Part shown: positions 1 to 64,000 of the stretch, piece by piece
Layout of the letters: each line of letters starts with the position of its first letter
How positions within the stretch are numbered: the stretch's first letter is position 1
Source: a virus
IMG/VR virus record: IMGVR_UViG_3300025093_000013
Location: 1 to 64,000 of that record
DNA length: 64,000 bases
Direction: 5' to 3' (one strand)
Made by a program: the position numbers and the translations under genes
The notes under the pieces: model-generated
Seen by the model: the letters and a program-made list of their open reading frames with translations, nothing else
Told to the model about the DNA's origin: nothing
The model's database searches: none

Positions 1-195
1 ATTCTTGAGAATCCTAACAATCGCAAGGTCTTTCACAATGCGAAGTTCGACCTGAAATTCCTACACAATGTTGGAATCTACCCAACGAATGTCTATGATA
101 CTAAGCTGATGGCTCACCTGTGGAACGAGGATGTTCCCAAGAGCTTGAAGGAACTCGTTAAACTATTCTTCCCTGAGGGCATTGACCAACTCTGA
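1..195 (+). CDS. DNA polymerase I-type protein, 3'-5' exonuclease fragment (5' end outside window)
   Basis: The reading frame is open from the first base and stops at TGA 193-195. The 64 residues match the proofreading exonuclease of family A polymerases: N13-x3-D17 is the Exo II motif, and a DTKLMAHLW stretch follows about 20 residues later. Exo I would lie before the window. The fragment ends before Exo III, which is found in the next reading frame, so this is the first of three pieces of one polymerase. The TGA overlaps the next ATG (TGATG), allowing termination-reinitiation. Family assignment is firm; whether the split is real or a sequencing artefact is not known. Confidence 0.85.
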   Translation: MLENPNNRKVFHNAKFDLKFLHNVGIYPTNVYDTKLMAHLWNEDVPKSLKELVKLFFPEGIDQL

Positions 196-707
196 TGCTT
201 ACTGTAAATGACAAAAACTTCGACTGGGCCAATATTCCACTCGGTGACTGTCTCCATGGTAATGCTATGGATACTCATTTCACTCTTCGCTTGTTCCATT
301 CCTTAGAGGAACTACTGAAAGAAGAAGGGTGCTGGCATGTGATGGAGAAGCTACTGTCTCCTGTGCTACCTGTGTTCTCTGACATGGAGTATGAAGGTTT
401 GCATGTAGCCCCAGAGGAGCTAGGCTCTGTGGGTAAGAGTCTGGACAAGCAGGCTATGTCTAAGGAGGATGACCTTCTTATGTACAAGCAAGTGAAGCGT
501 GGTGCTAACCTAGCATCGACTGTAGATCTTAGAGATATCCTTTACACTGATGAGGGTGGGTTCCTACTATATCCTCCTAAGCGTACAGGCAAGGGCGACC
601 CTTCAACTGACAAGGCAACCCTTGATGAACTACTCGATTTCATTACTGACGAACTGAACGACCGTGCCAAGAAGACGAGAAGACAAAGAAAAGCTGACCG
701 CTCGTAG
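195..707 (+). CDS. DNA polymerase I-type protein, middle piece (Exo III and thumb-side linker)
   Basis: 170 residues that continue the polymerase in the -1 frame relative to the preceding fragment. Residues 14-33 carry the Exo III region (D26 followed by THFTLRL; the usual Tyr four residues before the Asp is Gly). Residues 45-75 resemble the PLLPVLxxMExxGxxV segment of Pol I, and residues 120-140 the KTGKxSTD segment before the palm. The end (after about residue 160) runs out of frame over an A/G-rich stretch, and the polymerase resumes in the +1 frame. Start ATG 195 overlaps the upstream TGA; a weak GAGGG lies 15 bases upstream. Confidence 0.8.
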   Translation: MLTVNDKNFDWANIPLGDCLHGNAMDTHFTLRLFHSLEELLKEEGCWHVMEKLLSPVLPVFSDMEYEGLHVAPEELGSVGKSLDKQAMSKEDDLLMYKQVKRGANLASTVDLRDILYTDEGGFLLYPPKRTGKGDPSTDKATLDELLDFITDELNDRAKKTRRQRKADRS

Positions 708-1776
708 TGTTCTACAAGAGCGTTCAACTGAGGAACTAGAACAAGCAAGAGAGTGGATCTCTGGGCTGCTCGACTATCGTGCGGCAGCGAAGCTTCACAA
801 GACCTACATTCGGGGTTTACACACGGCTATTGAATACAATGGTCGTAACAAGGTCTACTGTGATTACAAGCTCGATGGCACAGTCACGGGTCGGCTCTCT
901 TGCGGCTCCTACAATGCTGAGAAGGCGATGGGTGTATCATTCCATACGCTACCTCGGGATACCAACAATAACATTCGACGCATCTTTGTAGCACCTGAGG
1001 ATCAGGCGTTTGTCACCATCGACTACGCAGGCATGGAGCTACGAGTTCTCGCGCATGTAGCCGAGGATGAACGCATGTGTAAGGCATTCAAAGATGGCGT
1101 CGATCTACACACCTACTCTGCCTCACTATTGTTCAACAAGTCCGCAGAGAAGGTTCAAAAAGAGGAGCGACAGATTGCTAAGGCAACCTCCTTCCTCATC
1201 GTATACGGTGGTACTGCTTTCACGCTCGCTAACAATAACAGAATCTCACTAGACCGAGCAGAGCATATCATCAACACCTACATGGAAGTCTTTCCAGGCA
1301 TCGGGTCGTATATCAACAACACTTACGAAACGATCAGAGAGGACGGTTACATCACTTCTATCTTCGGACGCAAGCGAAGACTACCTAATGTCAGGTCTAA
1401 GGATGACAAGATTGTTCGCAGGGCTCTACGCCAAGGTCTCAACTTTACTATCCAGTCAGCCGCATCAGACATCATCCTATGTGGTATCAAAGGACTTAGC
1501 CAATCTCTACCAGCAACGGGAGCTAAGATTGTATCTACTGTCCACGACTCACTTGAGATAACATGTCCGAAGAATTCATTGCAGGAATGCCTTGAAGTGT
1601 GCTATAATGAACTAGTGGAGACGCCTACTCTCCGTAAGGATTTCAATATCCATTTCGAAGTACCCCTCAAGATTGATGCCGAAGTAGGTCGTTCATTCGG
1701 TGACGGTCAAGAGGTTCATTACAAGGACGGAGCCGTCCAAAACATAACAGAGTTACTGGAGTATTTTAATGATTGA
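664..1776 (+). CDS. polA: DNA polymerase I-type protein, polymerase domain
   Basis: 370 residues of a family A DNA polymerase catalytic domain. Motif A is DYAGMELR (catalytic D120), motif B is R169-x3-K173-x7-YG (O helix), and motif C is VHDSLE (H294, D295). This is the replicative polymerase, replacing the family B gp43 of T4. The track start is GTG 664, inside the 44-base overlap with the middle piece; there is no convincing ribosome site, so reading continuously by frameshift is as plausible as internal initiation. Its stop overlaps the thyX start. All catalytic residues are present. Confidence 0.9.
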   Translation: MPRRREDKEKLTARSVLQERSTEELEQAREWISGLLDYRAAAKLHKTYIRGLHTAIEYNGRNKVYCDYKLDGTVTGRLSCGSYNAEKAMGVSFHTLPRDTNNNIRRIFVAPEDQAFVTIDYAGMELRVLAHVAEDERMCKAFKDGVDLHTYSASLLFNKSAEKVQKEERQIAKATSFLIVYGGTAFTLANNNRISLDRAEHIINTYMEVFPGIGSYINNTYETIREDGYITSIFGRKRRLPNVRSKDDKIVRRALRQGLNFTIQSAASDIILCGIKGLSQSLPATGAKIVSTVHDSLEITCPKNSLQECLEVCYNELVETPTLRKDFNIHFEVPLKIDAEVGRSFGDGQEVHYKDGAVQNITELLEYFND

Positions 1777-2437
1777 TAAGAACTATACTGTTGAGTGTTT
1801 GGATCACGGCTTCGTCCGTCTTATCGATTGGATGGGGTCCGATCTTACTGTGGTTAATGCTGCGCGAGTTTCTTTTAACAAGCGCAAAGATGAGCTAGAT
1901 GAAGGAGATGAGAAGCTCATCAACTATCTCGCAAAGCATAACCATTGGACCCCATTCGCCCATCCTCAGGTTCAATTTCACATAAAGGCGCCGATCTTTG
2001 TGAGGACGCAACTCTTCAAGCATAAGGTAGGCATGGTAGAAAATGAGATCTCGCGCCGCTATGTTGATTTTGAACCTGATTTCTACACTCCTAATTACTG
2101 GCGTGAACGGCCTGATAAAAGTATCAAGCAAGGATCAGGTGATAAGGAGATTGAAGGCAAGGAGAGAGTGTACGATATGTACAAGCAAGCCATAAACCTT
2201 GCTAGAGATACCTACGATGTGTCTATTATTGAAGGACTTGCACCAGAGATCGCAAGAGGCATCCTTCCACAGTGCATGTACACAGAATGGTATTGGACGG
2301 GCTCTCTTGCATCACTGGCTCGCGTTGCGTTACAGCGTAGTGACAACAACGCACAAGAGGAAACTCAACACTACGCATTTGCTATCGATGATATTATGTC
2401 GGAACTGTTCCCCGTTGCTTGGAGAGCATTAGTATGA
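1769..2437 (+). CDS. thyX: Flavin-dependent thymidylate synthase
   Basis: 222 residues. Makes dTMP from dUMP using methylene-tetrahydrofolate and FAD. The ThyX signature appears at residues 84-98 as FKHKVGMVENEISRRY, the KHK form of the usual RHRx7S motif, preceded by RTQLF and by HNHWTPFAHP (58-66), which also fits the family. Start ATG overlaps the polA stop (TGA 1774-1776). Works with the ribonucleotide reductase downstream to supply thymidine nucleotides. Confidence 0.93.
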   Translation: MIDKNYTVECLDHGFVRLIDWMGSDLTVVNAARVSFNKRKDELDEGDEKLINYLAKHNHWTPFAHPQVQFHIKAPIFVRTQLFKHKVGMVENEISRRYVDFEPDFYTPNYWRERPDKSIKQGSGDKEIEGKERVYDMYKQAINLARDTYDVSIIEGLAPEIARGILPQCMYTEWYWTGSLASLARVALQRSDNNAQEETQHYAFAIDDIMSELFPVAWRALV

Positions 2438-3417
2438 GGACTTTGGTAATTGGAGACACCCACTTTCACAACACCAACAGGGAACTACGGCTATGCCAAA
2501 TCCAATGTATCAGAGATCTCCTTCAAGGAGTGGCTTGTGATAATGTCGTATTTCTTGGTGATGTGTTTGACAAGCGGTCACCTTCACCCGAATGTATTCT
2601 CGATGTAAGAAATCTATTTCAAGGAGTAAAGAAAAATGTGTTCATCTTGCGAGGTAATCATGACAGCGCCAGCAAAGCTGATGATGGTGTCACCATTCTT
2701 AGCCTACTGGAGCGTAATGCTGTCTTCTCGGCTGCGGGCAGCATTAAGGTCATTACGAAACCTGCTGTCATAGGCAACTATCATTTCATTCCACACTATG
2801 AGAATGAACAAGTTATTAAGGAAGAGTTGGGAAAGTCTCCTGACGGTGCTATTGTTTTTGGGCATTTTGGTTATGAAGGTTCTCTCAACAATGCTGGTGA
2901 TGCCGATTTTGCTATCTGTCCTGATGATTTTAATCGTACAACATTCCTGGGTCACATCCACCAGCATCATACGAGAGAGAACATCAAGGTCTTGGGTACA
3001 CCGTACTCTACATGCTTCCACGACGGAGGAGACAAATTTTACGCAATTGTGGAGGATGAGACTGTAGAGTTCGTAGACATGACCACAGGTCCTATCCACC
3101 TGACTGTTACACCTAGAACCTTGGACGATGTAAACGATCACAGGAATCGTTATGTTATTGTAAGGTTGCTTTTGGAGCGTGACGATATGGACTACAATGT
3201 CTATGACCTTAAGCAGATGTATCCTCATGTATGTGAGTGGGACATCAAGTATCTTCCAACCTATGACGAGGAAGAACTGAGCAACTATAAGACAGATGTA
3301 TCAATGTTCCAAGTGAACGACCAGATCCTAGAGGACTACCTTGAGCAAGCGGTCAGTGTCTACACTAAGGATCAACTACGACAAGCCCTGGTAGAACTAA
3401 GAGATGAAGATCAATAG
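2434..3417 (+). CDS. 47: SbcD/gp47-type recombination nuclease subunit
   Basis: 327 residues with the Mre11/SbcD metallophosphoesterase motifs: GDTHFH (D8, H10), GDVFD (42-46), GNHD (74-77), GHFG (143-146) and GHIH (173-176). It pairs with the next gene product to process DNA ends and feed recombination-dependent replication. I chose ATG 2434, which overlaps the thyX TGA as ATGA and has GGAGAG 8 bases upstream, rather than the in-frame TTG 2419. Confidence 0.93.
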   Translation: MRTLVIGDTHFHNTNRELRLCQIQCIRDLLQGVACDNVVFLGDVFDKRSPSPECILDVRNLFQGVKKNVFILRGNHDSASKADDGVTILSLLERNAVFSAAGSIKVITKPAVIGNYHFIPHYENEQVIKEELGKSPDGAIVFGHFGYEGSLNNAGDADFAICPDDFNRTTFLGHIHQHHTRENIKVLGTPYSTCFHDGGDKFYAIVEDETVEFVDMTTGPIHLTVTPRTLDDVNDHRNRYVIVRLLLERDDMDYNVYDLKQMYPHVCEWDIKYLPTYDEEELSNYKTDVSMFQVNDQILEDYLEQAVSVYTKDQLRQALVELRDEDQ

Positions 3418-4978
3418 TGTTGAGTTCGAGAACTTCTACTCGTACAAGAAAGGTAAGATCAACTTCAACAAGTATAAAGGACTTGTTGGGGTTGAAGGTA
3501 TAAATAAAGATACAGGTGGAAGTAATGGGTCAGGCAAATCAGTTATTTTGGAGGCTATTGTATACGGACTATTTGGCAAAAGTATTCGTAAGAGTACAGA
3601 AGATGCTATGGTCAATACTTCCGTAGGTCGGAAGTGTGTTGTCAAGATCAAGATCAATGATAACATTGAGATCACTCGAAGCCGAAAGCCTACAAGTCTT
3701 AAGTTTTGTGTAAATGGGGAGGACCGTTCCCTTGCCCACGCTAGTAGAACTCAGGAAGCTATTGAGAAGGCCCTAGGAGTCGATTACAAGACCTTTATGG
3801 CCGCGTCCGTATTCGGACAGCATTCGAATGTAGACTTCCTAGACGCGACCCCTGACGACAAGAGAAAGATCATCAACAGGTTCCTTAACCTTGATTACAT
3901 CTTCGATATGAAGAACAAGATCAAGCGCAAGCGTAGTGACCTTAGGTCTGGTATCAAGGAGTGTGAGGTCCTTGTATCAAAACTAGAGAGGGACATTGAT
4001 AAGTATGAAGAAAAGGTCACGGGAGCTAGGCTCACGAAAAAGCAACAAGAAATCCTTGAGAAGTTTACGCTCGACCAGATCATCGATCAAGAAAAGCGTA
4101 ATACGAAATGCTCTATCAGGATGGACTCCATCAAGAGGGAGATCAAAAACCTAGGCGGGACTGCCATCACCAAAGCACGAAAGGTAGTGGCTCAGGGTGT
4201 AGGTGCCAAGAGTTCATGGAAGTGTTCTGAGTGCGGTACAGAAAAGAATGATGAGGTTACCCAGGAGTTCTACGATTTCTGCCAAGAGAAATTAGAAAAG
4301 TACGAGAGAGATGTTCAAGATCTACAGCAGGAATTAGCAGACCTTAAAGGCATGATAGAGCGTCTTCCATGTACTCCCAGGGAGTATGCCAAGTGGAGTG
4401 AGCAAAAGAACGAAGAGGTCTACACAGATCTACTTACAGAGGCTAAGTCGGAAAGAGTAGCACTTAACGCACGCAAAGCAGACCTAGAGATTAAGTATGA
4501 CATCTTTGGGTTCTGGGACAAGGCGTTCTCTGAGAAAGGTCTCATTCGGTTTGTGATTAGGACTGTAAGGGATTACCTTAATACCCATTGTAATTATTAC
4601 CTTGGGTATTTAACAAACGGTAGGATCACTGTAGAATTTGATGAGGAATTGTCTGAAAATATTGAAGTGCTAGGAAAGCATCGTCACTATATATCTCTAT
4701 CTGGTGGAGAGCGTAGGAAAGTAAACCTAGCGGTGATGCTAGGACTGCAAACACTTCTTACAATGTCCAACGGTCATCAAAGTAGTGTCTTGTTCTTTGA
4801 TGAGGTCGCAGAAAACTTGGACGAGGACGGTATCAACGGTCTTTACGAACTACTATGTGATCTCAAGAAGGACAGGACTCTTTTCGTCATTACACACAAC
4901 CCTCATCTCGCACAGCACATGTCGAGACACAAGAAGATTAATATCACAAAAGAAAAAGGAGTATCAACAATCAAATGA
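3404..4978 (+). CDS. 46: SbcC/gp46-type recombination ATPase
   Basis: 524 residues; SMC-like ABC ATPase partner of gp47. Walker A GGSNGSGKS at 38-46, charged coiled-coil region around 170-380 interrupted by a CSEC zinc hook near residue 273 (second cysteine pair not evident; the hook dimerises through CxxC), signature LSGGERRKV near 431, and Walker B LFFDEV near 463. Starts inside the end of gene 47 (14-base overlap) and its TGA overlaps the nrdJ ATG, so the genes are translationally coupled. Confidence 0.93.
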   Translation: MKINSVEFENFYSYKKGKINFNKYKGLVGVEGINKDTGGSNGSGKSVILEAIVYGLFGKSIRKSTEDAMVNTSVGRKCVVKIKINDNIEITRSRKPTSLKFCVNGEDRSLAHASRTQEAIEKALGVDYKTFMAASVFGQHSNVDFLDATPDDKRKIINRFLNLDYIFDMKNKIKRKRSDLRSGIKECEVLVSKLERDIDKYEEKVTGARLTKKQQEILEKFTLDQIIDQEKRNTKCSIRMDSIKREIKNLGGTAITKARKVVAQGVGAKSSWKCSECGTEKNDEVTQEFYDFCQEKLEKYERDVQDLQQELADLKGMIERLPCTPREYAKWSEQKNEEVYTDLLTEAKSERVALNARKADLEIKYDIFGFWDKAFSEKGLIRFVIRTVRDYLNTHCNYYLGYLTNGRITVEFDEELSENIEVLGKHRHYISLSGGERRKVNLAVMLGLQTLLTMSNGHQSSVLFFDEVAENLDEDGINGLYELLCDLKKDRTLFVITHNPHLAQHMSRHKKINITKEKGVSTIK

Positions 4979-6879
4979 CCATCGCCAAGTTGAATGATCT
5001 AGGTCAAGAAATCTTTATGAGCCGTTACGCTTACCCTGGAGAAAAGGAGTGGCGCCAGCGTGCTAAAGCAATCGCCCGCACTGTAGCAGGAGCAGAACCA
5101 GATGAAGACAAAGAAAGAGTCGAAGGTTGGTTTTATGATGCTATATCTAGTGGGGACTTTGTTCCTGGCGGTAGAATTATTTATGGTTCTGGCCGCAATG
5201 CTGGTAAGCACAATCTACTAAACTGTTATGTCATCATTCCTGAGGATAGTGTCGATAGCATTGGAAAAACTATTCAGGACATGTACAAGATTTCATGTGC
5301 TGGTGGTGGTATTGGTTTTAATGTATCTAAGATTCGTCCTCAAGGCGATGATATCGGTAATGTAAAGAACTCTGCCCCAGGCAGTGTTTCTGTTCTTAAG
5401 ATGATTAATGAGGTAGGTGAGCATGTCAAGTCAGGTAAAAACCGCCGCACGGCTCTTATGGGTATACTTAATGTTACTCACCCTGATCTCCTTGATTTCC
5501 TAACGGTCAAGCTAGATCAAGGTCAGCTTAATAACTTCAACATCTCCGTTGCTATTACCAACAGATTCGTTGAGGCTGTCCAGAACGATGAGCCTTGGTA
5601 CTTCTCATACGGTAACAAGGAGTATCACAACTTCACCCTTCGTGCTACTAACAGCAAGGGAGAGGAGCGTGAGCTTGATGTAATCGCTCTTGATGCTGAT
5701 GATGCTATCGGTCGTGCTGAGAACTTCCACCGTGCTGACTGGACTGAAAGCTTTGAGTTGGTTGGTCAGGCTGATATCTCTGCTCGTAAACTCTGGGAAA
5801 GAATCTGGACCAATGCTGTTGAGTCTGGTGATCCTGGCGTCTACAACATCGACCTTGCTAACTCTTTTACAAATGTTTCCTACTTCGAGGAGCTACCTTC
5901 TACTAACCCTTGTGGTGAGATTAGCCTTCCCTCTTACGGCAACTGCTGCCTAGGTAATGTTAACCTTGCCAATATGTGTCTTGAGGATGGTTCCGATGTG
6001 GACTGGAAGCGTCTAGCCAAGACTGTTCGCACTGGCGTTCGTTTCCTAGATAATGTCCTGACCGTCAACCACTTCCCCACCGCTGAGTGTAAGGAGGTTG
6101 GTCAACGCTCTCGTCGTGTTGGTCTTGGTGTCATGGGTCTTCACCACATGTTTATCAAGCTAGGTATTCGTTATGGTAGCGAGAAAAGTCTAGAATTCCT
6201 AGAAAGACTGTTCGCTACAATTAGAGATGAGGCTTACAAAGCTAGTATATACCTTGCGAGGGACAAGGCACCTTTCCCCGCATTCGATAAGGAGAAGTAC
6301 CTGAGTGAGGATTTTGCTAAGACACTTCCTATTAGGATTCGTCATTACATCCGTAAGTATGGTATTCGTAATGCTGTTATGCTCACCATACCCCCTACTG
6401 GTACGATTTCTATGCTTATGGGCGTCAGTTCTGGTATTGAACCTATCTTTTCGGCTATGTACAATCGCAGATGGCGTCAGGGAAATGTCTGGAAAGAGCA
6501 GTTCGTCGCAGACCCTCTTTTCCAGGAGTATTTCGATGCTGGAAAGAGACTCGACGCCTTCGTAGGAGCTTACGACATCACTCCTGAGGAGCATATGGCT
6601 GTCCAAGCTACGATCCAACGCTTCATCGACTCCTGTATCAGCAAGACTATTAACTTGCCAGAGCAGTTCGATCCCGCTACTATGATTGAGGATGCCGTGA
6701 ACTATATGCCCTATCTGAAAGGCATGACTATATATAGAGCGGGCTCAAAGGGCAATGAACCTCTACAAGCTATACCACTTACTAAAGAAAATGTCGAACG
6801 ATACATGGGACAACAAAACGCCGTTGGAGCAGCAGACGGAGCAGCCTGTACACTCGGAGGAGATGGCGAGTGCGGCTGA
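4975..6879 (+). CDS. nrdJ: Adenosylcobalamin-dependent (class II) ribonucleotide reductase
   Basis: 634 residues. Reduces ribonucleotides using B12-generated radicals, so the phage depends on host cobalamin. Visible motifs: NLLNCYVI near residue 80 (the first redox Cys), GGGIGFNVSKIRP near 105, NPCGEISLP near 310 (active-site Cys), PPTGTISM near 472, and a C-terminal Cys pair spaced C-x7-C (627-635) suited to re-reduction of the active site. No class I small subunit or intein is seen. Starts with ATGA overlap to gene 46 and is followed by a hairpin. Confidence 0.93.
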   Translation: MTIAKLNDLGQEIFMSRYAYPGEKEWRQRAKAIARTVAGAEPDEDKERVEGWFYDAISSGDFVPGGRIIYGSGRNAGKHNLLNCYVIIPEDSVDSIGKTIQDMYKISCAGGGIGFNVSKIRPQGDDIGNVKNSAPGSVSVLKMINEVGEHVKSGKNRRTALMGILNVTHPDLLDFLTVKLDQGQLNNFNISVAITNRFVEAVQNDEPWYFSYGNKEYHNFTLRATNSKGEERELDVIALDADDAIGRAENFHRADWTESFELVGQADISARKLWERIWTNAVESGDPGVYNIDLANSFTNVSYFEELPSTNPCGEISLPSYGNCCLGNVNLANMCLEDGSDVDWKRLAKTVRTGVRFLDNVLTVNHFPTAECKEVGQRSRRVGLGVMGLHHMFIKLGIRYGSEKSLEFLERLFATIRDEAYKASIYLARDKAPFPAFDKEKYLSEDFAKTLPIRIRHYIRKYGIRNAVMLTIPPTGTISMLMGVSSGIEPIFSAMYNRRWRQGNVWKEQFVADPLFQEYFDAGKRLDAFVGAYDITPEEHMAVQATIQRFIDSCISKTINLPEQFDPATMIEDAVNYMPYLKGMTIYRAGSKGNEPLQAIPLTKENVERYMGQQNAVGAADGAACTLGGDGECG

Positions 6880-6925
6880 GTTTGAGAAGCTACCTGATGT
6901 AAACGATCCCTATTGGGAAGACTGA
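6863..6925 (+). CDS. Possible 20-residue peptide overlapping the nrdJ end
   Basis: An ATG at 6863 just after GGAGG (6856-6860) opens a 20-codon frame, rich in acidic residues and ending PYWED, before the 6943 hairpin. It overlaps nrdJ by 17 bases in another frame. Spacing from the GGAGG is very short (2 bases), and no family is recognised; it may be chance. Confidence 0.2.
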   Translation: MASAAEFEKLPDVNDPYWED

Positions 6926-6942
6926 TTTTTTTCATTCTTTTG

Positions 6943-6986
6943 CCTCCAAGTATTCTAAATACATATGAATACTTGGAGGTATTTTT
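6943..6986 (+). terminator. Hairpin with T-run; its 3' arm is the ribosome site of the next gene
   Basis: Perfect 13-bp inverted repeat: CCTCCAAGTATTC (6943-6955) and GAATACTTGGAGG (6967-6979), 11-base loop, followed by TATTTTTATT. It looks like an intrinsic terminator after nrdJ. The GGAGG of the 3' arm (6975-6979) is also the Shine-Dalgarno of the tail-spike gene (ATG 6990, spacing 10), so transcripts that read through would have that site locked in the stem. Confidence 0.75.
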
Positions 6987-6989
6987 ATT

Positions 6990-9900
6990 ATGGGTTGGGA
7001 TATTAGGAGACCAAAGTTTGAAGGCGGTAGAACTCTTGCTGCAAGAGCAAGAGCATGGGCGTATGCAAAGAAAGCATTAATACCGCCCAGCAAGAATGAT
7101 TCGTTTCAAAGAGGAACTACATCATACTCTGACAAAGCAAGATACAACGGTACTAACAGGGTACAAGATGGTCTGCTTTGTGAGTGGTGGTTTGATGAAG
7201 GAAACGGAAACACTATCATTGATAGAACTCCTCTGACTAGAGAATCAGACCTTAACTGGATCGAAAACGCTGGTGCTGGTCTTCTAGGAGAGTGGTCACG
7301 AGATAGCTCGCAGAACGACAGGTATTACCTAAACCTTAGTGCAGGAGGGGCGACTAGAAACACAGGCTCCCAAGAGTTTACCGCTGGTCCTATAGCTGCT
7401 AACGAAGTTACAATGGAAGCGTGGTTCAAGCCCTCTGATCAGGATGGACTAGCCACCTCAGGACCAGGAAGAATTGCTACCATAGTTCCTGTTAACACAA
7501 CCTATACCGACCAGTGTGTAATGCTGGGACATGGAACTTGGACTGGAAACGCATCCAACCACAACGCTAGATCTTATGCTGCTAGAGTTAAAATGTACGA
7601 CACAGTTCATCAACTGTGGTCTGCGGATGACACAGCAGTTACAGACCAACTAGTTCATTTAGTGGTGACAGCTAAGTATAACACAGAACTAGATAGAGCC
7701 GAGGCAAGATTTTATGTTGACGGTGTTCTAGTAGACAGCAAAAATGTTTACGATGATAGCTCTGAGATTTTTGAAGACTGGGACCCTACTGCTAGAATAT
7801 CAACAGGAGCAGCAAGAAATGGTCAAAAGAAAGCCAAAGGTGGTTACTACCTAACAGCCATTTATCGTAGAGCACTTACCGCTGCTGAGGTATCACAAAA
7901 CTTTGAAGAAGGTGTTAGCCCTCAGAATGGTGGTTACAAAAAAGGAACCCGTGCTGTCCTAAACGATGGCGCTTCAACCCTCAAGGCTGGTAAGGCTGAT
8001 AAGTTTGAGGTATCTCTAAGCGGCGGTGTCCACCTTGATAAACTAACTGTAACTCTTACCGCATCTAGTGATAACGCTGGGTTTACATTAGGAGAGGACT
8101 TCACTCTTACACCTTCCACAGTAGACCTTCCAAAGGGAACATATGTAAAGAGTGTTAGTTTGTCTTGTGCCGCTGACACTTCTGCTGACCATACAGTTCA
8201 TGTATCTGTTAGCTCCATAAGCAACAACGGAGGCACTACCGTAGTTGAGAGTCCTTCTAACGATGCTAACGATAGTTTTGATACTGCTGTTACGGCAAAG
8301 GCTGTGAAGCCTGATCTTAAGTTCCAGTTCGATACTGATCCACATATCATTCCCTCTCCTACCGCTGCTGTAATAGATGGGTTTACAGTTGCTAAAACAA
8401 GAGATTATGATGAAAGTGTTGAGTTTACTGTAAGTGGAACAGCAACAACGGATAACACTGCTGATTATTACTTTTGGTCAGGAGGAGCCCCAGGCGTCTT
8501 CAGTGCCCCATTCCTTCCTATCTCTGGTACAAACTGTGGCTACAATAATGAGATCTGGCAACAGACTTATGGCTCTCCTGTAACCTTATCTGCTTGGGGT
8601 GGAGACGGTGGAGTCACTGATAAAATTACTACAAACGGTCTTCTTGTAGAGAACGCTATTGTTAACGGTGTTGTTAATGTAAAGGCTAACGATGTCACAT
8701 TTAGAAACTGTCTTATTCAAGGTGCTGATGCGGGCGACAGTCCTACTGAATACGCACTGTATGCACTTAATGCTACCTTCGACTTTACGGGAATAACAAT
8801 AGAAGATTGTAGTATTGAGAGATGTGATTCAGCTTCCCTGTTAATAGGAAACACTACTGTAAGAAGATGCGCTTTCTACGACGCAAGCTTTGATTTTATA
8901 AAATCACAATCTGGAGATGGAAAGGGTAATGTTACTGTAGAGTCGTGTCACTTTCAGCACATGGGTAACAAGGCAGAATTCCCATCCGCACACGCTGATG
9001 TTTGGCAACACAGAGGCCCTGGTAAAAATCTAATATGTAGATGGAACCATTTTGATCTTCCAGGCTACTTTGAAACTCCTCCAAATAGAGTTCACAGTGC
9101 CTCTATTATTTGGCAAAACAAAACAACCGACTCTGATGGCAACCCAATCGTAGGAATAGATCTAAGTGGTCTTGTAATTGATTCAAATTACTTCAATAAA
9201 GGATGCTCCAACGCTATTCTTCTTGCAGCAAAGTTTGGCCCTCTAAATAACTGTTTTGTTATAAATAACAAGTTCTATGGTGAAGCGGATGACTACAACA
9301 ATGATGAAGGTTATACGACAGGCGAAAACAACGATCCCTACATTGGAATGGGTTGGTGTCAATACCATCTCACCGCTCCAGCAAACGAAACCACAGACAA
9401 CGGAGGTCCTTGGATCCCAGAGTATACAGCATTTAATAACAGACACTACGACGGTAGTGAGGTGTATAAAACAGGAAGAGGTCCTGCCAACTCAAGTCCT
9501 ATGGACAATGTGCTTGCACCTCCTGACATTCCTTTCTACGAGAGTCCTGTAGGAGACAAGATTGATCTTTCTACTGGTATCACCTTGACAATGGGTCCTG
9601 AGGAGACTAGTAAAGGTGTGCTTATTTACTCTGAGGCTACTGATAACAATGGAACCTTCGTTGATGGTGATACAGTTAGTGGTGTTCTTGTAAGCGGTAG
9701 CGTTACAACTGGAACTGACGCAGGTGATTCGCTATCTGTTTGCTCAACTCTTAGCACCTTGACAATTGAGTTCAATGAAGCTGGTTTTGCTAGAAACGGT
9801 CTTGGTACAGGAACAAGAATTCCAACTAAGACAGGAAAGTTTGAGACTGTAATCTTTGATGATGAAGATGATGATGGAAATTTAGTGGCTAATGAAGTAG

Positions 9901-11087
9901 GAAAGATGCCTACTTATGTGAGCCCTGTTGAGCTAAGTGATGACGAGATTCTTTCTAGAGTTGAATCTGCTCCTGTTGGTGGTGAGACAAGTGCCACCAC
10001 AGGTGTTAGAGATGGTGTAACACTAACAAACCATCCTTATAGCGGAACAGTTCAATATGTAGACCCAGGTGCAGGAAACTCTACCAACAGGATAGAAGTC
10101 CCTGCTGCTGGATTGGTTGTTAGTGGAATGAATTTCGAGCAGTGTAAAATTAAAACTACTAACCCACTTAGGTTCGTAGACTGCCAGTTCTCTGGACAGA
10201 CTGACTACCACGACGGTATAAATCAATACTATGTTTGTTGGGATAACAACCAAGGTGGTGGTAATATCAATAAGAAGGTAGACTTTGAGTATTGCGACTT
10301 CCGAGGAGGTGGATCTCTAACCTTTATGATGGCCTTTAGAGGTATGCATAAGTGTAACTTTGATAATGTCATTGGAGATTTTATCAGATTTAGATCGGGT
10401 AGTTATAGAGTAACTAACTGCTATTTTGGAAAATATATGAACGCTGAGGATAGTTCATTGAACGGTAATAATGGACACTACAACGCTAACAACGGCTTTA
10501 GTCCTCACGCGGATGCACATCAAATTTACAAATCAGTAAATCCCATAATTCATTTCGGTGATTGTACATTTGATCAAAGGCCCTCTACATGGGGCGATGG
10601 AACTACCAACCCAGACCATTATCAAGGTGCAAACCCTGATAAGATCCATCAGTACGGTGGTAGCACAAGTGATCCAACGGCAACTGATCTAGGTGAGATG
10701 AGGTTTACAAACTGCATTCTTAACGGAGGTGGTCATTACATGTTTACATGTGACCCTGAGTACCCCGTTGCATCTAATGGAAACTGTTTAAAGGGAGAGT
10801 TCTCATTCAAAGATTGTAAGTGGGGAACTGGGCTAAAGTCAGGCTTCTTCAATACAAAAACACACACGCTGACTGATTTGGGAGGAAATGTTTGGTTAGA
10901 AACTGGAACTCCTGGTATAAGACTTCCTCAAGAAGCACTTGATGCAGGAACTACCACCAACCAAGGTAGAAATAATCTTCCAATCTCTTATGTCATCCGA
11001 GGGCTTGATAATGTTAACTTTGGTTCTGACGGTATGAACGAGAGTGGAAGAACTTCCTGGGGACAGCGTGGAGTCGGCTGGGGCTGA
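6990..11087 (+). CDS. Tail spike/fibre with LamG-like and two beta-helix (lyase-like) domains
   Basis: 1365 residues. N-terminal 50 residues are a probable virion anchor. Residues about 60-310 resemble a LamG/concanavalin-type jelly roll (EVTMEAWFKPSD, ARFYVDGVLVD). Residues 320-440 look Calx-beta-like (TLGEDFTLTPSTVDLPKG). Residues 550-840 form a right-handed parallel beta-helix of the pectate-lyase type (many VTFRNC-like rungs). After a second beta-sandwich linker (880-960), a second beta-helix covers 1010-1340. Both helices carry an HAD-x-x-Q motif (about 668 and 1173) that is also in the secreted protein at 30094. Likely recognises or degrades host polysaccharide. Starts on GGAGG at 6975. 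Confidence 0.8.
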   Translation: MGWDIRRPKFEGGRTLAARARAWAYAKKALIPPSKNDSFQRGTTSYSDKARYNGTNRVQDGLLCEWWFDEGNGNTIIDRTPLTRESDLNWIENAGAGLLGEWSRDSSQNDRYYLNLSAGGATRNTGSQEFTAGPIAANEVTMEAWFKPSDQDGLATSGPGRIATIVPVNTTYTDQCVMLGHGTWTGNASNHNARSYAARVKMYDTVHQLWSADDTAVTDQLVHLVVTAKYNTELDRAEARFYVDGVLVDSKNVYDDSSEIFEDWDPTARISTGAARNGQKKAKGGYYLTAIYRRALTAAEVSQNFEEGVSPQNGGYKKGTRAVLNDGASTLKAGKADKFEVSLSGGVHLDKLTVTLTASSDNAGFTLGEDFTLTPSTVDLPKGTYVKSVSLSCAADTSADHTVHVSVSSISNNGGTTVVESPSNDANDSFDTAVTAKAVKPDLKFQFDTDPHIIPSPTAAVIDGFTVAKTRDYDESVEFTVSGTATTDNTADYYFWSGGAPGVFSAPFLPISGTNCGYNNEIWQQTYGSPVTLSAWGGDGGVTDKITTNGLLVENAIVNGVVNVKANDVTFRNCLIQGADAGDSPTEYALYALNATFDFTGITIEDCSIERCDSASLLIGNTTVRRCAFYDASFDFIKSQSGDGKGNVTVESCHFQHMGNKAEFPSAHADVWQHRGPGKNLICRWNHFDLPGYFETPPNRVHSASIIWQNKTTDSDGNPIVGIDLSGLVIDSNYFNKGCSNAILLAAKFGPLNNCFVINNKFYGEADDYNNDEGYTTGENNDPYIGMGWCQYHLTAPANETTDNGGPWIPEYTAFNNRHYDGSEVYKTGRGPANSSPMDNVLAPPDIPFYESPVGDKIDLSTGITLTMGPEETSKGVLIYSEATDNNGTFVDGDTVSGVLVSGSVTTGTDAGDSLSVCSTLSTLTIEFNEAGFARNGLGTGTRIPTKTGKFETVIFDDEDDDGNLVANEVGKMPTYVSPVELSDDEILSRVESAPVGGETSATTGVRDGVTLTNHPYSGTVQYVDPGAGNSTNRIEVPAAGLVVSGMNFEQCKIKTTNPLRFVDCQFSGQTDYHDGINQYYVCWDNNQGGGNINKKVDFEYCDFRGGGSLTFMMAFRGMHKCNFDNVIGDFIRFRSGSYRVTNCYFGKYMNAEDSSLNGNNGHYNANNGFSPHADAHQIYKSVNPIIHFGDCTFDQRPSTWGDGTTNPDHYQGANPDKIHQYGGSTSDPTATDLGEMRFTNCILNGGGHYMFTCDPEYPVASNGNCLKGEFSFKDCKWGTGLKSGFFNTKTHTLTDLGGNVWLETGTPGIRLPQEALDAGTTTNQGRNNLPISYVIRGLDNVNFGSDGMNESGRTSWGQRGVGWG

Positions 11088-11089
11088 TA

Positions 11090-11098
11090 CTATAATAG
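11090..11098 (+). promoter_or_regulatory. CTATAATAG promoter for the zinc-ribbon/helicase operon
   Basis: CTATAATAG lies between the tail-spike stop and the next ATG; TATAAT (11091-11096) ends five bases before ATG 11102. No TTGACA-like -35 is seen at the usual distance. Confidence 0.6.
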
Positions 11099-11101
11099 GT
11101 C

Positions 11102-11533
11102 ATGGCTATCTACGAGTTCATCTGTCATGACTGTGAAGTAATTTGGGAACGGGAAGCGCCTATGAGTAAAGCGCCTTCCCGTTCTCGTTGTCCTGAGTGT
11201 AAAAAGCTTAAGAACAGGCATTGGGGCGATGTCCCTGTAATGTTTAATGGCAACGACTACTACACTAACAAGCGCAAGCAGCACAAACTTGTCTACGAAG
11301 ACAAGGCTAAGGGCAAGGAGGTTATGGAAAACCTACTTGATGCCACGAAGCGAATGGGTGAAGAAACTAAATGTCCATACAAACAATATGGGCTTACTGA
11401 AGAAGGCGTCGAAGCCTACGGTGGTGTACGAAAAACAGAGGCTGATAAAAAAATGTCCGAGAAAATGGGTGACAAGATGAAGGAATCAGTCTACAATAAC
11501 AGCCAAGCGTACCGAAACCTTGGCAAACGATAA
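11102..11533 (+). CDS. FmdB-type zinc ribbon protein
   Basis: 143 residues. The N-terminal 55 residues match the FmdB putative regulatory zinc ribbon: YEFICHDC (Cys 8 and 11) and RCPECKK, followed by WGDVPVMFNGNDYY. The rest is charged and helical (KKMSEKMGDKMKE). Small zinc ribbons of this type occur in phages next to structural or replication genes; the function is unknown. Directly follows the CTATAATAG promoter with almost no leader. Confidence 0.75.
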   Translation: MAIYEFICHDCEVIWEREAPMSKAPSRSRCPECKKLKNRHWGDVPVMFNGNDYYTNKRKQHKLVYEDKAKGKEVMENLLDATKRMGEETKCPYKQYGLTEEGVEAYGGVRKTEADKKMSEKMGDKMKESVYNNSQAYRNLGKR

Positions 11534-11541
11534 ACAACGAT

Positions 11542-12864
11542 ATGGCATACAACTTTTCAGACAACATTCAGCGAGGCATTCTCAACCTCGCCAAGAGTAA
11601 TCTTGATTTCTTCAACGAGATCGCTCCGCTCGTCAAGTCGGAGTATTTTGAGTACCCAATCCACTCTACGCTATACGAAGGTATCGTGGAGTTCTTTGGG
11701 AAATACCACAAGCTCCCAAATGACGATTTCCTTCTTGAGTTCTGCAAGGATCGCAAGAGGCAGTCGGAGTCTGTCGCTGAGTATGAGGACGAGATCTGTT
11801 TCGTCAACAACCTTGATGCCTCCACAGTCCAGAACACTGAGTTCATCGTAGACTGTGTGGAGAAGTTTGCTCGCAGAGAATCAATGAAGCAAGCCATCAC
11901 CAAGTCTGTTGACCTCATGCGAGATGGACGCTTCGATGAGATCGAGACTGAGGTGAAGGAAGCCCTTCTGGTTGCACGCAGCCAGGACTTCGGCCAAGAT
12001 TACTTCAAAGACACCGAAGCACGATGGGAGCGCCTTCTGACCGTCAATGATGACGATTACATCAAGACTTGCCTGCCTAGCCTTGATCGTGGTCTGAATG
12101 GTGGTGGTCTTCGTAAAAAGGAACTTGCTATGGTTGTTGCTCCTCCTGGGGTCGGCAAGTCCCTTTACCTAGCCAATCAGGCAGTGAAGTGTCTGATTGA
12201 GAATCTGAAAGTTGTTTATATATCGTTGGAGATGAGTGAAGATAGGGTGGGTCAACGCATCGACTCTATCTCCACTCTGATCCCTCAGAAGCTTCTTGGT
12301 CAGGAGCGTGAGCAAAAGATGCTACGCCAACGACACAAGATCTTCCAAGACCGCTTCCCCAAGGCTAACCTCCGCATCAAGGAGTTCCCCACGGGCATGG
12401 CAAATGTAAACACTATTCGGGCGTATCTCAACCAACTAAAAAGCTACGAGGATTTCGTACCCGATGTGCTTGTCATCGACTACATGGAGCTACTCCGTCC
12501 AGTTCGTGAAGGCATGAGTGAGTACGAGGCTCAACAGCGTATTGCAGAGGAGCTACGAGGCATTGGTGTCGAGCAGGACATGCTGATCTGGACTGCTACC
12601 CAGACGAACCGTGCTGGTCGTGGAGCCCGTCTCATCACCGACGAACACCTGGGCGACAGCTATGGTAAGTTCCGTGTGGTGGACCTTGCAATCTCTCTCA
12701 ACCAAGACGAAGAAGAGTTCGATGAGGGCATGATGCGAGCCTATGTTATGAAGGCCAGAAATGGCAAGGCTAGGTTCGTGATCCCCATGACCATCAACTA
12801 TAATGTATTGGTTATGCAAGAGGTTGACCATGACGAGAACCAAGAGCCTGAAGCAGAAAATTAA
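11542..12864 (+). CDS. 41: DnaB/gp41-type replicative helicase
   Basis: 440 residues. Walker A APPGVGKS near residue 200, the ISLEMS segment of RecA-fold helicases near 231, Walker B VLVIDYMELL near 310, sensor WTATQTNRAG near 350, and a C-terminal arm (DLAISLNQDEEE). The N-terminal 150 residues are the helical DnaB-type domain. Unwinds the fork and should work with the TOPRIM primase encoded at 62465. Acidic tail. Eight bases separate it from the zinc ribbon gene. Confidence 0.93.
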   Translation: MAYNFSDNIQRGILNLAKSNLDFFNEIAPLVKSEYFEYPIHSTLYEGIVEFFGKYHKLPNDDFLLEFCKDRKRQSESVAEYEDEICFVNNLDASTVQNTEFIVDCVEKFARRESMKQAITKSVDLMRDGRFDEIETEVKEALLVARSQDFGQDYFKDTEARWERLLTVNDDDYIKTCLPSLDRGLNGGGLRKKELAMVVAPPGVGKSLYLANQAVKCLIENLKVVYISLEMSEDRVGQRIDSISTLIPQKLLGQEREQKMLRQRHKIFQDRFPKANLRIKEFPTGMANVNTIRAYLNQLKSYEDFVPDVLVIDYMELLRPVREGMSEYEAQQRIAEELRGIGVEQDMLIWTATQTNRAGRGARLITDEHLGDSYGKFRVVDLAISLNQDEEEFDEGMMRAYVMKARNGKARFVIPMTINYNVLVMQEVDHDENQEPEAEN

Positions 12865-13201
12865 GGATATAGGCTATCTCCACTTTGGTTGGGCCGCATT
12901 CAACATCATCTTCAAAAAGGACCTGTCCTACATGGGTGATGATTGTCTCGGCCTGACCGACTTCGATAAGCTGGAGATCATATTAGACGATACTGCCAAG
13001 GACCATGTTCTTCGTCCGACCCTGGTGCATGAGATCTTTCATGTTATCTTTTCTACGACTGGGCTGAGGGCTGATGATGAGGACTCTACGGTGGAGCTAA
13101 AAACAACTAACGAATTTGTTGTGGAATCTGCTACCCGTGGACTATTATTGTTTCAACACCTGAATCCTGAACTGTGGAGCGTGATATTCGATGAAGAGTG
13201 A
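12830..13201 (+). CDS. Small zincin-type metallopeptidase
   Basis: About 123 residues from ATG 12830 (AGAGG just upstream; an in-frame ATG 12803 lies deeper in gene 41). It carries VHEIFHVIF, an HExxH zinc-peptidase motif near residue 69, with downstream acidic candidates for the third ligand in NEFVVES. This resembles the small ImmA/IrrE-type or phage zincin families, but without the usual helix-turn-helix. It lies between helicase and recombination/SSB genes, overlapping both neighbours, so it belongs to the replication operon. Substrate unknown. Confidence 0.6.
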   Translation: MTRTKSLKQKIKDIGYLHFGWAAFNIIFKKDLSYMGDDCLGLTDFDKLEIILDDTAKDHVLRPTLVHEIFHVIFSTTGLRADDEDSTVELKTTNEFVVESATRGLLLFQHLNPELWSVIFDEE

Positions 13202-13640
13202 TGACCTACTAAAAGCATACGACGAGCTAGACATGGATCTTTACCTTAAGCTCGCGGACAGCCTGCTTAGTATCGATAAGTTTTCTGTAAACGACGAGAT
13301 CCTTAAGCACTCTCGTATTTATTCCTACTACTGTGGTCTACTAGAGTTTGCGACCAAGAGCGTCAAGGACTACGAGGTAGACATGGAGAAGCATGAGGTG
13401 GATTTGAAAAATGATGCCCGTGATGCTATTATTCAAGCTGGGGCAAGGGCAACGGTCGCTGCTGTCGATGACTATGTTGGCCGTGATTCTACCCTACATA
13501 GTATGAAGAAGAACCTTGAGGAGAAGCGTTACAAGCAGGGTCTCCTCAAGTCTCTAGTCCAATCTATGTCACATAGAAAGGATCTGCTTGTACAACTATC
13601 TGCAAATTCTCGCGCTGAGACGAGAATGATCACTGACTGA
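13191..13640 (+). CDS. Helical protein, possible UvsY-like recombination mediator
   Basis: 149 residues, nearly all helical and highly charged. The pattern is a short acidic N-terminus, then LKHSRIYSYYCGLLEFATKSVKD, then a long amphipathic segment and a C-terminal helix with SHRKDLLVQLSANSRAE. This resembles the layout of phage UvsY-type mediators, and its place between helicase and SSB genes fits loading UvsX onto SSB-coated DNA. I cannot show homology; it is an inference from layout and context. Overlaps the metallopeptidase stop. Confidence 0.4.
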   Translation: MKSDDLLKAYDELDMDLYLKLADSLLSIDKFSVNDEILKHSRIYSYYCGLLEFATKSVKDYEVDMEKHEVDLKNDARDAIIQAGARATVAAVDDYVGRDSTLHSMKKNLEEKRYKQGLLKSLVQSMSHRKDLLVQLSANSRAETRMITD

Positions 13641-13642
13641 AC

Positions 13643-13663
13643 TACTATATAAGGAAACTAACT
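13643..13663 (+). promoter_or_regulatory. TACTATATAAGG promoter/leader of the SSB gene
   Basis: TACTATATA begins at 13643 and is followed by AAGGAAA (13651-13657) and then ATG 13664. Unlike the leaderless sites it leaves room for a ribosome site, as expected for an abundant protein. Confidence 0.5.
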
Positions 13664-14437
13664 ATGGCTATTGACCTAAACGCGCTTCGTGCGAAGCACC
13701 AACAACTTACTAACCCTAAAACTGGTGGTGGAGATCAGGACTTCCTGAACAAATTCTACCAAGTAAAGGAGGGCGAGGCTTACCTTCGTATCCTTCCTGC
13801 TCCTGCGGATTCTGACAAGAACTTCTACGCAGAGACTAAGATCCACCGTGTTCCTCAACCTGATGGCTCGGTGAAGAATGTACACTGCCGTAAGGTGCAT
13901 GGGGAGAAGTGCCCTCTCTGTGACCTGTACTACGGTCTGTGGAAAACTGGTTCCAAGGAGGACGAGGACCTTGCTCGGCAAATCAAGCCCCGTGCTCGCT
14001 ACTACCTGAACGCCTATGACCGTGAGAACGAGGAGGTCAAGATCTTCTCCATCGGCGTTATTCTCTTCCAGAAGATTGTTGAGACCATGATGGATCCCGA
14101 CTACGCTGATCTTTTCGAGGAGTCTGAGAATGGTATCCTTGATACCGAGATCGGCCACGACTTCAAGCTTCATATGAAGAAGGAAGGACAATGGCCCAAG
14201 TACGATCAGTCGATGTTCCGCCCCAAGGCAACATCGCTTGGCAGCAAGAAGATGATCTCAGAGGTGATGGAGTCTCTTCACGATATTCACTCCCTTGTGA
14301 AGCTTGAAGAGTACGATGATGTGAAAGAGGCGGTTCTCAACCTGCGGCCTGAGCTTATGCCACGGGAACGCACTCTTCAAGAGGATTCTTCGGATGCAGG
14401 TTCCGATGATGATTTTACTAAGAGGTTAATGTCATGA
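13664..14437 (+). CDS. 32: gp32-type single-stranded DNA-binding protein
   Basis: 257 residues. Zinc-binding segment HCRKVHGEKCPLC at about residues 73-85, an OB-fold-like core with RYYLNAYDRENEE, and a short acidic C-terminal tail (SSDAGSDDD) as in T4 gp32, where it contacts replication partners. The N-terminus (NALRAKHQQLTN) resembles the basic cooperativity arm. Coats ssDNA for replication and UvsX recombination. Confidence 0.88.
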   Translation: MAIDLNALRAKHQQLTNPKTGGGDQDFLNKFYQVKEGEAYLRILPAPADSDKNFYAETKIHRVPQPDGSVKNVHCRKVHGEKCPLCDLYYGLWKTGSKEDEDLARQIKPRARYYLNAYDRENEEVKIFSIGVILFQKIVETMMDPDYADLFEESENGILDTEIGHDFKLHMKKEGQWPKYDQSMFRPKATSLGSKKMISEVMESLHDIHSLVKLEEYDDVKEAVLNLRPELMPRERTLQEDSSDAGSDDDFTKRLMS

Positions 14438-14991
14438 AACTTATCAATGTAATCGCAGCCTCAGTCCTAGTGTTCGGTACTACATCGTGCGCTGTTCTGA
14501 AGGAACTTATTGGTGACGGTACAGTCTTTACCACAGCCGATCAACTTGCCGAAGGTCAACAGGGCGCTGTCATCCCTTGGGAACAGCTTCCTGAGGAGAT
14601 CAAGGCTAAGATTCCTGAGGGCACTCAGGTCGTTGTAGCAGACAAGGAGCAACTTAAAGAAGATGCTGCTTATATCGCTGCTACTCCAGACGAGGGTGAC
14701 ATCGGGGCCATGATCGACGCTGGCTTTGGTATCGCAAGTACCTTCCTTCCTGGCCTTGCTGCATGGGAGGGCGTTGTAACGATGTTCTCTCAGCGTAAGC
14801 GCAAGCACTATGTTAAGGCAGCCAAGTCCCTTGTACCACACAAGGGAGATCCTACAGTTGATGTAGGTGGGACTGTCAAGGCTGTTGCTTCTGCACTTGG
14901 CCTAGCACACTCAACTGAGGCATCAAAGATTGCTGCTGACGATGAGCATGAGTACGAGTACGAAGAAGTACCCGAAGAGTCTGTTTCGTGA
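14434..14991 (+). CDS. Putative phage lipoprotein
   Basis: 185 residues. Signal peptide with hydrophobic core (IAASVLVFG) ending in lipobox TTSC, so Cys19 should be lipidated. A glycine/alanine-rich hydrophobic stretch near 95-115 could insert in a membrane; the C-terminus is acidic (DDEHEYEYEE). Starts with ATGA overlap to gene 32. No family recognised. Phage lipoproteins often block superinfection or assist lysis; either is only a guess here. Confidence 0.65.
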   Translation: MKLINVIAASVLVFGTTSCAVLKELIGDGTVFTTADQLAEGQQGAVIPWEQLPEEIKAKIPEGTQVVVADKEQLKEDAAYIAATPDEGDIGAMIDAGFGIASTFLPGLAAWEGVVTMFSQRKRKHYVKAAKSLVPHKGDPTVDVGGTVKAVASALGLAHSTEASKIAADDEHEYEYEEVPEESVS

Positions 14992-15013
14992 TAATCGCTG
15001 TGTCTGAGACAAT

Positions 15014-15064
15014 CCCGACGAAGGAGGTGATCCTACTAGAGTGTTCTAGAGGGATCCTGTCGGG
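15014..15064 (+). ncRNA. Hairpin displaying a 16S rRNA anti-Shine-Dalgarno complement
   Basis: In the 3' untranslated region of the gp32/lipoprotein genes. CCCGAC (15014-15019) pairs with GTCGGG (15059-15064), GATCC (15029-15033) with GGATC (15052-15056), and CTAGA (15036-15040) with TCTAG (15045-15049) around a GTGT loop. Between the outer two helices the 5' strand carries nine unpaired bases, GAAGGAGGT. AAGGAGGTGATCC (15021-15033) is a 13-base perfect complement of the conserved 16S 3' end. No reading frame of useful length follows. A ribosome-binding RNA is inferred. Confidence 0.5.
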
Positions 15065-15135
15065 CAGCGAAGATTAGACAGTCTAGAAACTCGAAAAAAG
15101 CGTTAGACGGGCGCTTTAAAAATCTCAGGCTGGCA

Positions 15136-15144
15136 CTATAATAG
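15136..15144 (+). promoter_or_regulatory. CTATAATAG promoter of the sugar operon
   Basis: CTATAATAG stands 30 bases before the first gene of the glycan cluster and directly before a hairpin. No convincing -35 box. Confidence 0.6.
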
Positions 15145-15168
15145 GGAGACGGTTCAAAGCCGTCTCCC
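15144..15168 (+). promoter_or_regulatory. 5' leader hairpin of the sugar operon
   Basis: Perfect 9-bp stem GGGAGACGG (15144-15152) / CCGTCTCCC (15160-15168) with a 7-base loop. It would form the extreme 5' end of the operon transcript if the CTATAATAG box is used, and it ends five bases before ATG 15174, leaving no Shine-Dalgarno. It may stabilise the RNA or act as an attenuator; the T content downstream is too low for a strong terminator. Confidence 0.6.
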
Positions 15169-15173
15169 TTCTT

Positions 15174-15758
15174 ATGTTTAAGCAGTTTCAAAGACAGTCC
15201 TTCTGGTCTGGTTTACTACAAAAAGCCTTAGCAAAAGGAACTATTCATGATTCTCTAGGAACAGGAATAGATCACTGCTTATTCAATGCTATTGAGTACA
15301 GGCATATTTCTCTAATAGAAAAACTAATACACAGAGGTAATCTGGATCCTATCAAGACTCCTTTAACCACTGATTCTAATCTCAAAGATCATCTAAAGAA
15401 TTCTAATACTAAGGTTTTAGATGTTGCATGTGGATATGGAAGATTCGCTAAATACTTCAACCCACACAACTACATGGGGGTTGACAGTTGCCAGTCTTTC
15501 ATATCTCTGGCAACTGAAAATAATCCAGAGCATACTTTTTTAGTAGCGGATGTTAGCCACCTGAACTTTGATGATAAAGAGTATGATCTTGGGATAGTAT
15601 GTGGTTTTAGGCGAATGATCTGTGATTCAGATGGGCTAAAGGAGTGGAATAAGATTAACAAAGAAATTAAGAGAGTATGCAAGAAGGTTTTATACCTTGA
15701 ATATACTAACGGAAATTCATATTTCTTACTAGATGACTACGAGATTTACAATGGATAA
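15174..15758 (+). CDS. SAM-dependent methyltransferase (class I)
   Basis: 194 residues. SAM-binding motif I is VLDVACGYGRFAKYF near residue 81-95, followed by an acidic strand end (MGVDS) and ADVSHLNF. First gene of the sugar operon, so a methyl transfer onto a sugar or sugar-linked substrate is likely; the substrate cannot be read. Its stop overlaps the next start. Confidence 0.75.
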   Translation: MFKQFQRQSFWSGLLQKALAKGTIHDSLGTGIDHCLFNAIEYRHISLIEKLIHRGNLDPIKTPLTTDSNLKDHLKNSNTKVLDVACGYGRFAKYFNPHNYMGVDSCQSFISLATENNPEHTFLVADVSHLNFDDKEYDLGIVCGFRRMICDSDGLKEWNKINKEIKRVCKKVLYLEYTNGNSYFLLDDYEIYNG

Positions 15759-16947
15759 TAAACTAAAGATACTAGTTGTACCTGCCAATGATGGTGGATG
15801 TGCGTATTACAGAGCGTGGCTACCTTTTAATAAGCTGGCTCAACACTATGGCGATAAAGTAGAAGTTCGCTTTAACAAGAACCCTTTGGGCATAGAAGAA
15901 GAGGGTGAAAGGCAGGGGCAGTGGAAACAGGACTGGGAGTTCGAGGATATGAAGTGGGCTGATATTATCTTCACTCAGAACCTTAGTAACTTTGGTGGAC
16001 CATATACCGCTCGTATCGTAGGCAAGGCTAAAGAGTTTGGCAAGTTCATGCACTACGACACTGATGACCTTCTGACCGATGTTTACAAAGGTCACAGGCT
16101 AGAGAAGGTATACGAGGAGCGAGGACTTAGTGAGATTACTAAGTTTATCTATCACAACTCTGACCTCGTAACTGTAACTCAACAGAAGTTTGCAGAAAGG
16201 GTACATCCCTTCTGTGGTGAAAAGACAACTCTTGCGATTGTAAAGAATGCCATTGATTACGAGCTTCCTTGCTGGAACATGCCAAAGGTTTCACCACAAA
16301 GGAAGAATCTATGTCGTGTAGGCTGGGTAGGAGGCATTCACCATGAGCAGGACCTGAGAGAGTTTGTAGGTGTTCCTTGGCTTGTGAACCAAAAGGCAGG
16401 CCGTGAGCGCGTTCACTGGGACTTCTATGGACGCCCCCCAGTGCCCCCAGACACAAAACCAGACTGGCAACAGGATGTATGGGACAACTATACTAGAATG
16501 CTCACAGCGGGCTTTAGAGGAGCTAGGAACTGGGCTGTACGACAAGCCATGGGTCCTGATCGCTATGGTGAGTTCTACACTCACATGGATGTAGCAATCG
16601 CTCCTCTACAATTCAATGCGTTCAATGACAGTAAGAGTGAGATTAAAGTAGCTGAGTGTGGCCGTTATGGTATTCCTCTTGTAGCTACAGACTGTGGATG
16701 CTACGACGAGACTATTAAGAATGGTCATACAGGATACTTGATTGACAAGAACAACACCAAGTCTGATTGGGTAAAGGTCATGACCAGAATGATCAAGGAC
16801 AAGAAAGGTCGTGAGGAGATGGGCGCTAACCTTAAGAGCGTCACTGATCAATACTTTGATATCAACAAGGTCGTCAAGTTTAGACTGGATCTCTACAAGC
16901 AACTACAAATCAAAAATGAAGTTCTCGATAATAGTGCCGCACTATGA
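15751..16947 (+). CDS. GT-B type glycosyltransferase
   Basis: 398 residues from ATG 15751 (an in-frame ATG 15733 is less likely). N-terminal strand LKILVVPANDGGCAYYR, and a C-terminal nucleotide-sugar region with SEIKVAECGRYGIPLVATDCGCYDE, the E-x7-E type motif of GT4-like enzymes. Transfers a sugar from an activated donor to a glycan acceptor in the cytoplasm. Confidence 0.8.
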   Translation: MDNKLKILVVPANDGGCAYYRAWLPFNKLAQHYGDKVEVRFNKNPLGIEEEGERQGQWKQDWEFEDMKWADIIFTQNLSNFGGPYTARIVGKAKEFGKFMHYDTDDLLTDVYKGHRLEKVYEERGLSEITKFIYHNSDLVTVTQQKFAERVHPFCGEKTTLAIVKNAIDYELPCWNMPKVSPQRKNLCRVGWVGGIHHEQDLREFVGVPWLVNQKAGRERVHWDFYGRPPVPPDTKPDWQQDVWDNYTRMLTAGFRGARNWAVRQAMGPDRYGEFYTHMDVAIAPLQFNAFNDSKSEIKVAECGRYGIPLVATDCGCYDETIKNGHTGYLIDKNNTKSDWVKVMTRMIKDKKGREEMGANLKSVTDQYFDINKVVKFRLDLYKQLQIKNEVLDNSAAL

Positions 16948-17518
16948 CGGAGTGATTGATGACAAGACTCTATGCTTATGCATGGACAACCTATCTCAAT
17001 CAAAGTTCAAAGACTTCGAGGTCTTGCTGTACCACGATGGTCCTGTATCTAGACCACTGCCTAAATTCTCTGGGTACAATTTAGATCTGAAAGTAAGGGA
17101 AACTAAAAAAAGGTACAATGACTGGGGACACAGCCTAAGAGATCTCGGTATTAAAGAAGCAAAAGGTGAATATATAATTCATCTAAACCCTGACAATATT
17201 TTGTATACTGATACTTTGCAAGAGATCGCAAAGATGGATAGCGACATCATCATATGCCCAGTGATCCTAGATGGCACCATTAGAAAAAAAGAAGGGTTAC
17301 TTCGGACTGGTAAAGATGGAGATCAAGTTATATTAGACGGGCATCCCCCTATCCATCAAAACATAGACGCAATGCAATTGGTAATGAAGACATCTCTTTG
17401 GAGAAAGAACGGAGGATGGTTCGACAAGTCCGAGCAGTCTGATGGGCTTATGTATCAAAAGTTTTGTTTAGAAAACGACTTCATTTATTGCGGTCACATT
17501 ATTGGAGTTCATAGATGA
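16916..17518 (+). CDS. GT-A (family 2-like) glycosyltransferase
   Basis: 200 residues from ATG 16916. Begins with the typical FSIIVPHYDG strand; LLYHDGP and EYIIHLNPDN (DxD-like position) follow. Short for GT2, lacking a C-terminal membrane region. Overlaps the previous gene by 32 bases and the next by 4. Confidence 0.75.
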   Translation: MKFSIIVPHYDGVIDDKTLCLCMDNLSQSKFKDFEVLLYHDGPVSRPLPKFSGYNLDLKVRETKKRYNDWGHSLRDLGIKEAKGEYIIHLNPDNILYTDTLQEIAKMDSDIIICPVILDGTIRKKEGLLRTGKDGDQVILDGHPPIHQNIDAMQLVMKTSLWRKNGGWFDKSEQSDGLMYQKFCLENDFIYCGHIIGVHR

Positions 17519-18135
17519 TTCATTTCGTAGTCCCAGCGAGAAAAGGGTCAAAAGGTCTTCCCTTCAAGAATAGGGTTTTGATCAATCACTTAGACTACGA
17601 AGATATAAAACAAGACCTTGTTGTATACACAGACGATGAAGTGATACAACAAAGTTGTAACTCCATAGGTCTAAGGTTTCTTGACAGACCTAATGCTTTA
17701 TCTGTAGATACTACATCTCCTAAAGAGTTGATGGTGGAGTATTGCAAGAACCTTCCTAAAGATGATGTCGTGGTAATGTTGTACTTAACATACCCAGAGA
17801 GGACATCTAAGGATATCAAGAAAGCACTTGAGTTCTTTAAATCATCTAGAGCTTCTAGTATGCTGTGTAGGAAAGAAGTTAAAGTTTCTCCTTTCTTAAT
17901 GATGTTAGAAAAACATGATAATAAAGGAACGCAGTTAGTTAAGCACGACTATTATAGAAGACAAGACTACCCTTCTTGTTTTGAGATAAGCCATTTCGTC
18001 TGTGCCTTTAAGGTATCTGAGTTAGAAAGCTTAAACTCTAATATGTACAACGAGGATACAGTCTACTATCCTATAGATGATAAGGTGGATGTCGATCATC
18101 AACAAGACTATGACAAGTACAAAAGTAATAGCTGA
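17515..18135 (+). CDS. Acylneuraminate cytidylyltransferase-like protein (NeuA)
   Basis: 206 residues. N-terminal PARKGSKGLPFKN is the nucleotide-binding loop of CMP-sialate synthetases; VYTDDEVIQQ, LTYPERTSKDI and a C-terminal DVDHQQDY are also at the expected places. Activates a nonulosonic acid as its CMP form. It directly precedes a NeuB-like synthase, which supports the assignment. The exact sugar (sialic, legionaminic, pseudaminic) cannot be determined. Confidence 0.82.
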   Translation: MIHFVVPARKGSKGLPFKNRVLINHLDYEDIKQDLVVYTDDEVIQQSCNSIGLRFLDRPNALSVDTTSPKELMVEYCKNLPKDDVVVMLYLTYPERTSKDIKKALEFFKSSRASSMLCRKEVKVSPFLMMLEKHDNKGTQLVKHDYYRRQDYPSCFEISHFVCAFKVSELESLNSNMYNEDTVYYPIDDKVDVDHQQDYDKYKSNS

Positions 18136-18931
18136 GATAGGAATCAACCATAACGGCAGCGTTGAGATAGCTAAGAAGCTTATTGATGCGGCAGCGTTAG
18201 CAGGGTGCGACTATGTAAAGTTTCAGAAGAGAACCCCAGAGGTCTGCGTACCAGATCATCAAAAGGATGTTATGAGATCAACTCCTTGGGGAGAAATGAC
18301 CTACCTTGATTACAAGCACAAGGTAGAGTTTGAGAAACCACAGTACGACGAGATAGACGCATACTGTAAAGAGAAAGGTATAGGTTGGTTCGCCTCCGTG
18401 TGGGACGAACCTTCTTCATACTTTATGAGGGAGTATGTTGATATAACAAAGATTCCTTCCGCACTCATTACTGACCTAACTTTATGTAAGACAGCTAGAG
18501 AACACTCAAGCACTCTCCTGATCTCTACAGGCATGAGTGAAGAGAGTGAGATCGTTGATTGTGTTGGGGCTTGTAACCCTGATGTAATTATGCACACTAA
18601 CTCAAGCTACCCTTCACCTGTTAGTGAGCTAAACCTTAACTATATCACATCTCTACGAGAAAACTTCCCTGGTAGAGATATAGGCTACAGCGGTCATGAG
18701 TATGGTCTAGTTACTACTTTTGCCTCAGTAGCCATGGGAGCTACCTGGGTAGAGAGACATGTCACCCTGGACAGAACCATGTGGGGTAGTGATCATCTCG
18801 CCTCAGTAGAGCCACTAGGACTTTTAAAGCTAGTGAAGGGCATTAGGGATGTAGAGCTATCCTTGGGTGATGGTGGTCCTAGGGTCTGTGCTGGTGTAGA
18901 ACTTGAGAAACGAAAGAGTCTAAGAGGATGA
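18110..18931 (+). CDS. Sialic acid synthase-like protein (NeuB), without SAF domain
   Basis: 273 residues from ATG 18110. The TIM-barrel is well matched: IAEIGINHNGS, DYVKFQKRTP, ISTGMSEE near 145, HTNSSYPSP, DIGYSGHE, and GATWVERHVTLDRTMWGSDH near 225-245. It condenses phosphoenolpyruvate with an N-acetylated hexosamine to give a nonulosonic acid. Cellular NeuB proteins are about 340 residues with a C-terminal antifreeze-like (SAF) domain; that domain is missing here. Confidence 0.85.
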   Translation: MTSTKVIAEIGINHNGSVEIAKKLIDAAALAGCDYVKFQKRTPEVCVPDHQKDVMRSTPWGEMTYLDYKHKVEFEKPQYDEIDAYCKEKGIGWFASVWDEPSSYFMREYVDITKIPSALITDLTLCKTAREHSSTLLISTGMSEESEIVDCVGACNPDVIMHTNSSYPSPVSELNLNYITSLRENFPGRDIGYSGHEYGLVTTFASVAMGATWVERHVTLDRTMWGSDHLASVEPLGLLKLVKGIRDVELSLGDGGPRVCAGVELEKRKSLRG

Positions 18932-19914
18932 AAGCTTTACACATATACGCGGTGCATGGGGGTAGAAACTCGGGAGACTTCTTTCTAGGTCCTTCAACTA
19001 AAAAAAGGTTTGAGTCGATTATAGACTCTAGTGTTAGCTGGACTAATTTTGATGTAAGAAAGGTTGTCACACAAAAGGATATTGATTACTTCAATACCTT
19101 TGATGCGATCATAGTAGGGGGAGGAGGACTGTTCCTACCAGACACTAACCCCAACAATATATCGTGTTGGCAGTGGGCATGTTCGCATGATCTGATGTCA
19201 CAGATAACTTCTGACATTTATGTCATAGGGATAGGCTGGAATCATTTCTATGATCAAACTATTTTGATGCCCCGATCAGACAACTATGAGGATACTACAA
19301 GACAAGATATATTCAAAAAGAATGTAGAGTGTCTTGTGAGTAAATCTAAAATGTTCTCCATGAGACATAATGGAGACTGTGAGAGATTGAAGTCTCATAT
19401 AGATGAGTCTTTACACTCCAAGATCGAATTTGATCTATGCCCAGTAGTATACTATGTTAAGGATAAATACAAAGACTTTGTTGCCAATGGTGAATATCAT
19501 GTCTTTGAATTGAAGGATGACAGGCTTCATAGAAGGTATAACCGTAAGCCTATTCAAATAGTATATAAGGAGCTACTGGAAGTTATACAGTCGCTACTAG
19601 ACAGAGGAGAAAAAGTAGCCATCATGTCACATGATGGAAGTAGGTCTTTCTATAATACCGCAAGGAATCTAGGCATGGACTTACCTTTGATAGACAACAC
19701 TGTAGCGAACGAGAATAAGATCATACACAACTATGCTAAGGTCAAGCATCTTTACTGCACAGCAGGCCATAGTCAGATGATGGCATATGCCCTCAATATA
19801 CCTTTTACAAGCTTAATTACACACGATAAGCTCAAATACTTTCTAGAAGATATCAAAGAGGATCGTCCAAAGTGTTTTCTGAATGAAGATGATATAGTAG
19901 GTATTTGCAAGTGA
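18928..19914 (+). CDS. Polysaccharide pyruvyl transferase family protein
   Basis: 328 residues. HIYAVHGGRNSGD at the N-terminus, DAIIVGGGGLF near 63, YVIGIGWN, and CTAGHSQMMAYAL near 285 match the WcaK/CsaB pyruvyl transferase fold. It may add ketal pyruvate to surface sugars. Four-base overlap with NeuB. Confidence 0.78.
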   Translation: MKALHIYAVHGGRNSGDFFLGPSTKKRFESIIDSSVSWTNFDVRKVVTQKDIDYFNTFDAIIVGGGGLFLPDTNPNNISCWQWACSHDLMSQITSDIYVIGIGWNHFYDQTILMPRSDNYEDTTRQDIFKKNVECLVSKSKMFSMRHNGDCERLKSHIDESLHSKIEFDLCPVVYYVKDKYKDFVANGEYHVFELKDDRLHRRYNRKPIQIVYKELLEVIQSLLDRGEKVAIMSHDGSRSFYNTARNLGMDLPLIDNTVANENKIIHNYAKVKHLYCTAGHSQMMAYALNIPFTSLITHDKLKYFLEDIKEDRPKCFLNEDDIVGICK

Positions 19915-20654
19915 AGATAAACATTTGTATACCTTTTAACGACCTCACGCCTCCAGGCCAAATAGGCATGGTTGTGGGAAAAAAGCCAAGCTACTACAAT
20001 CAGTTAGTTTACTTAATAAAATCCATAAAGAAGAATTGGGACTCAAATTTATTAGATTATTCAATCCATGTGTTCCATTCCAGGGAACTAAAAGAGAGTA
20101 AAAAAAATCAATTAGAGGCTCTAGGCTGCGAAGTGATAAACGACGCAGAGGAGTTAATCCCATACCTGTGCAGGGAGAACATTTTTAAGCACAGTATGGA
20201 CGGAGATTACACTTTAATTTTAGATACGGATATGATTGTTTTGAAAACTCCGTGTCTTGAATATGAAAAAGATATTTATGTAAGAAAGGCAGGGAATCAA
20301 GCAGTTGGAAATATTGATAAATTATGTGGTCTTATGGATCCTCCTCCAAAAGGTAAACTACACTTCAATGCTGGCTGTATTCTAATAAAAAATTCTATAA
20401 AGCATGAGTTATACAAAAGAAGCTATTTAAACCGCGAGATTTTAGATGATCTACTTAAACAAAACAGACACCTAGGAATGCAAGTATACATCAGCCTTTT
20501 AATACAAGGATTTTCCTGGGGATTTTTAGACAAAGGAATTAATGTTTTTTCACAGGAGCTAGGGTCTGTAGATAGAGAATCCGTATCAATACTTCATTAT
20601 CTAGGAGAACAGGGTTATACCGAAAAAATAAAAAAGATAATAGAAACAATCTAA
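19911..20654 (+). CDS. Glycosyltransferase-like protein with DTD motif
   Basis: 247 residues from GTG 19911, whose GTGA overlaps the upstream stop (TTG 19905 is an alternative). DYTLILDTDMIVLK near 100 provides a DxD metal/nucleotide-sugar site, and HFNAGCILIK near 150 resembles GT8-type enzymes. Very AT-rich sequence (long A runs). Confidence 0.65.
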   Translation: MKINICIPFNDLTPPGQIGMVVGKKPSYYNQLVYLIKSIKKNWDSNLLDYSIHVFHSRELKESKKNQLEALGCEVINDAEELIPYLCRENIFKHSMDGDYTLILDTDMIVLKTPCLEYEKDIYVRKAGNQAVGNIDKLCGLMDPPPKGKLHFNAGCILIKNSIKHELYKRSYLNREILDDLLKQNRHLGMQVYISLLIQGFSWGFLDKGINVFSQELGSVDRESVSILHYLGEQGYTEKIKKIIETI

Positions 20655-20664
20655 GAGTATAGTT

Positions 20665-21309
20665 ATGGCAAATGGCATTTACAAGATTACGGAGGAGTTT
20701 GAAAAGTCTCTTTGCGAGTACACGGGTTCTAGGTTTGCAGTGGCAGTGGACAATATGAGTAACGCTTTGTTCTTGGCGTTGTACTATGAAAATAATGTTG
20801 CAAAGAGAATAACTACAGACAGAATAATAATCCCTAGCAATACATACCCTTCCGTTCCTTGCGAGATAATTCATGCTGGTTTAAAGGTTGGCTGGAGAAT
20901 GAGTGAAGGTAATACCTTGACAGGAGCCTATAGACTAGAGGGGTCTAATGTCTGGGATTCTGCATTGAGGTTTACTCACAACATGTATCAACCGAATATG
21001 CACATGTGTCTTTCGTTCACAGGACCTTATAAACATTTGAAACTATCGAAGGGAGGGGCGATCCTTACTGACGATCATGATGCTTACTTATGGTTTAAGA
21101 GAGCTAGATTTAGTGGAAGAAGAGAATGCTCGTATGAGGATGATAACTTTGACATGCTAGGTTGGAACTTTTACATGATGCCAGAACTGGCGGCTAGAGG
21201 TCTTCTGTTAATGAAACAGTTTTACAATATAGACGGAACCCCTAAAGATAATGAAGATGTAACACATACTTACCCAGATCTTAGTAAGTTCGAGGCTTAC
21301 AATACCTAA
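20665..21309 (+). CDS. DegT/DnrJ-type sugar aminotransferase, truncated
   Basis: 214 residues against about 370 in the family. Present: N-terminal YKITEEFEKSLCEYTGSRFAVAV-like region, IIIPSNTYPSVPCEIIHAG, and SFTGPYKHLKLSKGGAILTDD carrying the PLP lysine region. The sequence ends soon after the FSGRRE...GWNFYMMPELAARG segment, so the C-terminal small domain is lost. It may still provide an amino sugar for the nonulosonate or may be decaying. Confidence 0.7.
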   Translation: MANGIYKITEEFEKSLCEYTGSRFAVAVDNMSNALFLALYYENNVAKRITTDRIIIPSNTYPSVPCEIIHAGLKVGWRMSEGNTLTGAYRLEGSNVWDSALRFTHNMYQPNMHMCLSFTGPYKHLKLSKGGAILTDDHDAYLWFKRARFSGRRECSYEDDNFDMLGWNFYMMPELAARGLLLMKQFYNIDGTPKDNEDVTHTYPDLSKFEAYNT

Positions 21310-21953
21310 TGAAGATTGCAATAATGCAACCCTACTTCGCTCCTTACTTAGGGTATTTTCAACTAATACAAGAGGTAGATCTATTCGTATTTTATGATGA
21401 TGTCAATTTTATAAACAAAGGATGGGTAAATAGAAATTACATTACCATAAACAAGAAAACTCAAAGGTTCACTATACCTCTGAAAAAATCTAGCCAGAAC
21501 AGAAAGATAAAAGATGTAAAGGTTGATTGGGATGGTAGAGAAATGTCTAAGTTGATAAAGACATTTAGACAGAATCTCAGCCATAAACCAAAAGCGATGA
21601 AAGTTATTGAGGTTTTACTGGATGTGAAACCTGATACCATATCTGATATGGCTATTCTCTCAGTAAAATCTTTTTGTGAAGACTTAGGTATAACAACTAA
21701 ATTTGAGAAGTCGTCAGAGATACCATATACAAAAACAGATGACAAGCTACTAAACTTAGTAGAGATATGTAAGAATAAAGGTATTCACAATTATGTAAAT
21801 GCTGAGGGAGGCCATAAACTATACACTAAAGAAGAATTTGAGTCTAATGGAGTAAAGTTAGAATTTATAAAAGGAACACCTTCCTCATCCATGCTGGATA
21901 TTATAGACTCTGTAGACATAAAAGAAAGGTTGTTTGATTATGAGACCATTTAG
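21309..21953 (+). CDS. WbqC-like family protein
   Basis: 214 residues. MKIAIMQPYFAPYLGYFQLI at the N-terminus and DVNFINKGWVNRNYI are the hallmarks of WbqC, a family found in O-antigen and nonulosonate clusters. Biochemical role not established. ATG overlaps the last base of the upstream stop. Confidence 0.85.
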   Translation: MKIAIMQPYFAPYLGYFQLIQEVDLFVFYDDVNFINKGWVNRNYITINKKTQRFTIPLKKSSQNRKIKDVKVDWDGREMSKLIKTFRQNLSHKPKAMKVIEVLLDVKPDTISDMAILSVKSFCEDLGITTKFEKSSEIPYTKTDDKLLNLVEICKNKGIHNYVNAEGGHKLYTKEEFESNGVKLEFIKGTPSSSMLDIIDSVDIKERLFDYETI

Positions 21954-22704
21954 TATTTGCAATATAGACATGGAGGCGTCTACTCAGACGGTACTGCAAA
22001 GACTCGAACCAGTGTGGGGAAAGTATAAAGCCTATCACATTCACAATGTCAAGGGCATAGACTTCCAAAAGCAGTATGAAGAAGCCGCAGAGGGTCTAGG
22101 GACTATACGGCTGTGTCATCCTGTAAACGATAAAAGCACTAAGTTTTCAAAATCAAGAGATGTGAAGTACGACCCAAGTATTTATCATTACTTCGCATCT
22201 AATACGAGACAGCCTTTACACTCTGATTATGCATACTATCATGACACTGAGAGTCCTGACTGGCTAATGTTATATTGCATTAAACCCTCTGAGTATGGTG
22301 GGAAGACTCATCTATTCTCTACAGACTCCTTAATCTCGATACTGAAGAAGTATGATCCTAGTCTGTTGGAAGATATTCAAACAGAGGTTACTTGGAAATA
22401 TACTGGAGTAGATGGAGATAAGATTCATAAGAAACCAATACTTGATGGCTCTAGAATTAATTGGAACTACTGGCAGATAAAAAAAGATCTTAACACACTA
22501 GAGGTCATGAGGATCCGAGAAGAGTTCTTTACATTCTTAGAAAATGTCATCGTAGGTGGAAATATGTACGACTTTTCTAAAACTTGGAGCCAGGGAGATT
22601 GTATAATATTCAATGACAAATACAATCTGCATGGTAGAGATGCTTTCTTGGGAGATAGGTGGCTAAAAGATTATGCGTTTTATGAAAAGAAGGAGATGTC
22701 CTGA
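21940..22704 (+). CDS. TauD-like Fe(II)/2-oxoglutarate dioxygenase
   Basis: 254 residues from ATG 21940. Iron-binding HSD at LHSDYAYYHD (near 93) and distal NLHGRDAF near 232 with a following Arg give the 2-His-1-carboxylate facial triad; GGKTHLFS sits between. Likely hydroxylates a small molecule or sugar-linked substrate within the cluster. Confidence 0.78.
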   Translation: MRPFSICNIDMEASTQTVLQRLEPVWGKYKAYHIHNVKGIDFQKQYEEAAEGLGTIRLCHPVNDKSTKFSKSRDVKYDPSIYHYFASNTRQPLHSDYAYYHDTESPDWLMLYCIKPSEYGGKTHLFSTDSLISILKKYDPSLLEDIQTEVTWKYTGVDGDKIHKKPILDGSRINWNYWQIKKDLNTLEVMRIREEFFTFLENVIVGGNMYDFSKTWSQGDCIIFNDKYNLHGRDAFLGDRWLKDYAFYEKKEMS

Positions 22705-22706
22705 TC

Positions 22707-23369
22707 ATGAATGATACCTTAGAAATATCTAAAGATATAGCATCCACCATGCTAGGCAAAGATGACCGTAATTTTAAAAGAATTCACCATTACAGTCATC
22801 ACATATTGCTACACATAAAAGATCATTTGATGAAGGAGAGTTGTAAGAATTATTTTGAAATAGGCACTCATTTTGGGCATAGCCTGTGTACAGTTCTTCA
22901 AAGCGATTATGAGTCTAAGTTTGTTAGTTGTGATTTGTTCTCTGTAGGAGGAACGATTGCTACGGATTGCTCTGTAAGAGATGTAGAGAAACTAGCTAAT
23001 GATAATGTTAATCTGTTTAATAAACACAACTATGATTGCAAAATTATAAAAGGAAACTCTCACGCACCCAGCACGGTAGAAAAAGTTAAAGCCTTGTTAC
23101 CAGAGGGTATTGATTTACTTTTCATTGATGGTGATCATAGAGGAGATGCTGTTCGTAAAGACTTTGATTCTTACTTTCCTCTAGTAAACTCTGGAGGGTA
23201 TATTGTATTTGATGACTACTATCCTCGCGTGTACAAAGGTAATTCGAGGGAGTGTCCTAAGGCTATAGACTCGTTGGTCAATAAACACAAGAACCAACTG
23301 GATATTATTGGAGATGCAAAGGACCACTACGATCCAGATAACTTGGATTTTATAGTGAGAAAGATATGA
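22707..23369 (+). CDS. Class I methyltransferase (Methyltransf_24-like)
   Basis: 220 residues. YFEIGTHFGHSL (motif I), VSCDLFS, and LLFIDGDHRGDAVRKDF with GGYIVFDDYY are typical of the family often seen in glycan clusters. Starts three bases after the dioxygenase stop. Confidence 0.78.
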   Translation: MNDTLEISKDIASTMLGKDDRNFKRIHHYSHHILLHIKDHLMKESCKNYFEIGTHFGHSLCTVLQSDYESKFVSCDLFSVGGTIATDCSVRDVEKLANDNVNLFNKHNYDCKIIKGNSHAPSTVEKVKALLPEGIDLLFIDGDHRGDAVRKDFDSYFPLVNSGGYIVFDDYYPRVYKGNSRECPKAIDSLVNKHKNQLDIIGDAKDHYDPDNLDFIVRKI

Positions 23370-23674
23370 TAATCTATGTAGACATTGATGAAACTATCTG
23401 CGATACACCAGATAGTCGAGACTATACGCAAAGCATCCCTTTAAAGGATAGAATAGCCAAGATAAACAAGCTCCATGATGAAGGTCATACGATTGTTTAC
23501 TGGACTGCACGGGGAACCCTTTCAGGTAAGTGCTGGAGAGAGGTTACCGAGAAACAGTTTTCTGAGTGGGGTGTTAAATATTCTAGTCTAGAGTTCAAGA
23601 AACCTTTCTATGATCTATTCATAGATGACCGCAACATCAACAGTGACACTTACTTTAATGAAGAATCTAACTGA
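23366..23674 (+). CDS. HAD-type phosphatase, small
   Basis: 102 residues. Nucleophile motif YVDIDETICD (D6, D8), conserved YWTARG for motif II, and LFIDDRN for motif IV. A capless HAD enzyme such as those removing phosphate from sugar precursors in capsule pathways; it could provide the dephosphorylation step after a NeuB-type condensation. Confidence 0.8.
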   Translation: MIIYVDIDETICDTPDSRDYTQSIPLKDRIAKINKLHDEGHTIVYWTARGTLSGKCWREVTEKQFSEWGVKYSSLEFKKPFYDLFIDDRNINSDTYFNEESN

Positions 23675-24365
23675 ACTAAAAAACATACACGCAGGGAAAG
23701 ACATTTATATCCTTGGAGCAGGGGCTTCTCTTGATCACATTGATAAGTCTTTCTTTGATGGAAAGATCTGTATTGGCATAAACAGAGTTGGTAAGTTTTA
23801 TGAATGTGATTACATAATGACTAAGGACTCCAGAGGGTTTGACAGCATCCTTAAAGGAACGCTTGGAACTCCTAAGATACTATTATCAAAGTACGAGACT
23901 GGGGACCCAGGTAGAGGTTTGAACTTTATGGAAGGTGATGTTTATATTTATGATCACTTCTCAAAACCTCGTCAGATGCCAATGGTGGATGAAATATCAA
24001 AAAAAGTAGATAAACTAGTTGTCAGCTTTTCTACTATTACAACAGGCATTCACGCAGCCGCATACATGGGAGCAAAAAACATAATCATATGTGGACATGA
24101 TTGTGGGGCTTTGGATGGTAAGACTGCCCTCAAAGGTTATCATGAGGATCTTCGACCCCATCACGGCTCTGCTGAAGCTTATGCTACTTGGCTAGGCATG
24201 ATAGAAGACCATACAGTTAGCGTAAAGAAGAAGCTACAGTCAGAGTATGGCTGTAACATCATGTCATTGAACCCTTTTATAAACTTTAACTTAGAAGGTC
24301 ACAAGTATGCTAGATCTTCAAATATTGTCATACCTGTCAACACAACCAAATTTAGAAAGCGATGA
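23658..24365 (+). CDS. DUF115-like glycan-associated protein
   Basis: 235 residues from ATG 23658. IYILGAGASLDHI gives a Rossmann-like glycine-rich strand, and IIICGHDCGALDG follows; this matches DUF115 proteins linked to flagellar or surface glycosylation. Last sugar gene of the operon. Confidence 0.65.
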   Translation: MKNLTELKNIHAGKDIYILGAGASLDHIDKSFFDGKICIGINRVGKFYECDYIMTKDSRGFDSILKGTLGTPKILLSKYETGDPGRGLNFMEGDVYIYDHFSKPRQMPMVDEISKKVDKLVVSFSTITTGIHAAAYMGAKNIIICGHDCGALDGKTALKGYHEDLRPHHGSAEAYATWLGMIEDHTVSVKKKLQSEYGCNIMSLNPFINFNLEGHKYARSSNIVIPVNTTKFRKR

Positions 24366-24754
24366 GCAAATCAATTCATTACAAAAGAGTGGATGAGTTT
24401 CATAAGGCATACGATATGCCAAGAGGAACTGTAACCCTTAGTGAAGATTTTACTAAGATTACCAAGGAAGACGCAGATCGTATAAGGCTTCGCTTTGAAC
24501 TAAACAATGAAGAGTTCAAAGAGCTTGTAACAGCAGAGACTCCTGCTGAGATTATGAAGGAGGCTTGCGACCTAGTTTATGTCATCCTAGGTATGTTTGT
24601 GGAGTTCGGTTGGAACTTCGATGAGGCATTCAAGAGAGTGCATGAAAGTAACATGAGTAAGCTTGATGAAGAGGGCAAGCCTATTCGTAGAGAGGATGGT
24701 AAGATCCTGAAAGGCCCTAATTATCAAGCCCCAGATTTACGGGATTTAGTCTGA
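24362..24754 (+). CDS. MazG-like nucleotide pyrophosphohydrolase
   Basis: 130 residues with the all-alpha NTP-PPase pattern: RFELNNEEFKEL, EACDLVYVILG (E-x2-D type metal ligands), and the C-terminal SNMSKLDEEGKP...KGPNYQAPDL seen in phage MazG/PRA-PH-like proteins. Hydrolyses nucleotide triphosphates or alarmone-related nucleotides. Co-transcribed with the sugar operon by its four-base overlap. Confidence 0.82.
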   Translation: MSKSIHYKRVDEFHKAYDMPRGTVTLSEDFTKITKEDADRIRLRFELNNEEFKELVTAETPAEIMKEACDLVYVILGMFVEFGWNFDEAFKRVHESNMSKLDEEGKPIRREDGKILKGPNYQAPDLRDLV

Positions 24755-24771
24755 TAGAAGTCAAATTTCAA

Positions 24772-24780
24772 CTATTATAG
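24772..24780 (+). promoter_or_regulatory. CTATTATAG promoter of uvsX
   Basis: TATTAT (24773-24778) ends five bases before ATG 24784, so no Shine-Dalgarno fits between. An AGTCAAATTT motif sits just upstream, also present at 31335 and 34682. Confidence 0.55.
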
Positions 24781-24783
24781 ACT

Positions 24784-25758
24784 ATGCGCGATGATGTAAT
24801 CAAGTCCCTCAAAACTGCGGGACTTCTTTCCGATCAGAAGCTTGACCTTGGCTTCGTTTCAACAGGGTCCTACGCTCTCAACAAGATCTGCTCTGGTGAC
24901 TACCAAAAGGGAATCCCCATTGGTATGATTACGCAGTTTCATGGTGAGGCATCCACAGCTAAGACTGTATTTGTTACCCATATCCTTGCCAACGCACAGA
25001 AGCAAGGGTATCATACAGTTCTTATTGACGCTGAGAATGCTTACAACTCAGAGTTTGCATCAACACTAGGTATTGATCCAAACAACCTGATCTACGCAGC
25101 ACCTCATACTTTGGAGGATTGCTTTGCTACCATGGAAACTCTCATCAGAGAGATTCGTGAAGTTGATAAAGAGACTCCAATTGTTATTGGCTACGATAGT
25201 ATTGCCGTATCACCTAGCAAAGAGGAGATGACAAAGACTGATTATGAATCACACCAAATGACAGGTGCGATGAGAGCTAAGGTAACGGGTGCTTGCCTAC
25301 GCAAGATCAACCCACTACTGCGCGAGTTTGGTGTTGCTCTGGTCATTGTGAACCAGATCCGCAACAAGGTGGGTGTGATGTATGGTGATCCTAGAACGCC
25401 AGCAGCAGGAGGTAAATCTCTTGAATACTACCTCGGTCTGAACTTCATGACCTCTGCTCCAAAGAATGAGAGGATACAAGACGATAATAAAAGCGTGGTA
25501 GGTATCCGTGGTAAGGTAGCTAATGTAAAGAACAAAGTGACTAAACCTTTCCAAGATGCAGAGTTTGAACTATTATATGATGTAGGTCTAACTCCGCACT
25601 ATGGAGTGCTTGATCTTCTGGTCAAGGACAAGATAGTAGAACGGTCTGGTGCTTGGTATCAATTTGGCGAAGAGGCCAAGTTTCAAGCCAAGACATTCAA
25701 CGAAGGGTTTATGACTGACGATAAGTTCAAGACACTAAGGGAGAAGATAGGACTATGA
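24784..25758 (+). CDS. uvsX: UvsX/RecA-type recombinase
   Basis: 324 residues. Walker A is GEASTAKT at 54-61 (Ala in place of the second Gly, as the T4 UvsX loop also departs from the consensus), Walker B VIGYDSIAV near 139, and loop regions HQMTGAMRAK and NQIRNKVGVMYGDP. Catalyses strand exchange for recombination-dependent replication with gp32 and gp46/47. Confidence 0.92.
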   Translation: MRDDVIKSLKTAGLLSDQKLDLGFVSTGSYALNKICSGDYQKGIPIGMITQFHGEASTAKTVFVTHILANAQKQGYHTVLIDAENAYNSEFASTLGIDPNNLIYAAPHTLEDCFATMETLIREIREVDKETPIVIGYDSIAVSPSKEEMTKTDYESHQMTGAMRAKVTGACLRKINPLLREFGVALVIVNQIRNKVGVMYGDPRTPAAGGKSLEYYLGLNFMTSAPKNERIQDDNKSVVGIRGKVANVKNKVTKPFQDAEFELLYDVGLTPHYGVLDLLVKDKIVERSGAWYQFGEEAKFQAKTFNEGFMTDDKFKTLREKIGL

Positions 25759-25970
25759 CAGACTTTATCAAGCAACTCGATAAGCTCATCGAGAAGGCAA
25801 TGAAAAAAGAACTTAGTAAGAGCAAGAAGCCTGAGACTACTATACAGGAGTACAAGGACATTGAGGACTACCAGCGTAAGACAGGTAAGCGATTCCGTAT
25901 GCTCAAGGAGCAGAAAGAGCGTGGTCTGTCCCGTGAGGAAGCCTTCGCTGAAATGTTCCACACTAAGTAA
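25755..25970 (+). CDS. Small charged protein, unknown
   Basis: 71 residues, Lys/Glu-rich and helical (LIEKAMKKELSKSKK, then RMLKEQKERGLSREEAFAEMF). Four-base overlap with uvsX. No family recognised. Confidence 0.65.
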   Translation: MTDFIKQLDKLIEKAMKKELSKSKKPETTIQEYKDIEDYQRKTGKRFRMLKEQKERGLSREEAFAEMFHTK

Positions 25971-25976
25971 ACTACA

Positions 25977-25990
25977 TAGTATAGGAGGTG
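25977..25990 (+). promoter_or_regulatory. TAGTAT box plus strong Shine-Dalgarno
   Basis: TAGTAT (25977-25982) runs directly into AGGAGGTG (25983-25990), four bases before ATG 25995. If the box is a -10, the ribosome site is the first thing transcribed. Confidence 0.45.
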
Positions 25991-25994
25991 TCAC

Positions 25995-26279
25995 ATGATG
26001 ACACGCACGAAAATCAAGGTTGGAGACAAGAACTACATCTACGATGACCAGCTTAGGTTCTTCTTGAACCGTCCTACCGACGATAAGACCAAAGCTACTC
26101 TTAATAATTATGTCCAAATGTGGTCCATGTACAATGCGATTAACGACCTATACGAACAAGATAATTCCGTGGCAACGCTTCGATGGGACGATGAGTCTGG
26201 TGAGGCTCTCTTTACTTTCCCAAAGGAAGGCGTTGTCATGGACACTCTCAAAGATAAGGGATTTACACTAGATGACTGA
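25995..26279 (+). CDS. Unknown small protein
   Basis: 94 residues (or 93 from ATG 25998), mixed charge, with YEQDNSVATLRWDDESGEALF suggesting a beta-sheet C-terminus. Very good ribosome site. Overlaps the next gene by eight bases. Function unknown. Confidence 0.7.
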   Translation: MMTRTKIKVGDKNYIYDDQLRFFLNRPTDDKTKATLNNYVQMWSMYNAINDLYEQDNSVATLRWDDESGEALFTFPKEGVVMDTLKDKGFTLDD

Positions 26280-26565
26280 TTATACTTTTGATGGGGATTA
26301 TGTGCCCCTAGCATACGATACTGACCCTAAATACTTCGACCTATCCATCCCCGCAGATTTTATTCCTAATGCGGAGGATATGATGAATTGGTTGGACTGG
26401 CAGCAGTCCATGGTGCCTAAAATGTACCGCGATAACCCTGATGTGTGGCAAATCTATGATTTAGAAGGCTACCAAGCGTTTATCAGCGACTATATATCTA
26501 TAAAGGCTGCTGAGGATTATTATGGCAAAAGTATACATACCAAAGACAGACCATTTATCTCCTGA
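26272..26565 (+). CDS. Unknown acidic protein
   Basis: 97 residues, rich in Asp, Tyr and Trp (MMNWLDWQQSMVPKMYRDNPDVW). No signal or membrane segment. Position between uvsX and the Clp-type ATPase gives no clear clue. Confidence 0.65.
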   Translation: MTDYTFDGDYVPLAYDTDPKYFDLSIPADFIPNAEDMMNWLDWQQSMVPKMYRDNPDVWQIYDLEGYQAFISDYISIKAAEDYYGKSIHTKDRPFIS

Positions 26566-26866
26566 GAGATTAAAGAAGGCTTGTGCAGACATGCTCAAGC
26601 AAGCTAAGGAAGATAGAAACTTAGCAAAACAAGCGTATGAGTTCTTCAAGGAAATTGTAGACAACTCCGCTCACTCTGACGAGATCAGAGACATGGACGC
26701 TCGTAAGTGCATGATCGAGTGCTTAAAGCTCATGCAATCTGCCCAGAATACCGCGATAAAAGGGTTAGATACATTTATCAAGGCTGAAGAAAAACTCAGC
26801 AAGAGCAGAAGCACTACTACTATGAAGGACGAGGAACCACCTTCATGGAAGGATCTGAGCGAGTAA
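26522..26866 (+). CDS. Helical protein, possibly small-terminase-like
   Basis: 114 residues, predicted coiled-coil: LKKACADMLKQAKEDRNLAK and a central ARKCMIECLKLMQSAQNTAIKGL helix. Overlaps the previous gene by 44 bases. Size and helix content would suit a gp16-type small terminase, but the large terminase is 23 kb away and no motif proves it. Confidence 0.5.
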   Translation: MAKVYIPKTDHLSPERLKKACADMLKQAKEDRNLAKQAYEFFKEIVDNSAHSDEIRDMDARKCMIECLKLMQSAQNTAIKGLDTFIKAEEKLSKSRSTTTMKDEEPPSWKDLSE

Positions 26867-26871
26867 ATAAT

Positions 26872-28242
26872 ATGTCCAAAGACGGCAACACATTCAAAGT
26901 ATTCTGTGACGCTATTAACGAGATTATCTCTGTCCGTGCATTAGACACAAATAAGCTTGAGAAATACAGGCAGGATGTCTACAAGATGGTCAAGGGTGCA
27001 AACTCTATAGACCTACTTGATTACGAGATCAAGGTAATCACAGACTTTGTTGTCGATTCAAGCAAGCTTCTTGCAAAGTGTGAGAAGCACATCAAAGAGA
27101 ACTTTGAGGATGATTTCGATAGTGTCTACGCAGGCATTATCGAAAGCATTTACATGTCAGTTTGTCAGGTGTACCCTAACCTGCAACTGGAGAACATTGT
27201 ACAATCTCTAAACCAAGAGACGCTCAAAGGTTTTCTTAATTCGTTCCTAGAAGAACTATATGATAAGACTGATGAAAAAGCGCCTAAGAAAAGAACTAGG
27301 CGTCGAACTGGAAGCAGACTCGTTGACGATAGCCCAGAGGGTAAAGAACGCTCTCTTAAGACCCTTGCTGATATTCACAAGCTAGAGGCACAGCTACGCA
27401 AAGAGGTGATTGGTCAGGACGAGGCCATTGAGAGCGTGGTACGCTATGTGAAGCTCATGGTAGCCAACCTCGCCCAGAATGTCTCCCTGATGTTCATTGG
27501 CCCTACAGGCGTTGGTAAGACCAAGCTGGCTAAGGTGCTAGGTGACCACTACTCAGGTAATTTCTTTAAGATCAACTGCTCTGAGTACGCACAGCAGCAC
27601 GAATACGCTAAACTTATTGGATCTCCTCCTGGCTATGTAGGTAGCACCGAGAAGTCCATCCTACAAGTAAAAGCAGAGAAGAGTAATAAGTGGGTGCTTC
27701 TTTTTGATGAGATTGAGAAGGCATCACCTAAGCTCTTCGACTTCATGCTTGCCCTTATGGATGACGGCAAGGTTATGGCATCTAATGGACAAGAGCTAGA
27801 CTTCTCCGAAAGTATCATCCTAATGACCTCTAACGAGGGTATAAAGGACGCAAACATCGGAGAGAGTACCTTGGGCTTCGGGAAGCAAACGATCACCTAC
27901 GAAGGCTCTAAGGACGCTATCAAGAAGTCTGTGAAGAAGAAGTTCAGCCCTGAGTTTATTGGTAGAGTTGATGAGATGGTACATTTTAACTATCTCAGCA
28001 AGGAGGATCTTCTCAAAGTAGCGAAACTTGAGATAAAAAACCTACCAGTTCGTAAAACCAAGGCACTTCTTAACTATATAATTGAGAACGGTACTTCGGA
28101 ACAATACGGAGCGCGGTTCATCGCAAAGTTTATCACCCGTGAGGTTAAGTCTCTCCTAGCTGACAACATTCTTAGTGGAGAGGAGCCCAAGACTGGTAAG
28201 CTTTACGATGTAAAGGTAAAGAATAATAAATTAGTAATATGA
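26872..28242 (+). CDS. Clp-type AAA+ ATPase (ClpA/ClpB D2-like)
   Basis: 456 residues from ATG 26872 (ATG 26845 in frame is an alternative). Residues 1-150 are helical and end in a basic KKRTRRRTG patch; then KEVIGQDEAI, Walker A GPTGVGKTK near 210, GYVGSTE pore-loop region, Walker B LLFDEIEKA near 276, and the arginine finger in SPEFIGRVDE. A TLGF segment near 333 stands where ClpA has its IGL ClpP-docking tripeptide. Could unfold host or phage proteins, possibly feeding host ClpP. Confidence 0.85.
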   Translation: MSKDGNTFKVFCDAINEIISVRALDTNKLEKYRQDVYKMVKGANSIDLLDYEIKVITDFVVDSSKLLAKCEKHIKENFEDDFDSVYAGIIESIYMSVCQVYPNLQLENIVQSLNQETLKGFLNSFLEELYDKTDEKAPKKRTRRRTGSRLVDDSPEGKERSLKTLADIHKLEAQLRKEVIGQDEAIESVVRYVKLMVANLAQNVSLMFIGPTGVGKTKLAKVLGDHYSGNFFKINCSEYAQQHEYAKLIGSPPGYVGSTEKSILQVKAEKSNKWVLLFDEIEKASPKLFDFMLALMDDGKVMASNGQELDFSESIILMTSNEGIKDANIGESTLGFGKQTITYEGSKDAIKKSVKKKFSPEFIGRVDEMVHFNYLSKEDLLKVAKLEIKNLPVRKTKALLNYIIENGTSEQYGARFIAKFITREVKSLLADNILSGEEPKTGKLYDVKVKNNKLVI

Positions 28243-28439
28243 GACGCTCACTTGCACAAAGACAAAGACAAAGAGCAGCGGCCCATTCCGCAAAGAAAAG
28301 AGGTGTAATCTCTACACCCGCACCTGAGCCTGTAAAGGAAGTTGTAGAGGAGGAAGAGGACGCAGCAGAGCTTGAATACCAAGAGAAGACCACTCGCAAA
28401 AAGCGCAGCTATACCCGCCGTAAGAAAAAGGACCAATGA
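28239..28439 (+). CDS. Small Arg/Lys-rich protein
   Basis: 66 residues with basic ends (RRSLAQRQRQRAAAHSAKK and TTRKKRSYTRRKKK) and an acidic centre (EEEEDAAE). Starts in the ATGA overlap of the ATPase gene, so it may be its partner. May bind nucleic acid; no family recognised. Confidence 0.6.
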   Translation: MRRSLAQRQRQRAAAHSAKKRGVISTPAPEPVKEVVEEEEDAAELEYQEKTTRKKRSYTRRKKKDQ

Positions 28440-28501
28440 TCACCTTTAGCCGCCTTGGGTGTGCAATACGCCTTTCGTGCTGGAGATGAACTTCGCTGCC
28501 G

Positions 28502-28527
28502 CCTGCCCCTTCGGGGGCAGGTTTTTT
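28502..28527 (+). terminator. Intrinsic terminator with UUCG loop
   Basis: CCTGCCCC (28502-28509), TTCG loop, GGGGCAGG (28514-28521), then TTTTTT. Ends the uvsX-ATPase transcription unit. Confidence 0.92.
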
Positions 28528-28583
28528 ATAATAAAATCGCTTAGGGGTATGTACTATAGTAGATAAGGTATCGGGATTTTATT

Positions 28584-28808
28584 ATGAGCGGAACAGTTAT
28601 CTCAAAGGATACCTTGATGCCAGTGAGTTTTGTCGTAACACTCGTCGCTGGTTTATTTTGGATGAGCAGCAAGCTTACAGATATTGAGATCAAGCTTGAC
28701 AAGATGGAGACAAAGTTAGAGGATCAATGGAGTTCCACAGAGATGGAAAACTGGTCGCTAAAGCTTAAGATGGCTAACCCTGATATTGATATCCCTGAGG
28801 TGAGATGA
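28584..28808 (+). CDS. Small single-span membrane protein
   Basis: 74 residues: one hydrophobic helix (PVSFVVTLVAGLFWMSS, residues 12-29) and a heptad-like charged tail (DIEIKLDKMETKLEDQW). N-out or N-in is not clear. A TACTAT box lies 27 bases upstream. It could be lysis- or envelope-related, as short one-helix proteins with coiled tails often are, but there is no proof. Confidence 0.6.
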   Translation: MSGTVISKDTLMPVSFVVTLVAGLFWMSSKLTDIEIKLDKMETKLEDQWSSTEMENWSLKLKMANPDIDIPEVR

Positions 28809-28993
28809 TGTTTGATAGAATAAGAGATCTTTTGATTGGCGAAAGTGACGCTCCAAAGAAAGGAGAGTCTAAGGAAGACTTCGTAAAAAGAGTTGCACCA
28901 AAAGCTCATGCGGAGGTTGCTGGTAAGGGTAAGAGACAACCTGCAACCAAGAGAAACATCCTTGCAGCAATCAGAGGAAGAAGAAGTAGGTGA
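28805..28993 (+). CDS. Small basic protein, unknown
   Basis: 62 residues (61 from the second ATG), GESDAPKKGESKEDFVKRV then a basic C-terminus (RNILAAIRGRRSR). Overlaps the membrane protein stop by four bases. Possibly a minor virion or DNA-binding protein; not recognised. Confidence 0.55.
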   Translation: MMFDRIRDLLIGESDAPKKGESKEDFVKRVAPKAHAEVAGKGKRQPATKRNILAAIRGRRSR

Positions 28994-29015
28994 TTTGAAA
29001 TAGGTCCCCCATCGT

Positions 29016-29022
29016 TCTATAA
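29016..29022 (+). promoter_or_regulatory. CTATAAT box before the tRNA block
   Basis: CTATAAT in the loop of CCCCAT (29006-29011) / ATGGGG (29021-29026). If used, transcription starts at about 29028 with the hairpin that precedes tRNA-Ile. Confidence 0.45.
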
Positions 29023-29027
29023 TGGGG

Positions 29028-29075
29028 TGTAGGAGCAGCCTGAGGTAACAACGGCTGACAGAACACGGCTCCTAC
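29028..29075 (+). ncRNA. Structured RNA element upstream of tRNA-Ile
   Basis: GTAGGAGC (29028-29035) pairs perfectly with GCTCCTAC (29068-29075), with an inner AGCC/GGCT stem (29036-29039 and 29053-29056). There is no T-arm or CCA, so it is not a tRNA. It may be a leader structure for tRNA processing or a small RNA. Confidence 0.4.
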
Positions 29076-29089
29076 TGTAATAGACCTAT

Positions 29090-29165
29090 CCTCCTGTAGC
29101 TCACTGGTCAGAGCAGTGTTCTTATAAAGCATTGGTAGGTGGTTCGATTCCACCCAGGAGGACCA
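29090..29165 (+). tRNA. tRNA-Ile(TAT)
   Basis: 76 nt. Acceptor CCTCCTG/CAGGAGG, D-stem GCTC/GAGC, anticodon loop CTTATAA (TAT), T-arm GGTGG TTCGATT CCACC, encoded CCA. Reads AUA, a rare codon usually read by a modified CAU tRNA in bacteria. Confidence 0.93.
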
Positions 29166-29172
29166 TACAACC

Positions 29173-29535
29173 ATGAAGACCATTGATCCTCCCCGACCGC
29201 GTTTGCGGTACTACGAACTTGCACGGCGAGAAGCCGAAAAATCAGACCACCCGAAGTACAAACTGGGATGCGTGCTTGTAAAAGGCAAGAAGGTGCTTGC
29301 CACAGGCAGAAATGATAACAAGACGCATCCTAAATGGGGCCGCAATCCTTGGGGATACCTTCATGCTGAAACTAATGCTCTGTATAAGGCAGAGATTAAC
29401 GGTGTTGATGTGACAGGATGTGATGTCTATATCTATAGAAAGGGATATCGTCTTGCAAAACCCTGCTCATCGTGCTATAATGCATTACGAAAAGCAGGTG
29501 TGAAGAATGTCTTCTACACCGATCATCGAGGCTGA
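29173..29535 (+). CDS. Cytidine/dCMP deaminase-like zinc enzyme
   Basis: 120 residues. Zinc and catalytic motifs HAE (LHAETNAL) and PCSSC are in order. One of two deaminase-fold proteins here (see 33160). Probably acts on deoxycytidylate or a related base for dUMP supply, though RNA/tRNA substrates are possible given its place inside a tRNA block. Its last six bases are the start of tRNA-Leu. Confidence 0.8.
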   Translation: MKTIDPPRPRLRYYELARREAEKSDHPKYKLGCVLVKGKKVLATGRNDNKTHPKWGRNPWGYLHAETNALYKAEINGVDVTGCDVYIYRKGYRLAKPCSSCYNALRKAGVKNVFYTDHRG

Positions 29536-29616
29536 GTGGCGGAATCGGTATACGCATCAGACTTAAAATCTGACGCCCAGTAGGGCTTACGGGTTCGAGT
29601 CCCGTCTCAGCTACCA
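29530..29616 (+). tRNA. tRNA-Leu(TAA)
   Basis: 87 nt, class II with long variable arm (CGCCCAGTAGGGCTTA). Anticodon stem TCAGA/TCTGA, loop CTTAAAA, anticodon TAA; T-loop TTCGAGT; CCA encoded. Acceptor pairs G1 with T72 if it begins at 29530. Overlaps the deaminase stop. Confidence 0.93.
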
Positions 29617-29625
29617 TACACAACA

Positions 29626-29634
29626 CTATAATAG
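29626..29634 (+). promoter_or_regulatory. CTATAATAG box before the small membrane protein
   Basis: TATAAT (29627-29632) ends six bases before ATG 29639. No -35 seen. Confidence 0.5.
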
Positions 29635-29638
29635 AACT

Positions 29639-29797
29639 ATGAAAAATCTTACTAAACTTTGTTACTTCGCTGGTTATGCCAGCATTCCCATCTCAGTGCT
29701 TACTTACTTTCAGCACGCACCCAAAGCTGGGATCTTTATTGGACTTTGGGTTCCTACCCTTCTACTATCAGGTATGATCGCTAGGGACTCTAGCTGA
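29639..29797 (+). CDS. 52-residue membrane protein
   Basis: Two hydrophobic stretches: CYFAGYASIPISVLTYF and AGIFIGLWVPTLLLSGMIA, so probably a two-helix hairpin in the membrane. Lies between two tRNAs and directly after a CTATAATAG box. Function unknown. Confidence 0.6.
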   Translation: MKNLTKLCYFAGYASIPISVLTYFQHAPKAGIFIGLWVPTLLLSGMIARDSS

Positions 29798-29803
29798 CAA
29801 CCT

Positions 29804-29879
29804 TCCCCGATAGCTCAGTTGGTAGAGCATCTGGCTGTTAACCAGAGTGTCGCAGGTTCGAGCCCTGCTCGGGGAGCCA
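29804..29879 (+). tRNA. tRNA-Asn(GTT)
   Basis: 76 nt. Acceptor TCCCCGA/TCGGGGA, anticodon stem TCTGG/CCAGA with loop CTGTTAA, T-arm GCAGG TTCGAGC CCTGC, CCA encoded. Confidence 0.95.
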
Positions 29880-29889
29880 ATCAAGTTAC

Positions 29890-29975
29890 ATGAAAGAAGT
29901 TAGGCATCCCATCTTTTTCTACATCTACTTAGCGTTGATGTTGATCTTTGCCTTTCAGGCGTGTAACTTATCTTA

Positions 29976-29976
<1 letters not shown>
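29890..29976 (+). CDS. 28-residue possible lipopeptide
   Basis: Basic start, then a hydrophobic core (IFFYIYLALMLIFAF) and QAC three residues before the end region CNLS, which resembles a lipobox with almost nothing after it. Starts between tRNA-Asn and tRNA-Arg; its stop codon's last base is the first base of tRNA-Arg. Could be a minimal membrane-anchored peptide. Confidence 0.4.
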
Positions 29977-30052
<76 letters not shown>

Positions 30053-30081
30053 TACACTAGTATATTCCCTATGAGGAAATA

Positions 30082-30090
30082 CTATAATAG
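30082..30090 (+). promoter_or_regulatory. CTATAATAG promoter of the secreted beta-helix gene
   Basis: TATAAT (30083-30088) ends five bases before ATG 30094; no ribosome site fits between. Confidence 0.55.
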
Positions 30091-30093
30091 TGC

Positions 30094-30915
30094 ATGAAGA
30101 AATTTCTCGCAGCACTAATGCTACTCGCGCCTGTTACGCAGGCACAAAATGTCATCACCACTGATGGCACCTTCATTGAAAACCAGACATTCGAAGGCAT
30201 GGTCCAAGTTCGGGCTCATAATGTAACCCTTCGTAACTGTACCTTTAACAGTGGACCTCTTGCTCCAAACTGGTATGGTGTAACGAATGTTTACAACAAT
30301 GAGGACGGCACTCCCAAGTCCACTAATTTCCGTCTTGAGAACTGCACTATCCGTGGCGGTTGCACTGGAGTTTATGTTCAGTACGCTACTGTCATCGGAT
30401 GCGACATTCAAGAGACTGGTAAGGATGGTATGAAGATTGGAGGCGGCGGAAACTGCATGATCCGCAATAACTATGTTGCTCGCATTGGCCTACAAGTTGG
30501 TGCCCATGCTGATGCCCTACAATCTGTTGGTGGTAGTCATGTGTTTGTCATTGGCAATCACTTTGATATTCCCGTCACCTTTGCTGACGAGAATGGTTAT
30601 CTTAGTAACGCCTGTATCATTCTACAATCTCAGGTTAAAGAGATTCACGACTGGTATATTTGGGGCAATCACTTTGAGGGAGGTAGCTACACGATCTACA
30701 TCAAAGATAAGGACCATCCTAACTACCCTGGGATTCAGCCTCCTTATAGGATTCGCATGAACAACAATACCTTTGGTTATGATTACCGTTATGGTCTAGC
30801 ATCTATTGATACTCACCCCACCATCCAAATCAACTTCAATGTGATGGATGATGGAGTTCCACTAACAGGAGGTCCTTGGCCCATCAATACTTGGGACAAC
30901 TGGCCTCAATGGTGA
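30094..30915 (+). CDS. Secreted beta-helix (pectate-lyase-like) protein
   Basis: 273 residues. A classical signal peptide (KKFLAALMLLAPVTQAQ) is followed by a parallel beta-helix with rungs such as VTLRNCTF and FRLENCTIRGG. The segment from residue 20 parallels the tail-spike segment near 570 (ITT-x-G, VEN/IEN, V-x-A-N/H-x-VT-x-RNC), and HADALQ near 138 with GNHFDIP matches HADVWQ/WNHFDLP there. So it is a free, exported relative of a tail-spike domain. Probably acts on extracellular polysaccharide. Confidence 0.75.
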   Translation: MKKFLAALMLLAPVTQAQNVITTDGTFIENQTFEGMVQVRAHNVTLRNCTFNSGPLAPNWYGVTNVYNNEDGTPKSTNFRLENCTIRGGCTGVYVQYATVIGCDIQETGKDGMKIGGGGNCMIRNNYVARIGLQVGAHADALQSVGGSHVFVIGNHFDIPVTFADENGYLSNACIILQSQVKEIHDWYIWGNHFEGGSYTIYIKDKDHPNYPGIQPPYRIRMNNNTFGYDYRYGLASIDTHPTIQINFNVMDDGVPLTGGPWPINTWDNWPQW

Positions 30916-31296
30916 TCACTTTTTAACAGGAGGTTTTTGAAGAGGAGCTTTTTGCTCCTCTTCTTCTTTATCCTTCTTACCATTCTCAACGATATGCTTG
31001 AGGATGGTAGACATGTTAGTGACCACAAGGGTAATCAATCCTGCTACGACAGCAAGGCTCTCAGAAGGAACGAACTGAATAGAGAAAATAAACAGAGAGA
31101 CGAGGAAAGTAAGATACAGTCCAGCAAACTTGGCAAGGTGCTTGGACGCAACTTCCTTAGCACTTTCTGTAATCTCAAGCTCACGGAACTTGGCGGCTGT
31201 CTCAAGCTCGTAACGCTGGATCTCAATTTTTCCCTCTGCTTCCTTAAGTCGGACAGCGGACTCGACATCAATAACTTCTTTTTCATGATCAGGCAT
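30916..31296 (-). CDS. Membrane protein, holin-like layout
   Basis: 126 residues from ATG at 31296 with GAGGTG eight bases upstream. An amphipathic N-terminal half (VRLKEAEGKIEIQRYELE), then two close hydrophobic helices (AGLYLTFLVSLFIFSIQF and LAVVAGLITLVVTNMS) and a highly charged tail (KDKEEEEQK). Two-helix proteins with charged tails include phage holins; an endolysin is encoded at 45802. A minus-strand promoter with TTGACT and GTATAT boxes lies at 31311-31343. Confidence 0.6.
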   Translation of the reverse strand: MPDHEKEVIDVESAVRLKEAEGKIEIQRYELETAAKFRELEITESAKEVASKHLAKFAGLYLTFLVSLFIFSIQFVPSESLAVVAGLITLVVTNMSTILKHIVENGKKDKEEEEQKAPLQKPPVKK

Positions 31297-31348
31297 GGTA
31301 GACACCTCTACTGGTATATACCCTACCACCAAGTGTAAAAGTCAAATT

Positions 31349-31915
31349 TCAGCAGTTCCACTTACGGAGTGCTTTATTGATGCGACTGTTTGGATCGCTG
31401 GCTGTCTTGGCAGAGGTGAGACGCTTCTTCATACCGCCCATTCTAGCACAGAAGGACTTTCTACGCTTGGCAGATTTGCTACCTTTCTTAAGCTTGCTGG
31501 GCTTGGTAGTAACAGCAGTCTTTAGTTTTGAGCCAGGGTTAGCACGACGATAAGCAGCGACACCAGCTTTGGTGAGACCACCTGCACGGGACTTATGAAC
31601 TCCCATCTTCATCTTAGGCATAACACCTTTCTTGCCTTCATCCTGACGCTTTACTTTCTTAACGCAACGCTCATACTTAGCCATGTCATCACGACCAACA
31701 CTAGCGGTGCATATGGCCCAAGGATTATTTTCTTTTTCAACGAGCAAAGCTCCGAGTCTATCGTAGACAGAGGACTCCTTCTTGCTACTATTTCCCCAGT
31801 TAGCTGCACCCTTCTTTCTACACTTAACAAGGGCACCTGAGGCGTAAGCAGAAGGCCAAACGCTATAACGAGCCTTGACCTTGTGGTAACATGCGTCTTT
31901 CTTTTCGTTGATCAT
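31349..31915 (-). CDS. Basic Cys-containing phage protein (DUF6321-like)
   Basis: 188 residues, strongly basic. N-terminus KKDACYHKVKARYSVWPSAY and ALVKCRKKGAANWG, central RAGGLTKAGVAAYRRANPGS, and C-terminal RRKSFCARMGGMKKRL resemble a family common in marine phage genomes. Probably a virion-associated nucleic-acid-binding protein. Part of a three-gene minus-strand set linked by four-base overlaps. Confidence 0.65.
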   Translation of the reverse strand: MINEKKDACYHKVKARYSVWPSAYASGALVKCRKKGAANWGNSSKKESSVYDRLGALLVEKENNPWAICTASVGRDDMAKYERCVKKVKRQDEGKKGVMPKMKMGVHKSRAGGLTKAGVAAYRRANPGSKLKTAVTTKPSKLKKGSKSAKRRKSFCARMGGMKKRLTSAKTASDPNSRINKALRKWNC

Positions 31916-32319
31916 TTTGATTTCCTCTTGGGTTTATCTGTTGAAACATATGTAGGCTTTGCTGCGCCTGATTTTTGTGGTTGGTTGGGGTCTGCTCTTC
32001 TTTTTCTTGCTTGTGCGGAGCGTCTCTCTGCCTTTGACATGGAAGCTCTCTTGGAGGAGGACACACACTTTGGAGTAGATGTTTGCCCAGGCTGACGAGC
32101 GCAAGGCTTACCAGAAACAACTTGGACCCACCCTGGCTTGCCACCTTTTGAACGAGAGTTCTTGAACCAAGCGTGAAGTCCCTCTTCGTAGATAAGGTTG
32201 CCGAGTCTGTTATAGAACTCCTCGTTAGCCTTGACACAGTTAGGATAACGCTTGCCGAACATGGTCTTCATGCCCTTCTTCTTGTACCCAGGCCAACACT
32301 TTTCATCTATTCTTTTCAT
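31912..32319 (-). CDS. Basic protein (DUF5872-like)
   Basis: 135 residues. KRIDEKCWPGYKKKGMKTMF with YPNCVK, then GLHAWFKNSRSKGGKPGWV, KPCARQPGQ and a SKRASMSKAERRSAQARKRR tract. Resembles DUF5872 proteins of phages. Its N-terminal Cys/Lys region is similar in style to the next gene. Likely a packaged DNA-binding protein. Confidence 0.65.
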   Translation of the reverse strand: MKRIDEKCWPGYKKKGMKTMFGKRYPNCVKANEEFYNRLGNLIYEEGLHAWFKNSRSKGGKPGWVQVVSGKPCARQPGQTSTPKCVSSSKRASMSKAERRSAQARKRRADPNQPQKSGAAKPTYVSTDKPKRKSK

Positions 32320-32642
32320 GGTATTATCTCGAAGTCTGATCCATCTTTTGTGAGTGTTCTGCGGCGACCTCCTGCTCTGCTACTTCCCATGGATCTCATA
32401 ATCTGGTTTTGAAAAACTCTTATGGCTCCTTGTGCGTCAACATTAGCAGGGCTCCTATCAATCTTCTTTATGGTTTTGTCTATCTTCTTTACTGCCTTTT
32501 GTAGCCTTGGTCTGCTGGTATGAGGTTTGTCAGCTAACTCTCTGGCAATATCTGTCATTCCAACTTTTACTCGCTTACCTTCCCTGTTTACGAAAGGAGA
32601 CTCTGTGATGAGCCCTGTTAATCTGCTGTAAACGCTTGACAT
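32316..32642 (-). CDS. Basic protein, unknown
   Basis: 108 residues, MSSVYSRLTGLITESPF start similar to the MYDRILELIAES type start at 47584; Lys/Arg-rich centre (LQKAVKKIDKTIKKIDR). Starts 27 bases from the divergent gene at 32670. GCAGGTG lies upstream of its ATG. Confidence 0.55.
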   Translation of the reverse strand: MSSVYSRLTGLITESPFVNREGKRVKVGMTDIARELADKPHTSRPRLQKAVKKIDKTIKKIDRSPANVDAQGAIRVFQNQIMRSMGSSRAGGRRRTLTKDGSDFEIIP

Positions 32643-32663
32643 TAGTTAATCACCTGCTACTAT
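32636..32663 (+). promoter_or_regulatory. Host-type promoter for the 32.7 kb early operon
   Basis: TTGACA (32636-32641), 16 bases, TACTAT (32658-32663), then six bases to ATG 32670. On the other strand the same TATATAGTAG could serve the divergent minus gene. Confidence 0.72.
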
Positions 32664-32669
32664 ATACCC

Positions 32670-33194
32670 ATGAACATCTTCTTCCTTGCAAAAAACCCGC
32701 GAGTTTGCGCTGAGTGGCATTGTGATCAGCATTGTAGCAAGATGATCATTGAGTATGCACAGCTTATGTCCACGGCTCATCGTGTGACTGACAGCCCGTA
32801 TGCTGACCAATGCTACAAGATCGCACACAAGAATCACCCCAGCACCATCTGGACTCGCGCATCCTGCGATCACTACGCTTGGCTCTACGAACTGTGGCGT
32901 GAGCTTAACAATGAGTTCTACAGGCGTCGAGGCAAGCATCACCTTTCTTGGAGCAAGCTTGGTCATGTCCTGTGCTACACTCCCCCTGCGCTCCCTGCTG
33001 CTGGTTGGGTTGATCCCCCTCAATGTATGCCCGACTACCTTAAAGGTCCTGAGTGTGTGGAGGCGTATCGTAGGTTCTACTGCCAGGAAAAGCGTAAGTT
33101 CGCTACTTGGACTTGGAACCCCAGCAACAAGCCTATGTGGTGGGATTACAAAGAATACAATGAAGCACGACAAGAGTTATCTGCAAATAGCTGA
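32670..33194 (+). CDS. Conserved phage protein of unknown function
   Basis: 174 residues. N-terminus NIFFLAKNPRVCAEWHCDQH and MIIEYAQLMSTAHR, rich in His, Cys, Trp and Tyr, suggest metal or nucleic-acid binding. I recall similar hypothetical phage proteins but not a proven function. First gene of the rightward early block, immediately behind a strong promoter. Confidence 0.6.
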   Translation: MNIFFLAKNPRVCAEWHCDQHCSKMIIEYAQLMSTAHRVTDSPYADQCYKIAHKNHPSTIWTRASCDHYAWLYELWRELNNEFYRRRGKHHLSWSKLGHVLCYTPPALPAAGWVDPPQCMPDYLKGPECVEAYRRFYCQEKRKFATWTWNPSNKPMWWDYKEYNEARQELSANS

Positions 33195-33561
33195 TGTAGT
33201 AGCAGCAAGGTCCTACTGCAAAAGAAATAAGGTGGGCGCAGTTATCGTAAAAGATAACAGCGTCATCGCTGAGGGATACAATGGCACATGCTATGGTATG
33301 CCCAATCAATGTGAATGTTTGAACGGAAAGACACGGGAAGAAGTAGTCCACGCAGAAGAAAATGCTTTACTTAAAGTCGCTCGCTCCACCCAATCTTGTG
33401 ACGGTGCTACTCTTTACCTCACTCTTTCTCCTTGCCTGCGCTGCGCTCGACTCATCGTGCAGGCTGGCATAGCTAGAGTAGTTTATCGAGATTCGTATCG
33501 AAATCTAGATGGGCTCGGACTACTATCAAGATGCGGAGTAACACATGAACAACTACTTTGA
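33160..33561 (+). CDS. dCMP deaminase-like protein
   Basis: 133 residues from ATG 33160. SYCKRNKVGAVIVKDN, EGYNGTC, zinc motif HAEENALL (His/Glu near 66) and PCLRCARLI. Converts dCMP to dUMP, the substrate of ThyX. Overlaps its neighbour by 35 bases. Confidence 0.85.
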   Translation: MKHDKSYLQIADVVAARSYCKRNKVGAVIVKDNSVIAEGYNGTCYGMPNQCECLNGKTREEVVHAEENALLKVARSTQSCDGATLYLTLSPCLRCARLIVQAGIARVVYRDSYRNLDGLGLLSRCGVTHEQLL

Positions 33562-33865
33562 TGTATACGACAGTTACACAGATAACATGAAACCTTACAA
33601 ATCACACGAAAGCTTCCAAGAACCTGATTACGAGGACAACCCTCCCGATATGGTGAATCATCCTGACCACTACACGGTGGGAGGTATTGAAGCACTTAAA
33701 GTTATTGAGGCAAAGCTTGGTGGCACAGCCAATGAGATGTATCGAGGATATCTCATGGGGAATGTCATGAAGTATCTAATGAGAAGTCCTTACAAAGGTA
33801 AGCGTGTGGAGGATCTCAAGAAGGCACAGTTTTACCTGAACGAACTTGTGGAGTGTTTTAAGTGA
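33545..33865 (+). CDS. DUF3310 family protein (SaV-like)
   Basis: 106 residues. C-terminal half VNHPDHYTVGGIEALKVIE, GYLMGNVMKYLMR, and DLKKAQFYL are the DUF3310 signature seen in many phages. Exact role unknown. Confidence 0.88.
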   Translation: MNNYFDVYDSYTDNMKPYKSHESFQEPDYEDNPPDMVNHPDHYTVGGIEALKVIEAKLGGTANEMYRGYLMGNVMKYLMRSPYKGKRVEDLKKAQFYLNELVECFK

Positions 33866-34458
33866 TCGAGATTGCTAACGATGACTGGGAACTTTACCAA
33901 GATAAGTTCGGGGATCTGATTAGTTTTATTGCTCAAAGGATTACTGGTGATCCTATGTGCTGTGATTATGAGGAGAATGTACAGGATCTTTATATCGCAG
34001 CAATCAACAGCATCAACGGATACTACAAGAAGAACAAGATAACGACTGCCGATATGGCAGTAAGTGAAGTGATTGAGTGTCCTCTGTTTAAACAGTATAC
34101 AAAAACCGTGCTGTGGAATGCCAAGAATTACAAGGGCAACAAAGCTACAAAGTATAAAAACTTCATGCCCACATCTATCGACACGATAGATAATAAGGAT
34201 GATCTAGTTATTGATGACACTAGTAACATCGTAGACTCAGACGATGAGGTATTTAATTACTTTCATAAAAAGTTTAATGGTGAGGAGAGAGAGCTACTAT
34301 CGGTACTGGTAGCACACCCTGAGTGTGTCAGGGACAATGGCACCATTAATTACAATGCGTTGAGCAAAGCATCAGGTAAATCCTTTTACAAGGTGAAGAC
34401 GCGCATGACTAATATCCAAAATAAACTCAATGAAGGACTTTCTAAAGAACACAACTGA
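33862..34458 (+). CDS. Putative sigma-like factor
   Basis: 198 residues from GTG 33862 (GTGA overlap). Residues 25-55 (EENVQDLYIAAINSINGYY) resemble sigma region 2.1-2.2, 75-100 (FKQYTKTVLWNAKNY) region 2.3, and the C-terminus (GEERELLSVLV...NYNALSKASGKSFYKVKTR) a region 4-type helix-turn-helix. T4 gp55 is of comparable size. It may direct host RNA polymerase to the CTATAATAG sites. Confidence 0.5.
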   Translation: MIEIANDDWELYQDKFGDLISFIAQRITGDPMCCDYEENVQDLYIAAINSINGYYKKNKITTADMAVSEVIECPLFKQYTKTVLWNAKNYKGNKATKYKNFMPTSIDTIDNKDDLVIDDTSNIVDSDDEVFNYFHKKFNGEERELLSVLVAHPECVRDNGTINYNALSKASGKSFYKVKTRMTNIQNKLNEGLSKEHN

Positions 34459-34618
34459 TGTCAGTAAGATGTGGACAATCAAGAAAGCGGATGATATCCG
34501 ACAACTTGCTGTCATTTCAGAGGACCTAGAAAATAAGGGATGGAACATTGAAACTGTGAGTGTAGATGAGCTAACCATCCTAGCTTCTAAGCCAAAGGTG
34601 GGCCGTATAGATGGCTAA
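34430..34618 (+). CDS. Small protein, unknown
   Basis: 62 residues, compact alpha/beta pattern (DDIRQLAVISEDLENKGWNIETVSVDELTIL). Overlaps both neighbours. Function unknown. Confidence 0.6.
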   Translation: MKDFLKNTTDVSKMWTIKKADDIRQLAVISEDLENKGWNIETVSVDELTILASKPKVGRIDG

Positions 34619-34961
34619 TCTACTAGAGCAGACTGTTTACATCGCTGGTCCCATCTCAAAGGTAGATTGGACTGAGGCAAAAGTCAAATTTGTAGACCTT
34701 GAAGGTAAGGTTCGTAAGTTCAGCCCCAAGCATATTTACAATCCATTAGACTTCATGGCTCCTCCTGTTCAGATGGATGAGATGGAGCGATGGTCATGGT
34801 ATATGAGACAGGCTGTGAGATGTTTGTCGCTTTGTGATGCCATTGTCCTCATGGACAACTACCATATCAGTAAGGGGGCACGACTTGAAAAGTATCTGGC
34901 AGAAGAACTTGGTATCACAGTTTACCATGAGAGAGACTTGCATGAAGTATCATCTGAATGA
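34611..34961 (+). CDS. DUF4406 / deoxyribosyltransferase-like protein
   Basis: 116 residues. VYIAGPIS at the N-terminus and CDAIVLMDNYHISKGARLE near 85 match DUF4406, related to nucleoside 2-deoxyribosyltransferases. Fits the nucleotide-salvage theme. Confidence 0.82.
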   Translation: MANLLEQTVYIAGPISKVDWTEAKVKFVDLEGKVRKFSPKHIYNPLDFMAPPVQMDEMERWSWYMRQAVRCLSLCDAIVLMDNYHISKGARLEKYLAEELGITVYHERDLHEVSSE

Positions 34962-35175
34962 TATGGGCCAAGCGTCTCGTTTCTGGTATCTCAACTTTTA
35001 CAGGGCTAATGATCAGCTAATTCATATGGGCGTGGACGATGGACAGTTCGTCTATCTAGAGATCCCCCAGATACTAGAAGACTACATCGACACAATGCCC
35101 GACAAAGAGTTTGAAAAGTACATCAACTGGGACTATAATCCCTTTGGAGATGAAAACGATGAAGATTGGGAATGA
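34942..35175 (+). CDS. Small acidic protein, unknown
   Basis: 77 residues from ATG 34942 (GAGAG seven bases upstream). Aromatic N-terminus (RFWYLNFYRAN) and a very acidic tail (GDENDEDWE). Not recognised. Confidence 0.55.
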   Translation: MKYHLNDMGQASRFWYLNFYRANDQLIHMGVDDGQFVYLEIPQILEDYIDTMPDKEFEKYINWDYNPFGDENDEDWE

Positions 35176-35371
35176 CCACAACGGACAAGTTAATGGCGAT
35201 GTCAACCTCTCGAAATGGGAAGTAGACTTGATTTGCGAGGGACTGATCTCTATTATAAGTGACATTCCTGAGGGACATCCTGACCTTGATGTGGCATGTA
35301 AGCTACATATTCAGATGAACGCATTGTTCAATCTTATGGAGGATCCTGATGAACGAAATAATCCCATGTAG
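35159..35371 (+). CDS. Small protein, unknown
   Basis: 70 residues from ATG 35159 (GGAG nine bases upstream). LSKWEVDLICEGLISIISDIPEG and a helical C-terminus with HIQMNALFNLM. Unknown role. Confidence 0.55.
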   Translation: MKIGNDHNGQVNGDVNLSKWEVDLICEGLISIISDIPEGHPDLDVACKLHIQMNALFNLMEDPDERNNPM

Positions 35372-35558
35372 CTCACTTGTACTTGAAATTTATCAAGCAG
35401 ATCTTAGTGCTGGAGCGTCTGCCTTACCCGCAGACTTAGCATCTTCTGTGTCATGTTTTCAGGAATACAGAAATATCATAGCAAATGTCCAAGATGAGAC
35501 AGATACTTTTTGTATGCCAGCATGGATCTACAAACAATGGAAAGACGGAAATGTATGA
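35349..35558 (+). CDS. Small protein, unknown
   Basis: 69 residues from ATG 35349, preceded by GGAGG at good spacing. Contains four Cys and no clear fold. Overlaps both neighbours; the overlap chain suggests translational coupling. Confidence 0.5.
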   Translation: MNEIIPCSSLVLEIYQADLSAGASALPADLASSVSCFQEYRNIIANVQDETDTFCMPAWIYKQWKDGNV

Positions 35559-35574
35559 AGCAACGGAGGCAAGC

Positions 35575-35781
35575 ATGAACGCTGAACTACGGAAGAAAAG
35601 AGAAGAACTAGAGAAGAAACTTGAATACGCACAGAACGCCCACCTTGCATACGCCAAAGGTATTGGAAGTGAAGGTGCGTATCGAGAAAGCTACCAAAAG
35701 GTTCGTGAGATTCGTGACGAACTTTACATGGTAGCGATGGATCTTGGAGATCCCATCCCTTTCAGGATGGAGCCCAAGTAA
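35575..35781 (+). CDS. Small helical protein
   Basis: 68 residues from ATG 35575 (GGAGG 35565-35569); ATG 35551 in frame is possible. Coiled-coil N-terminus ELRKKREELEKKLEYAQNAH, then YQKVREIRDELYMV. Unknown function. Confidence 0.6.
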   Translation: MNAELRKKREELEKKLEYAQNAHLAYAKGIGSEGAYRESYQKVREIRDELYMVAMDLGDPIPFRMEPK

Positions 35782-35783
35782 AA

Positions 35784-35854
35784 TTAACTCAAAGCCTGCG
35801 TGTGTGCGAGGTAGCTTTTCCTGACGATACTAGGAGAGTTAGTTCCTGAGTTAA
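35784..35854 (+). repeat. Long-range inverted repeat between small early genes
   Basis: TTAACTCA (35784-35791) and TGAGTTAA (35847-35854) enclose 55 bases containing a small AGGA/TCCT hairpin and are followed by ATTTTAATAG. Could be a terminator-like or processed RNA element; nothing codes here. Confidence 0.4.
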
Positions 35855-35897
35855 ATTTTAATAGGGACCACCGATACACTACTATGGAGACATGACC

Positions 35898-36020
35898 ATG
35901 GAAGACAACAAAGATAAAACTAAGACCGAACTTACTGACATGCTTGATGGCATCATTGACGAGGTGCTTAAAAGTTTGGACCTTTCTGAGGACGAGGAAG
36001 ACAAAGAGGAAGAAAAGTGA
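35898..36020 (+). CDS. 40-residue acidic protein
   Basis: Very acidic (SEDEEDKEEE end) with a helical centre (LTDMLDGIIDEVLKSLDL). A TACTAT box followed by GGAGA lies 12 bases upstream of ATG. Such acidic micro-proteins may mimic nucleic acid or be partners of basic proteins; role unknown. Confidence 0.55.
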   Translation: MEDNKDKTKTELTDMLDGIIDEVLKSLDLSEDEEDKEEEK

Positions 36021-36232
36021 GGGTAGAAGATATTTACGGTGAAGACTCGCCTGAACCTACCAAGAGGACTGACACTCCCAGAAAGTCTAAGATGAAACCC
36101 GTGCAAAAGGAAGAGGAGAAAGTTATTAATGGTGTGTGGAAGTTTGTCTTCCTGACTCTACTAACTTCTTTCTTCGTAGGTTTCATTAAGGGTATGGGTA
36201 GTCTAGAAAGCCCAACAAACAAAGTTTACTGA
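36017..36232 (+). CDS. Single-span membrane protein
   Basis: 71 residues from GTG (GTGA overlap). A charged N-terminal 40 residues, then one helix WKFVFLTLLTSFFVGFI. Type II-like topology is likely. Function unknown. Confidence 0.55.
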   Translation: MRVEDIYGEDSPEPTKRTDTPRKSKMKPVQKEEEKVINGVWKFVFLTLLTSFFVGFIKGMGSLESPTNKVY

Positions 36233-36252
36233 TTCGATTCTCCTACTACTAT
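36225..36252 (+). promoter_or_regulatory. Early promoter of the 36259 gene
   Basis: TTTACT (36225-36230), 16 bases, TACTAT (36247-36252), six bases to ATG 36259. Confidence 0.6.
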
Positions 36253-36258
36253 AACCAC

Positions 36259-36669
36259 ATGGTTAGTATGCAACAACAAGAACAAGACGCACTCGCCCAT
36301 GACATCAACCAAGCTCTCCGCGATTGCTTTGCGTATAAGCTGGAAGGTTTGGTGAAGCACAACGAAAGGATCCAAGACGAGGTTCTCCTCCTCGTCAATC
36401 GCTTCGAGAACATTGCTACGAGTCGTGATGATGAGGAGCTTATGGATGAACCTTACGATGGTGCTACCGCTATCTTTGATACCTTTGGGTGTCGTTATCC
36501 TACCGACTACTGGGGAGATGATATTGTTCATGACACTCTCAAGTTTCTTGCCAAGTGGATTCTGTTCTCCCGTGATGTGATCAAGCGTTGCCGTGAGGTT
36601 GGGTTCAAGAATGATGAGTGGGTTAACCTTGCCCTCGATCACTATCAGACTGGACGCCATGATACTTGA
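36259..36669 (+). CDS. Unknown helical protein
   Basis: 136 residues, acidic, with long helices (DINQALRDCFAYKLEGLVK and VLLLVNRFENIA) and DTLKFLAKWILFSRDVIKRC. Directly behind a leaderless-type promoter. No family recognised. Confidence 0.6.
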   Translation: MVSMQQQEQDALAHDINQALRDCFAYKLEGLVKHNERIQDEVLLLVNRFENIATSRDDEELMDEPYDGATAIFDTFGCRYPTDYWGDDIVHDTLKFLAKWILFSRDVIKRCREVGFKNDEWVNLALDHYQTGRHDT

Positions 36670-36826
36670 TGAGGAGAAGTTAATTAAACTCTTGGAGGAT
36701 GCCTTTATGGAGGGATTCTCTGAGGGTTTTCATACAGAAGATAGCCCTGGCTATTACCTTGCCGCATGGAGAAGGTACATAGAAGACTTGAAGACTCGAC
36801 CTCCCTGGACTACTATAGACTCATGA
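36659..36826 (+). CDS. Small protein, unknown
   Basis: 55 residues from ATG 36659. EKLIKLLEDAFMEGFSEGF then YYLAAWRRYIEDL. Its 3' end contains the promoter of the next gene. Confidence 0.5.
   Translation: MILDEEKLIKLLEDAFMEGFSEGFHTEDSPGYYLAAWRRYIEDLKTRPPWTTIDS
36788..36816 (+). promoter_or_regulatory. Early promoter of the 36823 gene
   Basis: TTGAAG (36788-36793), 17 bases, TACTAT (36811-36816), six bases to ATG 36823. Confidence 0.65.
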
Positions 36827-36945
36827 GCATCGAAGAACAACTTGAACATGACGGTGACGAGTATTGGTTCACCGAAACTATTACCCTGATCGCAGAGCAA
36901 GACCCTGTGACTAAAGAGTGGATCTACTTTGACGAGGAGAACTGA
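36823..36945 (+). CDS. 40-residue acidic protein
   Basis: Acidic peptide (EEQLEHDGDEYWF and EWIYFDEEN). Behind a strong early promoter with no room for a ribosome site. Unknown role. Confidence 0.5.
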   Translation: MSIEEQLEHDGDEYWFTETITLIAEQDPVTKEWIYFDEEN

Positions 36946-37091
36946 TGGTAGGACGCGAACTTTGGTTTGAACTGAACAAGTTCCACTCTGATCTTGTCAT
37001 TCTTGACCTTACTGATGAAGAGAAACTTGAGCGTGCGCTCAAACTCCTAAAGGACATCTACATCTACGAACACACTGCCAAATACAACTGA
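36945..37091 (+). CDS. 48-residue protein
   Basis: TGATG overlap with the previous gene. WFELNKFHSDLVILDLTDEEKLERAL suggests a small alpha/beta fold. Unknown. Confidence 0.5.
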   Translation: MVGRELWFELNKFHSDLVILDLTDEEKLERALKLLKDIYIYEHTAKYN

Positions 37092-37092
37092 T

Positions 37093-37269
37093 ATGAACAA
37101 CGACCTTCGAGAACGACTGCTTGCTTTCGAGCAAGAGTATAACTCCTCTGACCTTGAGATCAAAGAGAGTGGCAACATGCCTTTTCACTACCAAGAAGAT
37201 GTGAACATGTATCTTCTGGACAAAGCTGCTAAACTTATTGGAGACCTCTTGACATCTGACCTCAACTGA
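37093..37269 (+). CDS. 58-residue protein
   Basis: Begins two bases after the previous stop. Helical, with DVNMYLLDKAAKLIGDLL at the end. The next promoter's -35 box lies in its last codons. Unknown. Confidence 0.5.
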   Translation: MNNDLRERLLAFEQEYNSSDLEIKESGNMPFHYQEDVNMYLLDKAAKLIGDLLTSDLN

Positions 37270-37277
37270 ACTACTAT
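37249..37277 (+). promoter_or_regulatory. Early promoter of the 37284 gene, perfect -35
   Basis: TTGACA (37249-37254), 17 bases, TACTAT (37272-37277), six bases to ATG 37284. The block from 37269 to 37295 is repeated exactly on the minus strand at 44003-44029. Confidence 0.75.
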
Positions 37278-37283
37278 AGAAGC

Positions 37284-37574
37284 ATGAAGATCAACAACTA
37301 CAACAAACTCCCTCAAGGCATCAACGACATGGCTGACCTTCAGATCCATGAGGCGTCCATGCTGATTGGTGCTGCTATCAAGACCCTCTCTGATCTTAGT
37401 CCTCATTGGGAGGAAGAGACGAAGGATCTCCTCGATCTCTACCTTACCCTTCGCCGTGAGCTTCCTGAGAAAGCTAATGGCAAGCATGTCGGACACGATG
37501 ATGCCCATGAGGCTATCAAGTATGGGGCTATTGCTGTCTACTCTGATTACGGAAAAGGAGCAGCAGGACTATGA
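37284..37574 (+). CDS. Unknown protein
   Basis: 96 residues, helical, with HEASMLIGAAIKTLSDL and HDDAHEAIKYGAIAVY; His/Asp-rich end could bind a metal. Shares its first four codons and promoter with the minus gene at 44014 but not the rest. Confidence 0.6.
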   Translation: MKINNYNKLPQGINDMADLQIHEASMLIGAAIKTLSDLSPHWEEETKDLLDLYLTLRRELPEKANGKHVGHDDAHEAIKYGAIAVYSDYGKGAAGL

Positions 37575-37630
37575 TGTTCGCACTTGTTGTCGCATTCGGT
37601 ATCCATATTATCTGGAAGCTCCATGGCTGA
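37571..37630 (+). CDS. 19-residue membrane peptide
   Basis: MMFALVVAFGIHIIWKLHG, a single hydrophobic segment. ATG overlaps the upstream stop and its end overlaps the next start; tiny but well placed in a chain of coupled starts. Confidence 0.35.
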   Translation: MMFALVVAFGIHIIWKLHG

Positions 37631-37721
37631 AAAGATTTTCTACCTGTTCGCAGGAATTTCTGCTATCGCTTTCCCAATTAACTACTGGCTTTCCGACAAG
37701 CTCGACTATCATAAACCATGA
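37623..37721 (+). CDS. 32-residue membrane peptide
   Basis: A hydrophobic centre (IFYLFAGISAIAFPINYWL) and charged tail. Linked to both neighbours by overlapping start/stop codons. Unknown. Confidence 0.4.
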   Translation: MAEKIFYLFAGISAIAFPINYWLSDKLDYHKP

Positions 37722-38014
37722 AGAAACTCGATATGCTTATGTGTGCTGGTATCATGGCAGCAGTTCCCACCATGATTAGCTACGGTGAGCCCGATGGTTG
37801 GATTCCCATGTGGCTTGGTCCTAAGTCTCAGGTGCAAACTTGCCTGATCAACACCGATAACATTGTGATGATCCAGCCTGTGTACGACTCCGATACTTTT
37901 ACCAGTCGCAAGCCTGTTATCAATTACATTGATGTTTACATGAGCGATGGTCGCAAACTTACTGTGACAGAAGACTTTGAGGAGTTCAAGAAGCGGATTC
38001 GTAACAGCCGATGA
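37718..38014 (+). CDS. Small protein with hydrophobic N-terminus
   Basis: 98 residues. The first 22 residues (LDMLMCAGIMAAVPTMISYG) may be a signal or anchor; then a beta-rich domain with TCLINTDNIVMIQPVYDSD and YIDVYMSDGRKLTV. Possibly exported. Unknown family. Confidence 0.55.
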   Translation: MKKLDMLMCAGIMAAVPTMISYGEPDGWIPMWLGPKSQVQTCLINTDNIVMIQPVYDSDTFTSRKPVINYIDVYMSDGRKLTVTEDFEEFKKRIRNSR

Positions 38015-38520
38015 AGCGTCTTCTCCCTCTCCTACTGCTGGCTTCCTGTGAGCCTCTGAGCATCATCCACGATGACCTGACTGACAGCGGATCCAACTGG
38101 GGAGAGGGCTCTACGAACCCCAACCTGAGCGACCTGTGTACTGTCCATGATAGTACGCTAGACAGCTTTGGTTATGTGGGAGACTTTCCTGCGAATGAAG
38201 CATATCATCTTTGCGCGGAAGTTAGTTCGGATGATGATTGGCTAAGTGTTAGTTATCTTCCTACGCCATTCACTCTCAATCTTGAGACCGCAACTTACGG
38301 TTACACGACTGCTCTGGTAACTGTTGTAGAATGGCCTGCTGATCTACCAAATGCTCTAAAAGATAACAACTTCACAGTTCTGGACCAGTTTGAGGTTGAC
38401 GGGACTGTGACTCGAAGCTATTATATTGAGCCTACTGAGGAGAACGCCTTCATGACTATCATAGTGAAGGCACTCAACACCAGCAACTTCAACGAATACT
38501 ATCTGAGGATCGAACCATGA
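38011..38520 (+). CDS. Putative lipoprotein
   Basis: 169 residues. Very short signal KRLLPLLLLASC with lipobox LASC (Cys13). The mature part is acidic and beta-rich (PFTLNLETATYGYTTALVTVV). Early gene, so an envelope change soon after infection, such as superinfection exclusion, is possible but unproven. Confidence 0.6.
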   Translation: MKRLLPLLLLASCEPLSIIHDDLTDSGSNWGEGSTNPNLSDLCTVHDSTLDSFGYVGDFPANEAYHLCAEVSSDDDWLSVSYLPTPFTLNLETATYGYTTALVTVVEWPADLPNALKDNNFTVLDQFEVDGTVTRSYYIEPTEENAFMTIIVKALNTSNFNEYYLRIEP

Positions 38521-38843
38521 AGTATGTAGAGAAACCTTGGGGCAACGAGCTATGGATGGCTGTCAACGATAAGTACGCCATGAAAAAGCTTACTGTCCTC
38601 GCTGGTCATAGTCTAAGTCTTCAATATCACGAAGAGAAGATGGAGACTATGTATTGCGTGGGAGGCGAGGGGCATCTAGAAGTTAATGATGTAAAGGTTC
38701 TCATGGTCCCTGGTGTCGTCGAGACGATCTACCCAAAGGATGTGCATAGGCTTTCGGCGGTGGAGGATCTCACTATTATAGAGTGCAGCACTCCTGAACT
38801 GGACGATGTTGTCCGACTGGAAGATAACTATGACCGCCTTTGA
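38517..38843 (+). CDS. Cupin, mannose-6-phosphate isomerase type II-like
   Basis: 108 residues. VEKPWGNELWMAVNDKYAMK and LSLQYHEEKMETMYCVGGEG carry the cupin metal histidine/glutamate motif; PKDVHRLSA supplies the second. Resembles the C-terminal domain of bifunctional GDP-mannose enzymes. Another sugar-related gene outside the main cluster. Confidence 0.78.
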   Translation: MKYVEKPWGNELWMAVNDKYAMKKLTVLAGHSLSLQYHEEKMETMYCVGGEGHLEVNDVKVLMVPGVVETIYPKDVHRLSAVEDLTIIECSTPELDDVVRLEDNYDRL

Positions 38844-39303
38844 CGAGAAAGAATACTTCAAGAAGTGGGATCCTGAGGTAGACTACAAGGCCAACCCACA
38901 CCTCTACAACATCGGGAGAGGCCAGCAAGGCGTTCTGATCTGTGAGCCTTACAAGAGCCATCTGTGTGCCATGTGGAGGTTCAAGACTCCTAAGGAGGCT
39001 ATCAAGAGCGCACAGGCTATCTACATCGAGTTCATGAAGTACCTGATGGTGAAAGACTTTGTGGGCGCTGACATGGCGAAGAAGTATCTTCACATGGGAT
39101 TCACTCGCGCAAGGAGATATGCAAATCATAGAGACGGCAATAAGTATGATGAGAATGGGAATGTGAAGCCCCAGGAGCCTGATGCCATGTCTTGTGAGAA
39201 AGCTGAGTCAGCCGAGATCTTCAAGAAGTATTGGTTCAAAGCGAAGGATGACGCACAATACATCAACCTAAAGAAACAATGGAAAAAGGAATACAACAAG
39301 TAG
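38830..39303 (+). CDS. DUF4385 family protein
   Basis: 157 residues from ATG 38830. GRGQQGVLICEPYKSHLCA, WRFKTPKEAIKSAQ, FVGADMAKKYLHMGFTRARR are characteristic of DUF4385, common in cyanophages and other marine phages. Unknown role. Confidence 0.82.
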   Translation: MTAFDEKEYFKKWDPEVDYKANPHLYNIGRGQQGVLICEPYKSHLCAMWRFKTPKEAIKSAQAIYIEFMKYLMVKDFVGADMAKKYLHMGFTRARRYANHRDGNKYDENGNVKPQEPDAMSCEKAESAEIFKKYWFKAKDDAQYINLKKQWKKEYNK

Positions 39304-39410
39304 TTCTGGGATTTCTTATGGCAACCGTACCCTGTGTTGCTACTATGATGCTAATAAAGCATGGGGACCAGTTCAATAGGTCCTACAAGAAGTATGAGTT
39401 ATTTAAATAG
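39279..39410 (+). CDS. 43-residue membrane protein
   Basis: One hydrophobic segment (VVLGFLMATVPCVATMMLI) and a basic tail. Overlaps the DUF4385 gene and the next gene. Unknown. Confidence 0.45.
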   Translation: MEKGIQQVVLGFLMATVPCVATMMLIKHGDQFNRSYKKYELFK

Positions 39411-39984
39411 TAGCATTCCTGAGTTCTACTGCCTAGGCAGGAAGGAGTTCTTCTACAATCAAAAGAAGGGCCACGGTGAGTATGAGAATGTCATGGTCTT
39501 TGGTGCTAGATGTAGAGCAGGGAGGGCCATTGAGTTCCATGTGCTGACTGACTCTGGTATGCAATTCATGGGACTTCCTCCTCATGCTCTGTGTACCAAA
39601 CCTTGTGAGCGTCCAAAACTTATCGACAGTCAGCTATGGGATTGTTTTGGCGATGAGTTTGAGGTCACTAAGTTCGACTACCTAGAGAACATGCGATGTA
39701 AGTATCGTAGAGAGAGTGACGGTAAGATGTTGGACGGAAACTATGTCATGACCTTTGATTGGACAGACAATGCATTCTCCGACGATCCATCTCAAAGAAA
39801 GAATGCTCACCTGATTGCGCTAGACTCAGGTAACTATACCCTACAACCTAACAATCGCACGCTATGGTTCGATCCTGCTTGGACAGATAAAGAACCTCCG
39901 CTAGATTGGGAGGTCAACGAAAAAATTTGGAGTAGTGAGACTCAACATGAAAGAGCAAAAGAAAACAAGTTCTTCTACAAGTAA
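39394..39984 (+). CDS. Conserved-looking phage protein, unknown
   Basis: 196 residues from ATG 39394. Aromatic and Cys-rich (PEFYCLGRKEFFYNQKKGHG, CTKPCERPKL), with FDWTDNAFSDDP in the second half. No recognised domain. Confidence 0.6.
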   Translation: MSYLNSSIPEFYCLGRKEFFYNQKKGHGEYENVMVFGARCRAGRAIEFHVLTDSGMQFMGLPPHALCTKPCERPKLIDSQLWDCFGDEFEVTKFDYLENMRCKYRRESDGKMLDGNYVMTFDWTDNAFSDDPSQRKNAHLIALDSGNYTLQPNNRTLWFDPAWTDKEPPLDWEVNEKIWSSETQHERAKENKFFYK

Positions 39985-40159
39985 GATCAAAGTTAGCCTG
40001 ACCCTACAATGGGAGATGGAACCTAAGCAATACGAAGAGGCAAAAGAGTTTGTCTACGAGCAGGGCTGGGAATGGGATAAAGATCCTGTAACTGCTATCC
40101 ATTTCATGAATGAGATATGCTGGCCTAGCCTAGTAAAGAAAGCTGTGGAGGTAGACTGA
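39947..40159 (+). CDS. Small protein, unknown
   Basis: 70 residues from ATG 39947. Basic Ser/Lys start then EPKQYEEAKEFVYEQGWEWD. Its stop overlaps the nuclease start by one base. Confidence 0.55.
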   Translation: MKEQKKTSSSTSKIKVSLTLQWEMEPKQYEEAKEFVYEQGWEWDKDPVTAIHFMNEICWPSLVKKAVEVD

Positions 40160-40539
40160 TGTACGAATACAAGATAAAAGAGATCGACAGAATTGTTGAT
40201 GGTGACACAGTAGATGCTACTATTGATCTAGGGTTCGATGTCCTCTACAAGACCAGAGTGCGTCTGTATGGCATCAACACCCCTGAAACACGGACCAAGG
40301 ACCTAGAAGAGAAGGCCAAGGGTCTAGCAGCCAAGGAGAGGCTGAACGAGATCATTCACAAAGCAACAAAGATGGGTCATCATCTGATCCTACAGACAAA
40401 AGAAAAAGGAAAGTTTGGCCGCTACCTTGGTGTCATCATCATTGAAGACTGTAGACCAGACCATGATACTAGAACAGACATCAACCAACTCCTAGTAGAA
40501 GAAGGTCATGCCGAACCATACTACGGAGGAAAGAGATGA
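40159..40539 (+). CDS. Thermonuclease (SNase-like)
   Basis: 126 residues. DRIVDGDTVDATID, RLYGINTPETR and KFGRYLG give the staphylococcal nuclease active-site pattern (Asp, Arg, Glu, Arg). No signal peptide, so it should act in the cytoplasm, perhaps on host DNA or RNA. Confidence 0.88.
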   Translation: MYEYKIKEIDRIVDGDTVDATIDLGFDVLYKTRVRLYGINTPETRTKDLEEKAKGLAAKERLNEIIHKATKMGHHLILQTKEKGKFGRYLGVIIIEDCRPDHDTRTDINQLLVEEGHAEPYYGGKR

Positions 40540-41093
40540 TGCAAGAAGAAATGGACTTCGACCCAGAACCAATAGAAGAGGAAGAAGATCCTAATAAGTA
40601 TTGCAATCATTGTGGCACCACCCTAGAAATAGGAATCAACTGGAATGAGTCCGACAAGAAGATATCCATCTATAGATGCAACCCTTGTCGATACTCACTC
40701 ACCCAAGTACCCAAGATCAAATACAATGACCTGAAAAGATCCGCCATCAAAAGAGGATACGAATGGAAACTAAACCCAGAAGAAACCTCTGGTCTACTAC
40801 TAGATGAATGCTACTACTGCGGAAAAGAATCCATACAAGAAGTAAAACTACATGGTCTAGATAGACTCGATAATAATGTAGGATACCAAAAAGATAATGT
40901 AGTAACCTGCTGTGAACAATGCAATAGAGCTAAACTCACAGACACAAAAGAAGACTTCATTGAGATGTGTAAGAGAGTAGCTGATAGACACTACACATAC
41001 GAAAAGTCAAATATGGAGAGTACAAAAATATACCTAGAGAATAACGATCTAGGGGAATTTGTAAAAGAGAATTTTGATTACCCTGTTTGGTGA
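40536..41093 (+). CDS. HNH endonuclease with zinc knuckles
   Basis: 185 residues. N-terminal CNHC and CNPC cysteine pairs, then CYYCG, HGLDRLDNNVGYQKDNV and CCEQCNRAK, an HNH fold with two Cys pairs holding zinc. Free-standing, possibly a homing-type enzyme or host-DNA nuclease. Its 3' end contains one copy of the GAAAAGTCAAATATGG repeat (41001). Confidence 0.85.
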   Translation: MMQEEMDFDPEPIEEEEDPNKYCNHCGTTLEIGINWNESDKKISIYRCNPCRYSLTQVPKIKYNDLKRSAIKRGYEWKLNPEETSGLLLDECYYCGKESIQEVKLHGLDRLDNNVGYQKDNVVTCCEQCNRAKLTDTKEDFIEMCKRVADRHYTYEKSNMESTKIYLENNDLGEFVKENFDYPVW

Positions 41094-41101
41094 TCTACTA
41101 T
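41074..41101 (+). promoter_or_regulatory. Early-type promoter reading into the intergenic boundary
   Basis: TTGATT (41074-41079), 16 bases, TACTAT (41096-41101). No standard gene follows; a 17-codon frame begins at 41133 (ATGGCACCC), after AGGAAAAG. Confidence 0.5.
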
Positions 41102-41472
41102 ACACTTGTAGGAAGGGATAGGAAAAGTCAAATATGGCACCCCCTTCTGACCTTGACAATGCATCGTGTAGGAAAAGTCAAATATAAGGGGTGTAATATA
41201 CCCCATGTAAGAAAAGTCAAATCTGATTGCTTGACTCAAAACTAAACTTACACACCCCATCCGAGCAAACTTAAAGCAAGCTTTGAGCCAAGTTTAGATG
41301 GGGTGGGTTGGTCGGGGAGAAAAGTTTAGAGTGCGTTTCATACAAACTCTAAACTACTCTGATTGATACTATTCTTAAGGGGGCGAGACACCCCAAAAGA
41401 AGCAAACTACTGCAATACATATACATGTACAGTAGCAGATCTCATCGAAGTCTAATTCTCGACGGGTCTTAT
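41094..41472 (+). other. Non-coding convergent boundary, repeats and nested hairpins
   Basis: No gene longer than 17 codons. Holds three copies of GAAAAGTCAAAT at 41122, 41172 and 41211 (a fourth is in the HNH gene). A three-tier hairpin follows: CACCCCATC/GATGGGGTG (41253-41305), inside it AAACTT/AAGTTT, and inside that AAAGC/GCTTT. A second stem is GTTTAGAGT/ACTCTAAAC (41324-41354). It separates rightward and leftward operons, so two-way termination is the simplest role; an origin or small RNA is possible. Confidence 0.6.
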
Positions 41473-41727
41473 TCATTTCCCGAACCTTTCACAACTCCTG
41501 CGAAACATAAGTGCAACCCAATTGTCCAAGAATAGCTGATGGAGAACGAATCCCCTAGTGCCTCCCTTGGAAACTTTCATCCACTTCCTACGCCATGCGT
41601 TAGTGGCATTTTCATGCTCATCTAGGAATCTAGGCTCACAAGGTCTATGCCTTGTTTGGAGCATATGATTCCATGCCCAGCAAGTAAGAAGGGCATTGTT
41701 AGGAAACTTAGTAGGTTGAACCATCAT
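41473..41727 (-). CDS. Unknown basic protein
   Basis: 84 residues, Trp/Arg-rich (CWAWNHMLQTRHRPCEPRFLDE, WRRKWMKV). Starts in a four-base overlap with the next gene's end on the minus strand. Unknown. Confidence 0.6.
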   Translation of the reverse strand: MMVQPTKFPNNALLTCWAWNHMLQTRHRPCEPRFLDEHENATNAWRRKWMKVSKGGTRGFVLHQLFLDNWVALMFRRSCERFGK

Positions 41728-41966
41728 CGGTCATTCCTCCAATCTTGATCGTTGTATTGGTCTTCTTCTTCATCCTCGTCGCAAGGAGCGAATGCCTCAT
41801 CTTGGCACTCCTGGCACAATCCAGAGATAGTATACTCCTTAGCAGAGATATCATCTTTGAACCACCCAGCATGGCACCCACACACCACGCACTGCTGGTT
41901 AGCCATAGCGGTAGAGCGAGTGGGCTGGAGGGTGTGGAGGTAAGCTTCCATTTCGGGGCTCTTCAT
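41724..41966 (-). CDS. Small zinc-ribbon protein
   Basis: 80 residues. Cys pairs CVVC and CQEC about 28 apart with an additional CDED tail; acidic C-terminus. Immediately behind a leaderless-type promoter. Confidence 0.65.
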   Translation of the reverse strand: MKSPEMEAYLHTLQPTRSTAMANQQCVVCGCHAGWFKDDISAKEYTISGLCQECQDEAFAPCDEDEEEDQYNDQDWRNDR

Positions 41967-41972
41967 GCGTGT

Positions 41973-42000
41973 ATAGTAGCACCTGGGGACTAGGTTTCAA
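41973..42000 (-). promoter_or_regulatory. Early promoter of the zinc-ribbon gene
   Basis: Minus strand TTGAAA (42000-41995), 16 bases, TACTAT (41978-41973), six bases to ATG 41966. Confidence 0.7.
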
Positions 42001-42020
42001 GCGGAATCTAAGGAAAGTGG

Positions 42021-42087
42021 GCGTCCTAAGTCTAGGTCTGATAAGGGTTTACGGCGATCGGGGCCGCCGCCCGCCAAAATGGCAGGG
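42021..42087 (-). repeat. Stem-loop cassette repeat, copy A
   Basis: Contains GCGTCCTAAGTC, TAAGGGTTTACGGCG and the small palindrome GCCAAAATGGC. Lies between the sigma gene and the -35 of the next promoter (20 bases away). Confidence 0.7.
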
Positions 42088-42106
42088 CTAGTTTATTGAT
42101 ATAAAC

Positions 42107-42598
42107 TCAGGCGAGAGATTGAATAGCGGCCTTGTGCCAGTTGTGAATAGACTGGCCCGAGACATTGTAGTCCTCTGCGATAGAAGCGTAGGACTCGCCC
42201 TCGATAGTGTGACGCAGAACGATATCACGGTCACGGTCGGAAAGGGAATCGAGCATGGAGAGAGTCTCCTTGTCCTCCGTGTAGGAAGGGTGCCAAGCGT
42301 CGGAGTTATCGTCCTCTTTGATAGCGTCCAGGGACATCTGGATACCGTCACCCTTGAGCGCCTTCTTGGCACAGGCACGGTCAATCTCCATCATGCGCCA
42401 CTTGATGCGCTGAATCATGTAGGTCGAGAACTTCATGCCCGCATCGGGAAGGTACGCCTGCTCGCCCTTGTGCAGAGCCAGGAAAGCCTCGGACACCAGA
42501 TCGTCACGATCATAGTGAGCAGAGATGTGAGGCTTCTCCGCGTACAGGTTGGCGTACTTGTTGGCGGCGGGGATGAAGTCGCTGATGGTGTTGCTCAT
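42107..42598 (-). CDS. Sigma-70 family RNA polymerase sigma factor
   Basis: 163 residues from ATG at 42598, which follows a TATCAT -10 box by seven bases (the upstream ATG at 42607 would lie inside the promoter). Region 2: DRDDLVSEAFLALHKG and MKFSTYMIQRIKWRMME; region 4: LSDRDRDIVLRHTIEGESYASIAEDY...SIHNWHKAA, a helix-turn-helix. Likely directs host polymerase to later phage genes. Confidence 0.85.
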   Translation of the reverse strand: MSNTISDFIPAANKYANLYAEKPHISAHYDRDDLVSEAFLALHKGEQAYLPDAGMKFSTYMIQRIKWRMMEIDRACAKKALKGDGIQMSLDAIKEDDNSDAWHPSYTEDKETLSMLDSLSDRDRDIVLRHTIEGESYASIAEDYNVSGQSIHNWHKAAIQSLA

Positions 42599-42605
42599 GT
42601 GACTC

Positions 42606-42634
42606 ATGATAGTCTATTATCGACCACCCGTCAA
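42606..42634 (-). promoter_or_regulatory. Early promoter of the sigma gene
   Basis: Minus strand TTGACG (42634-42629), 17 bases, TATCAT (42611-42606), seven bases to ATG 42598. Confidence 0.6.
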
Positions 42635-42656
42635 CCATTCCTTGAGAGAAATCTCT

Positions 42657-42719
42657 GTCCTAAGTGCCTGGGGGATAAGGACTTACGGCGGGGCGGGCTG
42701 CCCCCGCCAAAATGGCAGG
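42657..42719 (-). repeat. Stem-loop cassette repeat, copy B
   Basis: GTCCTAAGTG, ATAAGGACTTACGGCGG, GGGCTGCCCC stem and GCCAAAATGGCAGG. 22 bases from the -35 of the sigma promoter. Confidence 0.75.
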
Positions 42720-42756
42720 CCCTAACCCCTTGCGGGGCCAGGACTTAGAGCCAGAC

Positions 42757-43545
42757 TCAGGCAGCCGCGAGGATACCCTCGGCAGCGTTCCACAGGTTGA
42801 GGTTGACGCGACTCAGCGCGTCGATGTTGGTGAGTTCCCGAGCCTGACGCTTCTGGCCCTCACCCTTGAAACCCCCACGGATGGTGTTCTCCTGCACACG
42901 GTTGAACACGGTCCACAGGTCGGAACCAATGTCCTCCTGCCTGCGAGGGTTGAGAAGCTCCCGAGAGTCGATCTCGGAGGCAGCACCCCAGCGAGCAACC
43001 TTGCCCGCGTGAGCCATCTGGAACTGCTCCTCATCGTCGAGGTGCAGGTTCGCCATGCTGTCGATGTTGTCCGCGATGTTGGGGACAAGGTTGGACATGG
43101 ACTGGATCGCATCGGACACGCTGTCCATGGACAGGTTCATGTGACGCTGCGTGAAGCTGCCCAGATCAAGGGACTGGATAACCAGACCATTCGAGCAGAC
43201 CAGAGCAAACAGGCCAGCGGCCAGCTTGAGCGAGGACGAGCCATCGCTGGAGTTAGTGACGAGGATCTCGGGGAAGATATCCTGCGAAGGGTTGCGAGGG
43301 TCCGCGATGCGAAGGCTAAGATCCTTGCGCTGGAACCCGAGGGTGTGCTTCTTGTTGTCCGCCGAACGCTTGTAGCTCTTGGGCTGGAGCGCACGGGTGA
43401 CGCCCCATCCAAGCGCGTCGAACTGCTCGACAATGCTGGAGGAAGGGACGAAGCTGTAACGATCCGACATGCGGTCGCAGGGCTTGGAGGCGAAGACGGA
43501 AGGAGCGAGCTTCGCGATCTCGCTGTTGTCCATGAAGGTAACCAT
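42757..43545 (-). CDS. DUF932 (phage/plasmid-like) protein
   Basis: 262 residues from ATG 43545. SDRYSFVPSSSIVEQFDALG, EILVTNSSDGSSSLKLAAG and LFALVCSNGLV match DUF932, found in many phages and plasmids. Role unknown; its early promoter and position beside the sigma factor suggest a take-over function. Confidence 0.85.
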   Translation of the reverse strand: MVTFMDNSEIAKLAPSVFASKPCDRMSDRYSFVPSSSIVEQFDALGWGVTRALQPKSYKRSADNKKHTLGFQRKDLSLRIADPRNPSQDIFPEILVTNSSDGSSSLKLAAGLFALVCSNGLVIQSLDLGSFTQRHMNLSMDSVSDAIQSMSNLVPNIADNIDSMANLHLDDEEQFQMAHAGKVARWGAASEIDSRELLNPRRQEDIGSDLWTVFNRVQENTIRGGFKGEGQKRQARELTNIDALSRVNLNLWNAAEGILAAA

Positions 43546-43551
43546 GCGTGT

Positions 43552-43579
43552 ATAATAGCGTGCCACACTTAGAGATCAA
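43552..43579 (-). promoter_or_regulatory. Early promoter of the DUF932 gene
   Basis: Minus strand TTGATC (43579-43574), 16 bases, TATTAT (43557-43552), six bases to ATG 43545. Confidence 0.65.
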
Positions 43580-43600
43580 CAACAAAAGTGCGAAAGTTAG

Positions 43601-43660
43601 CGTCCTAAGTCGTTGGTACATAAGGACTTACGGCGGCGGGGGCTGCCGCCGAAATGGGGC
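43601..43660 (-). repeat. Stem-loop cassette repeat, copy C
   Basis: CGTCCTAAGTCGTTGGTACATAA-type half followed by GGACTTACGGCGG and GGGCTGCC; the last palindrome is degenerate (GAAATGGGG). 21 bases from the -35 of the DUF932 promoter. Confidence 0.75.
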
Positions 43661-43679
43661 ATCCTATCGGAAAAGTTAG

Positions 43680-43730
43680 AAAAAAACCCCCGAGGATGCC
43701 TCCCCGAGGGCTGCCCATTTCCCGATGGGC
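43680..43730 (-). terminator. Probable leftward terminator
   Basis: On the minus strand a GC-rich hairpin region (GCCCAT/ATGGGC at 43713-43730 and GAGG/CCTC at 43692-43702) is followed by seven T (43686-43680). It ends the 43781 gene. The exact stem is not certain because the G/C tracts allow several pairings. Confidence 0.5.
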
Positions 43731-43780
43731 CACTCGCTTTCTTTCAACTCGGTCGGTTAGCTACCCTCCCGAGCGCATCG

Positions 43781-44014
43781 TCATGCAGATTTAGCCATCG
43801 GCGCGAGGCCGTAGATGCCAGTCCGATTCCAGACCTTGACCGCGTGGTCACGGGTGACTCCAGAGTTGAGGAACTCCCCAGTACGCTGGTTGACGATGGA
43901 AAAGGTGGTGATGCCAGCACGCTGAGTGCGAACCATGCAGTAGTTGCTGTTGCAGTAGCCAGCGACGGGAACGAAGGTCGTGCGACCGTTGGTGTAGCGA
44001 GAGTTGATCTTCAT
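43781..44014 (-). CDS. Small protein, unknown
   Basis: 77 residues from ATG 44014. Beta-rich with YCNSNYCMVRTQRAG and TFSIVNQRTGEFLNSG, somewhat like a small DNA-binding AP2/integrase-arm type fold, but this is weak. First 12 bases of the gene and the promoter match the 37284 gene. Confidence 0.6.
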   Translation of the reverse strand: MKINSRYTNGRTTFVPVAGYCNSNYCMVRTQRAGITTFSIVNQRTGEFLNSGVTRDHAVKVWNRTGIYGLAPMAKSA

Positions 44015-44020
44015 GCTTCT

Positions 44021-44049
44021 ATAGTAGTTTCGAGTGTCGGAAGTTTCAA
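44021..44049 (-). promoter_or_regulatory. Early promoter of the 44014 gene
   Basis: Minus strand TTGAAA (44049-44044), 17 bases, TACTAT (44026-44021), six bases to ATG 44014. The -35 overlaps the end of the upstream gene. Confidence 0.7.
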
Positions 44050-44207
44050 GCGTCCATTGCGTGCTTGTGCTGCTGAATGATATCCCACTCAAGCTCGATA
44101 GCGTCAGCACAGGACTCGCAGAGGAGCGAGTTGCCGAACGGAGAGCCGAGGGCATACTGGGGAAACTGATCCCCGCAAGCGTCACACGCGATGGTGATGT
44201 CTTCCAT
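44046..44207 (-). CDS. 53-residue zinc-ribbon protein
   Basis: Cys pairs CDAC and CESC about 20 apart, acidic helix ADAIELEWDIIQQ. Likely one zinc site. Behind its own early promoter. Unknown function. Confidence 0.6.
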   Translation of the reverse strand: MEDITIACDACGDQFPQYALGSPFGNSLLCESCADAIELEWDIIQQHKHAMDA

Positions 44208-44213
44208 GTGTGT

Positions 44214-44241
44214 ATAGTAGTCTATCGGGCCACGAAAGCAA
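44214..44241 (-). promoter_or_regulatory. Early promoter of the 44207 gene
   Basis: Minus strand TTGCTT (44241-44236), 16 bases, TACTAT (44219-44214), six bases to ATG 44207. Confidence 0.6.
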
Positions 44242-44263
44242 GGGAGAATGTCGAGAAAGTGGG

Positions 44264-44328
44264 GCGCGTAAACCCTTGCAGCATAAGGACTTAGGGCGGG
44301 GGCGGCTGCCCCCTGCCAAAATGGCAGG
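44264..44328 (-). repeat. Stem-loop cassette repeat, copy D
   Basis: GCGCGTAAACCCTTG variant of the left half, then ATAAGGACTTAGGGCGG, GGGCGGCTGCCCCC and CTGCCAAAATGGCAG. 22 bases from the next -35. Confidence 0.8.
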
Positions 44329-44490
44329 TTAGGCTTCTTCTTCCTCACGATAAATATCATACATGATATCGAACGCAGTATCCAAGAGATAAAGGTTGAT
44401 ATCTTGTTCAGCCATAGTTTCTTCAAGAAGACTACTATCTTCGTAGTCAGCCATCCACGCAGTCAGTCTATCTTTGAGTTCTCTCTTCAT
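44329..44490 (-). CDS. 53-residue acidic helical protein
   Basis: Starts at ATG 44490 with AGGTGA upstream, coupled to the gp88-like gene. KRELKDRLTAWMADYEDS and a C-terminal YREEEEA. Its stop abuts repeat copy D. Unknown. Confidence 0.5.
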   Translation of the reverse strand: MKRELKDRLTAWMADYEDSSLLEETMAEQDINLYLLDTAFDIMYDIYREEEEA

Positions 44491-44498
44491 GTTATCAC

Positions 44499-45149
44499 CT
44501 AGTGGGACAGGAACTTCACGGTCATAGTAGATTGCCAGCAGGCACCACAAGTACCACAACTCTCAGTCTTTCCAGTCTGCTCAGGACAAGTGAAAGACTT
44601 ACCCTCGAAAGACTCATCCGCAGCATAACGAATGCCCGACATACTTTCTTTGTTGCGAGACCAGCGAATAACACAACGCTCAGGGTAGGATGCATTCAGG
44701 CGTTGAATACGCTTGCCGATATCATCCTCACGGGCAGTATAACCCCAGATGAGAAGACCATCATACTTGCACAGCATCTCATCCCAGAAGGTTACATAGT
44801 CCGTTGAGAAGAAGTCTCCGAGGACATGGAGACGAATAGCAATCTTGCCATGCTTTGCAATCAGCGTGTCGATCTCATGCTCCAATCGACGAACAAATGC
44901 GCTATAGTCAGCGACAGAATAGCGAGCAGCGAAAGGCATATTGTTTCCATAGCAATCGTCCCAATGGTGGCAGGAACGCGGACAAGTATCGCGTTCGGTT
45001 AGAGTGAGAGAAAAGATAGGGGCACCTGCCCACGCAGTCTTTTTAATACGGCGACCAAGTTTTTTATTGTTGCCACCCGACTTGAGCATAAACACATGAT
45101 TGTCGGGAACGGGCTTGATCGACTTCTGGTAGCGAGTGCTTACTAGCAT
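44499..45149 (-). CDS. GP88-like cysteine-rich phage protein
   Basis: 216 residues. ERDTCPRSCHHWDDCYGNNM holds three Cys in a cluster and the C-terminus has TCPEQTGKTESCGTCGACW, four more; HVLGDFFS and WGYTARE in between. This matches the phage gp88 family, whose Cys clusters suggest a metal or Fe-S site. Function unknown. Confidence 0.75.
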   Translation of the reverse strand: MLVSTRYQKSIKPVPDNHVFMLKSGGNNKKLGRRIKKTAWAGAPIFSLTLTERDTCPRSCHHWDDCYGNNMPFAARYSVADYSAFVRRLEHEIDTLIAKHGKIAIRLHVLGDFFSTDYVTFWDEMLCKYDGLLIWGYTAREDDIGKRIQRLNASYPERCVIRWSRNKESMSGIRYAADESFEGKSFTCPEQTGKTESCGTCGACWQSTMTVKFLSH

Positions 45150-45155
45150 TCCTGT

Positions 45156-45183
45156 ATACTAGCACGGTCGGCCAAGATTGCAA
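45156..45183 (-). promoter_or_regulatory. Early promoter of the gp88-like gene
   Basis: Minus strand TTGCAA (45183-45178), 16 bases, TAGTAT (45161-45156), six bases to ATG 45149. Confidence 0.6.
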
Positions 45184-45193
45184 GCAAAATCTA

Positions 45194-45259
45194 GCGTCCT
45201 AAGTCGTTGCTACATAAGGACTTAGGGCGGGGGCGGCGGCCCCCTGCCATTATGGCAGG
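45194..45259 (-). repeat. Stem-loop cassette repeat, copy E
   Basis: GCGTCCTAAGTCGTTG, ATAAGGACTTAGGGCGG, GGGCGGCGGCCCC and CCTGCCATTATGGCAGG. Ten bases from the next -35, the only copy off the usual spacing. Confidence 0.8.
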
Positions 45260-45260
45260 A

Positions 45261-45473
45261 TCACCTCACAACCTCATCCATAACATAAATCTCCTCATCC
45301 CATCCATCATGCCAACAAGGATAGTCTGCGTGATTATCAACTTCCCAATCCTTATAGCTCTCTTCGATATAGGCTTTGGCATACCTGATAGCGTCCTGCT
45401 GGTCCTTGAACAGACCAAGGAGACGCTTGCCTTCGTGTTGCACTTCACGCCAAAGACAATAAACCTTATCCAT
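45261..45473 (-). CDS. Small acidic protein, unknown
   Basis: 70 residues from ATG 45473 (GGAGAG six bases upstream). LFKDQQDAIRYAKAYIEESY and DYPCWHDGWDEEIYVMDE. Shares one base with the upstream stop. Unknown. Confidence 0.55.
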   Translation of the reverse strand: MDKVYCLWREVQHEGKRLLGLFKDQQDAIRYAKAYIEESYKDWEVDNHADYPCWHDGWDEEIYVMDEVVR

Positions 45474-45667
45474 CAAAACTCTCCAATGTAGTGGCCGACA
45501 CGCCAAATTAGATCTTGCACCATATCCTCCACAACATATGATGGCTCATCACCATAACTTAGTTTGCTACGGATCTGCTTGAGTTCTTCAAAGGTGCGAT
45601 TGAGCATATCAAGTGCTTCTTCAAGTTCTTCTTGATGAAGCATATCAAGCGACTTTTCATCCATCAT
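45473..45667 (-). CDS. Small helical protein
   Basis: 64 residues from ATG 45667, preceded by GAGGTTGG. Acidic coiled-coil (LHQEELEEALDMLNRTFEEL). Unknown function. Confidence 0.55.
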   Translation of the reverse strand: MMDEKSLDMLHQEELEEALDMLNRTFEELKQIRSKLSYGDEPSYVVEDMVQDLIWRVGHYIGEF

Positions 45668-45797
45668 ATTTCCAACCTCTACAGGCGTTCTTGTTCTCTG
45701 CGCGTTTCTTACTGGTGATCTTATGGGCTCGACGGGCGAACTCCATATTGCGAAGGTGATTCCTACGCTTGGCAAGGTTCTTATCGTGCTGGTCCAT
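45657..45797 (-). CDS. 46-residue basic protein
   Basis: Arg/Lys/His/Asn-rich (NLAKRRNHLRNMEFARRAHK). Could bind nucleic acid. ATG lies eight bases after a TACTAT box with TTTACA at -35 inside the endolysin gene. Confidence 0.5.
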   Translation of the reverse strand: MDQHDKNLAKRRNHLRNMEFARRAHKITSKKRAENKNACRGWKYDG

Positions 45798-45801
45798 GGT
45801 A

Positions 45802-46236
45802 TTAGATAGTAGACCGAAACTTGGCAGTGTAAAACTTTACATTCTTGATCCAGTGCTTATTGAGTCCAGTCGGGTCGTTATCAGCACCCACGGGACAATA
45901 ACGCTTGCCAAGGAAAGTAATAAAGTCTCCCTTGCTACCAGCCTTGACCCAGCGATCATAGTTCTTCTGGACAGTGGCAGCACACCACCCAGCTTGGTTA
46001 CGGTATCCAGGCTTGCAACGCTTGTGGATGATACCGTACTGGTACTTCTTGCCATTCTCTGCATACCTAATGGCTGCAACAATAGGGGCAAGTTTAGTGC
46101 GACACTCAGGACGGATATTCACATTGATAGCATCCTGATATAGAGCAGCGTTAGCCTTGCCGTCCTTAGTCTCGATTGCAGAGTACCCATCGGCAAGGAC
46201 AGGGGCACACAGGAGGAGTGCAAGGATAAACTTCAT
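45802..46236 (-). CDS. Secreted lysozyme-like endolysin
   Basis: 144 residues from ATG 46236 (GGAG eight bases upstream). Signal peptide KFILALLLCAPVLADG; then IVAAIRYAENGKKYQYGI, with a catalytic-Glu context typical of the lysozyme/transglycosylase fold, and AATVQKNYDRW, GDFITFLGKRYCPVGADN. Exported by the host Sec system to cut peptidoglycan. It lies among apparently early genes, unusual for a lysin. Confidence 0.7.
   Translation of the reverse strand: MKFILALLLCAPVLADGYSAIETKDGKANAALYQDAINVNIRPECRTKLAPIVAAIRYAENGKKYQYGIIHKRCKPGYRNQAGWCAATVQKNYDRWVKAGSKGDFITFLGKRYCPVGADNDPTGLNKHWIKNVKFYTAKFRSTI
45806..45833 (-). promoter_or_regulatory. Early-type promoter within the lysin gene end
   Basis: Minus strand TTTACA (45833-45828), 16 bases, TACTAT (45811-45806), eight bases to ATG 45797. 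Confidence 0.5.
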
Positions 46237-46328
46237 CGCCAAAGCTCCCAGTCGATGTAACCAGAGAAGAAGAGAGCTTCCTCGCCCTCTTGCTCGTTCA
46301 TCTCGTCTTCGTACTCTTCAAGGTCCAT
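46233..46328 (-). CDS. 31-residue acidic peptide
   Basis: MDLEEYEDEMNEQEGEEALF, then FSGYIDWELWR. Directly behind an early promoter; overlaps the lysin start by four bases and could set its translation. Confidence 0.5.
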   Translation of the reverse strand: MDLEEYEDEMNEQEGEEALFFSGYIDWELWR

Positions 46329-46334
46329 GTGTGT

Positions 46335-46362
46335 ATAGTAGCACAGTCTGGCTATGGTGCAA
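46335..46362 (-). promoter_or_regulatory. Early promoter of the acidic peptide and lysin
   Basis: Minus strand TTGCAC (46362-46357), 16 bases, TACTAT (46340-46335), six bases to ATG 46328. Confidence 0.65.
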
Positions 46363-46383
46363 GACTTTATGGGTAGAAAGTGT

Positions 46384-46449
46384 GGCGCGTAAACCCTTGC
46401 TATATAAGGACTTAGGGCAGCGGCGGCAGCCCCTGCCACAATGGCAGGG
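46384..46449 (-). repeat. Stem-loop cassette repeat, copy F
   Basis: GCGCGTAAACCCTTG, ATAAGGACTTAGGGC, GGCGGCAGCCCC and CCTGCCACAATGGCAGG. 21 bases from the next -35. Confidence 0.8.
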
Positions 46450-46500
46450 GTGAGCGGTTGTGGATCAATCTAGTTCACCACGCGCCCTCACCCCCTATAT

Positions 46501-46743
46501 TCACTGCGTCGAGAGGTGGGCTTCCAAGTGACCCAGACGCTTGCCATTGGGCTTGGTAGGCATCAGCCTACGGACAGCCTTATAGGCATCGAGGGCTTGA
46601 TTCCACTCGTCCCACTCGACGGCAGGGTTAGTGTAGGCCGCACGGAAGTTGCGACCCAGTTCCTCGGACATGGCCTGAAGCCTAGCCTCAGTGTAGGTGT
46701 ATTGATCTTCCATAGAGAACAGAGCTTTGAACTTGCGCCACAT
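46501..46743 (-). CDS. Small helical protein, unknown
   Basis: 80 residues from ATG 46743 (TGATATG junction with the upstream gene; ATG 46713 is an alternative). TEARLQAMSEELGRNFRAAY and a basic C-terminus with HLEAHLS. Unknown. Confidence 0.55.
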   Translation of the reverse strand: MWRKFKALFSMEDQYTYTEARLQAMSEELGRNFRAAYTNPAVEWDEWNQALDAYKAVRRLMPTKPNGKRLGHLEAHLSTQ

Positions 46744-46744
46744 A

Positions 46745-46903
46745 TCAGAAGGAGTAGCCTCCGTCATCAGCAGGACCGTAGGCGCTCTCCCACCAGTCAG
46801 CGTCAGAGGCTTCGTAGTAATACTCGTCACACTCGATCTGCTCCTCCCACGAAGGGTCGAAGTTGTCGGGGAGGTCGGAGGTGTAGTCAGGGGTGCTTTC
46901 CAT
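46745..46903 (-). CDS. 52-residue acidic Trp/Tyr-rich protein
   Basis: Many Asp, Glu and aromatics (ECDEYYYEASDADWWES); could mimic DNA. First gene of the leftward array, immediately behind an early promoter. Confidence 0.55.
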   Translation of the reverse strand: MESTPDYTSDLPDNFDPSWEEQIECDEYYYEASDADWWESAYGPADDGGYSF

Positions 46904-46909
46904 GCCCCT

Positions 46910-46938
46910 ATAGTAGCCTGCACCCCTTCCCCCGTCAA
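46910..46938 (-). promoter_or_regulatory. Early promoter of the leftward array's first gene
   Basis: Minus strand TTGACG (46938-46933), 17 bases, TACTAT (46915-46910), six bases to ATG 46903. Confidence 0.7.
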
Positions 46939-46959
46939 CCTAAAACCGTGCGGAAAAAG

Positions 46960-47003
46960 GCGCGTTTACGGGTCCCATACACGGGCTCCGCCCGCATATA
47001 TGG
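46960..47003 (-). repeat. Degenerate stem-loop cassette repeat, copy G
   Basis: GCGCGTTTACGGGTCCCATA and GGGCTCCGCCCGC keep the left end and GC-rich core but lack the last palindrome. It sits 21 bases from the -35, as do the intact copies. Confidence 0.5.
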
Positions 47004-47025
47004 AACATCATGTCTTACATATCAA

Positions 47026-47079
47026 GGGACTCCTAAAAACTTAGGGACTCCTACAATTATAAAAAAACAGGGACTCCTA
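47026..47079 (+). repeat. Three direct repeats GGGACTCCTA before the virion operon
   Basis: Copies at 47026-47035, 47044-47053 and 47070-47079, in AT-rich sequence 25-80 bases upstream of ATG 47104. Starts are 18 and 26 bases apart. Candidate operator or activator sites for the rightward structural genes. Confidence 0.6.
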
Positions 47080-47103
47080 AATAATTCGGAGCTATATAAG
47101 AGT

Positions 47104-47514
47104 ATGAATCAAATACACGAAGAGCAAATGATTAAAGCTGCGCTTGGTGCATTAGCTAGAAAGCCTGTTATAACCCGACAGCAAGAGAGTATTCTCGCCT
47201 CTATAGCCACAGGAGCAGCGACAGATGTAGCCAAAGCGGCAGGGTCATTCCTTGCTAATAAGGTTATTAAAAAACTAGCAAAGAGGAAGGGTAAGAAAAA
47301 ACAGGAAGTCCAAGAGCATCGACTCTACGAAGCAGGAATGATGAGGGCTGCGCTTGGTGCTTTAAAGAATGTTGCTAGAGACAAGTTCCAAAAGAGCTTT
47401 GAGAAGAAAGCCCCTAAGGGAGGACAGCCTTCAAAAAGTAATATTAAGGCTGGTGTTCAAAGTATTAAAAAACTAGGATCAAGTTTAAGTGGTCCAACGG
47501 ATCGTGTGATGTGA
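47104..47514 (+). CDS. Basic protein with internal repeat
   Basis: 136 residues from ATG 47104. EEQMIKAALGALARK near the start and EAGMMRAALGALKNV near 77 look like a duplicated segment; Lys-rich (KLAKRKGKKKQE). Possibly virion-associated. GGAGC lies upstream of the start. Confidence 0.6.
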   Translation: MNQIHEEQMIKAALGALARKPVITRQQESILASIATGAATDVAKAAGSFLANKVIKKLAKRKGKKKQEVQEHRLYEAGMMRAALGALKNVARDKFQKSFEKKAPKGGQPSKSNIKAGVQSIKKLGSSLSGPTDRVM

Positions 47515-47558
47515 TATGAGAAACATTCCAAAGCAATACGGCTGAGGCAAGAAGAAAG

Positions 47559-47575
47559 GAGGGGGCGGTCGCCCT
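47559..47575 (+). promoter_or_regulatory. Shine-Dalgarno plus hairpin before the 47584 gene
   Basis: GGAGGG (47559-47564) is 19 bases from ATG 47584, too far. A GGGCG-GT-CGCCC stem (47564-47575) between them would shorten the path to a usable distance. Confidence 0.4.
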
Positions 47576-47583
47576 ACAAGATA

Positions 47584-48351
47584 ATGTACGATAGGATCCT
47601 AGAACTAATAGCTGAGAGTAGTGCTAAGAGGAGGGCTGAGACTAGGGCTGCACTTGGTAGACAAGCTGGGACGCAGACAGCTAATCCTAGTAGAGCGTCT
47701 GCTCTTGGAGCTTTAAACAAGCAGGCTGCTAAGAAAGCCAAGGGTCAAACATCAGTTATGGATCGTCGTAGGCAAGCTATGGATCGTCGTATCTCAGCCA
47801 AGGCCCAACCTAAGCAAGCAACATCACCTGAGACCATAAAGTCTTCTGTAAAAAGGCCAAAGCCAACAAAGGGTCCAGCTAAAACTTCTAAAACTGCTTT
47901 GTCAAAGGCTGCTAAAAAGGCGATTAAGGCTAAGGGTAAGGAAGCTACTGTACAACGAGGAGTAACCTTTAATGTTCTTAAACAGTCTCGTACTAAACAA
48001 GATGCGAGGAAGGCTGAACTACAAAAGAGATTCTCTCAAGAAAAAGAGACAGGTTCTACAACAAGAACATCCTCATCAAAACAGGATCAGAAATACAAAG
48101 AAAGACCTAGCCAAAAATTCTACGATAGGCTTGGTAAAGTTATCCCTGGAGTCGCCAAGTTAAGCGCGGCTATTAAAGGGGAGAGGGAGCGTAGACTAAA
48201 GAAGGGAAGAGAAGGCAAGGATCCTAGAACGGCTTATGAGCGCGGTCTTGCTGGTAGAGGAGAAACCGTTGTGGGTAGAACCTCGCGTGCTCTTAGAGCT
48301 TTAAGAAACCCTGAGAAGGCGTTAGAGAGACCTTCGGGTAGTGTGTATTGA
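47584..48351 (+). CDS. Large Lys/Arg/Ala-rich protein
   Basis: 255 residues, about a quarter basic (AKKAIKAKGKEATV, RERRLKKGREGK). MYDRILELIAES start. Repetitive, low-complexity centre, like histone-type or DNA-condensing virion proteins. No enzyme motif. Precedes the terminase/portal region. Confidence 0.6.
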   Translation: MYDRILELIAESSAKRRAETRAALGRQAGTQTANPSRASALGALNKQAAKKAKGQTSVMDRRRQAMDRRISAKAQPKQATSPETIKSSVKRPKPTKGPAKTSKTALSKAAKKAIKAKGKEATVQRGVTFNVLKQSRTKQDARKAELQKRFSQEKETGSTTRTSSSKQDQKYKERPSQKFYDRLGKVIPGVAKLSAAIKGERERRLKKGREGKDPRTAYERGLAGRGETVVGRTSRALRALRNPEKALERPSGSVY

Positions 48352-48485
48352 AGTATAGAAACAAAGACTCTAACTATTGGCGTAAGGCAGCCTTAGAGAA
48401 GGTTAGAGTTTACTGGGAGAACTTGAAGCAGAGTAAGAAGAAGGCTACCACTTTGCCAAGGGGCAAGAAGCGCCCGAGATCTTAG
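48348..48485 (+). CDS. 45-residue basic protein
   Basis: From TTG 48348 (TTGA overlap). YRNKDSNYWRKAALEKVRVYW, then KQSKKKATTLPRGKKRPRS. Converges with and overlaps the minus gene at 48445 by 41 bases. Confidence 0.45.
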   Translation: MKYRNKDSNYWRKAALEKVRVYWENLKQSKKKATTLPRGKKRPRS

Positions 48486-48840
48486 TCTTGGTTTTCATGA
48501 AGCATCCGCATAGGTTGCATTGCTTCTCATTTAAAAGTTCGGGGCAAGCCTTACAAATAGCGAACCTTGCTTCTGCTGTTTGTTCTTCTTCTAGCTTGAA
48601 GCCATTCCTAGCCCATGCCCACATAGTTCCGAAGAACATGTTAAGCTTTTGAGTAAAGGTAGTGCCAGTATCAGATGCATTCAAGAAGACTGCAAACACA
48701 GACCAGAACTGGTCGCTTTTCTTTCTGAGCTTGTACTTTAAAGTTGATTGCTCAAGGGCAATGTACTTATCTTTCATTGCCTGATATTTGTTCTGCCAAT
48801 GACCAATCTTGTTTTTTAGGTCGTTTAGATCCTCACTCAT
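48445..48840 (-). CDS. Protein with C-terminal cysteine motif
   Basis: 131 residues. N-terminal coiled-coil (HWQNKYQAMKDKYIALEQ), then FAICKACPEL...CNLCGCF...ASCPLAKW, a metal-binding end resembling the small CP-x-x-KW cysteine domains of phages. Starts 13 bases from a divergent gene. Confidence 0.7.
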   Translation of the reverse strand: MSEDLNDLKNKIGHWQNKYQAMKDKYIALEQSTLKYKLRKKSDQFWSVFAVFLNASDTGTTFTQKLNMFFGTMWAWARNGFKLEEEQTAEARFAICKACPELLNEKQCNLCGCFMKTKTKISGASCPLAKW

Positions 48841-48853
48841 GATATATAATTAT
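48841..48853 (+). promoter_or_regulatory. 13-base divergent promoter-like spacer
   Basis: GATATATAATTAT separates two opposed ATG codons. TATAAT on + (48845-48850) and on - (48854-48849) overlap. Confidence 0.45.
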
Positions 48854-48991
48854 ATGAAGAAGTTAGACGAGGTTTTCAAGACTCGAATGCAGAAGGCTGC
48901 ATTCAATGCTTACAGGGGTCTTAGAAAAAAGAATCCTATTGCCAAGCGCACAATGAGCAAGCTGAATCAACCTACGAAAATTGGTAGCTGA
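48854..48991 (+). CDS. 45-residue basic protein
   Basis: KKLDEVFKTRMQKAAFNAYRG, then LRKKNPIAKRTMSKLN. Probably a virion-type or DNA-binding peptide. 3' end overlaps the minus-strand glycosyltransferase gene by 25 bases. Confidence 0.5.
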   Translation: MKKLDEVFKTRMQKAAFNAYRGLRKKNPIAKRTMSKLNQPTKIGS

Positions 48992-49650
48992 TTTCTTTCT
49001 ATAAAAGCTTCTCTGTTCTTGTGCCAACTATCCCTGCCTACAAGCTCGCCGTGTGAGTTATGTAGAATGGAAATAGGTACGACTTTGTTTTTGAGTTTCT
49101 TCTTGTGTGCAGACACTGTATAGTGTATGTCATAGAAGTCCCAATCACCTTCAAAGTATTCAGGCTTCTCTAAGCCTACTTCTCGAAGGACTCTACCGCT
49201 TGCTGCAAGAAAGAGGCCATCCATGCATACTACTTGGTCTGGCTTTCCATAGTAGGTCGAATCTGCTGTGAGTATATCATCACCATGGAATACATGACCT
49301 CTATGCCTTCCTTGCTGCCATAGTTCGTGATTCCACCACACTGCATCTCTTGAGAGTGCTGTGGTTCCTGCGACTCCAACAAAGCCTGTCTCTACTTGCA
49401 GACAAGTTTGAACTATAATATTTTTGAAAACTTCTGGGTCTGTGAGTATCTCTATATCGTCATGACATAAGATAACAATATCATTGTCCTGGATATCAAA
49501 TTTTTTAAACGCATTTGAATAACCGCTGAAGATAGACTTCTGACCCACTAAGAACTTAGTGCTGATACCAGCCCTAGATAAGTAAGAAGATAATTTTTTT
49601 GTGGTATTACTAAAGTTCTTACTGCGTGTACAAATAAAAGCGTAAATCAT
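48967..49650 (-). CDS. GT-A glycosyltransferase-like protein
   Basis: 227 residues. N-terminal strand YAFICTRSKNFSNT, DDIEI (ILCHDDIEIL, metal/nucleotide-sugar Asp pair near 68) and FEGDWDFYDIHYT near 165-185. Isolated from the sugar operon. Its ATG (49650-49648) overlaps the ATG of the terminase gene on the other strand. Confidence 0.7.
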   Translation of the reverse strand: MIYAFICTRSKNFSNTTKKLSSYLSRAGISTKFLVGQKSIFSGYSNAFKKFDIQDNDIVILCHDDIEILTDPEVFKNIIVQTCLQVETGFVGVAGTTALSRDAVWWNHELWQQGRHRGHVFHGDDILTADSTYYGKPDQVVCMDGLFLAASGRVLREVGLEKPEYFEGDWDFYDIHYTVSAHKKKLKNKVVPISILHNSHGELVGRDSWHKNREAFIERNQLPIFVG

Positions 49651-51199
49651 GAGACTACAAACAAAAGAAGATTACAAGAAAGAGTATGCTAAATGCAAAG
49701 AGGACCCTGTATACTTTATAAGTAATTATATCAAGGTGGTCCACCCAGTTCGAGGACTAGTTCCATTTAATTTGTATCCCTTCCAGAAAACCATCATCCA
49801 CGCGATAGAAGGAAACAGGTTCAACATACTTAGGAAGTTTAGACAGGCTGGTTGTACAACGATTGCTGCTGCTTACTCCTTATGGCTTTGTTGCTTCAAG
49901 TCTCACCAGACCATTGTTATCTTGTCTGTAGGTGACACGGAATCTACTGAAGTTCTGGACCGTATCAAAATTATGTATGACGAACTCCCAGGGTGGATCA
50001 AGCCTAAGTCTACAACAATCAACGCACACAACCTTAAGCTAGAGAACAACTCTCATATCAAGTCTCGTCCATCAGGTAAGCAATCAGGTCGTGGTCTTTC
50101 TGGTTCACTACTTATTATTGATGAGGCTGCCTTCATTGAACACATTGATACAATTTGGGCTGCTGTTTATCCCATTATTTCTACTGGAGGTCGTGCTTTC
50201 GTCCTGTCTACTGTTAATGGTATTGGTAACTGGTATTACGACACTTGGACAAGGGCTGTCGAGGGCGCTAATGCATTTAACCCAATTCAGATAGGATGGC
50301 AGGACCACCCCGAGTACGCGCGTGTAGAGGGCTTTGAGTGGCTCTACAAGGAGATGGAGGAGAGAGACCCTCCTGCCATTATCGAAGAGTGGGAGCCCAC
50401 TACAAGGGCTAACATCAGCCATAAGAAGTGGCTACAAGAATACGAGTGTGAGTTCCTTGGAACTGGTGATACATTTATCGAAGGTCAGATACTGCAAGCA
50501 CTGACGGAGAATGTGAATGATAACTTCTATCGTAAGTACAATAACCGAATGTATGTGTGGAAAGATCCAGACCCTAACTCGACATATTTCATGGCGGTCG
50601 ATGTTGCATTGGGCAGGGGTCGTGATTATTCTGCTTTTCAAATTATTGATCTTTATTCAGGTGAGCAAGTGGCTGAGTTCTACTCAAACACCACCCCTAT
50701 AAATGAGTTTGCCAAGATATGTTTCGATGAGGGCAACTATTATAATTTATGTCCCGTTCTGGTAGAGCGTAATACGATCGGTAACAACTTACTAGACTAT
50801 CTCTTCGACCAGTTGGAGTACGAGAATGTCTGGTTTGACGAAAAACGAAACATGGGACTCCAAATAACAGCCAAGAACAGAGATACGATCCTGGTGGAAA
50901 TGGAAGAAGCTATTCGCATGAGTGAAGTTAAAATTAACTCCAAGAGAACCGTCCTAGAGCTTAATACCTTCATTATCAGCGATAATGGCAAGGTCAAGGC
51001 AGATACTGGACAAAATGATGATCTTGTTATGAGTTTAGCACTATCTATATACGGAGGCCGAAGATACCGAGAGGACAACCCTGAGATCATTAAATTTAAT
51101 CCTTCCAAAGAGAAGAGACCTCCAATGCCATTAAAATCTCAGAAGATCATGACCTCTAGAGGTAGCATAGAAGAAGACATAACATGGGTAATCAAATAA
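49649..51199 (+). CDS. 17: Terminase large subunit (gp17-like)
   Basis: 516 residues. ATPase with a deviant Walker A, KFRQAGCTT near 61-71 (no Lys in the usual GKT position; a Lys begins the motif), Walker B SLLIIDEAAF near 155, and coupling motif STVNG near 187. RNase H-type nuclease: FMAVDVALGRGRDYSAFQ near 315, VERN near 372, and DDLVMSLAL near 455. Packages DNA through the portal. Confidence 0.93.
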   Translation: MRLQTKEDYKKEYAKCKEDPVYFISNYIKVVHPVRGLVPFNLYPFQKTIIHAIEGNRFNILRKFRQAGCTTIAAAYSLWLCCFKSHQTIVILSVGDTESTEVLDRIKIMYDELPGWIKPKSTTINAHNLKLENNSHIKSRPSGKQSGRGLSGSLLIIDEAAFIEHIDTIWAAVYPIISTGGRAFVLSTVNGIGNWYYDTWTRAVEGANAFNPIQIGWQDHPEYARVEGFEWLYKEMEERDPPAIIEEWEPTTRANISHKKWLQEYECEFLGTGDTFIEGQILQALTENVNDNFYRKYNNRMYVWKDPDPNSTYFMAVDVALGRGRDYSAFQIIDLYSGEQVAEFYSNTTPINEFAKICFDEGNYYNLCPVLVERNTIGNNLLDYLFDQLEYENVWFDEKRNMGLQITAKNRDTILVEMEEAIRMSEVKINSKRTVLELNTFIISDNGKVKADTGQNDDLVMSLALSIYGGRRYREDNPEIIKFNPSKEKRPPMPLKSQKIMTSRGSIEEDITWVIK

Positions 51200-52947
51200 A
51201 CGAAAACGCTGGTCCTGGGCTAACAACATGGACACCAGTTGGTGACGGTAGTGTGCAAAGCATGTACACCACTGGTTACATGTCCAAGATCTTTGCAAAG
51301 TTCTTTGCTACTGAGGCGCAGAGAAAGCTTGCCATAGGAGGCGACCCTCGTAACATTGAGGGTGATCTTATTGTAAACCCAAAGGGTCTTGATAATATCC
51401 TTAGCCCTCTTTGGTCCTACACCCGTGGTCTTCCATTCTTACCTGAGTCTGAACTTAACAGGAAGCGTAGATATGACGAATACGAGAAGATGGATGATTA
51501 TCCTGAGATTACCGCTGCTCTTGATATCTATGCTGATGATTCTACTCAGAAAGATCTAAGGAACAAGAGATGGAAAGTAGTATCTGATAGCATCGATGCC
51601 ATCGAAGAGGTTGAGAGACTGTTCGATAGAATCAAGCTAGAGCGTGTATACTACGATATTGTAAGGGGCACTTGCAAGTATGGTGACACTTTCATTGAAA
51701 CTGTAGCTAATGCTAACGATATGACTGCTGGCATCATGAAAGTTAAGGTGCTGAACCCTTACTACATCATGAGAATAGAAGATAAGTTCGGATATCTCAA
51801 GACATTTATTCAAGAAATACCTCATGGCTCACAGGACACAGGAAGTTATGCCCAGAGTAACTCCTCTTACATCGAGCTAGACAAGAATCAGATCGTCCAT
51901 TTCCGTCTGAACACCTCTGATCCCAAATATTACCCTTACGGTAAGTCTATTCTTGCTGGTGCAATCCGTGTTTATCGCTCTCTCAAGCTCATGGAAGACG
52001 CAATGCTTGTCTATCGTCTCTCTAGAGCGCCTGAAAGACGCATTTTCTATGTCGATGTAGGCAACCTACCTGCCTCAAAGGCTGAGGGTTTCCTTGAAAC
52101 CATGAAAACACGCTTCAAGAAGGAGAAGTTCCACAACAATAATAAGGTTGATGGTCGCTTCAACCCTCTTGCAGTCGATGAAGACTTCTTCGTACCCGTC
52201 AGAGGCAACCAAGGAACTAAGATTGACACCTTACCAGGGGCACAAAACCTTGGTGAAGTCGATGATGTCAAGTATTTCCGTGATAAATTGCTTGCAACAC
52301 TTAAGGTTCCCAAGGATTACATCGTTGAGTACGACAAATCACCTGAAAGAAAGGCAAATCTTAGCCAACTTGATGTAAAGTTTGCTCGCGTTATCCAAAG
52401 AGTACAGGATTCCGTGTGTGTTGGCCTTGCTGACATCGCAAAAAGGCACCTAACTATGCTTGACTACCCTGCAAGTGTCGTTAGACGCCTAAAAATCACC
52501 CTTCCTGAGCCTTCTGATGTCTTTATCAAGCGTAAACTAGAGATTGATGAGGCAAAAGCCCGTGTTGTACAGGCTGTAGTCGGTACAGGACTCTTCCCAA
52601 CCAGCCGTATCTACAAAGAATACTATGATATGACTGATACTGAGATTGAAATGGTCAAGAAAGACCTTGAAGACGAGCAACAGAAGCAAAATCAGCAAGA
52701 ACTTGAGCAACAAGCGGGTCAAGCCCAAACTCAAGCGGCTGCTGACATGGCAGTTGCCGATAATCAAGCTCAAAATGACTTAGCAATGCAACAAGCACAG
52801 CAACAAGCGCAACCAGCGCCCCAAAAAGAAGAAATTGACAGCCTGACTCTTCTAAAACGGCAATATTTGATGACTGAGGGCATTGACTCTGCAAAATACC
52901 GTGCAATCGACCGAGTTCTGAAAAATAAAAATAAAATCGACGGCTGA
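51184..52947 (+). CDS. 20: Portal protein (gp20-like)
   Basis: 587 residues. YDEYEKMDDYPEITAALDIYADDS near 98-121 is the typical gp20 start of core; NPYYIMRIEDKFGYLK, PKYYPYGKSILAGA and SRAPERRIFYVDVGNLP follow the family pattern. Gln-rich tail (QQAGQAQTQAAAD). Dodecameric ring for DNA passage. Overlaps the terminase end by 16 bases. Confidence 0.93.
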   Translation: MGNQINENAGPGLTTWTPVGDGSVQSMYTTGYMSKIFAKFFATEAQRKLAIGGDPRNIEGDLIVNPKGLDNILSPLWSYTRGLPFLPESELNRKRRYDEYEKMDDYPEITAALDIYADDSTQKDLRNKRWKVVSDSIDAIEEVERLFDRIKLERVYYDIVRGTCKYGDTFIETVANANDMTAGIMKVKVLNPYYIMRIEDKFGYLKTFIQEIPHGSQDTGSYAQSNSSYIELDKNQIVHFRLNTSDPKYYPYGKSILAGAIRVYRSLKLMEDAMLVYRLSRAPERRIFYVDVGNLPASKAEGFLETMKTRFKKEKFHNNNKVDGRFNPLAVDEDFFVPVRGNQGTKIDTLPGAQNLGEVDDVKYFRDKLLATLKVPKDYIVEYDKSPERKANLSQLDVKFARVIQRVQDSVCVGLADIAKRHLTMLDYPASVVRRLKITLPEPSDVFIKRKLEIDEAKARVVQAVVGTGLFPTSRIYKEYYDMTDTEIEMVKKDLEDEQQKQNQQELEQQAGQAQTQAAADMAVADNQAQNDLAMQQAQQQAQPAPQKEEIDSLTLLKRQYLMTEGIDSAKYRAIDRVLKNKNKIDG

Positions 52948-52996
52948 AAGGCATTAAAAAGCTATATATTTAGTAATCTGCATCTGCACCAATAAA

Positions 52997-54532
52997 ATGG
53001 AAAAAATATTCAACAAGCGAGATAGAAAAATCTCCAATCTTACTCTCATGGCCGATAGTCTCGGCTACGCTCTACGAGAGAATGTTTCTTTATTCTCCGT
53101 AGACGATAACAACGCCACTGCTACATTTATTACAGAGGCTGGGAACATCATCGAAGGTAATTATTACTTTGGTGAGGAAATGGTCCTTGACAATATTCAA
53201 GTTGAGTCAGGGGACATGTTCAAAGAAGAAGAGAAATTTGATTCTTTCACCAGGGATCAAATTTCTTCATTAGTGGAGAACATTTATAACGACGAGCTTG
53301 TTGGTGCTGGTGATATCTTCGATACGCTTATCGAGTCTTGGAACTCTAGAGTAAAGTTCAACAAGACTGTCGAGCGTCTTGAGGAGAAATCACAATCTTT
53401 CAACAACACCTTTAACATCGTTGAGACAAAGGAGTTTGAGAGATTCGTTGAGGTTTCCGAGAACATCTCCAAGTTCCTACAGGAGAACGCAGAAAAGATT
53501 ACAGCTATCCCTGAGATTGTTAACGCAATCCGCCTCTCCAATGTTCTATCCGAGGCTTTCGACATTCCCAGACTTACTCTAGAGCAGCTAGGTGAGCAAG
53601 GTGACTTCAGTGTCAAGCTTGGCGAGAACCGTGACATTTACGAGATGGTATGCAAGCAGGAGCTTGTCAAAAAGGAGATCCTTGAGTCCAAGAAGTCCTT
53701 CGATACCGTGTGGGTAACTGAGCCCTCCATCTCAAACCTTTCTGTCAAGATGTACGAGAGCGACGATGAGATTGAGAAGGCTCTTGTTGAGGCTTTCTCT
53801 AATGTGCCTTACCTTGCACTCATCTCAAAGAAGCAGCTATCAAACACAATCGCAAAGAACCTTAGCACACTTCATGAGCAGGTTGGCTACACAAAGTCTG
53901 ACCTAAAGGAGTATGTTGCCAAGCTCTTTGAGATGAAGAAGCCTCTCAAAGAGCTTGTTTCTAACCTACTTCAAGAGAAGTACGGTGTCAATGTAAACAA
54001 CCTCAAAGAGACTCCTACCTTCAAGACCCTTCTTAACACTCAGGTTCTTATCTTCGAGTCACTTGCAAAAGTAGCTCCAAGAAGCAGTGTTATCAAGGAG
54101 GCTTTCTCTGCCATGGCTGAGATGCTCAAGGGTAAGAACGGTGTTCAAGCCATCGATGTCAACCAGGGCATGAAGTACCTTTTCGAGAACTCAGGCTTTG
54201 CCGAAGTTTACGAGGTGCAACCAATTGTTTCTAACTTCTCTCTCAACGAGTCCGTCACCGAAGACGAAGAAGATCTTGAGATGATTCTTTCTGAGCTAGT
54301 CTCTGAAGAGGACGAGGAGAAGAAGAAAAAGAAGAAAGCTAAGTCTTCCAAGAAGAAAGATGACGAAGACGAAGAAGAGGATGATGAGGACGAGAAGAAG
54401 GAGATGTCTTCTGATGACGCAGCCGAGGCTGTTAGTGAAGAAGAGAACACGATGACAACTCAAGAACTCATGAAGGCTCTTTCTGATATTGAAGACCTAG
54501 TTTCAGGACCACAAGATTTGGAGGATGAGTGA
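52997..54532 (+). CDS. Probable prohead core/scaffold-like protein
   Basis: 511 residues, highly charged and helical; residues about 420-490 alternate Asp/Glu and Lys runs (EEDEEKKKKKKAKSSKKKDD). Just after the portal gene, where T4-like phages carry prohead core proteins. No protease catalytic motif seen. The scaffold role is from context and composition. Confidence 0.5.
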   Translation: MEKIFNKRDRKISNLTLMADSLGYALRENVSLFSVDDNNATATFITEAGNIIEGNYYFGEEMVLDNIQVESGDMFKEEEKFDSFTRDQISSLVENIYNDELVGAGDIFDTLIESWNSRVKFNKTVERLEEKSQSFNNTFNIVETKEFERFVEVSENISKFLQENAEKITAIPEIVNAIRLSNVLSEAFDIPRLTLEQLGEQGDFSVKLGENRDIYEMVCKQELVKKEILESKKSFDTVWVTEPSISNLSVKMYESDDEIEKALVEAFSNVPYLALISKKQLSNTIAKNLSTLHEQVGYTKSDLKEYVAKLFEMKKPLKELVSNLLQEKYGVNVNNLKETPTFKTLLNTQVLIFESLAKVAPRSSVIKEAFSAMAEMLKGKNGVQAIDVNQGMKYLFENSGFAEVYEVQPIVSNFSLNESVTEDEEDLEMILSELVSEEDEEKKKKKKAKSSKKKDDEDEEEDDEDEKKEMSSDDAAEAVSEEENTMTTQELMKALSDIEDLVSGPQDLEDE

Positions 54533-54957
54533 TGCGAGAAGGATTTAGACCATATACAAAACTAATTACACTAAACAGTACAACCAGAACAAGCGTTGCA
54601 TTTAGAGATACAGGAAACAACTCTATCAACTGTAATTACATTAAAGTCGAGCCTGTGAGTGGTACTCCCGATGATGGGCTTTTCTATGTAACTCCTACAG
54701 GCCCTTCAACTGAACTAGGTGCCTCTAACACGCTTGCAGCAACTGCATTGCCTGTAGACGCGACTGCTTCTGGTAACTGTGGTGGTGTAGCCTCTTGCTT
54801 GAATGGAACAGTCGTGCTATCTTTGATTAGCCCAGATTTCTCCAATTCATGTTTCATATCTCAAACAACAACTGACCCTGTAGTATATGGAATTACTTAT
54901 GGAGTTGTTCAGGAATCTAATAACTTAAAAGACTCTAGAGAATATAGGGGCAAATAG
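54532..54957 (+). CDS. Structural protein, unknown
   Basis: 141 residues from ATG 54532 (GAGGA seven bases upstream). Thr/Ser/Gly-rich and beta-type, typical of virion decoration or neck/tail proteins. Stop overlaps the next start. Confidence 0.55.
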   Translation: MREGFRPYTKLITLNSTTRTSVAFRDTGNNSINCNYIKVEPVSGTPDDGLFYVTPTGPSTELGASNTLAATALPVDATASGNCGGVASCLNGTVVLSLISPDFSNSCFISQTTTDPVVYGITYGVVQESNNLKDSREYRGK

Positions 54958-55367
54958 TGTTTAAGTCCTTTTCAACTCTAAAGACTGTTCTTGATGACGC
55001 TGATGTTTCAGCCAGGGCAAGAAGAGTATTTAGAGATGCTCAGATCGTTTTCTCTGACTCTACAGGCCCTGTGATAGCAGTTTTTGGTATTGGTGATTTA
55101 AAGGGTCGTAAAGGAAACGATTACAAGGCTGCTTTTTTCAGAATTAGTTCTACTAGGATAGCTCTTAGAATATTTAATTCTAGTGGCACGGGCATTGAAA
55201 CCCATGTTGGAAACTCGACGGGCTCTGGTGATGAAGTAGAACAAATGGTAGCTGCCGCCGCAAATAGCCCTTATGTTAAGATTAGGTTTGTAAAGAATAG
55301 CTCTGAAAGCTTTTCGCCTTCAATTAACTACGCTGATGCAACATCATTCAGAGGTGGCGCAGGTTGA
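54957..55367 (+). CDS. Structural protein, unknown
   Basis: 136 residues from GTG 54957. FKSFSTLKTVLDDADVSARARRV and beta-rich second half (RIALRIFNSSGTGIETHVG). Probably an adapter or fibre-linked protein. Confidence 0.5.
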   Translation: MFKSFSTLKTVLDDADVSARARRVFRDAQIVFSDSTGPVIAVFGIGDLKGRKGNDYKAAFFRISSTRIALRIFNSSGTGIETHVGNSTGSGDEVEQMVAAAANSPYVKIRFVKNSSESFSPSINYADATSFRGGAG

Positions 55368-55380
55368 TATATAATATATC

Positions 55381-58248
55381 ATGGCAGACCAAATACCTTT
55401 AAGAATAGTTACTGTCTCAGGTCAACCCTTTATTGGAGAGTTTCAATCAGGTGACACCGTTGGAGTCGTTCATGGTGGAACTGGTGCATCAAGTATAGCT
55501 GGTCTAAAAACCGCCTTAGACTATAACCTAACTGGTTTAGACGATGTTGCTGTAGGGTTCCCTGATGCGTTATCAGCTAACCAAATTATTGTTTGGAACG
55601 GGACTGCTTGGGTAAACGAATACAACGACAAGACTGAGATGCGTGTTCGGAACGGCAACGAAGTTGCCATGAGCAAGGGTGATGTAATTGCCATTAAAGA
55701 TTCTCAGAACGCTAATCTTGTAAATGTTATCCTAGCAGATGCATCTCAAACATCTGCTATGCCTGCTCTTGGTGTTCTTGAGCAAGACCTTGCTGTAGGT
55801 GAAGAGGGTATTGCAATTACTTTTGGCAAGGCTCAGGGTCTTAATACATCGGGTCTTACAGAAGGTGCAACTGCTTATGTGAGTCCTACAACTCCAGGGG
55901 GTATCACTACTACTAAACCCACCTCTGGAGATCACTTTATTCAAAACATAGGTATCGTTATGAGAGCAAATGCTTTTAACGGTGCTATTAAGGTTACTGG
56001 TATTGGTCGTGCTAACGATATACCTAACGCGGAGATTACGACACTATCAGGTGATGCTGATTATGTTTACATTGATGATGGTGGTGTTTGGAAAAAGATT
56101 ACTCCCGCAAACCTAGGTGTAGGTAGTGGAGGTGGAGGATCCGCATCCTTATCAGGTCTAACTGACACTAATATTTCATCTCCTTCACATAATGAATCTC
56201 TTGTTTGGACATCCTCCACAGGAGAGTGGATCAATGCTAGTGTCGCAGGTGGTGGAGGAGTAACGGATCACGGGCTACTTACAGGTCTAAGCGATAACGA
56301 TCACCCACAGTATGTTCTAACTACTATCAATAATGATCTGTCAACTCTTGTAACAAACATAGAAACCTCTACAGTTGATATATCAGGTTACATAGCTGCC
56401 AATGAAACCACATGGTCAACTGACAACGATACAACAGATCACACTGCTCTGAGTAATATAGGCACAAACACTCACGCCCAGATTGATAGTCACATAGCCT
56501 CAGGTTCTGTACACTTTACAGAAGCGAGCATTGATCATGGATCTATTGCTGGTCTAGGTGACAATGACCATCCTCAGTATGTTCTTTCTGCTACTAATAA
56601 TGCTCTATCAAGCCTTGTAACGAGTGTAGAAACATCTACAGTAAGCCTTTCTAGCTATATTGCGGCTAATGAGACTACATGGTCAACTGACAATGACACG
56701 ACTGATCACACTGCCTTAAGTAATATCGGTACTAACACCCATGCTCAAATCGATAGCCATATTGCTTCAGGATCCGTACACTTCACAGAAGCGAGTATTG
56801 ACCATGGATCTATTGCTGGACTAGCAGACAATGATCACCCTCAGTATGTTCTTTCGGCAACTAACAACGATCTGTCTACGCTTGTCACTAGCGTTGAAAC
56901 ATCTACTGTAAGCCTTTCAAGCTATATCGCTGCTAACGAAACAACTTGGTCCACGGATAATGACACAACAGATCATACTGCCTTAAGTAATATAGGAACT
57001 AATACCCACGCTCAGATTGATAGCCATATTGCGTCTGGGTCTGTACACTTTACAGAAGCAAGCATTGACCACGGATCTATCGCTGGTCTTGGTGATAACG
57101 ATCACCCTCAATATGTTCTCTCTGCTACCAATAATGCTCTATCAAGCCTTGTAACGAGTGTAGAAACATCAACAGTTAATCTATCTGGGTATATTGCAGC
57201 TAACGAGACAACTTGGGCTACTGATACTGACACCACTGATCACACTGCTCTAAGTAATATCGGTACTAATACACACGCTCAGATTGATACTCATATTAGT
57301 AACCACACCACCTCAGCAAATACTTGGAATGGTACTTACCAGACGGTATTTGATAACTCGGGTAGTTGGGGTGGTGGAGGAGGAGTCACCGATCACGGCG
57401 CTTTAACGGGTCTAGCCGACAACGATCACCCGCAGTATGTGCTATCTTCTACTAACGCTGCGCTAAGTTCTCTTGTAACAGATACCACAGACGCAAGCAC
57501 ATTGTTCAGCGGAAACATTACTGTAACAGGAACTACTGCAACTCATATAGGAACTCTAGGAACTACTGACGCTGCTACATTCGGATTACAATCAAGCGGT
57601 AACACTTCCATAATTGCACCATCTCTAATATTGAGTGCGACTACAGCCTATCAATTCCGTAAGAATGGTAGCACTACATTCACTGATACAGACTTCCCTC
57701 AGTCTTGTAGGGATTGGGACTCTACCTACAACACTGTTCTTAACAGTTCAGGTTCTTGGGGTGGTGGAGGCGGTGGAGGCGTAGCCGCTGGTATTACTGT
57801 TGTTAACACGGGAACAGATAATATTAACTCTACTGGTGGTGCCCTTGTTCCATTAGATGTAACCGCTGGATATCCTGCATATGGAAGTTATGCTACAGAC
57901 TTTAGTTACACTCCTGGTAATGCCTATGTAACTATCAACACAGCAGGAACTTACGAGGTAACATTTAATGTTGGTTACATTTCAACAACCACTCGATGGA
58001 ACGGTGTATTAAAAATATACAAAGGTACTGGTGGAGCATCCCCAAGTGCGTGGATTGGTTATGGAGCAGGCAAGATGGGTTATGTAAGAAACTCAAGTGG
58101 TCATAACGAGTCCTCTCTAATTGTAACCTGTCTTGTAACCTGTTCCGCTAATGATACTGTAGGTGGTCATGTAATTAACGAAGCCACTAGCGGAACATGT
58201 ACTCTGGTTGCTAACGAAACATTCATGACAATTAAGAGGATGTCTTGA
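55381..58248 (+). CDS. Tail fibre with 89-residue tandem repeats
   Basis: 955 residues. N-terminal 270 residues contain GGTGASS and ITFGKAQGLNT typical of fibre attachment regions. Four tandem repeats (about residues 294-650) each carry DNDHPQYVL and TNTHAQIDSHI, plus a fifth partial one. Glycine runs (GSWGGGGG) follow, and the C-terminal 150 residues (NTAGTYEVTFNVGYIS) look like a C1q/TNF-type jelly roll, likely the receptor-binding tip. Confidence 0.82.
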   Translation: MADQIPLRIVTVSGQPFIGEFQSGDTVGVVHGGTGASSIAGLKTALDYNLTGLDDVAVGFPDALSANQIIVWNGTAWVNEYNDKTEMRVRNGNEVAMSKGDVIAIKDSQNANLVNVILADASQTSAMPALGVLEQDLAVGEEGIAITFGKAQGLNTSGLTEGATAYVSPTTPGGITTTKPTSGDHFIQNIGIVMRANAFNGAIKVTGIGRANDIPNAEITTLSGDADYVYIDDGGVWKKITPANLGVGSGGGGSASLSGLTDTNISSPSHNESLVWTSSTGEWINASVAGGGGVTDHGLLTGLSDNDHPQYVLTTINNDLSTLVTNIETSTVDISGYIAANETTWSTDNDTTDHTALSNIGTNTHAQIDSHIASGSVHFTEASIDHGSIAGLGDNDHPQYVLSATNNALSSLVTSVETSTVSLSSYIAANETTWSTDNDTTDHTALSNIGTNTHAQIDSHIASGSVHFTEASIDHGSIAGLADNDHPQYVLSATNNDLSTLVTSVETSTVSLSSYIAANETTWSTDNDTTDHTALSNIGTNTHAQIDSHIASGSVHFTEASIDHGSIAGLGDNDHPQYVLSATNNALSSLVTSVETSTVNLSGYIAANETTWATDTDTTDHTALSNIGTNTHAQIDTHISNHTTSANTWNGTYQTVFDNSGSWGGGGGVTDHGALTGLADNDHPQYVLSSTNAALSSLVTDTTDASTLFSGNITVTGTTATHIGTLGTTDAATFGLQSSGNTSIIAPSLILSATTAYQFRKNGSTTFTDTDFPQSCRDWDSTYNTVLNSSGSWGGGGGGGVAAGITVVNTGTDNINSTGGALVPLDVTAGYPAYGSYATDFSYTPGNAYVTINTAGTYEVTFNVGYISTTTRWNGVLKIYKGTGGASPSAWIGYGAGKMGYVRNSSGHNESSLIVTCLVTCSANDTVGGHVINEATSGTCTLVANETFMTIKRMS
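56260..57330 (+). repeat. Four 267-270 bp tandem repeats in the tail fibre gene
   Basis: Units begin at 56260, 56530, 56797 and 57064. Protein identity is very high while many third-codon positions differ; two units share a stretch of about 40 identical bases near 56595 and 57130. Confidence 0.85.
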
Positions 58249-59066
58249 TGGGATATCTTGTAGACGCAAACGGTAAGTTTATTAACTCAGGTGGTAAGAT
58301 TGTATTTAGACAACCTGTTACTGAATCTCCACCACCTCCTGCTTCACAAGGTACAATTCTACAAACAAACCTACAAGCACACTTCCACGCTGGGGATTCT
58401 GCTTCTTACGGAGGAACGGGTACAACTTGGTCTGATCTGACCACAAACAACAACGATCTTACTCTGACCAACGGGCCTACTCATGTAACCAGCCCTGTCA
58501 GTGCGTTTGATTTTGATGGTACGAATGACCTCGCTAACGGTGGAGATGTTCTCGACTGGGGTACAGGAGACATTACAATAGGTATTTGGATGAATGCTGA
58601 CACGGTTACAGCAGGTTATCAATACATTCAATCCAAGTCAGCAAGAGGTAACAGTGCCAGCCGTTATGGGTGTGGTATTAACAATGCTGCTCCATTCTTC
58701 TTCGTCATGACCACGGATACTGGCGATGGTTCTATGATCTGGACAGGCTCAAGTAATGTTACTATCTCTACATGGCACTACCTAACCTTTACTACGAACA
58801 GAGCAAATAGTCAGGTCAACATGTATATTGATGGAAGTCCTATCACAGAATCAGGTAATGCTGCCGCTGCGGACTTAGATAGAACAGAGGGAGAGAATAT
58901 TAACTCTACCTTCCCATTTTGGATTGGTGGCACACCTAACTCAGATGGTGTTAGTAACTTCTTACCATTCAACGGTAAGGTAGCAGAGCTTCACTGGTAC
59001 AACGCTCGCTTATCTGACGCACAAGTGCTATCAAACTACAACGAAACTAAGATCTTCTACACTTAA
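58248..59066 (+). CDS. LamG-like (concanavalin fold) fibre protein
   Basis: 272 residues from ATG 58248. AHFHAGDSASYGG, FDFDGTNDLANGG, WHYLTFTTNRANSQVNMYIDG and ELHWYNARLSDAQV match laminin-G-type jelly rolls. PPPP hinge near 30. Likely a glycan-binding tail component placed with the fibre above. Confidence 0.8.
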   Translation: MGYLVDANGKFINSGGKIVFRQPVTESPPPPASQGTILQTNLQAHFHAGDSASYGGTGTTWSDLTTNNNDLTLTNGPTHVTSPVSAFDFDGTNDLANGGDVLDWGTGDITIGIWMNADTVTAGYQYIQSKSARGNSASRYGCGINNAAPFFFVMTTDTGDGSMIWTGSSNVTISTWHYLTFTTNRANSQVNMYIDGSPITESGNAAAADLDRTEGENINSTFPFWIGGTPNSDGVSNFLPFNGKVAELHWYNARLSDAQVLSNYNETKIFYT

Positions 59067-59290
59067 TCCAGTTTAGTGCCTTCTTTAAGAAGGTTGATAA
59101 TCTTCTCAATGTATCCATCCTTTAATACACGGACGGTGTTGTAGAAGTTCTGCATCTCTCTCATCTTTAGCAGGGTGATGGAGGGATCTTTCTCAAGCAT
59201 TTCGAGAGTTCCTTTGAGAGATCTAATAGTTGCCATCTCGGCTTCTGTTAGTCTTCCGCGAGCCTTTTTGAGTTCTTCTTCGCTTTTCAT
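59063..59290 (-). CDS. Small helical protein next to UvsW
   Basis: 75 residues, charged coiled-coil (EELKKARGRLTEAEMATIR, MLEKDPSITLLKMREMQNF). T4 also has a small gene beside uvsW; similarity not proven. Four-base overlap with the helicase gene. Confidence 0.55.
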   Translation of the reverse strand: MKSEEELKKARGRLTEAEMATIRSLKGTLEMLEKDPSITLLKMREMQNFYNTVRVLKDGYIEKIINLLKEGTKLD

Positions 59291-60651
59291 ACCTTTATGA
59301 CCTCATGTCCTTCAGAGACATAGGTTGAGAATCGTTTATTTGCGTGGGCACCAATATATTTTCCTGTATCCATGAAATCATAGACATATACCACTTCCTT
59401 AGTGTCATGGCGACGAAGAGAGCGTCCGAGTGCTTGTATGGTTGCAATAGGACTCTTAAGGCCGCGAGCATTGATGAAATGTGTGATTTCGCGTATGTTA
59501 ACTCCTGTTTGCAAAATCTTCGTTCCAATAAGGATTGAGTTTTCTCCACACTCTGTAAACCGTCGAATGGTTTCATACCTACTGCCGAGATCATCTTCAC
59601 CTCTAAGGAAATAACAAGATCCTCCAATTCCCTCTTGAAGGATGTGACCGTGTTCAAGGTCTCTGACGAGTACAAGTATTCTGGCTTGTTCATGGTTTGA
59701 TCTGATATCATCCACGATATCTTTGATCATGTTATTTCTGATTTCGTTGTTGACAATAAGTTCTTCGTAAACTCCTCTGTACCCTAGCTCTGAGTCATCA
59801 ACTTCAGACTCAGGAACTTTGAGCATTTGTATGATTGGTTTGGTCAGGACATTATCCTCGATAAGATCTTGAGTTGTCCTGCATGTGTATATAGGTCCGA
59901 ACGCTGATATAAGCGTCCATCGAGGGATTGGGTCCTGCGGCACTGTGGCAGTGAAACCGTACCTGTAAGGAGCGTTAGGAAAGCTCTCAATAGCTGCTAC
60001 GGTGAACTCTCCGTTAGCAAACTCATGAACCTCATCCACCATGAGCACCTCGGCATCTGTGACATAATTGTCGATAATTCTTTCAATGCTTTGGACGGTA
60101 CACAGCATGATGTCACCATCCTCGTAGCCCTCACCAAAGCAGACACCTACATTGTTGAAACCACACTCGTTCACAAAGAAGTCGTAAGTTTGTTTTAAGA
60201 GGGACTTGGCATTGAATAGGATGACCATCTTCTTGCCCATGAGAGACTTGACGATGCCAGCCATAATTAAAGTTTTGCCTGCACCAGTAGGAGCCTTGAT
60301 GATACAGCGATGATTATTCAGCGCGTGTTGGATCGATTCATGCTGATAATCAAAATAAGTAAAAGGATCGATAGATTTAAGAGGAAGAGACTCTGGGCGT
60401 TCATTCTTATATTCTAGCTCAGGAACACAATCAATCTTCTCTAGGTCGGCCAGGATAGAAGGTAACATGCCTGTACCGAACTGACCACCTCTGGTAAAGA
60501 AACGCTTCTTACCATCCCATTGACGCCTCTTGTAGGCTGGTGTAAACTCAGCCCCAGGTATCTTGAAGCTATATAAGTTACTGAGAGCCTTTAGGATCTT
60601 AGGATTATCAGTCTTGAGTTTGGATTTCTGTGTTCCAATCACAATTTTCAT
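59287..60651 (-). CDS. uvsW: UvsW-type DNA helicase
   Basis: 454 residues. N-terminal domain with TPAYKRRQWDGKKRFF, DYQHESI (Q motif), APTGAGKT (120-127), DEVH (near 207), FTATVP, ILIGTKILQTGVNI and QALGRSLRR. SF2 helicase that unwinds R-loops and branches in T4 replication/recombination. ATG follows a CTATAAT box by five bases. Confidence 0.93.
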   Translation of the reverse strand: MKIVIGTQKSKLKTDNPKILKALSNLYSFKIPGAEFTPAYKRRQWDGKKRFFTRGGQFGTGMLPSILADLEKIDCVPELEYKNERPESLPLKSIDPFTYFDYQHESIQHALNNHRCIIKAPTGAGKTLIMAGIVKSLMGKKMVILFNAKSLLKQTYDFFVNECGFNNVGVCFGEGYEDGDIMLCTVQSIERIIDNYVTDAEVLMVDEVHEFANGEFTVAAIESFPNAPYRYGFTATVPQDPIPRWTLISAFGPIYTCRTTQDLIEDNVLTKPIIQMLKVPESEVDDSELGYRGVYEELIVNNEIRNNMIKDIVDDIRSNHEQARILVLVRDLEHGHILQEGIGGSCYFLRGEDDLGSRYETIRRFTECGENSILIGTKILQTGVNIREITHFINARGLKSPIATIQALGRSLRRHDTKEVVYVYDFMDTGKYIGAHANKRFSTYVSEGHEVIKV

Positions 60652-60652
60652 A

Positions 60653-60675
60653 CTTTATTATAGACTATAATAAAG
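60653..60675. promoter_or_regulatory. Palindromic divergent promoter
   Basis: Perfect 11-bp inverted repeat, CTTTATTATAG / CTATAATAAAG, around a single A. Each arm carries a TATAAT; minus one is five bases from the uvsW ATG, plus one 16 bases from ATG 60688 with GGAG between. Confidence 0.7.
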
Positions 60676-60687
60676 CGGAGTTTTTAT

Positions 60688-61398
60688 ATGCCAGCAGCAA
60701 AGAAGAAAACTGTAGACGAGATGGTGGATGACATCTTAGCTGATGTCCCCTACAATGCACAAAATACTGTAACTCTCCCCTCAGGTGGGGTTGCTACACT
60801 AAGACCCATTACCTTTGAAGAAGAGAAGCAGATTCTTTCCCTGTCAAAGAAAGGAGTAGATCCTTCCCAAGTGCTTCTTGAAAACTGTGTATCTGATATT
60901 GATAAATCAGATATCCTCCTAGTTGACAAGATATATCTTTTGTTCAAGCTTAGAGAATTATCTTTTGGTTCTGTTTACAAGTTTGTTGTTGGATGCCCTT
61001 CTTGCCACCAAGAAAACAGGATCTCTGTTGACCTAAACGACATGCCTGTAGTTTCTCTGGAAGACATGGGTAGGGAAGTGGAGATACAGCTTCCAATGTG
61101 TAAGAAGCCTGCTAAGGTAAAGCTCGCCTCAATGAGTGACGAGGTTTACATGTCAGACCCTGAGCTTCTGATGGATAATCTTTGGAGATTTATCATCAGC
61201 ATCAATGATGTGGAAAATGACATGGTTATCCAGAAGGCTATCAAAAAACTTCCTGCGGGGGACATTAACACCATAATGTCAACTGTAATGTGCGAGGGGT
61301 ACGGTCTAACCACTGAAATCCGTGTCCTCTGCTCTCACTGCGGCCACGACTCAGTGATGGAGTTGCCTCTAAATAAAAATTTTTTCTCAGCGAGCTAG
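60688..61398 (+). CDS. 26: gp26-like baseplate hub/tail chaperone protein
   Basis: 236 residues. Resembles the T4 gp26 baseplate family: ITFEEEKQILSLSKKGVDPS, KIYLLFKLRELSFGSVYKF, with zinc-type pairs CPSC (near 106) and CSHC (near 221). Near its end, T TTT TTC (61380-61386) is a -1 slippery heptamer that leads into the ORF below. Tail assembly proteins of many phages are made this way. Confidence 0.8.
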   Translation: MPAAKKKTVDEMVDDILADVPYNAQNTVTLPSGGVATLRPITFEEEKQILSLSKKGVDPSQVLLENCVSDIDKSDILLVDKIYLLFKLRELSFGSVYKFVVGCPSCHQENRISVDLNDMPVVSLEDMGREVEIQLPMCKKPAKVKLASMSDEVYMSDPELLMDNLWRFIISINDVENDMVIQKAIKKLPAGDINTIMSTVMCEGYGLTTEIRVLCSHCGHDSVMELPLNKNFFSAS

Positions 61399-61583
61399 AG
61401 GAAAACAATCTAGAAAATCTATTTAGAGAAGCCTATATACTTGTTAGAAGGTGTAAAGTCCCCTACAGCGATGTAAAAACTATGGATCGCCAAGAAAGGG
61501 GCTTCTTCTTGGGTTTCCTCAAAGAGGAACTCATGGCTGAGGAGGAATATATAAATGAAGCTAAACGGGGTAGAGGTCGTTGA
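61377..61583 (+). CDS. -1 frame extension of gp26 (gp51-like), no own start codon upstream of its middle
   Basis: Open in the -1 frame from 61377 to TGA 61581-61583. From the slip point it encodes about 65 residues: LSELEENNLENLFREAYILV, then VPYSDVKTMDRQERGFFLGF and EELMAEEEYINEAKRG, a well-formed acidic helical protein. The first possible start is ATG 61482, so about half would be lost without frameshifting. A CTAGA/TCTAG stem (61395-61413) begins eight bases after the slippery site. The fusion would be about 298 residues. Confidence 0.7.
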   Translation, partial: KFFLSELEENNLENLFREAYILVRRCKVPYSDVKTMDRQERGFFLGFLKEELMAEEEYINEAKRGRGR

Positions 61584-62478
61584 GAGACAGAATCAACCAG
61601 GGGTTTTGAGCAGAAACGCCCTTAGATTAAATCTATACAATAATGGAACTTACTTTGATCCTTATGCAGTAAGCTCTGTAAGTCTATTTTTCAAGAAGGA
61701 GAATGTTTCCCCAAGCTCTGTTCTTGCTTCAGGGACTCAGCTTATCTCTGATTCAGCGGCATCTTCCGTTAAGTTCAGATGGAGATCAGATAACGCTAAT
61801 GGGTATGTGGCTGAGTCTGAATTCTCTACAGACGCTTCCGATGCATCTGGAGTTTATCGAACTGATGTGGGTCGCTTTGTAGTTGTCCTAGACGGAACAC
61901 AGACCGTATCAAGTCTGGATAGAAGCGGGACCACAATAAAAAATACCGCCAGCAGTGTCGGTGATTACATTGATGTATGGACCATAAAAACAGCCGCATC
62001 CGCTGACTGGAAAGTCTTTATCAATAACTTTACTCTGTTTCAAGACAACATTATAGCGATCACTGAGCCTCTTATGATGAAGTCTAGAACCAGCCTAATG
62101 CCAAACAAGGTTAGACTGGATGAGGTTGTAGAACTAAAGGTTCCTGTTGAAATTACTGTTACCAACAGAAACATAGACGAGAGTATCAAGAACGCTCTCA
62201 GCCAAGGAGTATTAACGGAACCTCAGTTTAGGATCCTCAAGCACAACGAAGATAGTAATCTTCCCGCTAGAGTAGAGGTCTCTGGATACTCAGCTACTTC
62301 TTCTCTGGTCGAGACTACCTCGGATAACACCATGATCTTCAAGCTAGACACTAGTGTCCTTACAGACGGTAGTATTACTGACCTTGGAGCAGGGACAGGC
62401 ACCTACTCAGTTGAGGCCAAGTACACTCTCCTCAACGAAACTATCATCTCACCGATGATGTATTTCACAGTCCGCTGA
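61555..62478 (+). CDS. Tail/baseplate structural protein
   Basis: 307 residues, beta-rich with a central VFINNFTLFQDNIIAITEP and VELKVPVEITVTNRNIDE. Behind GAGGAGG at 10 bases. No family recognised, but position after gp26 suggests a baseplate or fibre-connecting role. Its end converges with the primase gene. Confidence 0.6.
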   Translation: MKLNGVEVVERQNQPGVLSRNALRLNLYNNGTYFDPYAVSSVSLFFKKENVSPSSVLASGTQLISDSAASSVKFRWRSDNANGYVAESEFSTDASDASGVYRTDVGRFVVVLDGTQTVSSLDRSGTTIKNTASSVGDYIDVWTIKTAASADWKVFINNFTLFQDNIIAITEPLMMKSRTSLMPNKVRLDEVVELKVPVEITVTNRNIDESIKNALSQGVLTEPQFRILKHNEDSNLPARVEVSGYSATSSLVETTSDNTMIFKLDTSVLTDGSITDLGAGTGTYSVEAKYTLLNETIISPMMYFTVR

Positions 62479-63397
62479 GAACCATATTAGCCCAATCGTA
62501 GGGCTTGTAGCTCTTGGCGTAATCTGTGACTAGGAACTGCTCGTCACCAGCAGCAATCAGCATATCGTTCCAGTCCTTGAAGTTGGCACCTGGGAAGATG
62601 TGATTGAAGGTAGGCATACAGCAACGCTTACGGAGCCTCTCAAAGCGTTCTAGACCTTCACGACCAGCATCGTCGTTGTCGTAGGCTACTACAATTGGAC
62701 CCCTGTACTCACGCAGATATCGTATTTGAATGAGCGAAGGGGAGCAGCCGTTGGTACATGTCGCATTAAGACCGCACTCCTTGAGTGCGATGGCATCAAA
62801 GGCACCCTCAGTGATGTATAGTGGCTCGGTGCTCTCGGTATCATAAGGGAGAAGGACATGGGAGGACTTAACACCCGCCTCACTGGGAGGGTTGAGATAC
62901 TTAGGGGTCTGGGGTCCAAGCGCACGGGCTGTAAAGTAGAAAAGTCCGTGTTCGTCCTCGAAGGGGATAATGAGTCTACCTGCGTACCGTCCTGAGGAGG
63001 CATAGTAAAAGCGAGCAGGATTAAGATTACGATTGCGAACATAGTAATCCGCAGGGCTGTCCTCTTCGATTGGATTGAACTCTTCATATTCTAGATTCTG
63101 TATCTCAGGCGTAATGATTTGGGCGCTAGACTCTTCGGGAAGCTGACCGTTCTCGATGCAGTAGCTGTAGAAGATCTCCTTGCCACGATGGTAAGGGACA
63201 CCACGAACAATGGACACAAGCTGGTAAAAGTTACCTGTCTCACCAGATTTGAAGCATTGCCATAGGCCAGTCTCAAGGTTGACGGACATGTGACGCTTGT
63301 AGTCAGAGGTATCAATGACTGAGTTACAAACCCACTCACGACCGCCGCTCTGAAGGCGTCCATCCTTGATGTTATTCTGTACCCACTCGCTAATCAT
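62465..63397 (-). CDS. DNA primase (TOPRIM, gp61/DnaG-like)
   Basis: 310 residues. N-terminal zinc-type region (EWVCNSVIDTSDYKRH...LWQCFKSGETGN), LIIPFEDEHGLFYFTARA, TOPRIM motifs YITEGAFDAIAL near 194 and VVAYDNDDAGREG near 236 (acidic metal ligands). Makes RNA primers with the gp41-type helicase. Overlaps the nuclease gene by four bases. Confidence 0.88.
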   Translation of the reverse strand: MISEWVQNNIKDGRLQSGGREWVCNSVIDTSDYKRHMSVNLETGLWQCFKSGETGNFYQLVSIVRGVPYHRGKEIFYSYCIENGQLPEESSAQIITPEIQNLEYEEFNPIEEDSPADYYVRNRNLNPARFYYASSGRYAGRLIIPFEDEHGLFYFTARALGPQTPKYLNPPSEAGVKSSHVLLPYDTESTEPLYITEGAFDAIALKECGLNATCTNGCSPSLIQIRYLREYRGPIVVAYDNDDAGREGLERFERLRKRCCMPTFNHIFPGANFKDWNDMLIAAGDEQFLVTDYAKSYKPYDWANMVLSGL

Positions 63398-64000
63398 TTC
63401 TTGCGTCTTGGTCTGGTCTTACACTCGTCTAGTCGGCCCTTCACGACCTCTGGGTCATTATAGAGTGGGCATATGGATTTGTAAGAACACCAGTTGCAGA
63501 AATCGTTCTTCTGGGGGTACAGGTCATCACTCTTGCATTTGCGGATGGTCCACACATCATCTACAACAGACTTAATGTGTTGCCTAATAGTCGCCTCGGT
63601 GTAGGTAGCCGCGACAAGATTGTTTGATAGAGGATAATAGTGGGCGAAGGTAATGTTTCGTATAGGGACACCCGTAAGCTTGTGTGCTGCGTAGACATAA
63701 GATTTCCCTTGGCTATCATTGAAGAGTTCGAATTTGGTCTTCTCTCGTCTGGAAGTCTTGTAATCCACGACAAGAATATCTCCTGTTGGTGCTTTGATAA
63801 TCCTGTCAATATATCCTTCATGTTTGATTCCATCAGCAATCTCCTCTGCGAAGTGATGCTCCACGATGGACTCCTTTGGCAGTGACGCATTGAACCGCAG
63901 GAAGTTCTTGAAGCATTTCTCGATGTCCTTGTTGTACTTATCTGGGAACTTATACTTGTCCTTTATATCGTTAGCCTTAGCCCAAAGCTGGTCGATAGAG
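63394..64000 (-). CDS. RecB/Cas4-like PD-(D/E)XK nuclease, 5' end outside window
   Basis: About 201 residues visible; the frame is open to the window edge, so the start lies beyond. HEGYIDRII, then DILVVDYKTSRR gives the Asp and D-Y-K of the nuclease core, and the C-terminus has FCNWCSYKSICPLY, cysteines like those of the Fe-S cluster in Cas4/AddB-type nucleases. Likely trims DNA ends for recombination. Confidence 0.8.
   Translation of the reverse strand, partial: SIDQLWAKANDIKDKYKFPDKYNKDIEKCFKNFLRFNASLPKESIVEHHFAEEIADGIKHEGYIDRIIKAPTGDILVVDYKTSRREKTKFELFNDSQGKSYVYAAHKLTGVPIRNITFAHYYPLSNNLVAATYTEATIRQHIKSVVDDVWTIRKCKSDDLYPQKNDFCNWCSYKSICPLYNDPEVVKGRLDECKTRPRRKK

Follow-up and report, generated by a model that had tools for sequence, protein, structure and literature searches.

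A conserved non-coding hairpin downstream of gp32 in one phage clade is predicted to display a complement of the 16S rRNA 3' tail and may dock 30S subunits

Shine-Dalgarno (SD) sequences that lack a start codon and hold the 30S ribosomal subunit are already known from a few 5' untranslated regions (UTRs) and from artificial RNAs. STAB-SD elements, found in cry3A mRNA and in further 5' UTRs of Gram-positive bacteria, are translation-silent, SD-like sequences that pair with the 3' end of 16S rRNA; they are thought to hold the 30S subunit on the mRNA, and such docking can protect the message (PMC4113751). The STAB-SD elements known to date are 5'-UTR elements situated near a processed 5' end, where the bound 30S subunit blocks RNase J, a 5'-3' exonuclease, and so stabilizes the RNA. 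Artificial transcripts on which SD-like motifs are arranged in rows deplete the free 30S subunits of Escherichia coli (Mawn et al. 2002, as summarized in PMC3986360).

Here we describe a start-less SD-like site in the DNA of uncultured T4-like phages. The window, that is, the whole stretch analysed, comprises 64,000 nucleotides (positions 1 to 64,000) of IMG/VR virus record IMGVR_UViG_3300025093_000013, which has 112,473 bases in total. The record represents a myovirus distantly related to T4: the terminase shares approximately 34-36% identity with its counterparts in an uncultured phage and in large Vibrio phages, and tail sheath and portal matches are present. The features of the locus are given in Table 1.

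Table 1. Features of the gp32-lipoprotein locus and of the non-coding block downstream of it (window coordinates)
Feature	Position	Strand	Evidence and remarks
gp32-like single-stranded DNA-binding protein gene	13664..14437	+	Pfam gp32 PF08804, E 2e-17
Lipoprotein-like gene	14434..14991	+	ORF overlapping gp32 stop; signal peptide with Cys-19, hydrophobic stretch
Conserved non-coding block, whole element (~108 nt)	15014..15121	+	103-106 of 109 columns identical in lineages L122, L125, L126, L143 and L144; monophyletic
Hairpin	15014..15065	+	Folding and cross-lineage pair table; outer helix CCCGAC/GTCGGG, upper helices GATCC/GGATC and CTAGA/TCTAG, GTGT loop
13-base 16S tail complement, AGGAGG core in predicted bulge between two helices	15021..15033	+	Exact match; folding prediction
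Second stem-loop, AAAGCG...CGCTTT	15096..15117	+	Invariant loop; stem-loop invariant in all lineages
Promoter-like pair, TTTAAA - 16 bp - TATAAT	15115..15142	+	Spacer sequence varies, length 16 in all lineages
Phage late-promoter-like motif, CACTATAATAG	15134..15144	+	Shared at this junction by carriers and by relatives lacking the block
Terminator-like hairpin overlapping promoter start region	15143..15172	+	Compensatory changes in relatives; weak U tract

The lipoprotein-like gene, which has no match in Pfam or PHROG, is kept beside gp32 in relatives. The 13-base match lies 30 nt past its stop codon and approximately 140 nt before the next gene (15174), upstream of that gene's own promoter. 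The site had been placed in the 3' region of gp32; it is indeed downstream of gp32, but the lipoprotein-like gene intervenes, which puts the site in what is presumably the 3' UTR of an operon formed by gp32 and the lipoprotein-like gene. Because the block is situated between this operon and a conserved terminator hairpin, plus-strand transcription across it is expected, and we infer the transcription and abundance of the element solely from this layout. In the window a methyltransferase gene (15174-15758) separates the promoter/terminator from a glycosyltransferase gene, which in the other carrier lineages comes directly next.

The sequence AAGGAGGTGATCC pairs at all 13 positions, with no mismatch, with GGAUCACCUCCUU, the single-stranded 3' tail of E. 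coli 16S rRNA (positions 1529-1541). This tail is conserved near-universally, and the host of the phage is assumed to share the E. coli sequence. The 13-mer occurs once in the window and once in the whole record, against a chance expectation of approximately 0.0025 (window, both strands, first-order Markov estimate); none of the shuffled sequences contained it, and the second-longest complement of this tail within the window spans 10 bases. The original prediction of a complete anti-SD complement with no gene behind it was thus correct on both counts. The remainder of the block pairs with 16S rRNA no better than shuffled sequences do. An octamer in the second stem-loop, GACGGGCG (15106-15113), complements the decoding site (16S positions 1400-1407), a match whose length is within chance.

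Within 100 nt 3' of the 13-mer, the only start codons (ATG, GTG, TTG or CTG) open GTG-TTC-stop, at a spacing of 13 nt, and CTG-SGSED-stop, at 29 nt, and no start 5-10 nt downstream opens a conserved frame. An ordinary ribosome-binding site or small ORF was rejected, since the starts are out of range and indels break the frames. Translation of a micro-ORF, as in a minigene or leader-peptide type of device, might use GTG-TTC-TAG or, if the hairpin loops out, CTG/TTG-Ser-Gly-Ser-Glu-Asp-stop. It would be in keeping with the invariance of GTG-TTC-TAG and with substitutions in the SGSED frame that are synonymous in four lineages; moreover, hairpins shorten the SD-AUG spacing in T4 genes 38 and 25 (PMC3014915). 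We nevertheless regard such translation as very unlikely, because 13 nt is a long spacing that looping would make too short, the second frame is altered by a 2-nt deletion in L122-L124, and CTG is a poor start.

Based on folding predictions, the 13-mer is part of a hairpin in which a bulge between two helices shows the SD core, and this presentation is predicted in all lineages. The core had been proposed to be unpaired: AAGGA is mostly so, with unpaired probabilities of approximately 0.7-0.99, but the last two G residues are unpaired only about half of the time (0.4-0.5). In the L125/L144 lineage the third-position C-G pair of the outer helix has been lost and pairs flanking the bulge have been gained (G-U became A-U, a further U-A pair was added and, in L125, A-C became A-U), and in L125 the predicted bulge is exactly AGGAGG. 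For the window sequence, the energy computed for co-folding with the 16S tail is -32.2 kcal/mol versus -23.3 kcal/mol for the hairpin alone, and the corresponding values in relatives are -29.8 to -34.9 versus -19.9 to -23.8 kcal/mol, so that pairing with the tail is predicted to be favoured by approximately 9-11 kcal/mol.

Folding does not single out the plus strand, as hairpin z-scores are -2.1 to -3.9 for the plus strand and -3.0 to -5.1 for the minus strand. The minus-strand sequence is CTAGAACACTCTAGTAGGATCACCTCCTT, and an antisense hairpin followed by GGATCACCTCCTT could mimic 16S helix 45 with the anti-SD tail, thereby masking SD sites or titrating factors. Such an RNA would fold at least as well as its plus-strand counterpart, and the late-promoter motif, being nearly palindromic, might serve that direction. 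We judge this highly improbable: the flanking genes are both on the plus strand, and a weak minus-strand terminator, CGCTTTTTT, separates the 13-mer from the possible promoter. Strand-specific G-U pairs across lineages also fit the plus strand more, several being compatible with that strand only and one with the minus strand only. On the minus strand a T run comes after the second stem-loop, which would then resemble a weak terminator.

To establish the distribution of the block, viral contigs were searched first with gp32, which yielded 35 loci, and next with a lipoprotein alignment, which yielded 80. Nine viral contigs carry the element in addition to the window, in the same place each time and with the 13-mer and TACTAGAGTGTTCTAG unchanged; patterns designed on the middle and on the far end of the element match the same nine contigs. 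In every carrier the 13-mer and the flanking stems are kept together, and stems without the 13-mer, which would have told against the original prediction, were sought among the relatives and not found. The conserved unit is larger than the segment first delimited (15014-15064): it follows the lipoprotein-like stop, precedes a combined late promoter/terminator, and occurs in one clade only. In relatives outside this clade with readable junctions the block is absent, both the 13-mer and the far end being missing; there the lipoprotein-like stop is followed by the late promoter and terminator hairpin, mostly within approximately 20 nt, or by another short gene. The lipoprotein tree places the carriers together in a single group (support 97/99), which requires one change. 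Since the carriers are monophyletic and the non-carriers lack the block, it is best read as a single, discrete gain in one clade.

When viral contigs were scanned with exact and relaxed patterns, the element turned up at these gp32 loci only, all other hits being chance sites or unrelated coding sequence, and it was found in none of the annotated phage records scanned. Two matches to the relaxed pattern in bacterial genomes proved unrelated. A site in a Mu-like phage (L167, reverse strand, around 3702, and L174) is probably a chance match to the scan pattern; here AAGGAGGTGATCTACCTCTAG immediately follows a stop codon and abuts an intrinsic terminator, start codons are lacking nearby, and it is possible that this is an independent start-less SD in a 3' UTR. 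Against Rfam, the window matches tRNAs only; the best local matches at the element are far below the thresholds, and a known RNA family was therefore rejected. The consensus of CC2171 (a Caulobacter sRNA, RF01867) likewise contains AAGGAGGUGAUCC, but with 13.5 bits against a 75-bit threshold it is not a relative by these data, and its site could be an ordinary ribosome-binding site, with a GUG 7 nt on.

The block is conserved far beyond the synonymous sites of the adjoining genes. In the comparison with L143, 104 of 109 block columns are identical, against 138 of 256 third codon positions in gp32 and 103 of 182 in the lipoprotein-like gene; with L125 the figures are 103 of 109 for the block and 176 of 257 for gp32. 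Across L122, L125, L126, L143 and L144 the gp32 third positions are 54-83% identical. A block that is approximately 95% identical where gp32 third positions are near saturation (54%) is under strong purifying selection, and the selected sequence is non-coding: reading frames across the site are closed, and the others are disrupted by 1-2 nt indels. Among the five lineages sampled, the 13-mer is no more conserved than its neighbours, since nearly the whole block is invariant.

The 13-mer might also be a matter of chance, or the relic of, for example, a sequence encoding Glu-Gly-Gly-Asp-Pro. In viral contigs GAAGGAGGTGATCC has 120 sites (L001-L120), 90 of them inside sense ORFs and 13 resembling ribosome-binding sites, and it is frequent mainly because it encodes this peptide; scans for SD-like 14-mers need to allow for such coding sites. 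A relic is scarcely credible here, as no long open frame runs through the site in any lineage and the conservation is far above that of synonymous sites.

Part of the conservation may belong to a promoter and thus have a reason at the DNA level. The TTTAAA - 16 bp - TATAAT pair occurs once in the window (0.06 expected), and because its spacer length is constant despite a varying sequence, the block may also supply a -35 region and an A-tract to a promoter that in relatives looks -35-less. In the extreme case, the whole block would be an upstream control region (A-tracts, the -35-like TTTAAA and inverted-repeat operators) through which host sigma-70 could use the downstream promoter, and the 13-mer would be incidental. 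The invariant spacer length and the CTAGA-N4-TCTAG dyad are consistent with this. However, TTTAAA matches only four of the six positions of the -35 consensus, and a control region would account for the 3' edge of the block and not for a 13-base match 80-100 bp upstream, so we consider this reading fairly unlikely. The terminator hairpin is a real structure, because three pairs have changed on both sides in relatives. A regulatory sRNA derived from the 3' UTR would be a conserved, structured RNA with its end at this terminator; the block is conserved and predicted to fold, and the U tract of the hairpin is weak. Promoter and terminator overlap (15134-15175) in an arrangement kept at this junction in most relatives and across dozens of phages: the -10 element runs straight into the terminator hairpin, with which the downstream glycosyltransferase mRNA would consequently begin. 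This mRNA has no SD sequence.

A bulged, unpaired GGA(G) could alternatively be the target of a protein, either one resembling CsrA/RsmA or a RegB-like endonuclease that processes the mRNA. AAGGAGGU fits ANGGANGU, which we take to be the CsrA-type core. The sites processed by RegB in T4 likewise expose GGAG in the mRNA of a T4-like phage, but most of them are in the translation initiation regions of early genes (PMC3014915), whereas the present site is start-less and in a presumed 3' UTR. No match to CsrA (PF02599) was found in the record, nor any to RegB (PF10715), the latter search being weak because its control was silent; a phage-encoded bS21 was also sought in the record and not found. 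The block has one exposed GGA region, unlike CsrB-type sponges with their several looped GGA motifs, and a protein site would leave unexplained why the 16S match continues through UGAUCC. We therefore think a protein-binding or cleavage site unlikely.

The exact match, its display and the missing start codon are together what a start-less docking site needs. The reading that we favour, at a probability of roughly 0.4, is that the block is a structured RNA element in the 3' UTR of the gp32-lipoprotein mRNA that docks 30S subunits and acts mainly in cis. The bulge would show the SD core, and the flanking arm would complete the 13-nt match to the 16S tail; a free 30S subunit could then dock on the hairpin through its anti-SD tail without starting translation. 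Once docked, it might serve as a shield or roadblock that alters decay of the flanking mRNA or separates that mRNA from the next operon. This reading infers transcription of the block, binding of the 30S subunit and an outcome in cis. A protein-binding role or one at the DNA level would account for these sequence data as well.

Titration of 30S subunits in trans would be a possible by-product of docking. The original prediction went further and made it the function: an abundant RNA derived from the 3' UTR would titrate free 30S subunits, SD-dependent translation would fall, and leaderless phage messages would continue. The exact complement and the predicted display suit such a decoy too, and its premise of leaderless-type starts in the phage gained support. 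Among ORFs of at least 40 amino acids in the record, TATWATW ends 2-8 nt before ATG in 14 cases, as compared with 2-6 at shifted distances. A near-palindromic, late-promoter-like ACTATWATAG is found 5-8 nt before ATG at 11088-11104, 24774-24786, 29624-29641, 30080-30096 and 55370-55383, and likewise in L176-L178, a placement that implies mRNAs without leaders, and a single such motif could drive both genes at several divergent pairs. It also counts for a decoy that small marine cells contain few ribosomes and would be easier to titrate.

Against this, SD-like pairing is found at approximately 30-45% of the phage's ORF starts, above background (a rough figure, from simple gene calls), so that a strong decoy would hurt the phage's own genes too. 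There is one natural site per RNA, whereas the expressed synthetic transcripts of Mawn et al. (2002), which have the proposed capture of free 30S subunits in common with it, bear rows of motifs. A decoy further depends on an RNA abundant enough to engage a large share of free 30S subunits, and the block was gained once, in one clade, even though relatives share the late-promoter type. Literature searches for a phage RNA that targets the anti-SD found nothing direct. We accordingly hold a cell-wide decoy to be distinctly unlikely, and docked 30S subunits more likely act on the element's own mRNA.

Docking in cis is the action proposed for STAB-SD elements, and two of their features recur here, the 16S complementarity (13 of 13 bases) and the lack of a start at a usable distance. 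The phage element differs in being 3'-untranslated or intergenic, in lying inside a conserved hairpin and in the length of its match. It is not at a 5' UTR or processed 5' end, as it follows a stop codon and precedes the promoter of the next gene; it is therefore STAB-SD-like in its proposed action and not a member of that group.

The element is short and self-contained. If the docking reading is true, it would be a natural, strongly selected and structured version of a start-less SD in a phage 3' UTR, and a clean case in which to ask whether ribosomal subunits are captured by phages. If a decoy operated, it would be the RNA counterpart of removing the anti-SD tail. Capture of this kind could protect an mRNA or bias translation towards leaderless messages.

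Follow-up and report, generated by a model that had tools for sequence, protein, structure and literature searches.

Architecture of the gene cluster

We analysed a window of 64,000 nt of viral DNA, positions 1 to 64,000 of IMG/VR record IMGVR_UViG_3300025093_000013 (the phage record spans 112,473 bp), in which a first-pass annotation had listed eleven genes on both strands, each preceded by TTGnnn or TTTnnn, a spacer of 16 or 17 nt, TAnTAT and exactly 6 nt before the ATG. All eleven ATGs carry this arrangement, which resembles a sigma-70 −35/−10 pair. The genes had also been described as small, which suits most of them and fails for those with products of 262, 216 and 174 aa.

On the plus strand, the first predicted leaderless unit (32636–33194; TTGACA-16-TACTAT-6-ATG, ATG at 32670) encodes a 174-aa product matching PHROG 624 ‘DNA binding protein’, with a sub-threshold Pyr_excise match, and its spacing is kept in two relatives, G001 and G007. 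The predicted unit at 36225–36669 (TTTACT-16-TACTAT-6-ATG, ATG at 36259; 136 aa) retains the spacing in the same relatives at 35–37% protein identity. Two further predicted units follow at 36788–36945 (TTGAAG-17-TACTAT-6-ATG, ATG at 36823; 40 aa) and 37249–37574 (TTGACA-17-TACTAT-6-ATG, ATG at 37284; 96 aa); the former finds no support in G001 and G007, whose homologs align from residue 8 and have no −10 element there. We additionally found a twelfth candidate missing from the earlier list (plus strand, 35857–36020; TTTAAT-17-TACTAT-6-ATG, ATG at 35892; 42 aa), which is ambiguous and the weakest of the 12 because a second ATG two codons on has GGAG ahead of it; G001 and G007 show the same spacing.

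On the minus strand, several of these promoters lie downstream of a dyad, CSTAAGTCC-N11-GGACTTASG. The predicted unit at 41724–42000 (TTGAAA-16-TACTAT-6-ATG, ATG at 41966; 80 aa, PHROG 19722) has a dyad 58 nt upstream of its ATG (42025–42053), and the sigma factor gene (42107–42634; TTGACG-17-TATCAT-7-ATG, 163 aa) has one at 60 nt (42659–42687). As the first-pass annotation held, the sigma gene fits with seven bases, reading TATCAT-GAGTCAC-ATG at 42598; the upstream ATG at 42607 does not fit. Dyads also precede the DUF932 gene (42757–43579; TTGATC-16-TATTAT-6-ATG, ATG at 43545; 262 aa) by 58 nt (43604–43632), the predicted unit at 44046–44241 (TTGCTT-16-TACTAT-6-ATG, ATG at 44207; 53 aa) by 59 nt (44267–44295) and that at 46233–46362 (TTGCAC-16-TACTAT-6-ATG, ATG at 46328; 31 aa) by 59 nt (46388–46416). 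Upstream of the GP88-family gene (44499–45183; TTGCAA-16-TAGTAT-6-ATG, ATG at 45149; 216 aa) the dyad (45198–45226) lies at 48 nt, about one helical turn closer than the other five. The predicted units at 43781–44049 (TTGAAA-17-TACTAT-6-ATG, ATG at 44014; 77 aa) and 46745–46938 (TTGACG-17-TACTAT-6-ATG, ATG at 46903; 52 aa) are without a dyad. Overall, 6 of the 13 starts in this genome, sigma included, have one and 7 do not.

Promoter-to-start spacing exceeds chance

Across the whole record, TAnTAT-to-ATG distances for ORFs of at least 30 codons gave 14 cases at 6 nt and 0 to 4 in every remaining bin from 0 to 40 nt. When TTGnnn or TTTnnn was also demanded, 12 distinct sites remained at exactly 6 nt. 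Shuffled controls, which had been proposed as a check on the motif and its spacing, bear the pattern out: dinucleotide shuffles yielded a mean of 0.06 sites genome-wide (50 shuffles, maximum 1) and of 0.01 in the region (200 shuffles, maximum 1). An initial pattern scan (of the form CTACTATA) returned 92 stretches, many followed by a short ORF or none, and had no spacing control. A TANNNT element lies ~12 bp ahead of the ATG more often than chance would give, and with the −10 element so near the ATG the mRNA would be expected to begin at the start codon itself.

Start-codon signatures favour leaderless initiation

Calling a Shine-Dalgarno sequence at an SD energy of −5 or lower, we found none at the 12 target ATGs, in line with the earlier claim that none fits, compared with 45 of 101 other gene starts and 13% of 3835 other ATGs. 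Transcripts with ultra-short leaders would be free of Shine-Dalgarno sequences too.

The base ahead of the ATG is C in 11 of the 12 sites. Summed over nine of ten tallied records, the nine picked because they show the pattern (L070, with 1 site at 6 nt and 2 at 7 nt, was omitted, and G009, G006 and G014 lie outside the sum), the spacing forms a sharp peak of 83 sites at 6 nt and 19 at 7 nt, and C occupies position −1 in 89 of these 102. These features bear on an alternative in which the promoters are real yet transcripts begin slightly before the ATG, by one to a few bases, and so carry ultra-short leaders. Start points at sigma-70 promoters vary by a base or two, and 7-nt spacing occurs in the sigma gene and in 4 of 8 genes of the relative G015C3, as such leaders would have it; against this stand the sharpness of the peak and the prevalence of C, a poor initiating base, at −1. 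We regard ultra-short leaders as quite improbable.

Substitution among relatives is codon-like from codon 2 on, with differences at 51/214 third positions vs 18/214 and 22/214 at the other positions, in 21 pairs hand-picked from the 26 ortholog rows aligning from residue 1 and compared up to the first gap. This pattern, together with the alignment from residue 1 of 26 of 36 ortholog rows, speaks against the real starts being downstream in-frame ATGs behind short leaders; although a second ATG does occur within five codons at 36259, 43545 and 35892, we find such starts hardly credible.

The spacing is conserved while sequence drifts

Orthologous starts lay at 6–7 nt in 33 of 36 rows. Among starts of control genes, this spacing occurred in 9 of 145 when the same records were used and in 18 of 348 when every available record was. 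For targets and controls alike, we chose the ATG within −6 to +5 codons nearest to a spacing of 6–7 nt, and identical stretches were merged before counting. Rows had to align from residue 6 or earlier, a threshold that excludes the 36823 homologs (residue 8) and one partial 37284 match; of the 13 queries, 11 are represented, 35892 and 36823 having no row, and two of the 36 rows come from L001, near-identical in this region. Each of the six columns of the −10 element is kept in 20–25 of 26 ortholog pairs, and each of the four columns from −5 to −2 in 9–15; the spacing is retained while the sequence drifts.

The three rows lacking the spacing are 46328 in G001, the DUF932 gene in G015C3 and the 44014 ortholog in G002. 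In the last, the ATG is displaced downstream from +1, leaving a leader of 15 nt that contains the SD-like motif AAGGA. Taken together, the lack of Shine-Dalgarno sequences, the C followed by A at the presumed start, the kept spacing, the codon-like substitution and this leadered ortholog support, at the sequence level, a leaderless reading of these genes.

Some counts run against this reading. The whole-record histogram of G015C3 is not sharp (8 at 6 nt, 6 at 7 nt, 9 at 29 nt), G009, at 54% portal identity, shows no clear spacing peak and no dyad, and among 80 portal loci, mostly short portal-flanking fragments, TAnTAT at 6 nt occurred 32 times, barely above other bins (2–30). Among named phages, a megablast with positions 32400–47000 returned no nucleotide relatives and a tblastn with the sigma protein no match.

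A dyad at helical-turn distances from the promoter

At a threshold of at least 14/18, 37 of 43 dyads in 12 records have such a promoter within ~105 nt. A looser threshold of at least 13/18 gave 169 oriented calls, in which one palindrome may count on both strands; 54 had a predicted leaderless promoter within 150 nt, and 41 were used to examine spacing after excluding 9 pairs beyond 105 nt and 4 pairs below 105 nt from contigs recruited by DNA pattern. In 39 of these 41 pairs the gap is 48, 58–60, 68–70 or 77–79 nt, rungs at helical-turn spacings that we set after inspecting the data; the two exceptions are L070 (gap 63) and L072 (gap 64). Circular statistics over the dyad-to-minus-10 distances, of which 15 are distinct and were used, gave a weak signal (R ~0.32).

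Alternatively, the dyad may terminate or insulate the gene before it and move together with the promoter as one cassette, in which case its spacing would be inherited and non-functional. It does lie within a 61-nt repeat, behind a GC-rich palindrome and in many cases directly after a stop codon. However, no T tract follows the dyad. The consensus RNA fold of the repeat comprises 10 pairs, of which one shows a compensatory change; it joins the flanking palindromes and only grazes the dyad’s edge. Moreover, between homologous genes the dyad shifts by ~10, 20 or 30 bp, and other shifts are rare: gaps are 48, 48, 59, 60, 68 and 78 among GP88 homologs and 59, 60, 60 and 79 among sigma homologs, and differ by 10 or 20 in four more homolog pairs. 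We therefore judge a terminator or insulator unlikely, if still worth some weight.

A model of promoter function

We favour, as the probable explanation, leaderless mRNAs made from these promoters and, at about half of them, a putative dyad-binding protein contacting RNA polymerase from one helix face. The motif, its spacing, the absence of Shine-Dalgarno sequences, conservation, the dyad and its ~10-bp ladder are what computation establishes; the exact 5′ ends and the leaderless mode of translation are predicted from them, and the existence, identity and sign of a dyad-binding protein are conjectural. RNA polymerase with a housekeeping-type sigma would bind TTGnnn/TTTnnn-16/17-TAnTAT and begin transcription at the seventh base past the −10 element, the A of the ATG, and the leaderless mRNA would be translated through recognition of its 5′-terminal AUG rather than a Shine-Dalgarno sequence. 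At 6 of the 13 starts here, a putative dimeric DNA-binding protein would sit on the dyad, centred near −63 or −74 in this phage, with relatives adding positions near −84 and −93, and touch polymerase from a fixed helix face, switching the genes as one regulon. Promoter type and gene layout suggest early timing.

If the phage-encoded sigma rather than the host’s reads the promoters, the genes would instead be middle genes. Its gene sits inside the cluster, and the −10 element is TAnTAT rather than plain TATAAT. Yet the sigma gene’s own promoter is of the same kind, and a 130-kb relative, G003 (also listed as G015C3), shows such promoters with a −10 element of TATAAT or TACAAT and has no match to Sigma70_r4, the sole sigma Pfam model tried, so that by this one model promoters of this kind occur without the sigma. 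We consider reading by the phage sigma rather improbable, and retain a housekeeping-type sigma in our model.

Hosts and wider implications

Host genomes gave a mixed picture. TTGAC-17..19-TANNAT-6-ATG with C at −1 was absent from 40 other G015-family genomes, the sole match being the phage contig, and present in 7 of 41 G019-family genomes (8 forward and 1 reverse matches vs 1 control match). Without the −35 element, 41 G015-family genomes had 7 matches (one on the phage contig) vs 2 controls, and 11 single genomes showed mixed low counts of the arrangement. Sought as a host motif across 61 G015-family genomes, the dyad matched 4 times (twice on the phage contig itself) vs 11 times for the control. 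The photosynthesis gene model Photo_RC had no match in 7 records. GP88-type relatives among named phages comprise 6 records labelled Sphingomonas, Rhodobacter, Ruegeria and Roseobacter, labels that point away from Prochlorococcus. Prochlorococcus itself is merely the title of an assembly containing one relative.

More tentatively, and with more doubt than belief, we envisage an aquatic myovirus family with a dedicated leaderless regulon of many genes, each with its own promoter, a large part of it co-switched by a phage-encoded activator on the phased dyad, in possibly cyanobacterial hosts that hardly use the arrangement. If so, leaderlessness would be a translation mode imposed by the virus and not a host habit. 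To our knowledge, work on leaderless initiation has centred mostly on individual phage genes, such as lambda cI, or on leaderless-rich hosts. A whole cluster of predicted leaderless genes, for which an ortholog with a leader provides a natural control and a putative operator lies upstream at helical-turn distances, offers a ready test case for why a virus would choose 5′-AUG initiation and how this is regulated. Of the 78 distinct matches listed among environmental virus contigs, not only relatives, 28 have a 6-nt and 17 a 7-nt spacing, counted without a shuffle control; this peak suggests that gene callers expecting Shine-Dalgarno sequences may misplace phage starts.

Comparison with known systems

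In TA-led leaderless genes, TANNNT ~12 bp upstream of the start is read as the −10 element (Zheng 2011, PMC3160421); similarly, the first T lies 12 nt from the ATG here. Those genes, as described there, are cellular and commonest in Actinobacteria and Deinococcus-Thermus, whereas ours form a phage gene cluster. In Deinococcus-Thermus, a −10 motif adjoining the ORF was reporter-tested and requires a specific spacing (PMC12340547); in these cellular genes a −35 element was added to enhance expression, whereas here one is present at all 12 sites. The Thermus phage phiYS40 shares with our phage, where they are predicted from sequence, many leaderless mRNAs, but its set comprises middle and late genes and is tied to a rise in IF2 and a fall in IF3 (PMC3594737). 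Predicted promoters with a leaderless start are also reported for Cluster O mycobacteriophages (PMC4351075) and Adephagia gene 90 (PMC11373665), although these amount to three promoters and one, respectively, in a mycobacterial host; a transcriptional role for the Cluster O dyad repeats was judged unlikely by the authors (PMC4351075). The AR9 paper, citing other work, calls phage transcripts “often leaderless”, and its available text describes no cluster or phased operator (PMC5312081). Among the papers listed in our literature searches, which covered few subscription journals, none reported such a leaderless cluster in a marine phage.

We know of no phased dyad in phiYS40. At promoters of the class I activator type, those dependent on CRP for example, the dyad is centred near −62, −72, −82 or −93, in helical-turn steps. 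The dyad positions described here follow such steps as well, but with another dyad sequence, a binder that is putative and leaderless starts combined with them. Leaderless phage genes are thus already known, and the proposed helically phased regulon appears to be a new variation on them.

The phage and its relatives

The virus record containing the window spans 112,473 bp, and matches to portal, terminase and UvsX place the phage near the T4-like myoviruses, a label that is our own. Megablast of window positions 32400-47000 against 50,697 named phage records returned zero matches. The relatives compared here are contigs from an environmental virus collection and one contig of 130,604 bp, QCKN01000003.1 (G015C3, or L186), which belongs to an assembly with the title Prochlorococcus sp. 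AG-409-P03 and whose portal is 53% identical to that of the window's phage; the environmental contig L062 (129,906 bp) is close to it in size. Elsewhere in the window, GC drops to 0.36 across 15733-24365, a gene run that we take to resemble sugar or surface-glycan genes. An iteron-like 20-nt repeat occurs four times around GAAAAGTCAAAT at 40997-41226, and AGGGACTCCTA is repeated three times at 47025-47089, directly ahead of genes with 'AALG'-like repeated peptide stretches (by eye, near 47108, 47318 and 47640).

A fixed distance from promoter to start codon

The first-pass annotation had listed eleven ATGs (plus strand 32670, 36259, 36823 and 37284; minus strand 41966, 43545, 44014, 44207, 45149, 46328 and 46903) with a −10 box six bases away. 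All eleven sites are as described, a twelfth of the same type lies at +35892, where an alternative start with a Shine-Dalgarno (SD) sequence also exists, and the sigma gene does fit with seven bases, at ATG 42598 on the minus strand. Across the whole record, TAnTAT stands 6 nt from an ATG in 14 cases, each other distance occurring 0-4 times; requiring a −35 element at 16 or 17 nt as well gives 12 distinct sites, against shuffle means of 0.06 (genome) and 0.01 (region) in the control search that the annotation had proposed. C at −13 and T-A-n-T-A-T are common to all 12; 11 of them have A at −6, 10 have A at −4 and 11 have C at −1. The claimed lack of a fitting SD was borne out, as energy calculations found one at 0/12 sites compared with 45/101 other gene starts taken from our own crude gene caller.

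Transcription from σ70 promoters usually starts 7-9 bases past the −10 element, and RNA polymerase prefers a pyrimidine-purine step at the start. Seven bases on from the −10 here stands the A of ATG, preceded by a C that is conserved in 89 of 102 sites in nine chosen records. Since an mRNA beginning at the A would exclude this C and leave it no role in translation, its conservation speaks for a predicted start at the A of ATG, that is, a leaderless mRNA. That these genes are early is something we infer.

Conservation and spread among relatives

The spacing was kept at 33 of 36 orthologous starts (6 nt in 28, 7 nt in 5), whereas control genes given the same treatment had 6-7 nt at 9/145 starts in the same records and 18/348 in all records compared. 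Among 26 ortholog pairs that have the 6-nt spacing, 20-25 are identical at the −10 columns, 9-15 at the four columns from −5 to −2, and 26 at the ATG; within codons 2-12 (21 pairs), third positions differed in 51/214 cases versus 18 and 22/214 at the other positions. In the compared record G002, the ortholog of the 77-aa gene at 44014 reads TTGACG-17-TACTAT-6-A followed by TAAGGAAACTTCCC, with the ATG only after that; with the ATG thus moved off +1, an SD-like AAGGA is seen there by eye. The 40-aa gene at 36823 received no support from relatives.

Summed over nine records, there were 83 cases at 6 nt and 19 at 7 nt, each other distance from 0 to 30 having 3-16. G015C3 carries eight such genes near both contig ends (−10 TATAAT or TACAAT, C at −1 in 8/8), but over the whole record its histogram lacks a sharp peak (8 at 6 nt, 6 at 7, 9 at 29). 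No clear peak is present in G009 (6 and 6; portal identity 54%), and the full set of 80 portal loci, for the most part short structural fragments, gives TAnTAT at 6 nt in 32 cases, hardly above the other bins (2-30). The arrangement is thus seen in part of the relatives. A scan of environmental virus contigs that was not restricted to relatives, using the pattern TTGACA..TAnTAT..CATGAAR and allowing 2-14 free bases, yielded, as raw counts without shuffles, at least 78 distinct matches; those listed peaked at 6 nt, with 28, and at 7 nt, with 17.

Six of the listed contigs (L103, L265, L289, L290, L301, L310) have TTGACA-TAnTAT-6-ATG and N-termini alike by eye; the L103 gene, the sole one of these scanned, matches PHROG 107 'exonuclease'. 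At window 49648-49651, overlapping ATGs begin two genes, terminase at +49649 and one on the minus strand at −49650, and several relatives have a −10-like box 5-7 nt ahead of the ATG at one or both of this pair. In a further record, G006 (L145/L238), TTGACAATTAAT/TTGACAAAAAAG..TACTATATAAACATG promoters are repeated, with 7-codon ORFs behind 2/3 distinct ones.

A phased upstream dyad

Six copies of a 61-nt repeat lie between the minus-strand genes, and their conserved core is the dyad CSTAAGTCC-N11-GGACTTASG. Eight dyads score ≥13/18 in the phage record: six precede a leaderless ATG by 48-60 nt, another is a second site at 122 nt, and the last is elsewhere; the dyad is absent at 7 of 13 starts in this phage, and from G009. 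Twelve records contain 43 dyads at ≥14/18, and for 37 of these a leaderless-type promoter lies no more than about 105 nt away. The 41 dyad-promoter pairs show dyad-to-ATG gaps of 48 (2), 58-60 (26), 63, 64, 68-70 (5) and 77-79 (6). A ladder of ~10 bp, its rungs set after the data were seen, fits 39/41 gaps and leaves two dyads off; a circular test over distinct gaps was weak. Inside homolog groups defined by blastp the gap shifts by whole rungs: 48, 48, 59, 60, 68 and 78 in the GP88-type group (six records, one ORF cut by a contig end), 59, 60, 60 and 79 in the sigma group, and 58/68, 58/78, 59/79 and 59/79 in four further pairs, one within a single contig. Three more groups hold the gap at 58-60.

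Measured from the A of ATG, the dyad centres by our arithmetic fall near −63, −74, −84 and −93, close to class I activator positions. We infer a dimeric dyad-binding protein that would touch RNA polymerase from one face of the helix. This putative protein is probably phage-encoded, because 61 genomes of the G015 family show no enrichment of the dyad, a negative that says little if the host belongs to another family. The phage sigma seems dispensable for the arrangement, as the Sigma70_r4 model matched nothing in the 130-kb relative.

Comparison with known leaderless genes

Two papers describe leaderless bacterial genes with a −10 box ~12 bp upstream as a known kind (PMC3160421, PMC12340547). 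For phages, leaderless mRNAs are reported in phiYS40 (PMC3594737) and predicted in mycobacteriophages (PMC4351075, PMC11373665), and one phage paper terms phage transcripts 'often leaderless' (PMC5312081). No cluster this large with a phased upstream dyad came up among the papers listed by our literature search on leaderless phage genes. Leaderless genes, those of phages included, are already known; the part that looks new is the large cluster together with its phased upstream dyad.

Follow-up and report, generated by a model that had tools for sequence, protein, structure and literature searches.

Intergenic elements in a leftward block of small genes

The window, by which we mean the whole stretch of DNA analyzed, corresponds to positions 1–64,000 of a virus record 112 kb long (IMGVR_UViG_3300025093_000013). 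The phage encodes a terminase of the T4 type, with just 34–36% identity to its best database matches, together with an SbcC-like protein, a ribonucleotide reductase, and a DnaB-like helicase. A repeated intergenic element is found in a leftward block of small genes, including those for a sigma factor, a DUF932 protein, and a GP88-like protein. The first-pass annotation reported seven copies (A–G), and six of these (A–F) were recovered both by searching for repeats and with a position weight matrix for which about 0–0.7 hits per genome are expected in shuffles. "Copy G" was rejected as an element; it was missed by the matrix, and on the minus strand its sequence forms a terminator-like hairpin with T5 after it. 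Rfam, applied to the window at the gathering score, returned four tRNAs only and no match to the element. The features of the block are as follows:

41995..42000, minus strand: -35 (TTGAAA) after element A, 26 bp from the dyad; leaderless ATG at 41966
42020..42087, minus strand: element A, with TGCCA/TGGCA palindrome, GC core, and weak promoter-side dyad (42027–42051)
42107..42598, minus strand: sigma factor gene, the unit between elements B and A
42629..42634, minus strand: -35 (TTGACG) after element B, 26 bp from the dyad
42655..42749, minus strand: element B, with degenerate left dyad (42723–42747), palindrome, core, and dyad (42661–42685)
42757..43545, minus strand: DUF932 gene, the unit between elements C and B
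43574..43579, minus strand: -35 (TTGATC) after element C, 26 bp from the dyad
43600..43667, minus strand: element C, with core and dyad (43606–43630); palindrome degenerate
43680..43714, minus strand: classical intrinsic terminator adjoining element C
44236..44241, minus strand: -35 (TTGCTT) after element D, 27 bp from the dyad; leaderless ATG at 44207
44262..44330, minus strand: element D, with palindrome, core, and dyad (44269–44293)
44499..45149, minus strand: GP88-like gene, after element E
45178..45183, minus strand: -35 (TTGCAA) after element E, 16 bp from the dyad, one turn nearer
45194..45261, minus strand: element E, with palindrome, core, and dyad (45200–45224)
46357..46362, minus strand: -35 (TTGCAC) after element F, 27 bp from the dyad; leaderless ATG at 46328
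46384..46450, minus strand: element F, with palindrome, core, and dyad (46390–46414)
about 46958..47003, minus strand: "copy G", no element; terminator-like hairpin, then T5

A CCTGCCA/TGGCAGG palindrome had been claimed for every copy and is present in five of the six, but C differs. The fixed spacing between element and promoter proposed in the same annotation is real and tighter than claimed, with 26, 26, 26, 27, and 27 bp separating the end of the dyad from the -35 in A, B, C, D, and F, respectively. Copy E, described as nearer its promoter, is indeed so, and its 16-bp distance is shorter by 10–11 bp, or one helical turn. Most genes of the array appear leaderless, with a -10 of the TACTAT type ending 6 bases before the ATG (41964–46930; examples at 44205–44220, 43543–43558, and 46326–46341), so that the transcript would start at or adjoining the start codon. 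Direct repeats of GGGACTCCTA are found at the upstream end of the array (47024–47090) and are kept in a second locus (L126:7010–7135).

Architecture and distribution of the element family

Relatives were gathered by a pattern scan and a DUF932 search. Copies of the element, which the first-pass annotation had suggested seeking in relatives, are present in many related phage contigs; a 29-bp weight matrix, which gave almost no matches in shuffled genomes, located 912 elements in 280 viral loci. In its full form, the element comprises two 25-bp dyads of consensus TAARYSNTT-N7-AASNRYTTA, and the 28 bp between them include a GC-rich core. The dyads are 53 bp apart from start to start, equivalent to five helical turns, giving a compound site of 78 bp. 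This start-to-start distance is 53 bp in 493 elements and 52 bp in 49, and newer scans returned the 53-bp spacing again in 200 cases. A minor class (31 cases, in new loci L415 and later) departs from the 53-bp rule, with dyads 46–48 bp apart and therefore about half a turn out of phase. In the family to which the window belongs (group I), the promoter-side dyad and core are kept and the TGCCA/TGGCA palindrome replaces the other dyad; element B of the window possesses both the palindrome and a second, degenerate dyad. Near many elements of the other family (group II), a sigma54-like motif, TTGGCAC-N5-TTGC, occurs on the promoter side at a distance of about 10 bp; it is oriented toward the element, opposite to the genes (L074:6880–6895, L110:12638–12653, L087:5452–5467).

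The two families correspond to two phage groups, group I (G000–G005) and group II, the latter consisting of large phages that carry rIIA and have another terminase; the groups have few, weak protein matches in common. In all 17 records examined (16–244 kb), the elements are confined to one block per genome, typically 4–20 kb of small genes with same-strand promoters. The computed span of 35 kb in G013 is an exception inflated by a lone, probably spurious match inside a 3.1-kb ORF. Where both neighboring genes were called, 263 of 269 elements lie between codirectional genes, six between divergent genes, and none between convergent genes. A family with a ribosomal protein L7/L12 C-terminal domain occurs in about 35 element-bearing loci (e.g., L352:586–960). 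Searches of isolate phages and plasmids gave no convincing match to the element, and no match to it was found in the literature. The bacterial genome collection yielded 23 matching stretches, mostly single hairpins, with true elements in three short contigs (L130, L140, and L151). These are public MAG contigs binned as Micavibrio and Cytophagales; since they encode the same proteins as viral contigs, they look like phage contigs in MAG bins, probably reflecting phage contamination of the bins, and a host-derived repeat was rejected. Mycobacteriophage stoperators and start-associated sequences are likewise repeated intergenic sites in phage genomes; these protein sites are short and single, whereas the element described here is compound, spans 78 bp, is restricted to one block, and is in phase with promoters.

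Base pairing and helical phasing

Promoter early stem-loop (PeSL) cassettes of T4-type phages were reportedly described by Arbiol et al. 2010 and Comeau et al. 2014 (see PMC4503421). The T4-type PeSL is a repeated intergenic unit with an early-type promoter, linked to the shuffling of small genes between related phages. The present element resembles it in being a repeated intergenic unit with an adjoining early-type sigma70 promoter and an apparent association with small-gene shuffling; it differs in its unrelated sequence, in having no conserved stem-loop or terminator signature, and in its helix-phased dyads, which appear to be double-stranded. A PeSL-like cassette, in which the element would supply the 3' end of the upstream gene's transcript and terminate or insulate that gene, is consistent with the inverted repeats and with their location between genes and before a promoter. 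The TGCCA/TGGCA palindrome of group I also favors it, since this helix alone is 96% paired; it hardly varies, and the changes that preserve pairing, few in number, give U-G (read in the gene sense) or C-G.

The pairing data argue against such a cassette. The inverted repeat seen as a stem in the first-pass annotation exists, but its base pairing is not conserved, and no covariation was found, an outcome that the annotation had itself named as refuting its reading. Among 404 oriented elements, the position pairs with the strongest mutual information included no complementary arm pair from either hairpin model. At variable positions of the local-hairpin arms, pairing is rarer than expected under independence (z down to -8.6). 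For an alignment of 40 sequences, the pairing of the real local hairpins was equaled or exceeded in 497 of 500 shuffles; RNAalifold predicted zero pairs on this alignment. The group I alignment of dyad and palindrome was also below shuffled expectation, with 498 of 500 shuffles at least as high. U-tracts follow 6.7% of elements and 4.5% of control stretches, which is no excess, and the real intrinsic terminator beside element C shows that the element itself is not the terminator. With arms that are under-paired and do not covary, and with U-tracts at control levels, the dyads are best read as double-stranded sites, and we regard an RNA cassette of the PeSL type as highly improbable. In group II arms (e.g., L206, L208, and L237), the variable positions are under-paired relative to chance, as if perfect palindromes were avoided; avoidance of long palindromes may lie behind this shortage.

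A sigma70-type promoter was identified by pattern within 100 bp after just 71 of 180 elements (17 records). In large phages, the distances from the element to the next -35 peak at 20, 30–32, 40–42, 51–53, and 61–64 bp, with a best period of 10.5–10.75 bp. Individual genomes illustrate the series, with 21, 30, 30, 30, 31, 41, 42, 43, and 64 bp in G009 and 20, 22, 30, 30, 30, 31, 41, 41, 42, 42, and 64 bp in G014. Promoters related by descent inflate raw phasing counts. Single-linkage deduplication on promoter sequence was uninformative, since nearly all promoters fell together (n = 19, p = 0.14), and promoters were grouped instead by the gene that follows them; with one promoter per downstream gene family, phasing was evident (n = 66, R = 0.43, p ~ 5e-6). 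The corresponding values were n = 39 and R = 0.81 for five large genomes, and R = 0.15–0.16 for control distances. Out-of-sample promoters unrelated to the first set gave n = 56, R = 0.35, and p = 1e-3 with the same phase (9.8 vs. 10.0 bp), the best period being just broadly defined. In group I, the dyad lies 26–27 bp or exactly 16 bp from the -35, the near cases being element E and its ortholog. The phases of groups I and II are about half a turn apart; as a guess, because the dyad arms are ~1.5 turns apart, either of them might be the one facing the polymerase.

Sites for class I activators, such as CRP, are palindromes upstream of a sigma70 -35 at distances that differ by whole helical turns. 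The palindromic element, upstream of the -35 and with whole-turn distance steps to its promoter, is similar, its binding by protein being a prediction here; it differs from CRP sites in sequence, in its pair of dyads spaced 53 bp around a GC core, and in its location in one phage gene block. The helical phasing points to a double-stranded site for a protein that would act with RNA polymerase. CGATA is present in the spacer of 74% of element-adjoining promoters, compared with 25% of other array promoters.

Phasing by itself does not give the sign of regulation, and looping repression would produce the same phasing as activation. The element might thus be an operator for a repressor or silencer, host- or phage-made, or a roadblock to upstream read-through, with phasing reflecting looping or direct exclusion, and its placement between codirectional but never convergent units would suit this role. 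Yet the sites lie about 65–110 bp upstream of the start rather than over the promoter, an AT-rich, UP-like tract occurs only on the promoter side of the element, between site and -35, and a pure roadblock needs no helical phasing. Repression or roadblocking therefore seems rather unlikely to us. Mainly from the distance and the UP-like tract, we infer that activation is favored.

Exchange of units and a putative binding protein

The earlier proposal of a unit that spreads with its gene and insulates it can be divided: the modular cassette is borne out, whereas the stem-loop and insulation part is unsupported. Element, promoter, and gene form units that are permuted between relatives. In L126, the sigma factor, DUF932, GP88, and two-small-gene units stand in a different order from that in the window, and the homologous blocks mostly end inside elements. 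In recent exchanges elsewhere, the homology on one side reaches the element or enters it and the genes on the other side differ, and L240 has the order X-element-Y where L247 has X-element-gene-element-Y. The switch points occur at several positions (left spacer, core, or right half), so homologous recombination at the repeats fits better than a site-specific recombinase. An early comparison of one-sided homologies had suggested a crossover in the right half; this was discarded when a larger oriented set and individual events revealed breakpoints across the element. The foot of REP/BIME elements, which are mobilized by RAYT, was also rejected: GTAG/GGAG at the stem was found in just 2% of elements.

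Phages can carry clusters of integron attC sites, also without an integrase (PMC9892861), which makes attC a serious rival. The dyads would then be recombinase core sites for excising and inserting promoter-gene cassettes. Like attC, the elements form same-direction modular arrays and are imperfect palindromes of two core-site pairs (PMC9892861); the two inverted-repeat core sites with 7-bp spacers flank a palindromic core, and exchange breakpoints fall in elements. They differ from attC in lacking conserved folding, an associated integrase, and R boxes: the R-box pair (RYYYAAC / GTTRRRY) was found in 0 of 404 elements, and no tyrosine recombinase (PF00589) scored above cut-off in 20 records. 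An integron-like site also sits poorly with breakpoints at several positions and leaves the promoter phasing unexplained, and we judge it improbable.

We consider it reasonably probable, on sequence evidence, that the element is a double-stranded DNA site for a protein, probably made by the host, that is phased to the promoter, controls the units of the block, and serves as an exchange point. A putative protein would bind the palindromic dyads and act with RNA polymerase at the downstream promoter, as class I activators do, and this joint action would require the site to lie whole helical turns from the -35. The site would mark and control separately promoted units of a block of small genes, the expression of which is probably early. 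With similar copies between units, the elements would also serve as recombination points for unit exchange. Weighing against this reading are the half-turn difference in phase between groups I and II, the minority of elements followed by a recognized promoter, the inflation of raw counts by descent, and the broad out-of-sample period.

The profiles of 162 group II protein families revealed no DNA-binding regulator clearly common to group I. On these profiles, a phage-encoded common regulator was rejected, the sole regulator-type match to group I being a weak sigma-like one in G000 (2e-5), far from the array. That unrelated phage groups share the site with no common regulator found points to a host protein, and since promoters of the array type are read by the host polymerase, the host would be the simplest source. 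In many group II phages, the array is flanked on the opposite strand by two paired genes, one for a sigma-like factor and one for a D5-like transcriptional regulator (phrog_323) (L206:180–1666, G012:139701–141003, G018:77156–78458); these are candidate regulators and are absent or very weak in group I. A dual role, in which a host recombinase-like protein docks on the four-arm site, drives the promoter, and moves cassettes between unrelated phages, strikes us as a very long shot; if true, it would amount to an integron-like cassette economy of phages needing no integrase of their own.

The elements constitute a cis-regulatory family in uncultured large phages, common to lineages with almost no shared proteins. 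They would represent a regulatory repeat that doubles as a gene-shuffling joint without being an RNA stem-loop, and their helical phasing yields a specific prediction that is cheaply testable. If the binding protein is host-made, the element would offer a handle on the hosts of these phages. In metagenomic phage genomes, sequence alone could pinpoint the gene block presumed to be early and to serve host takeover.
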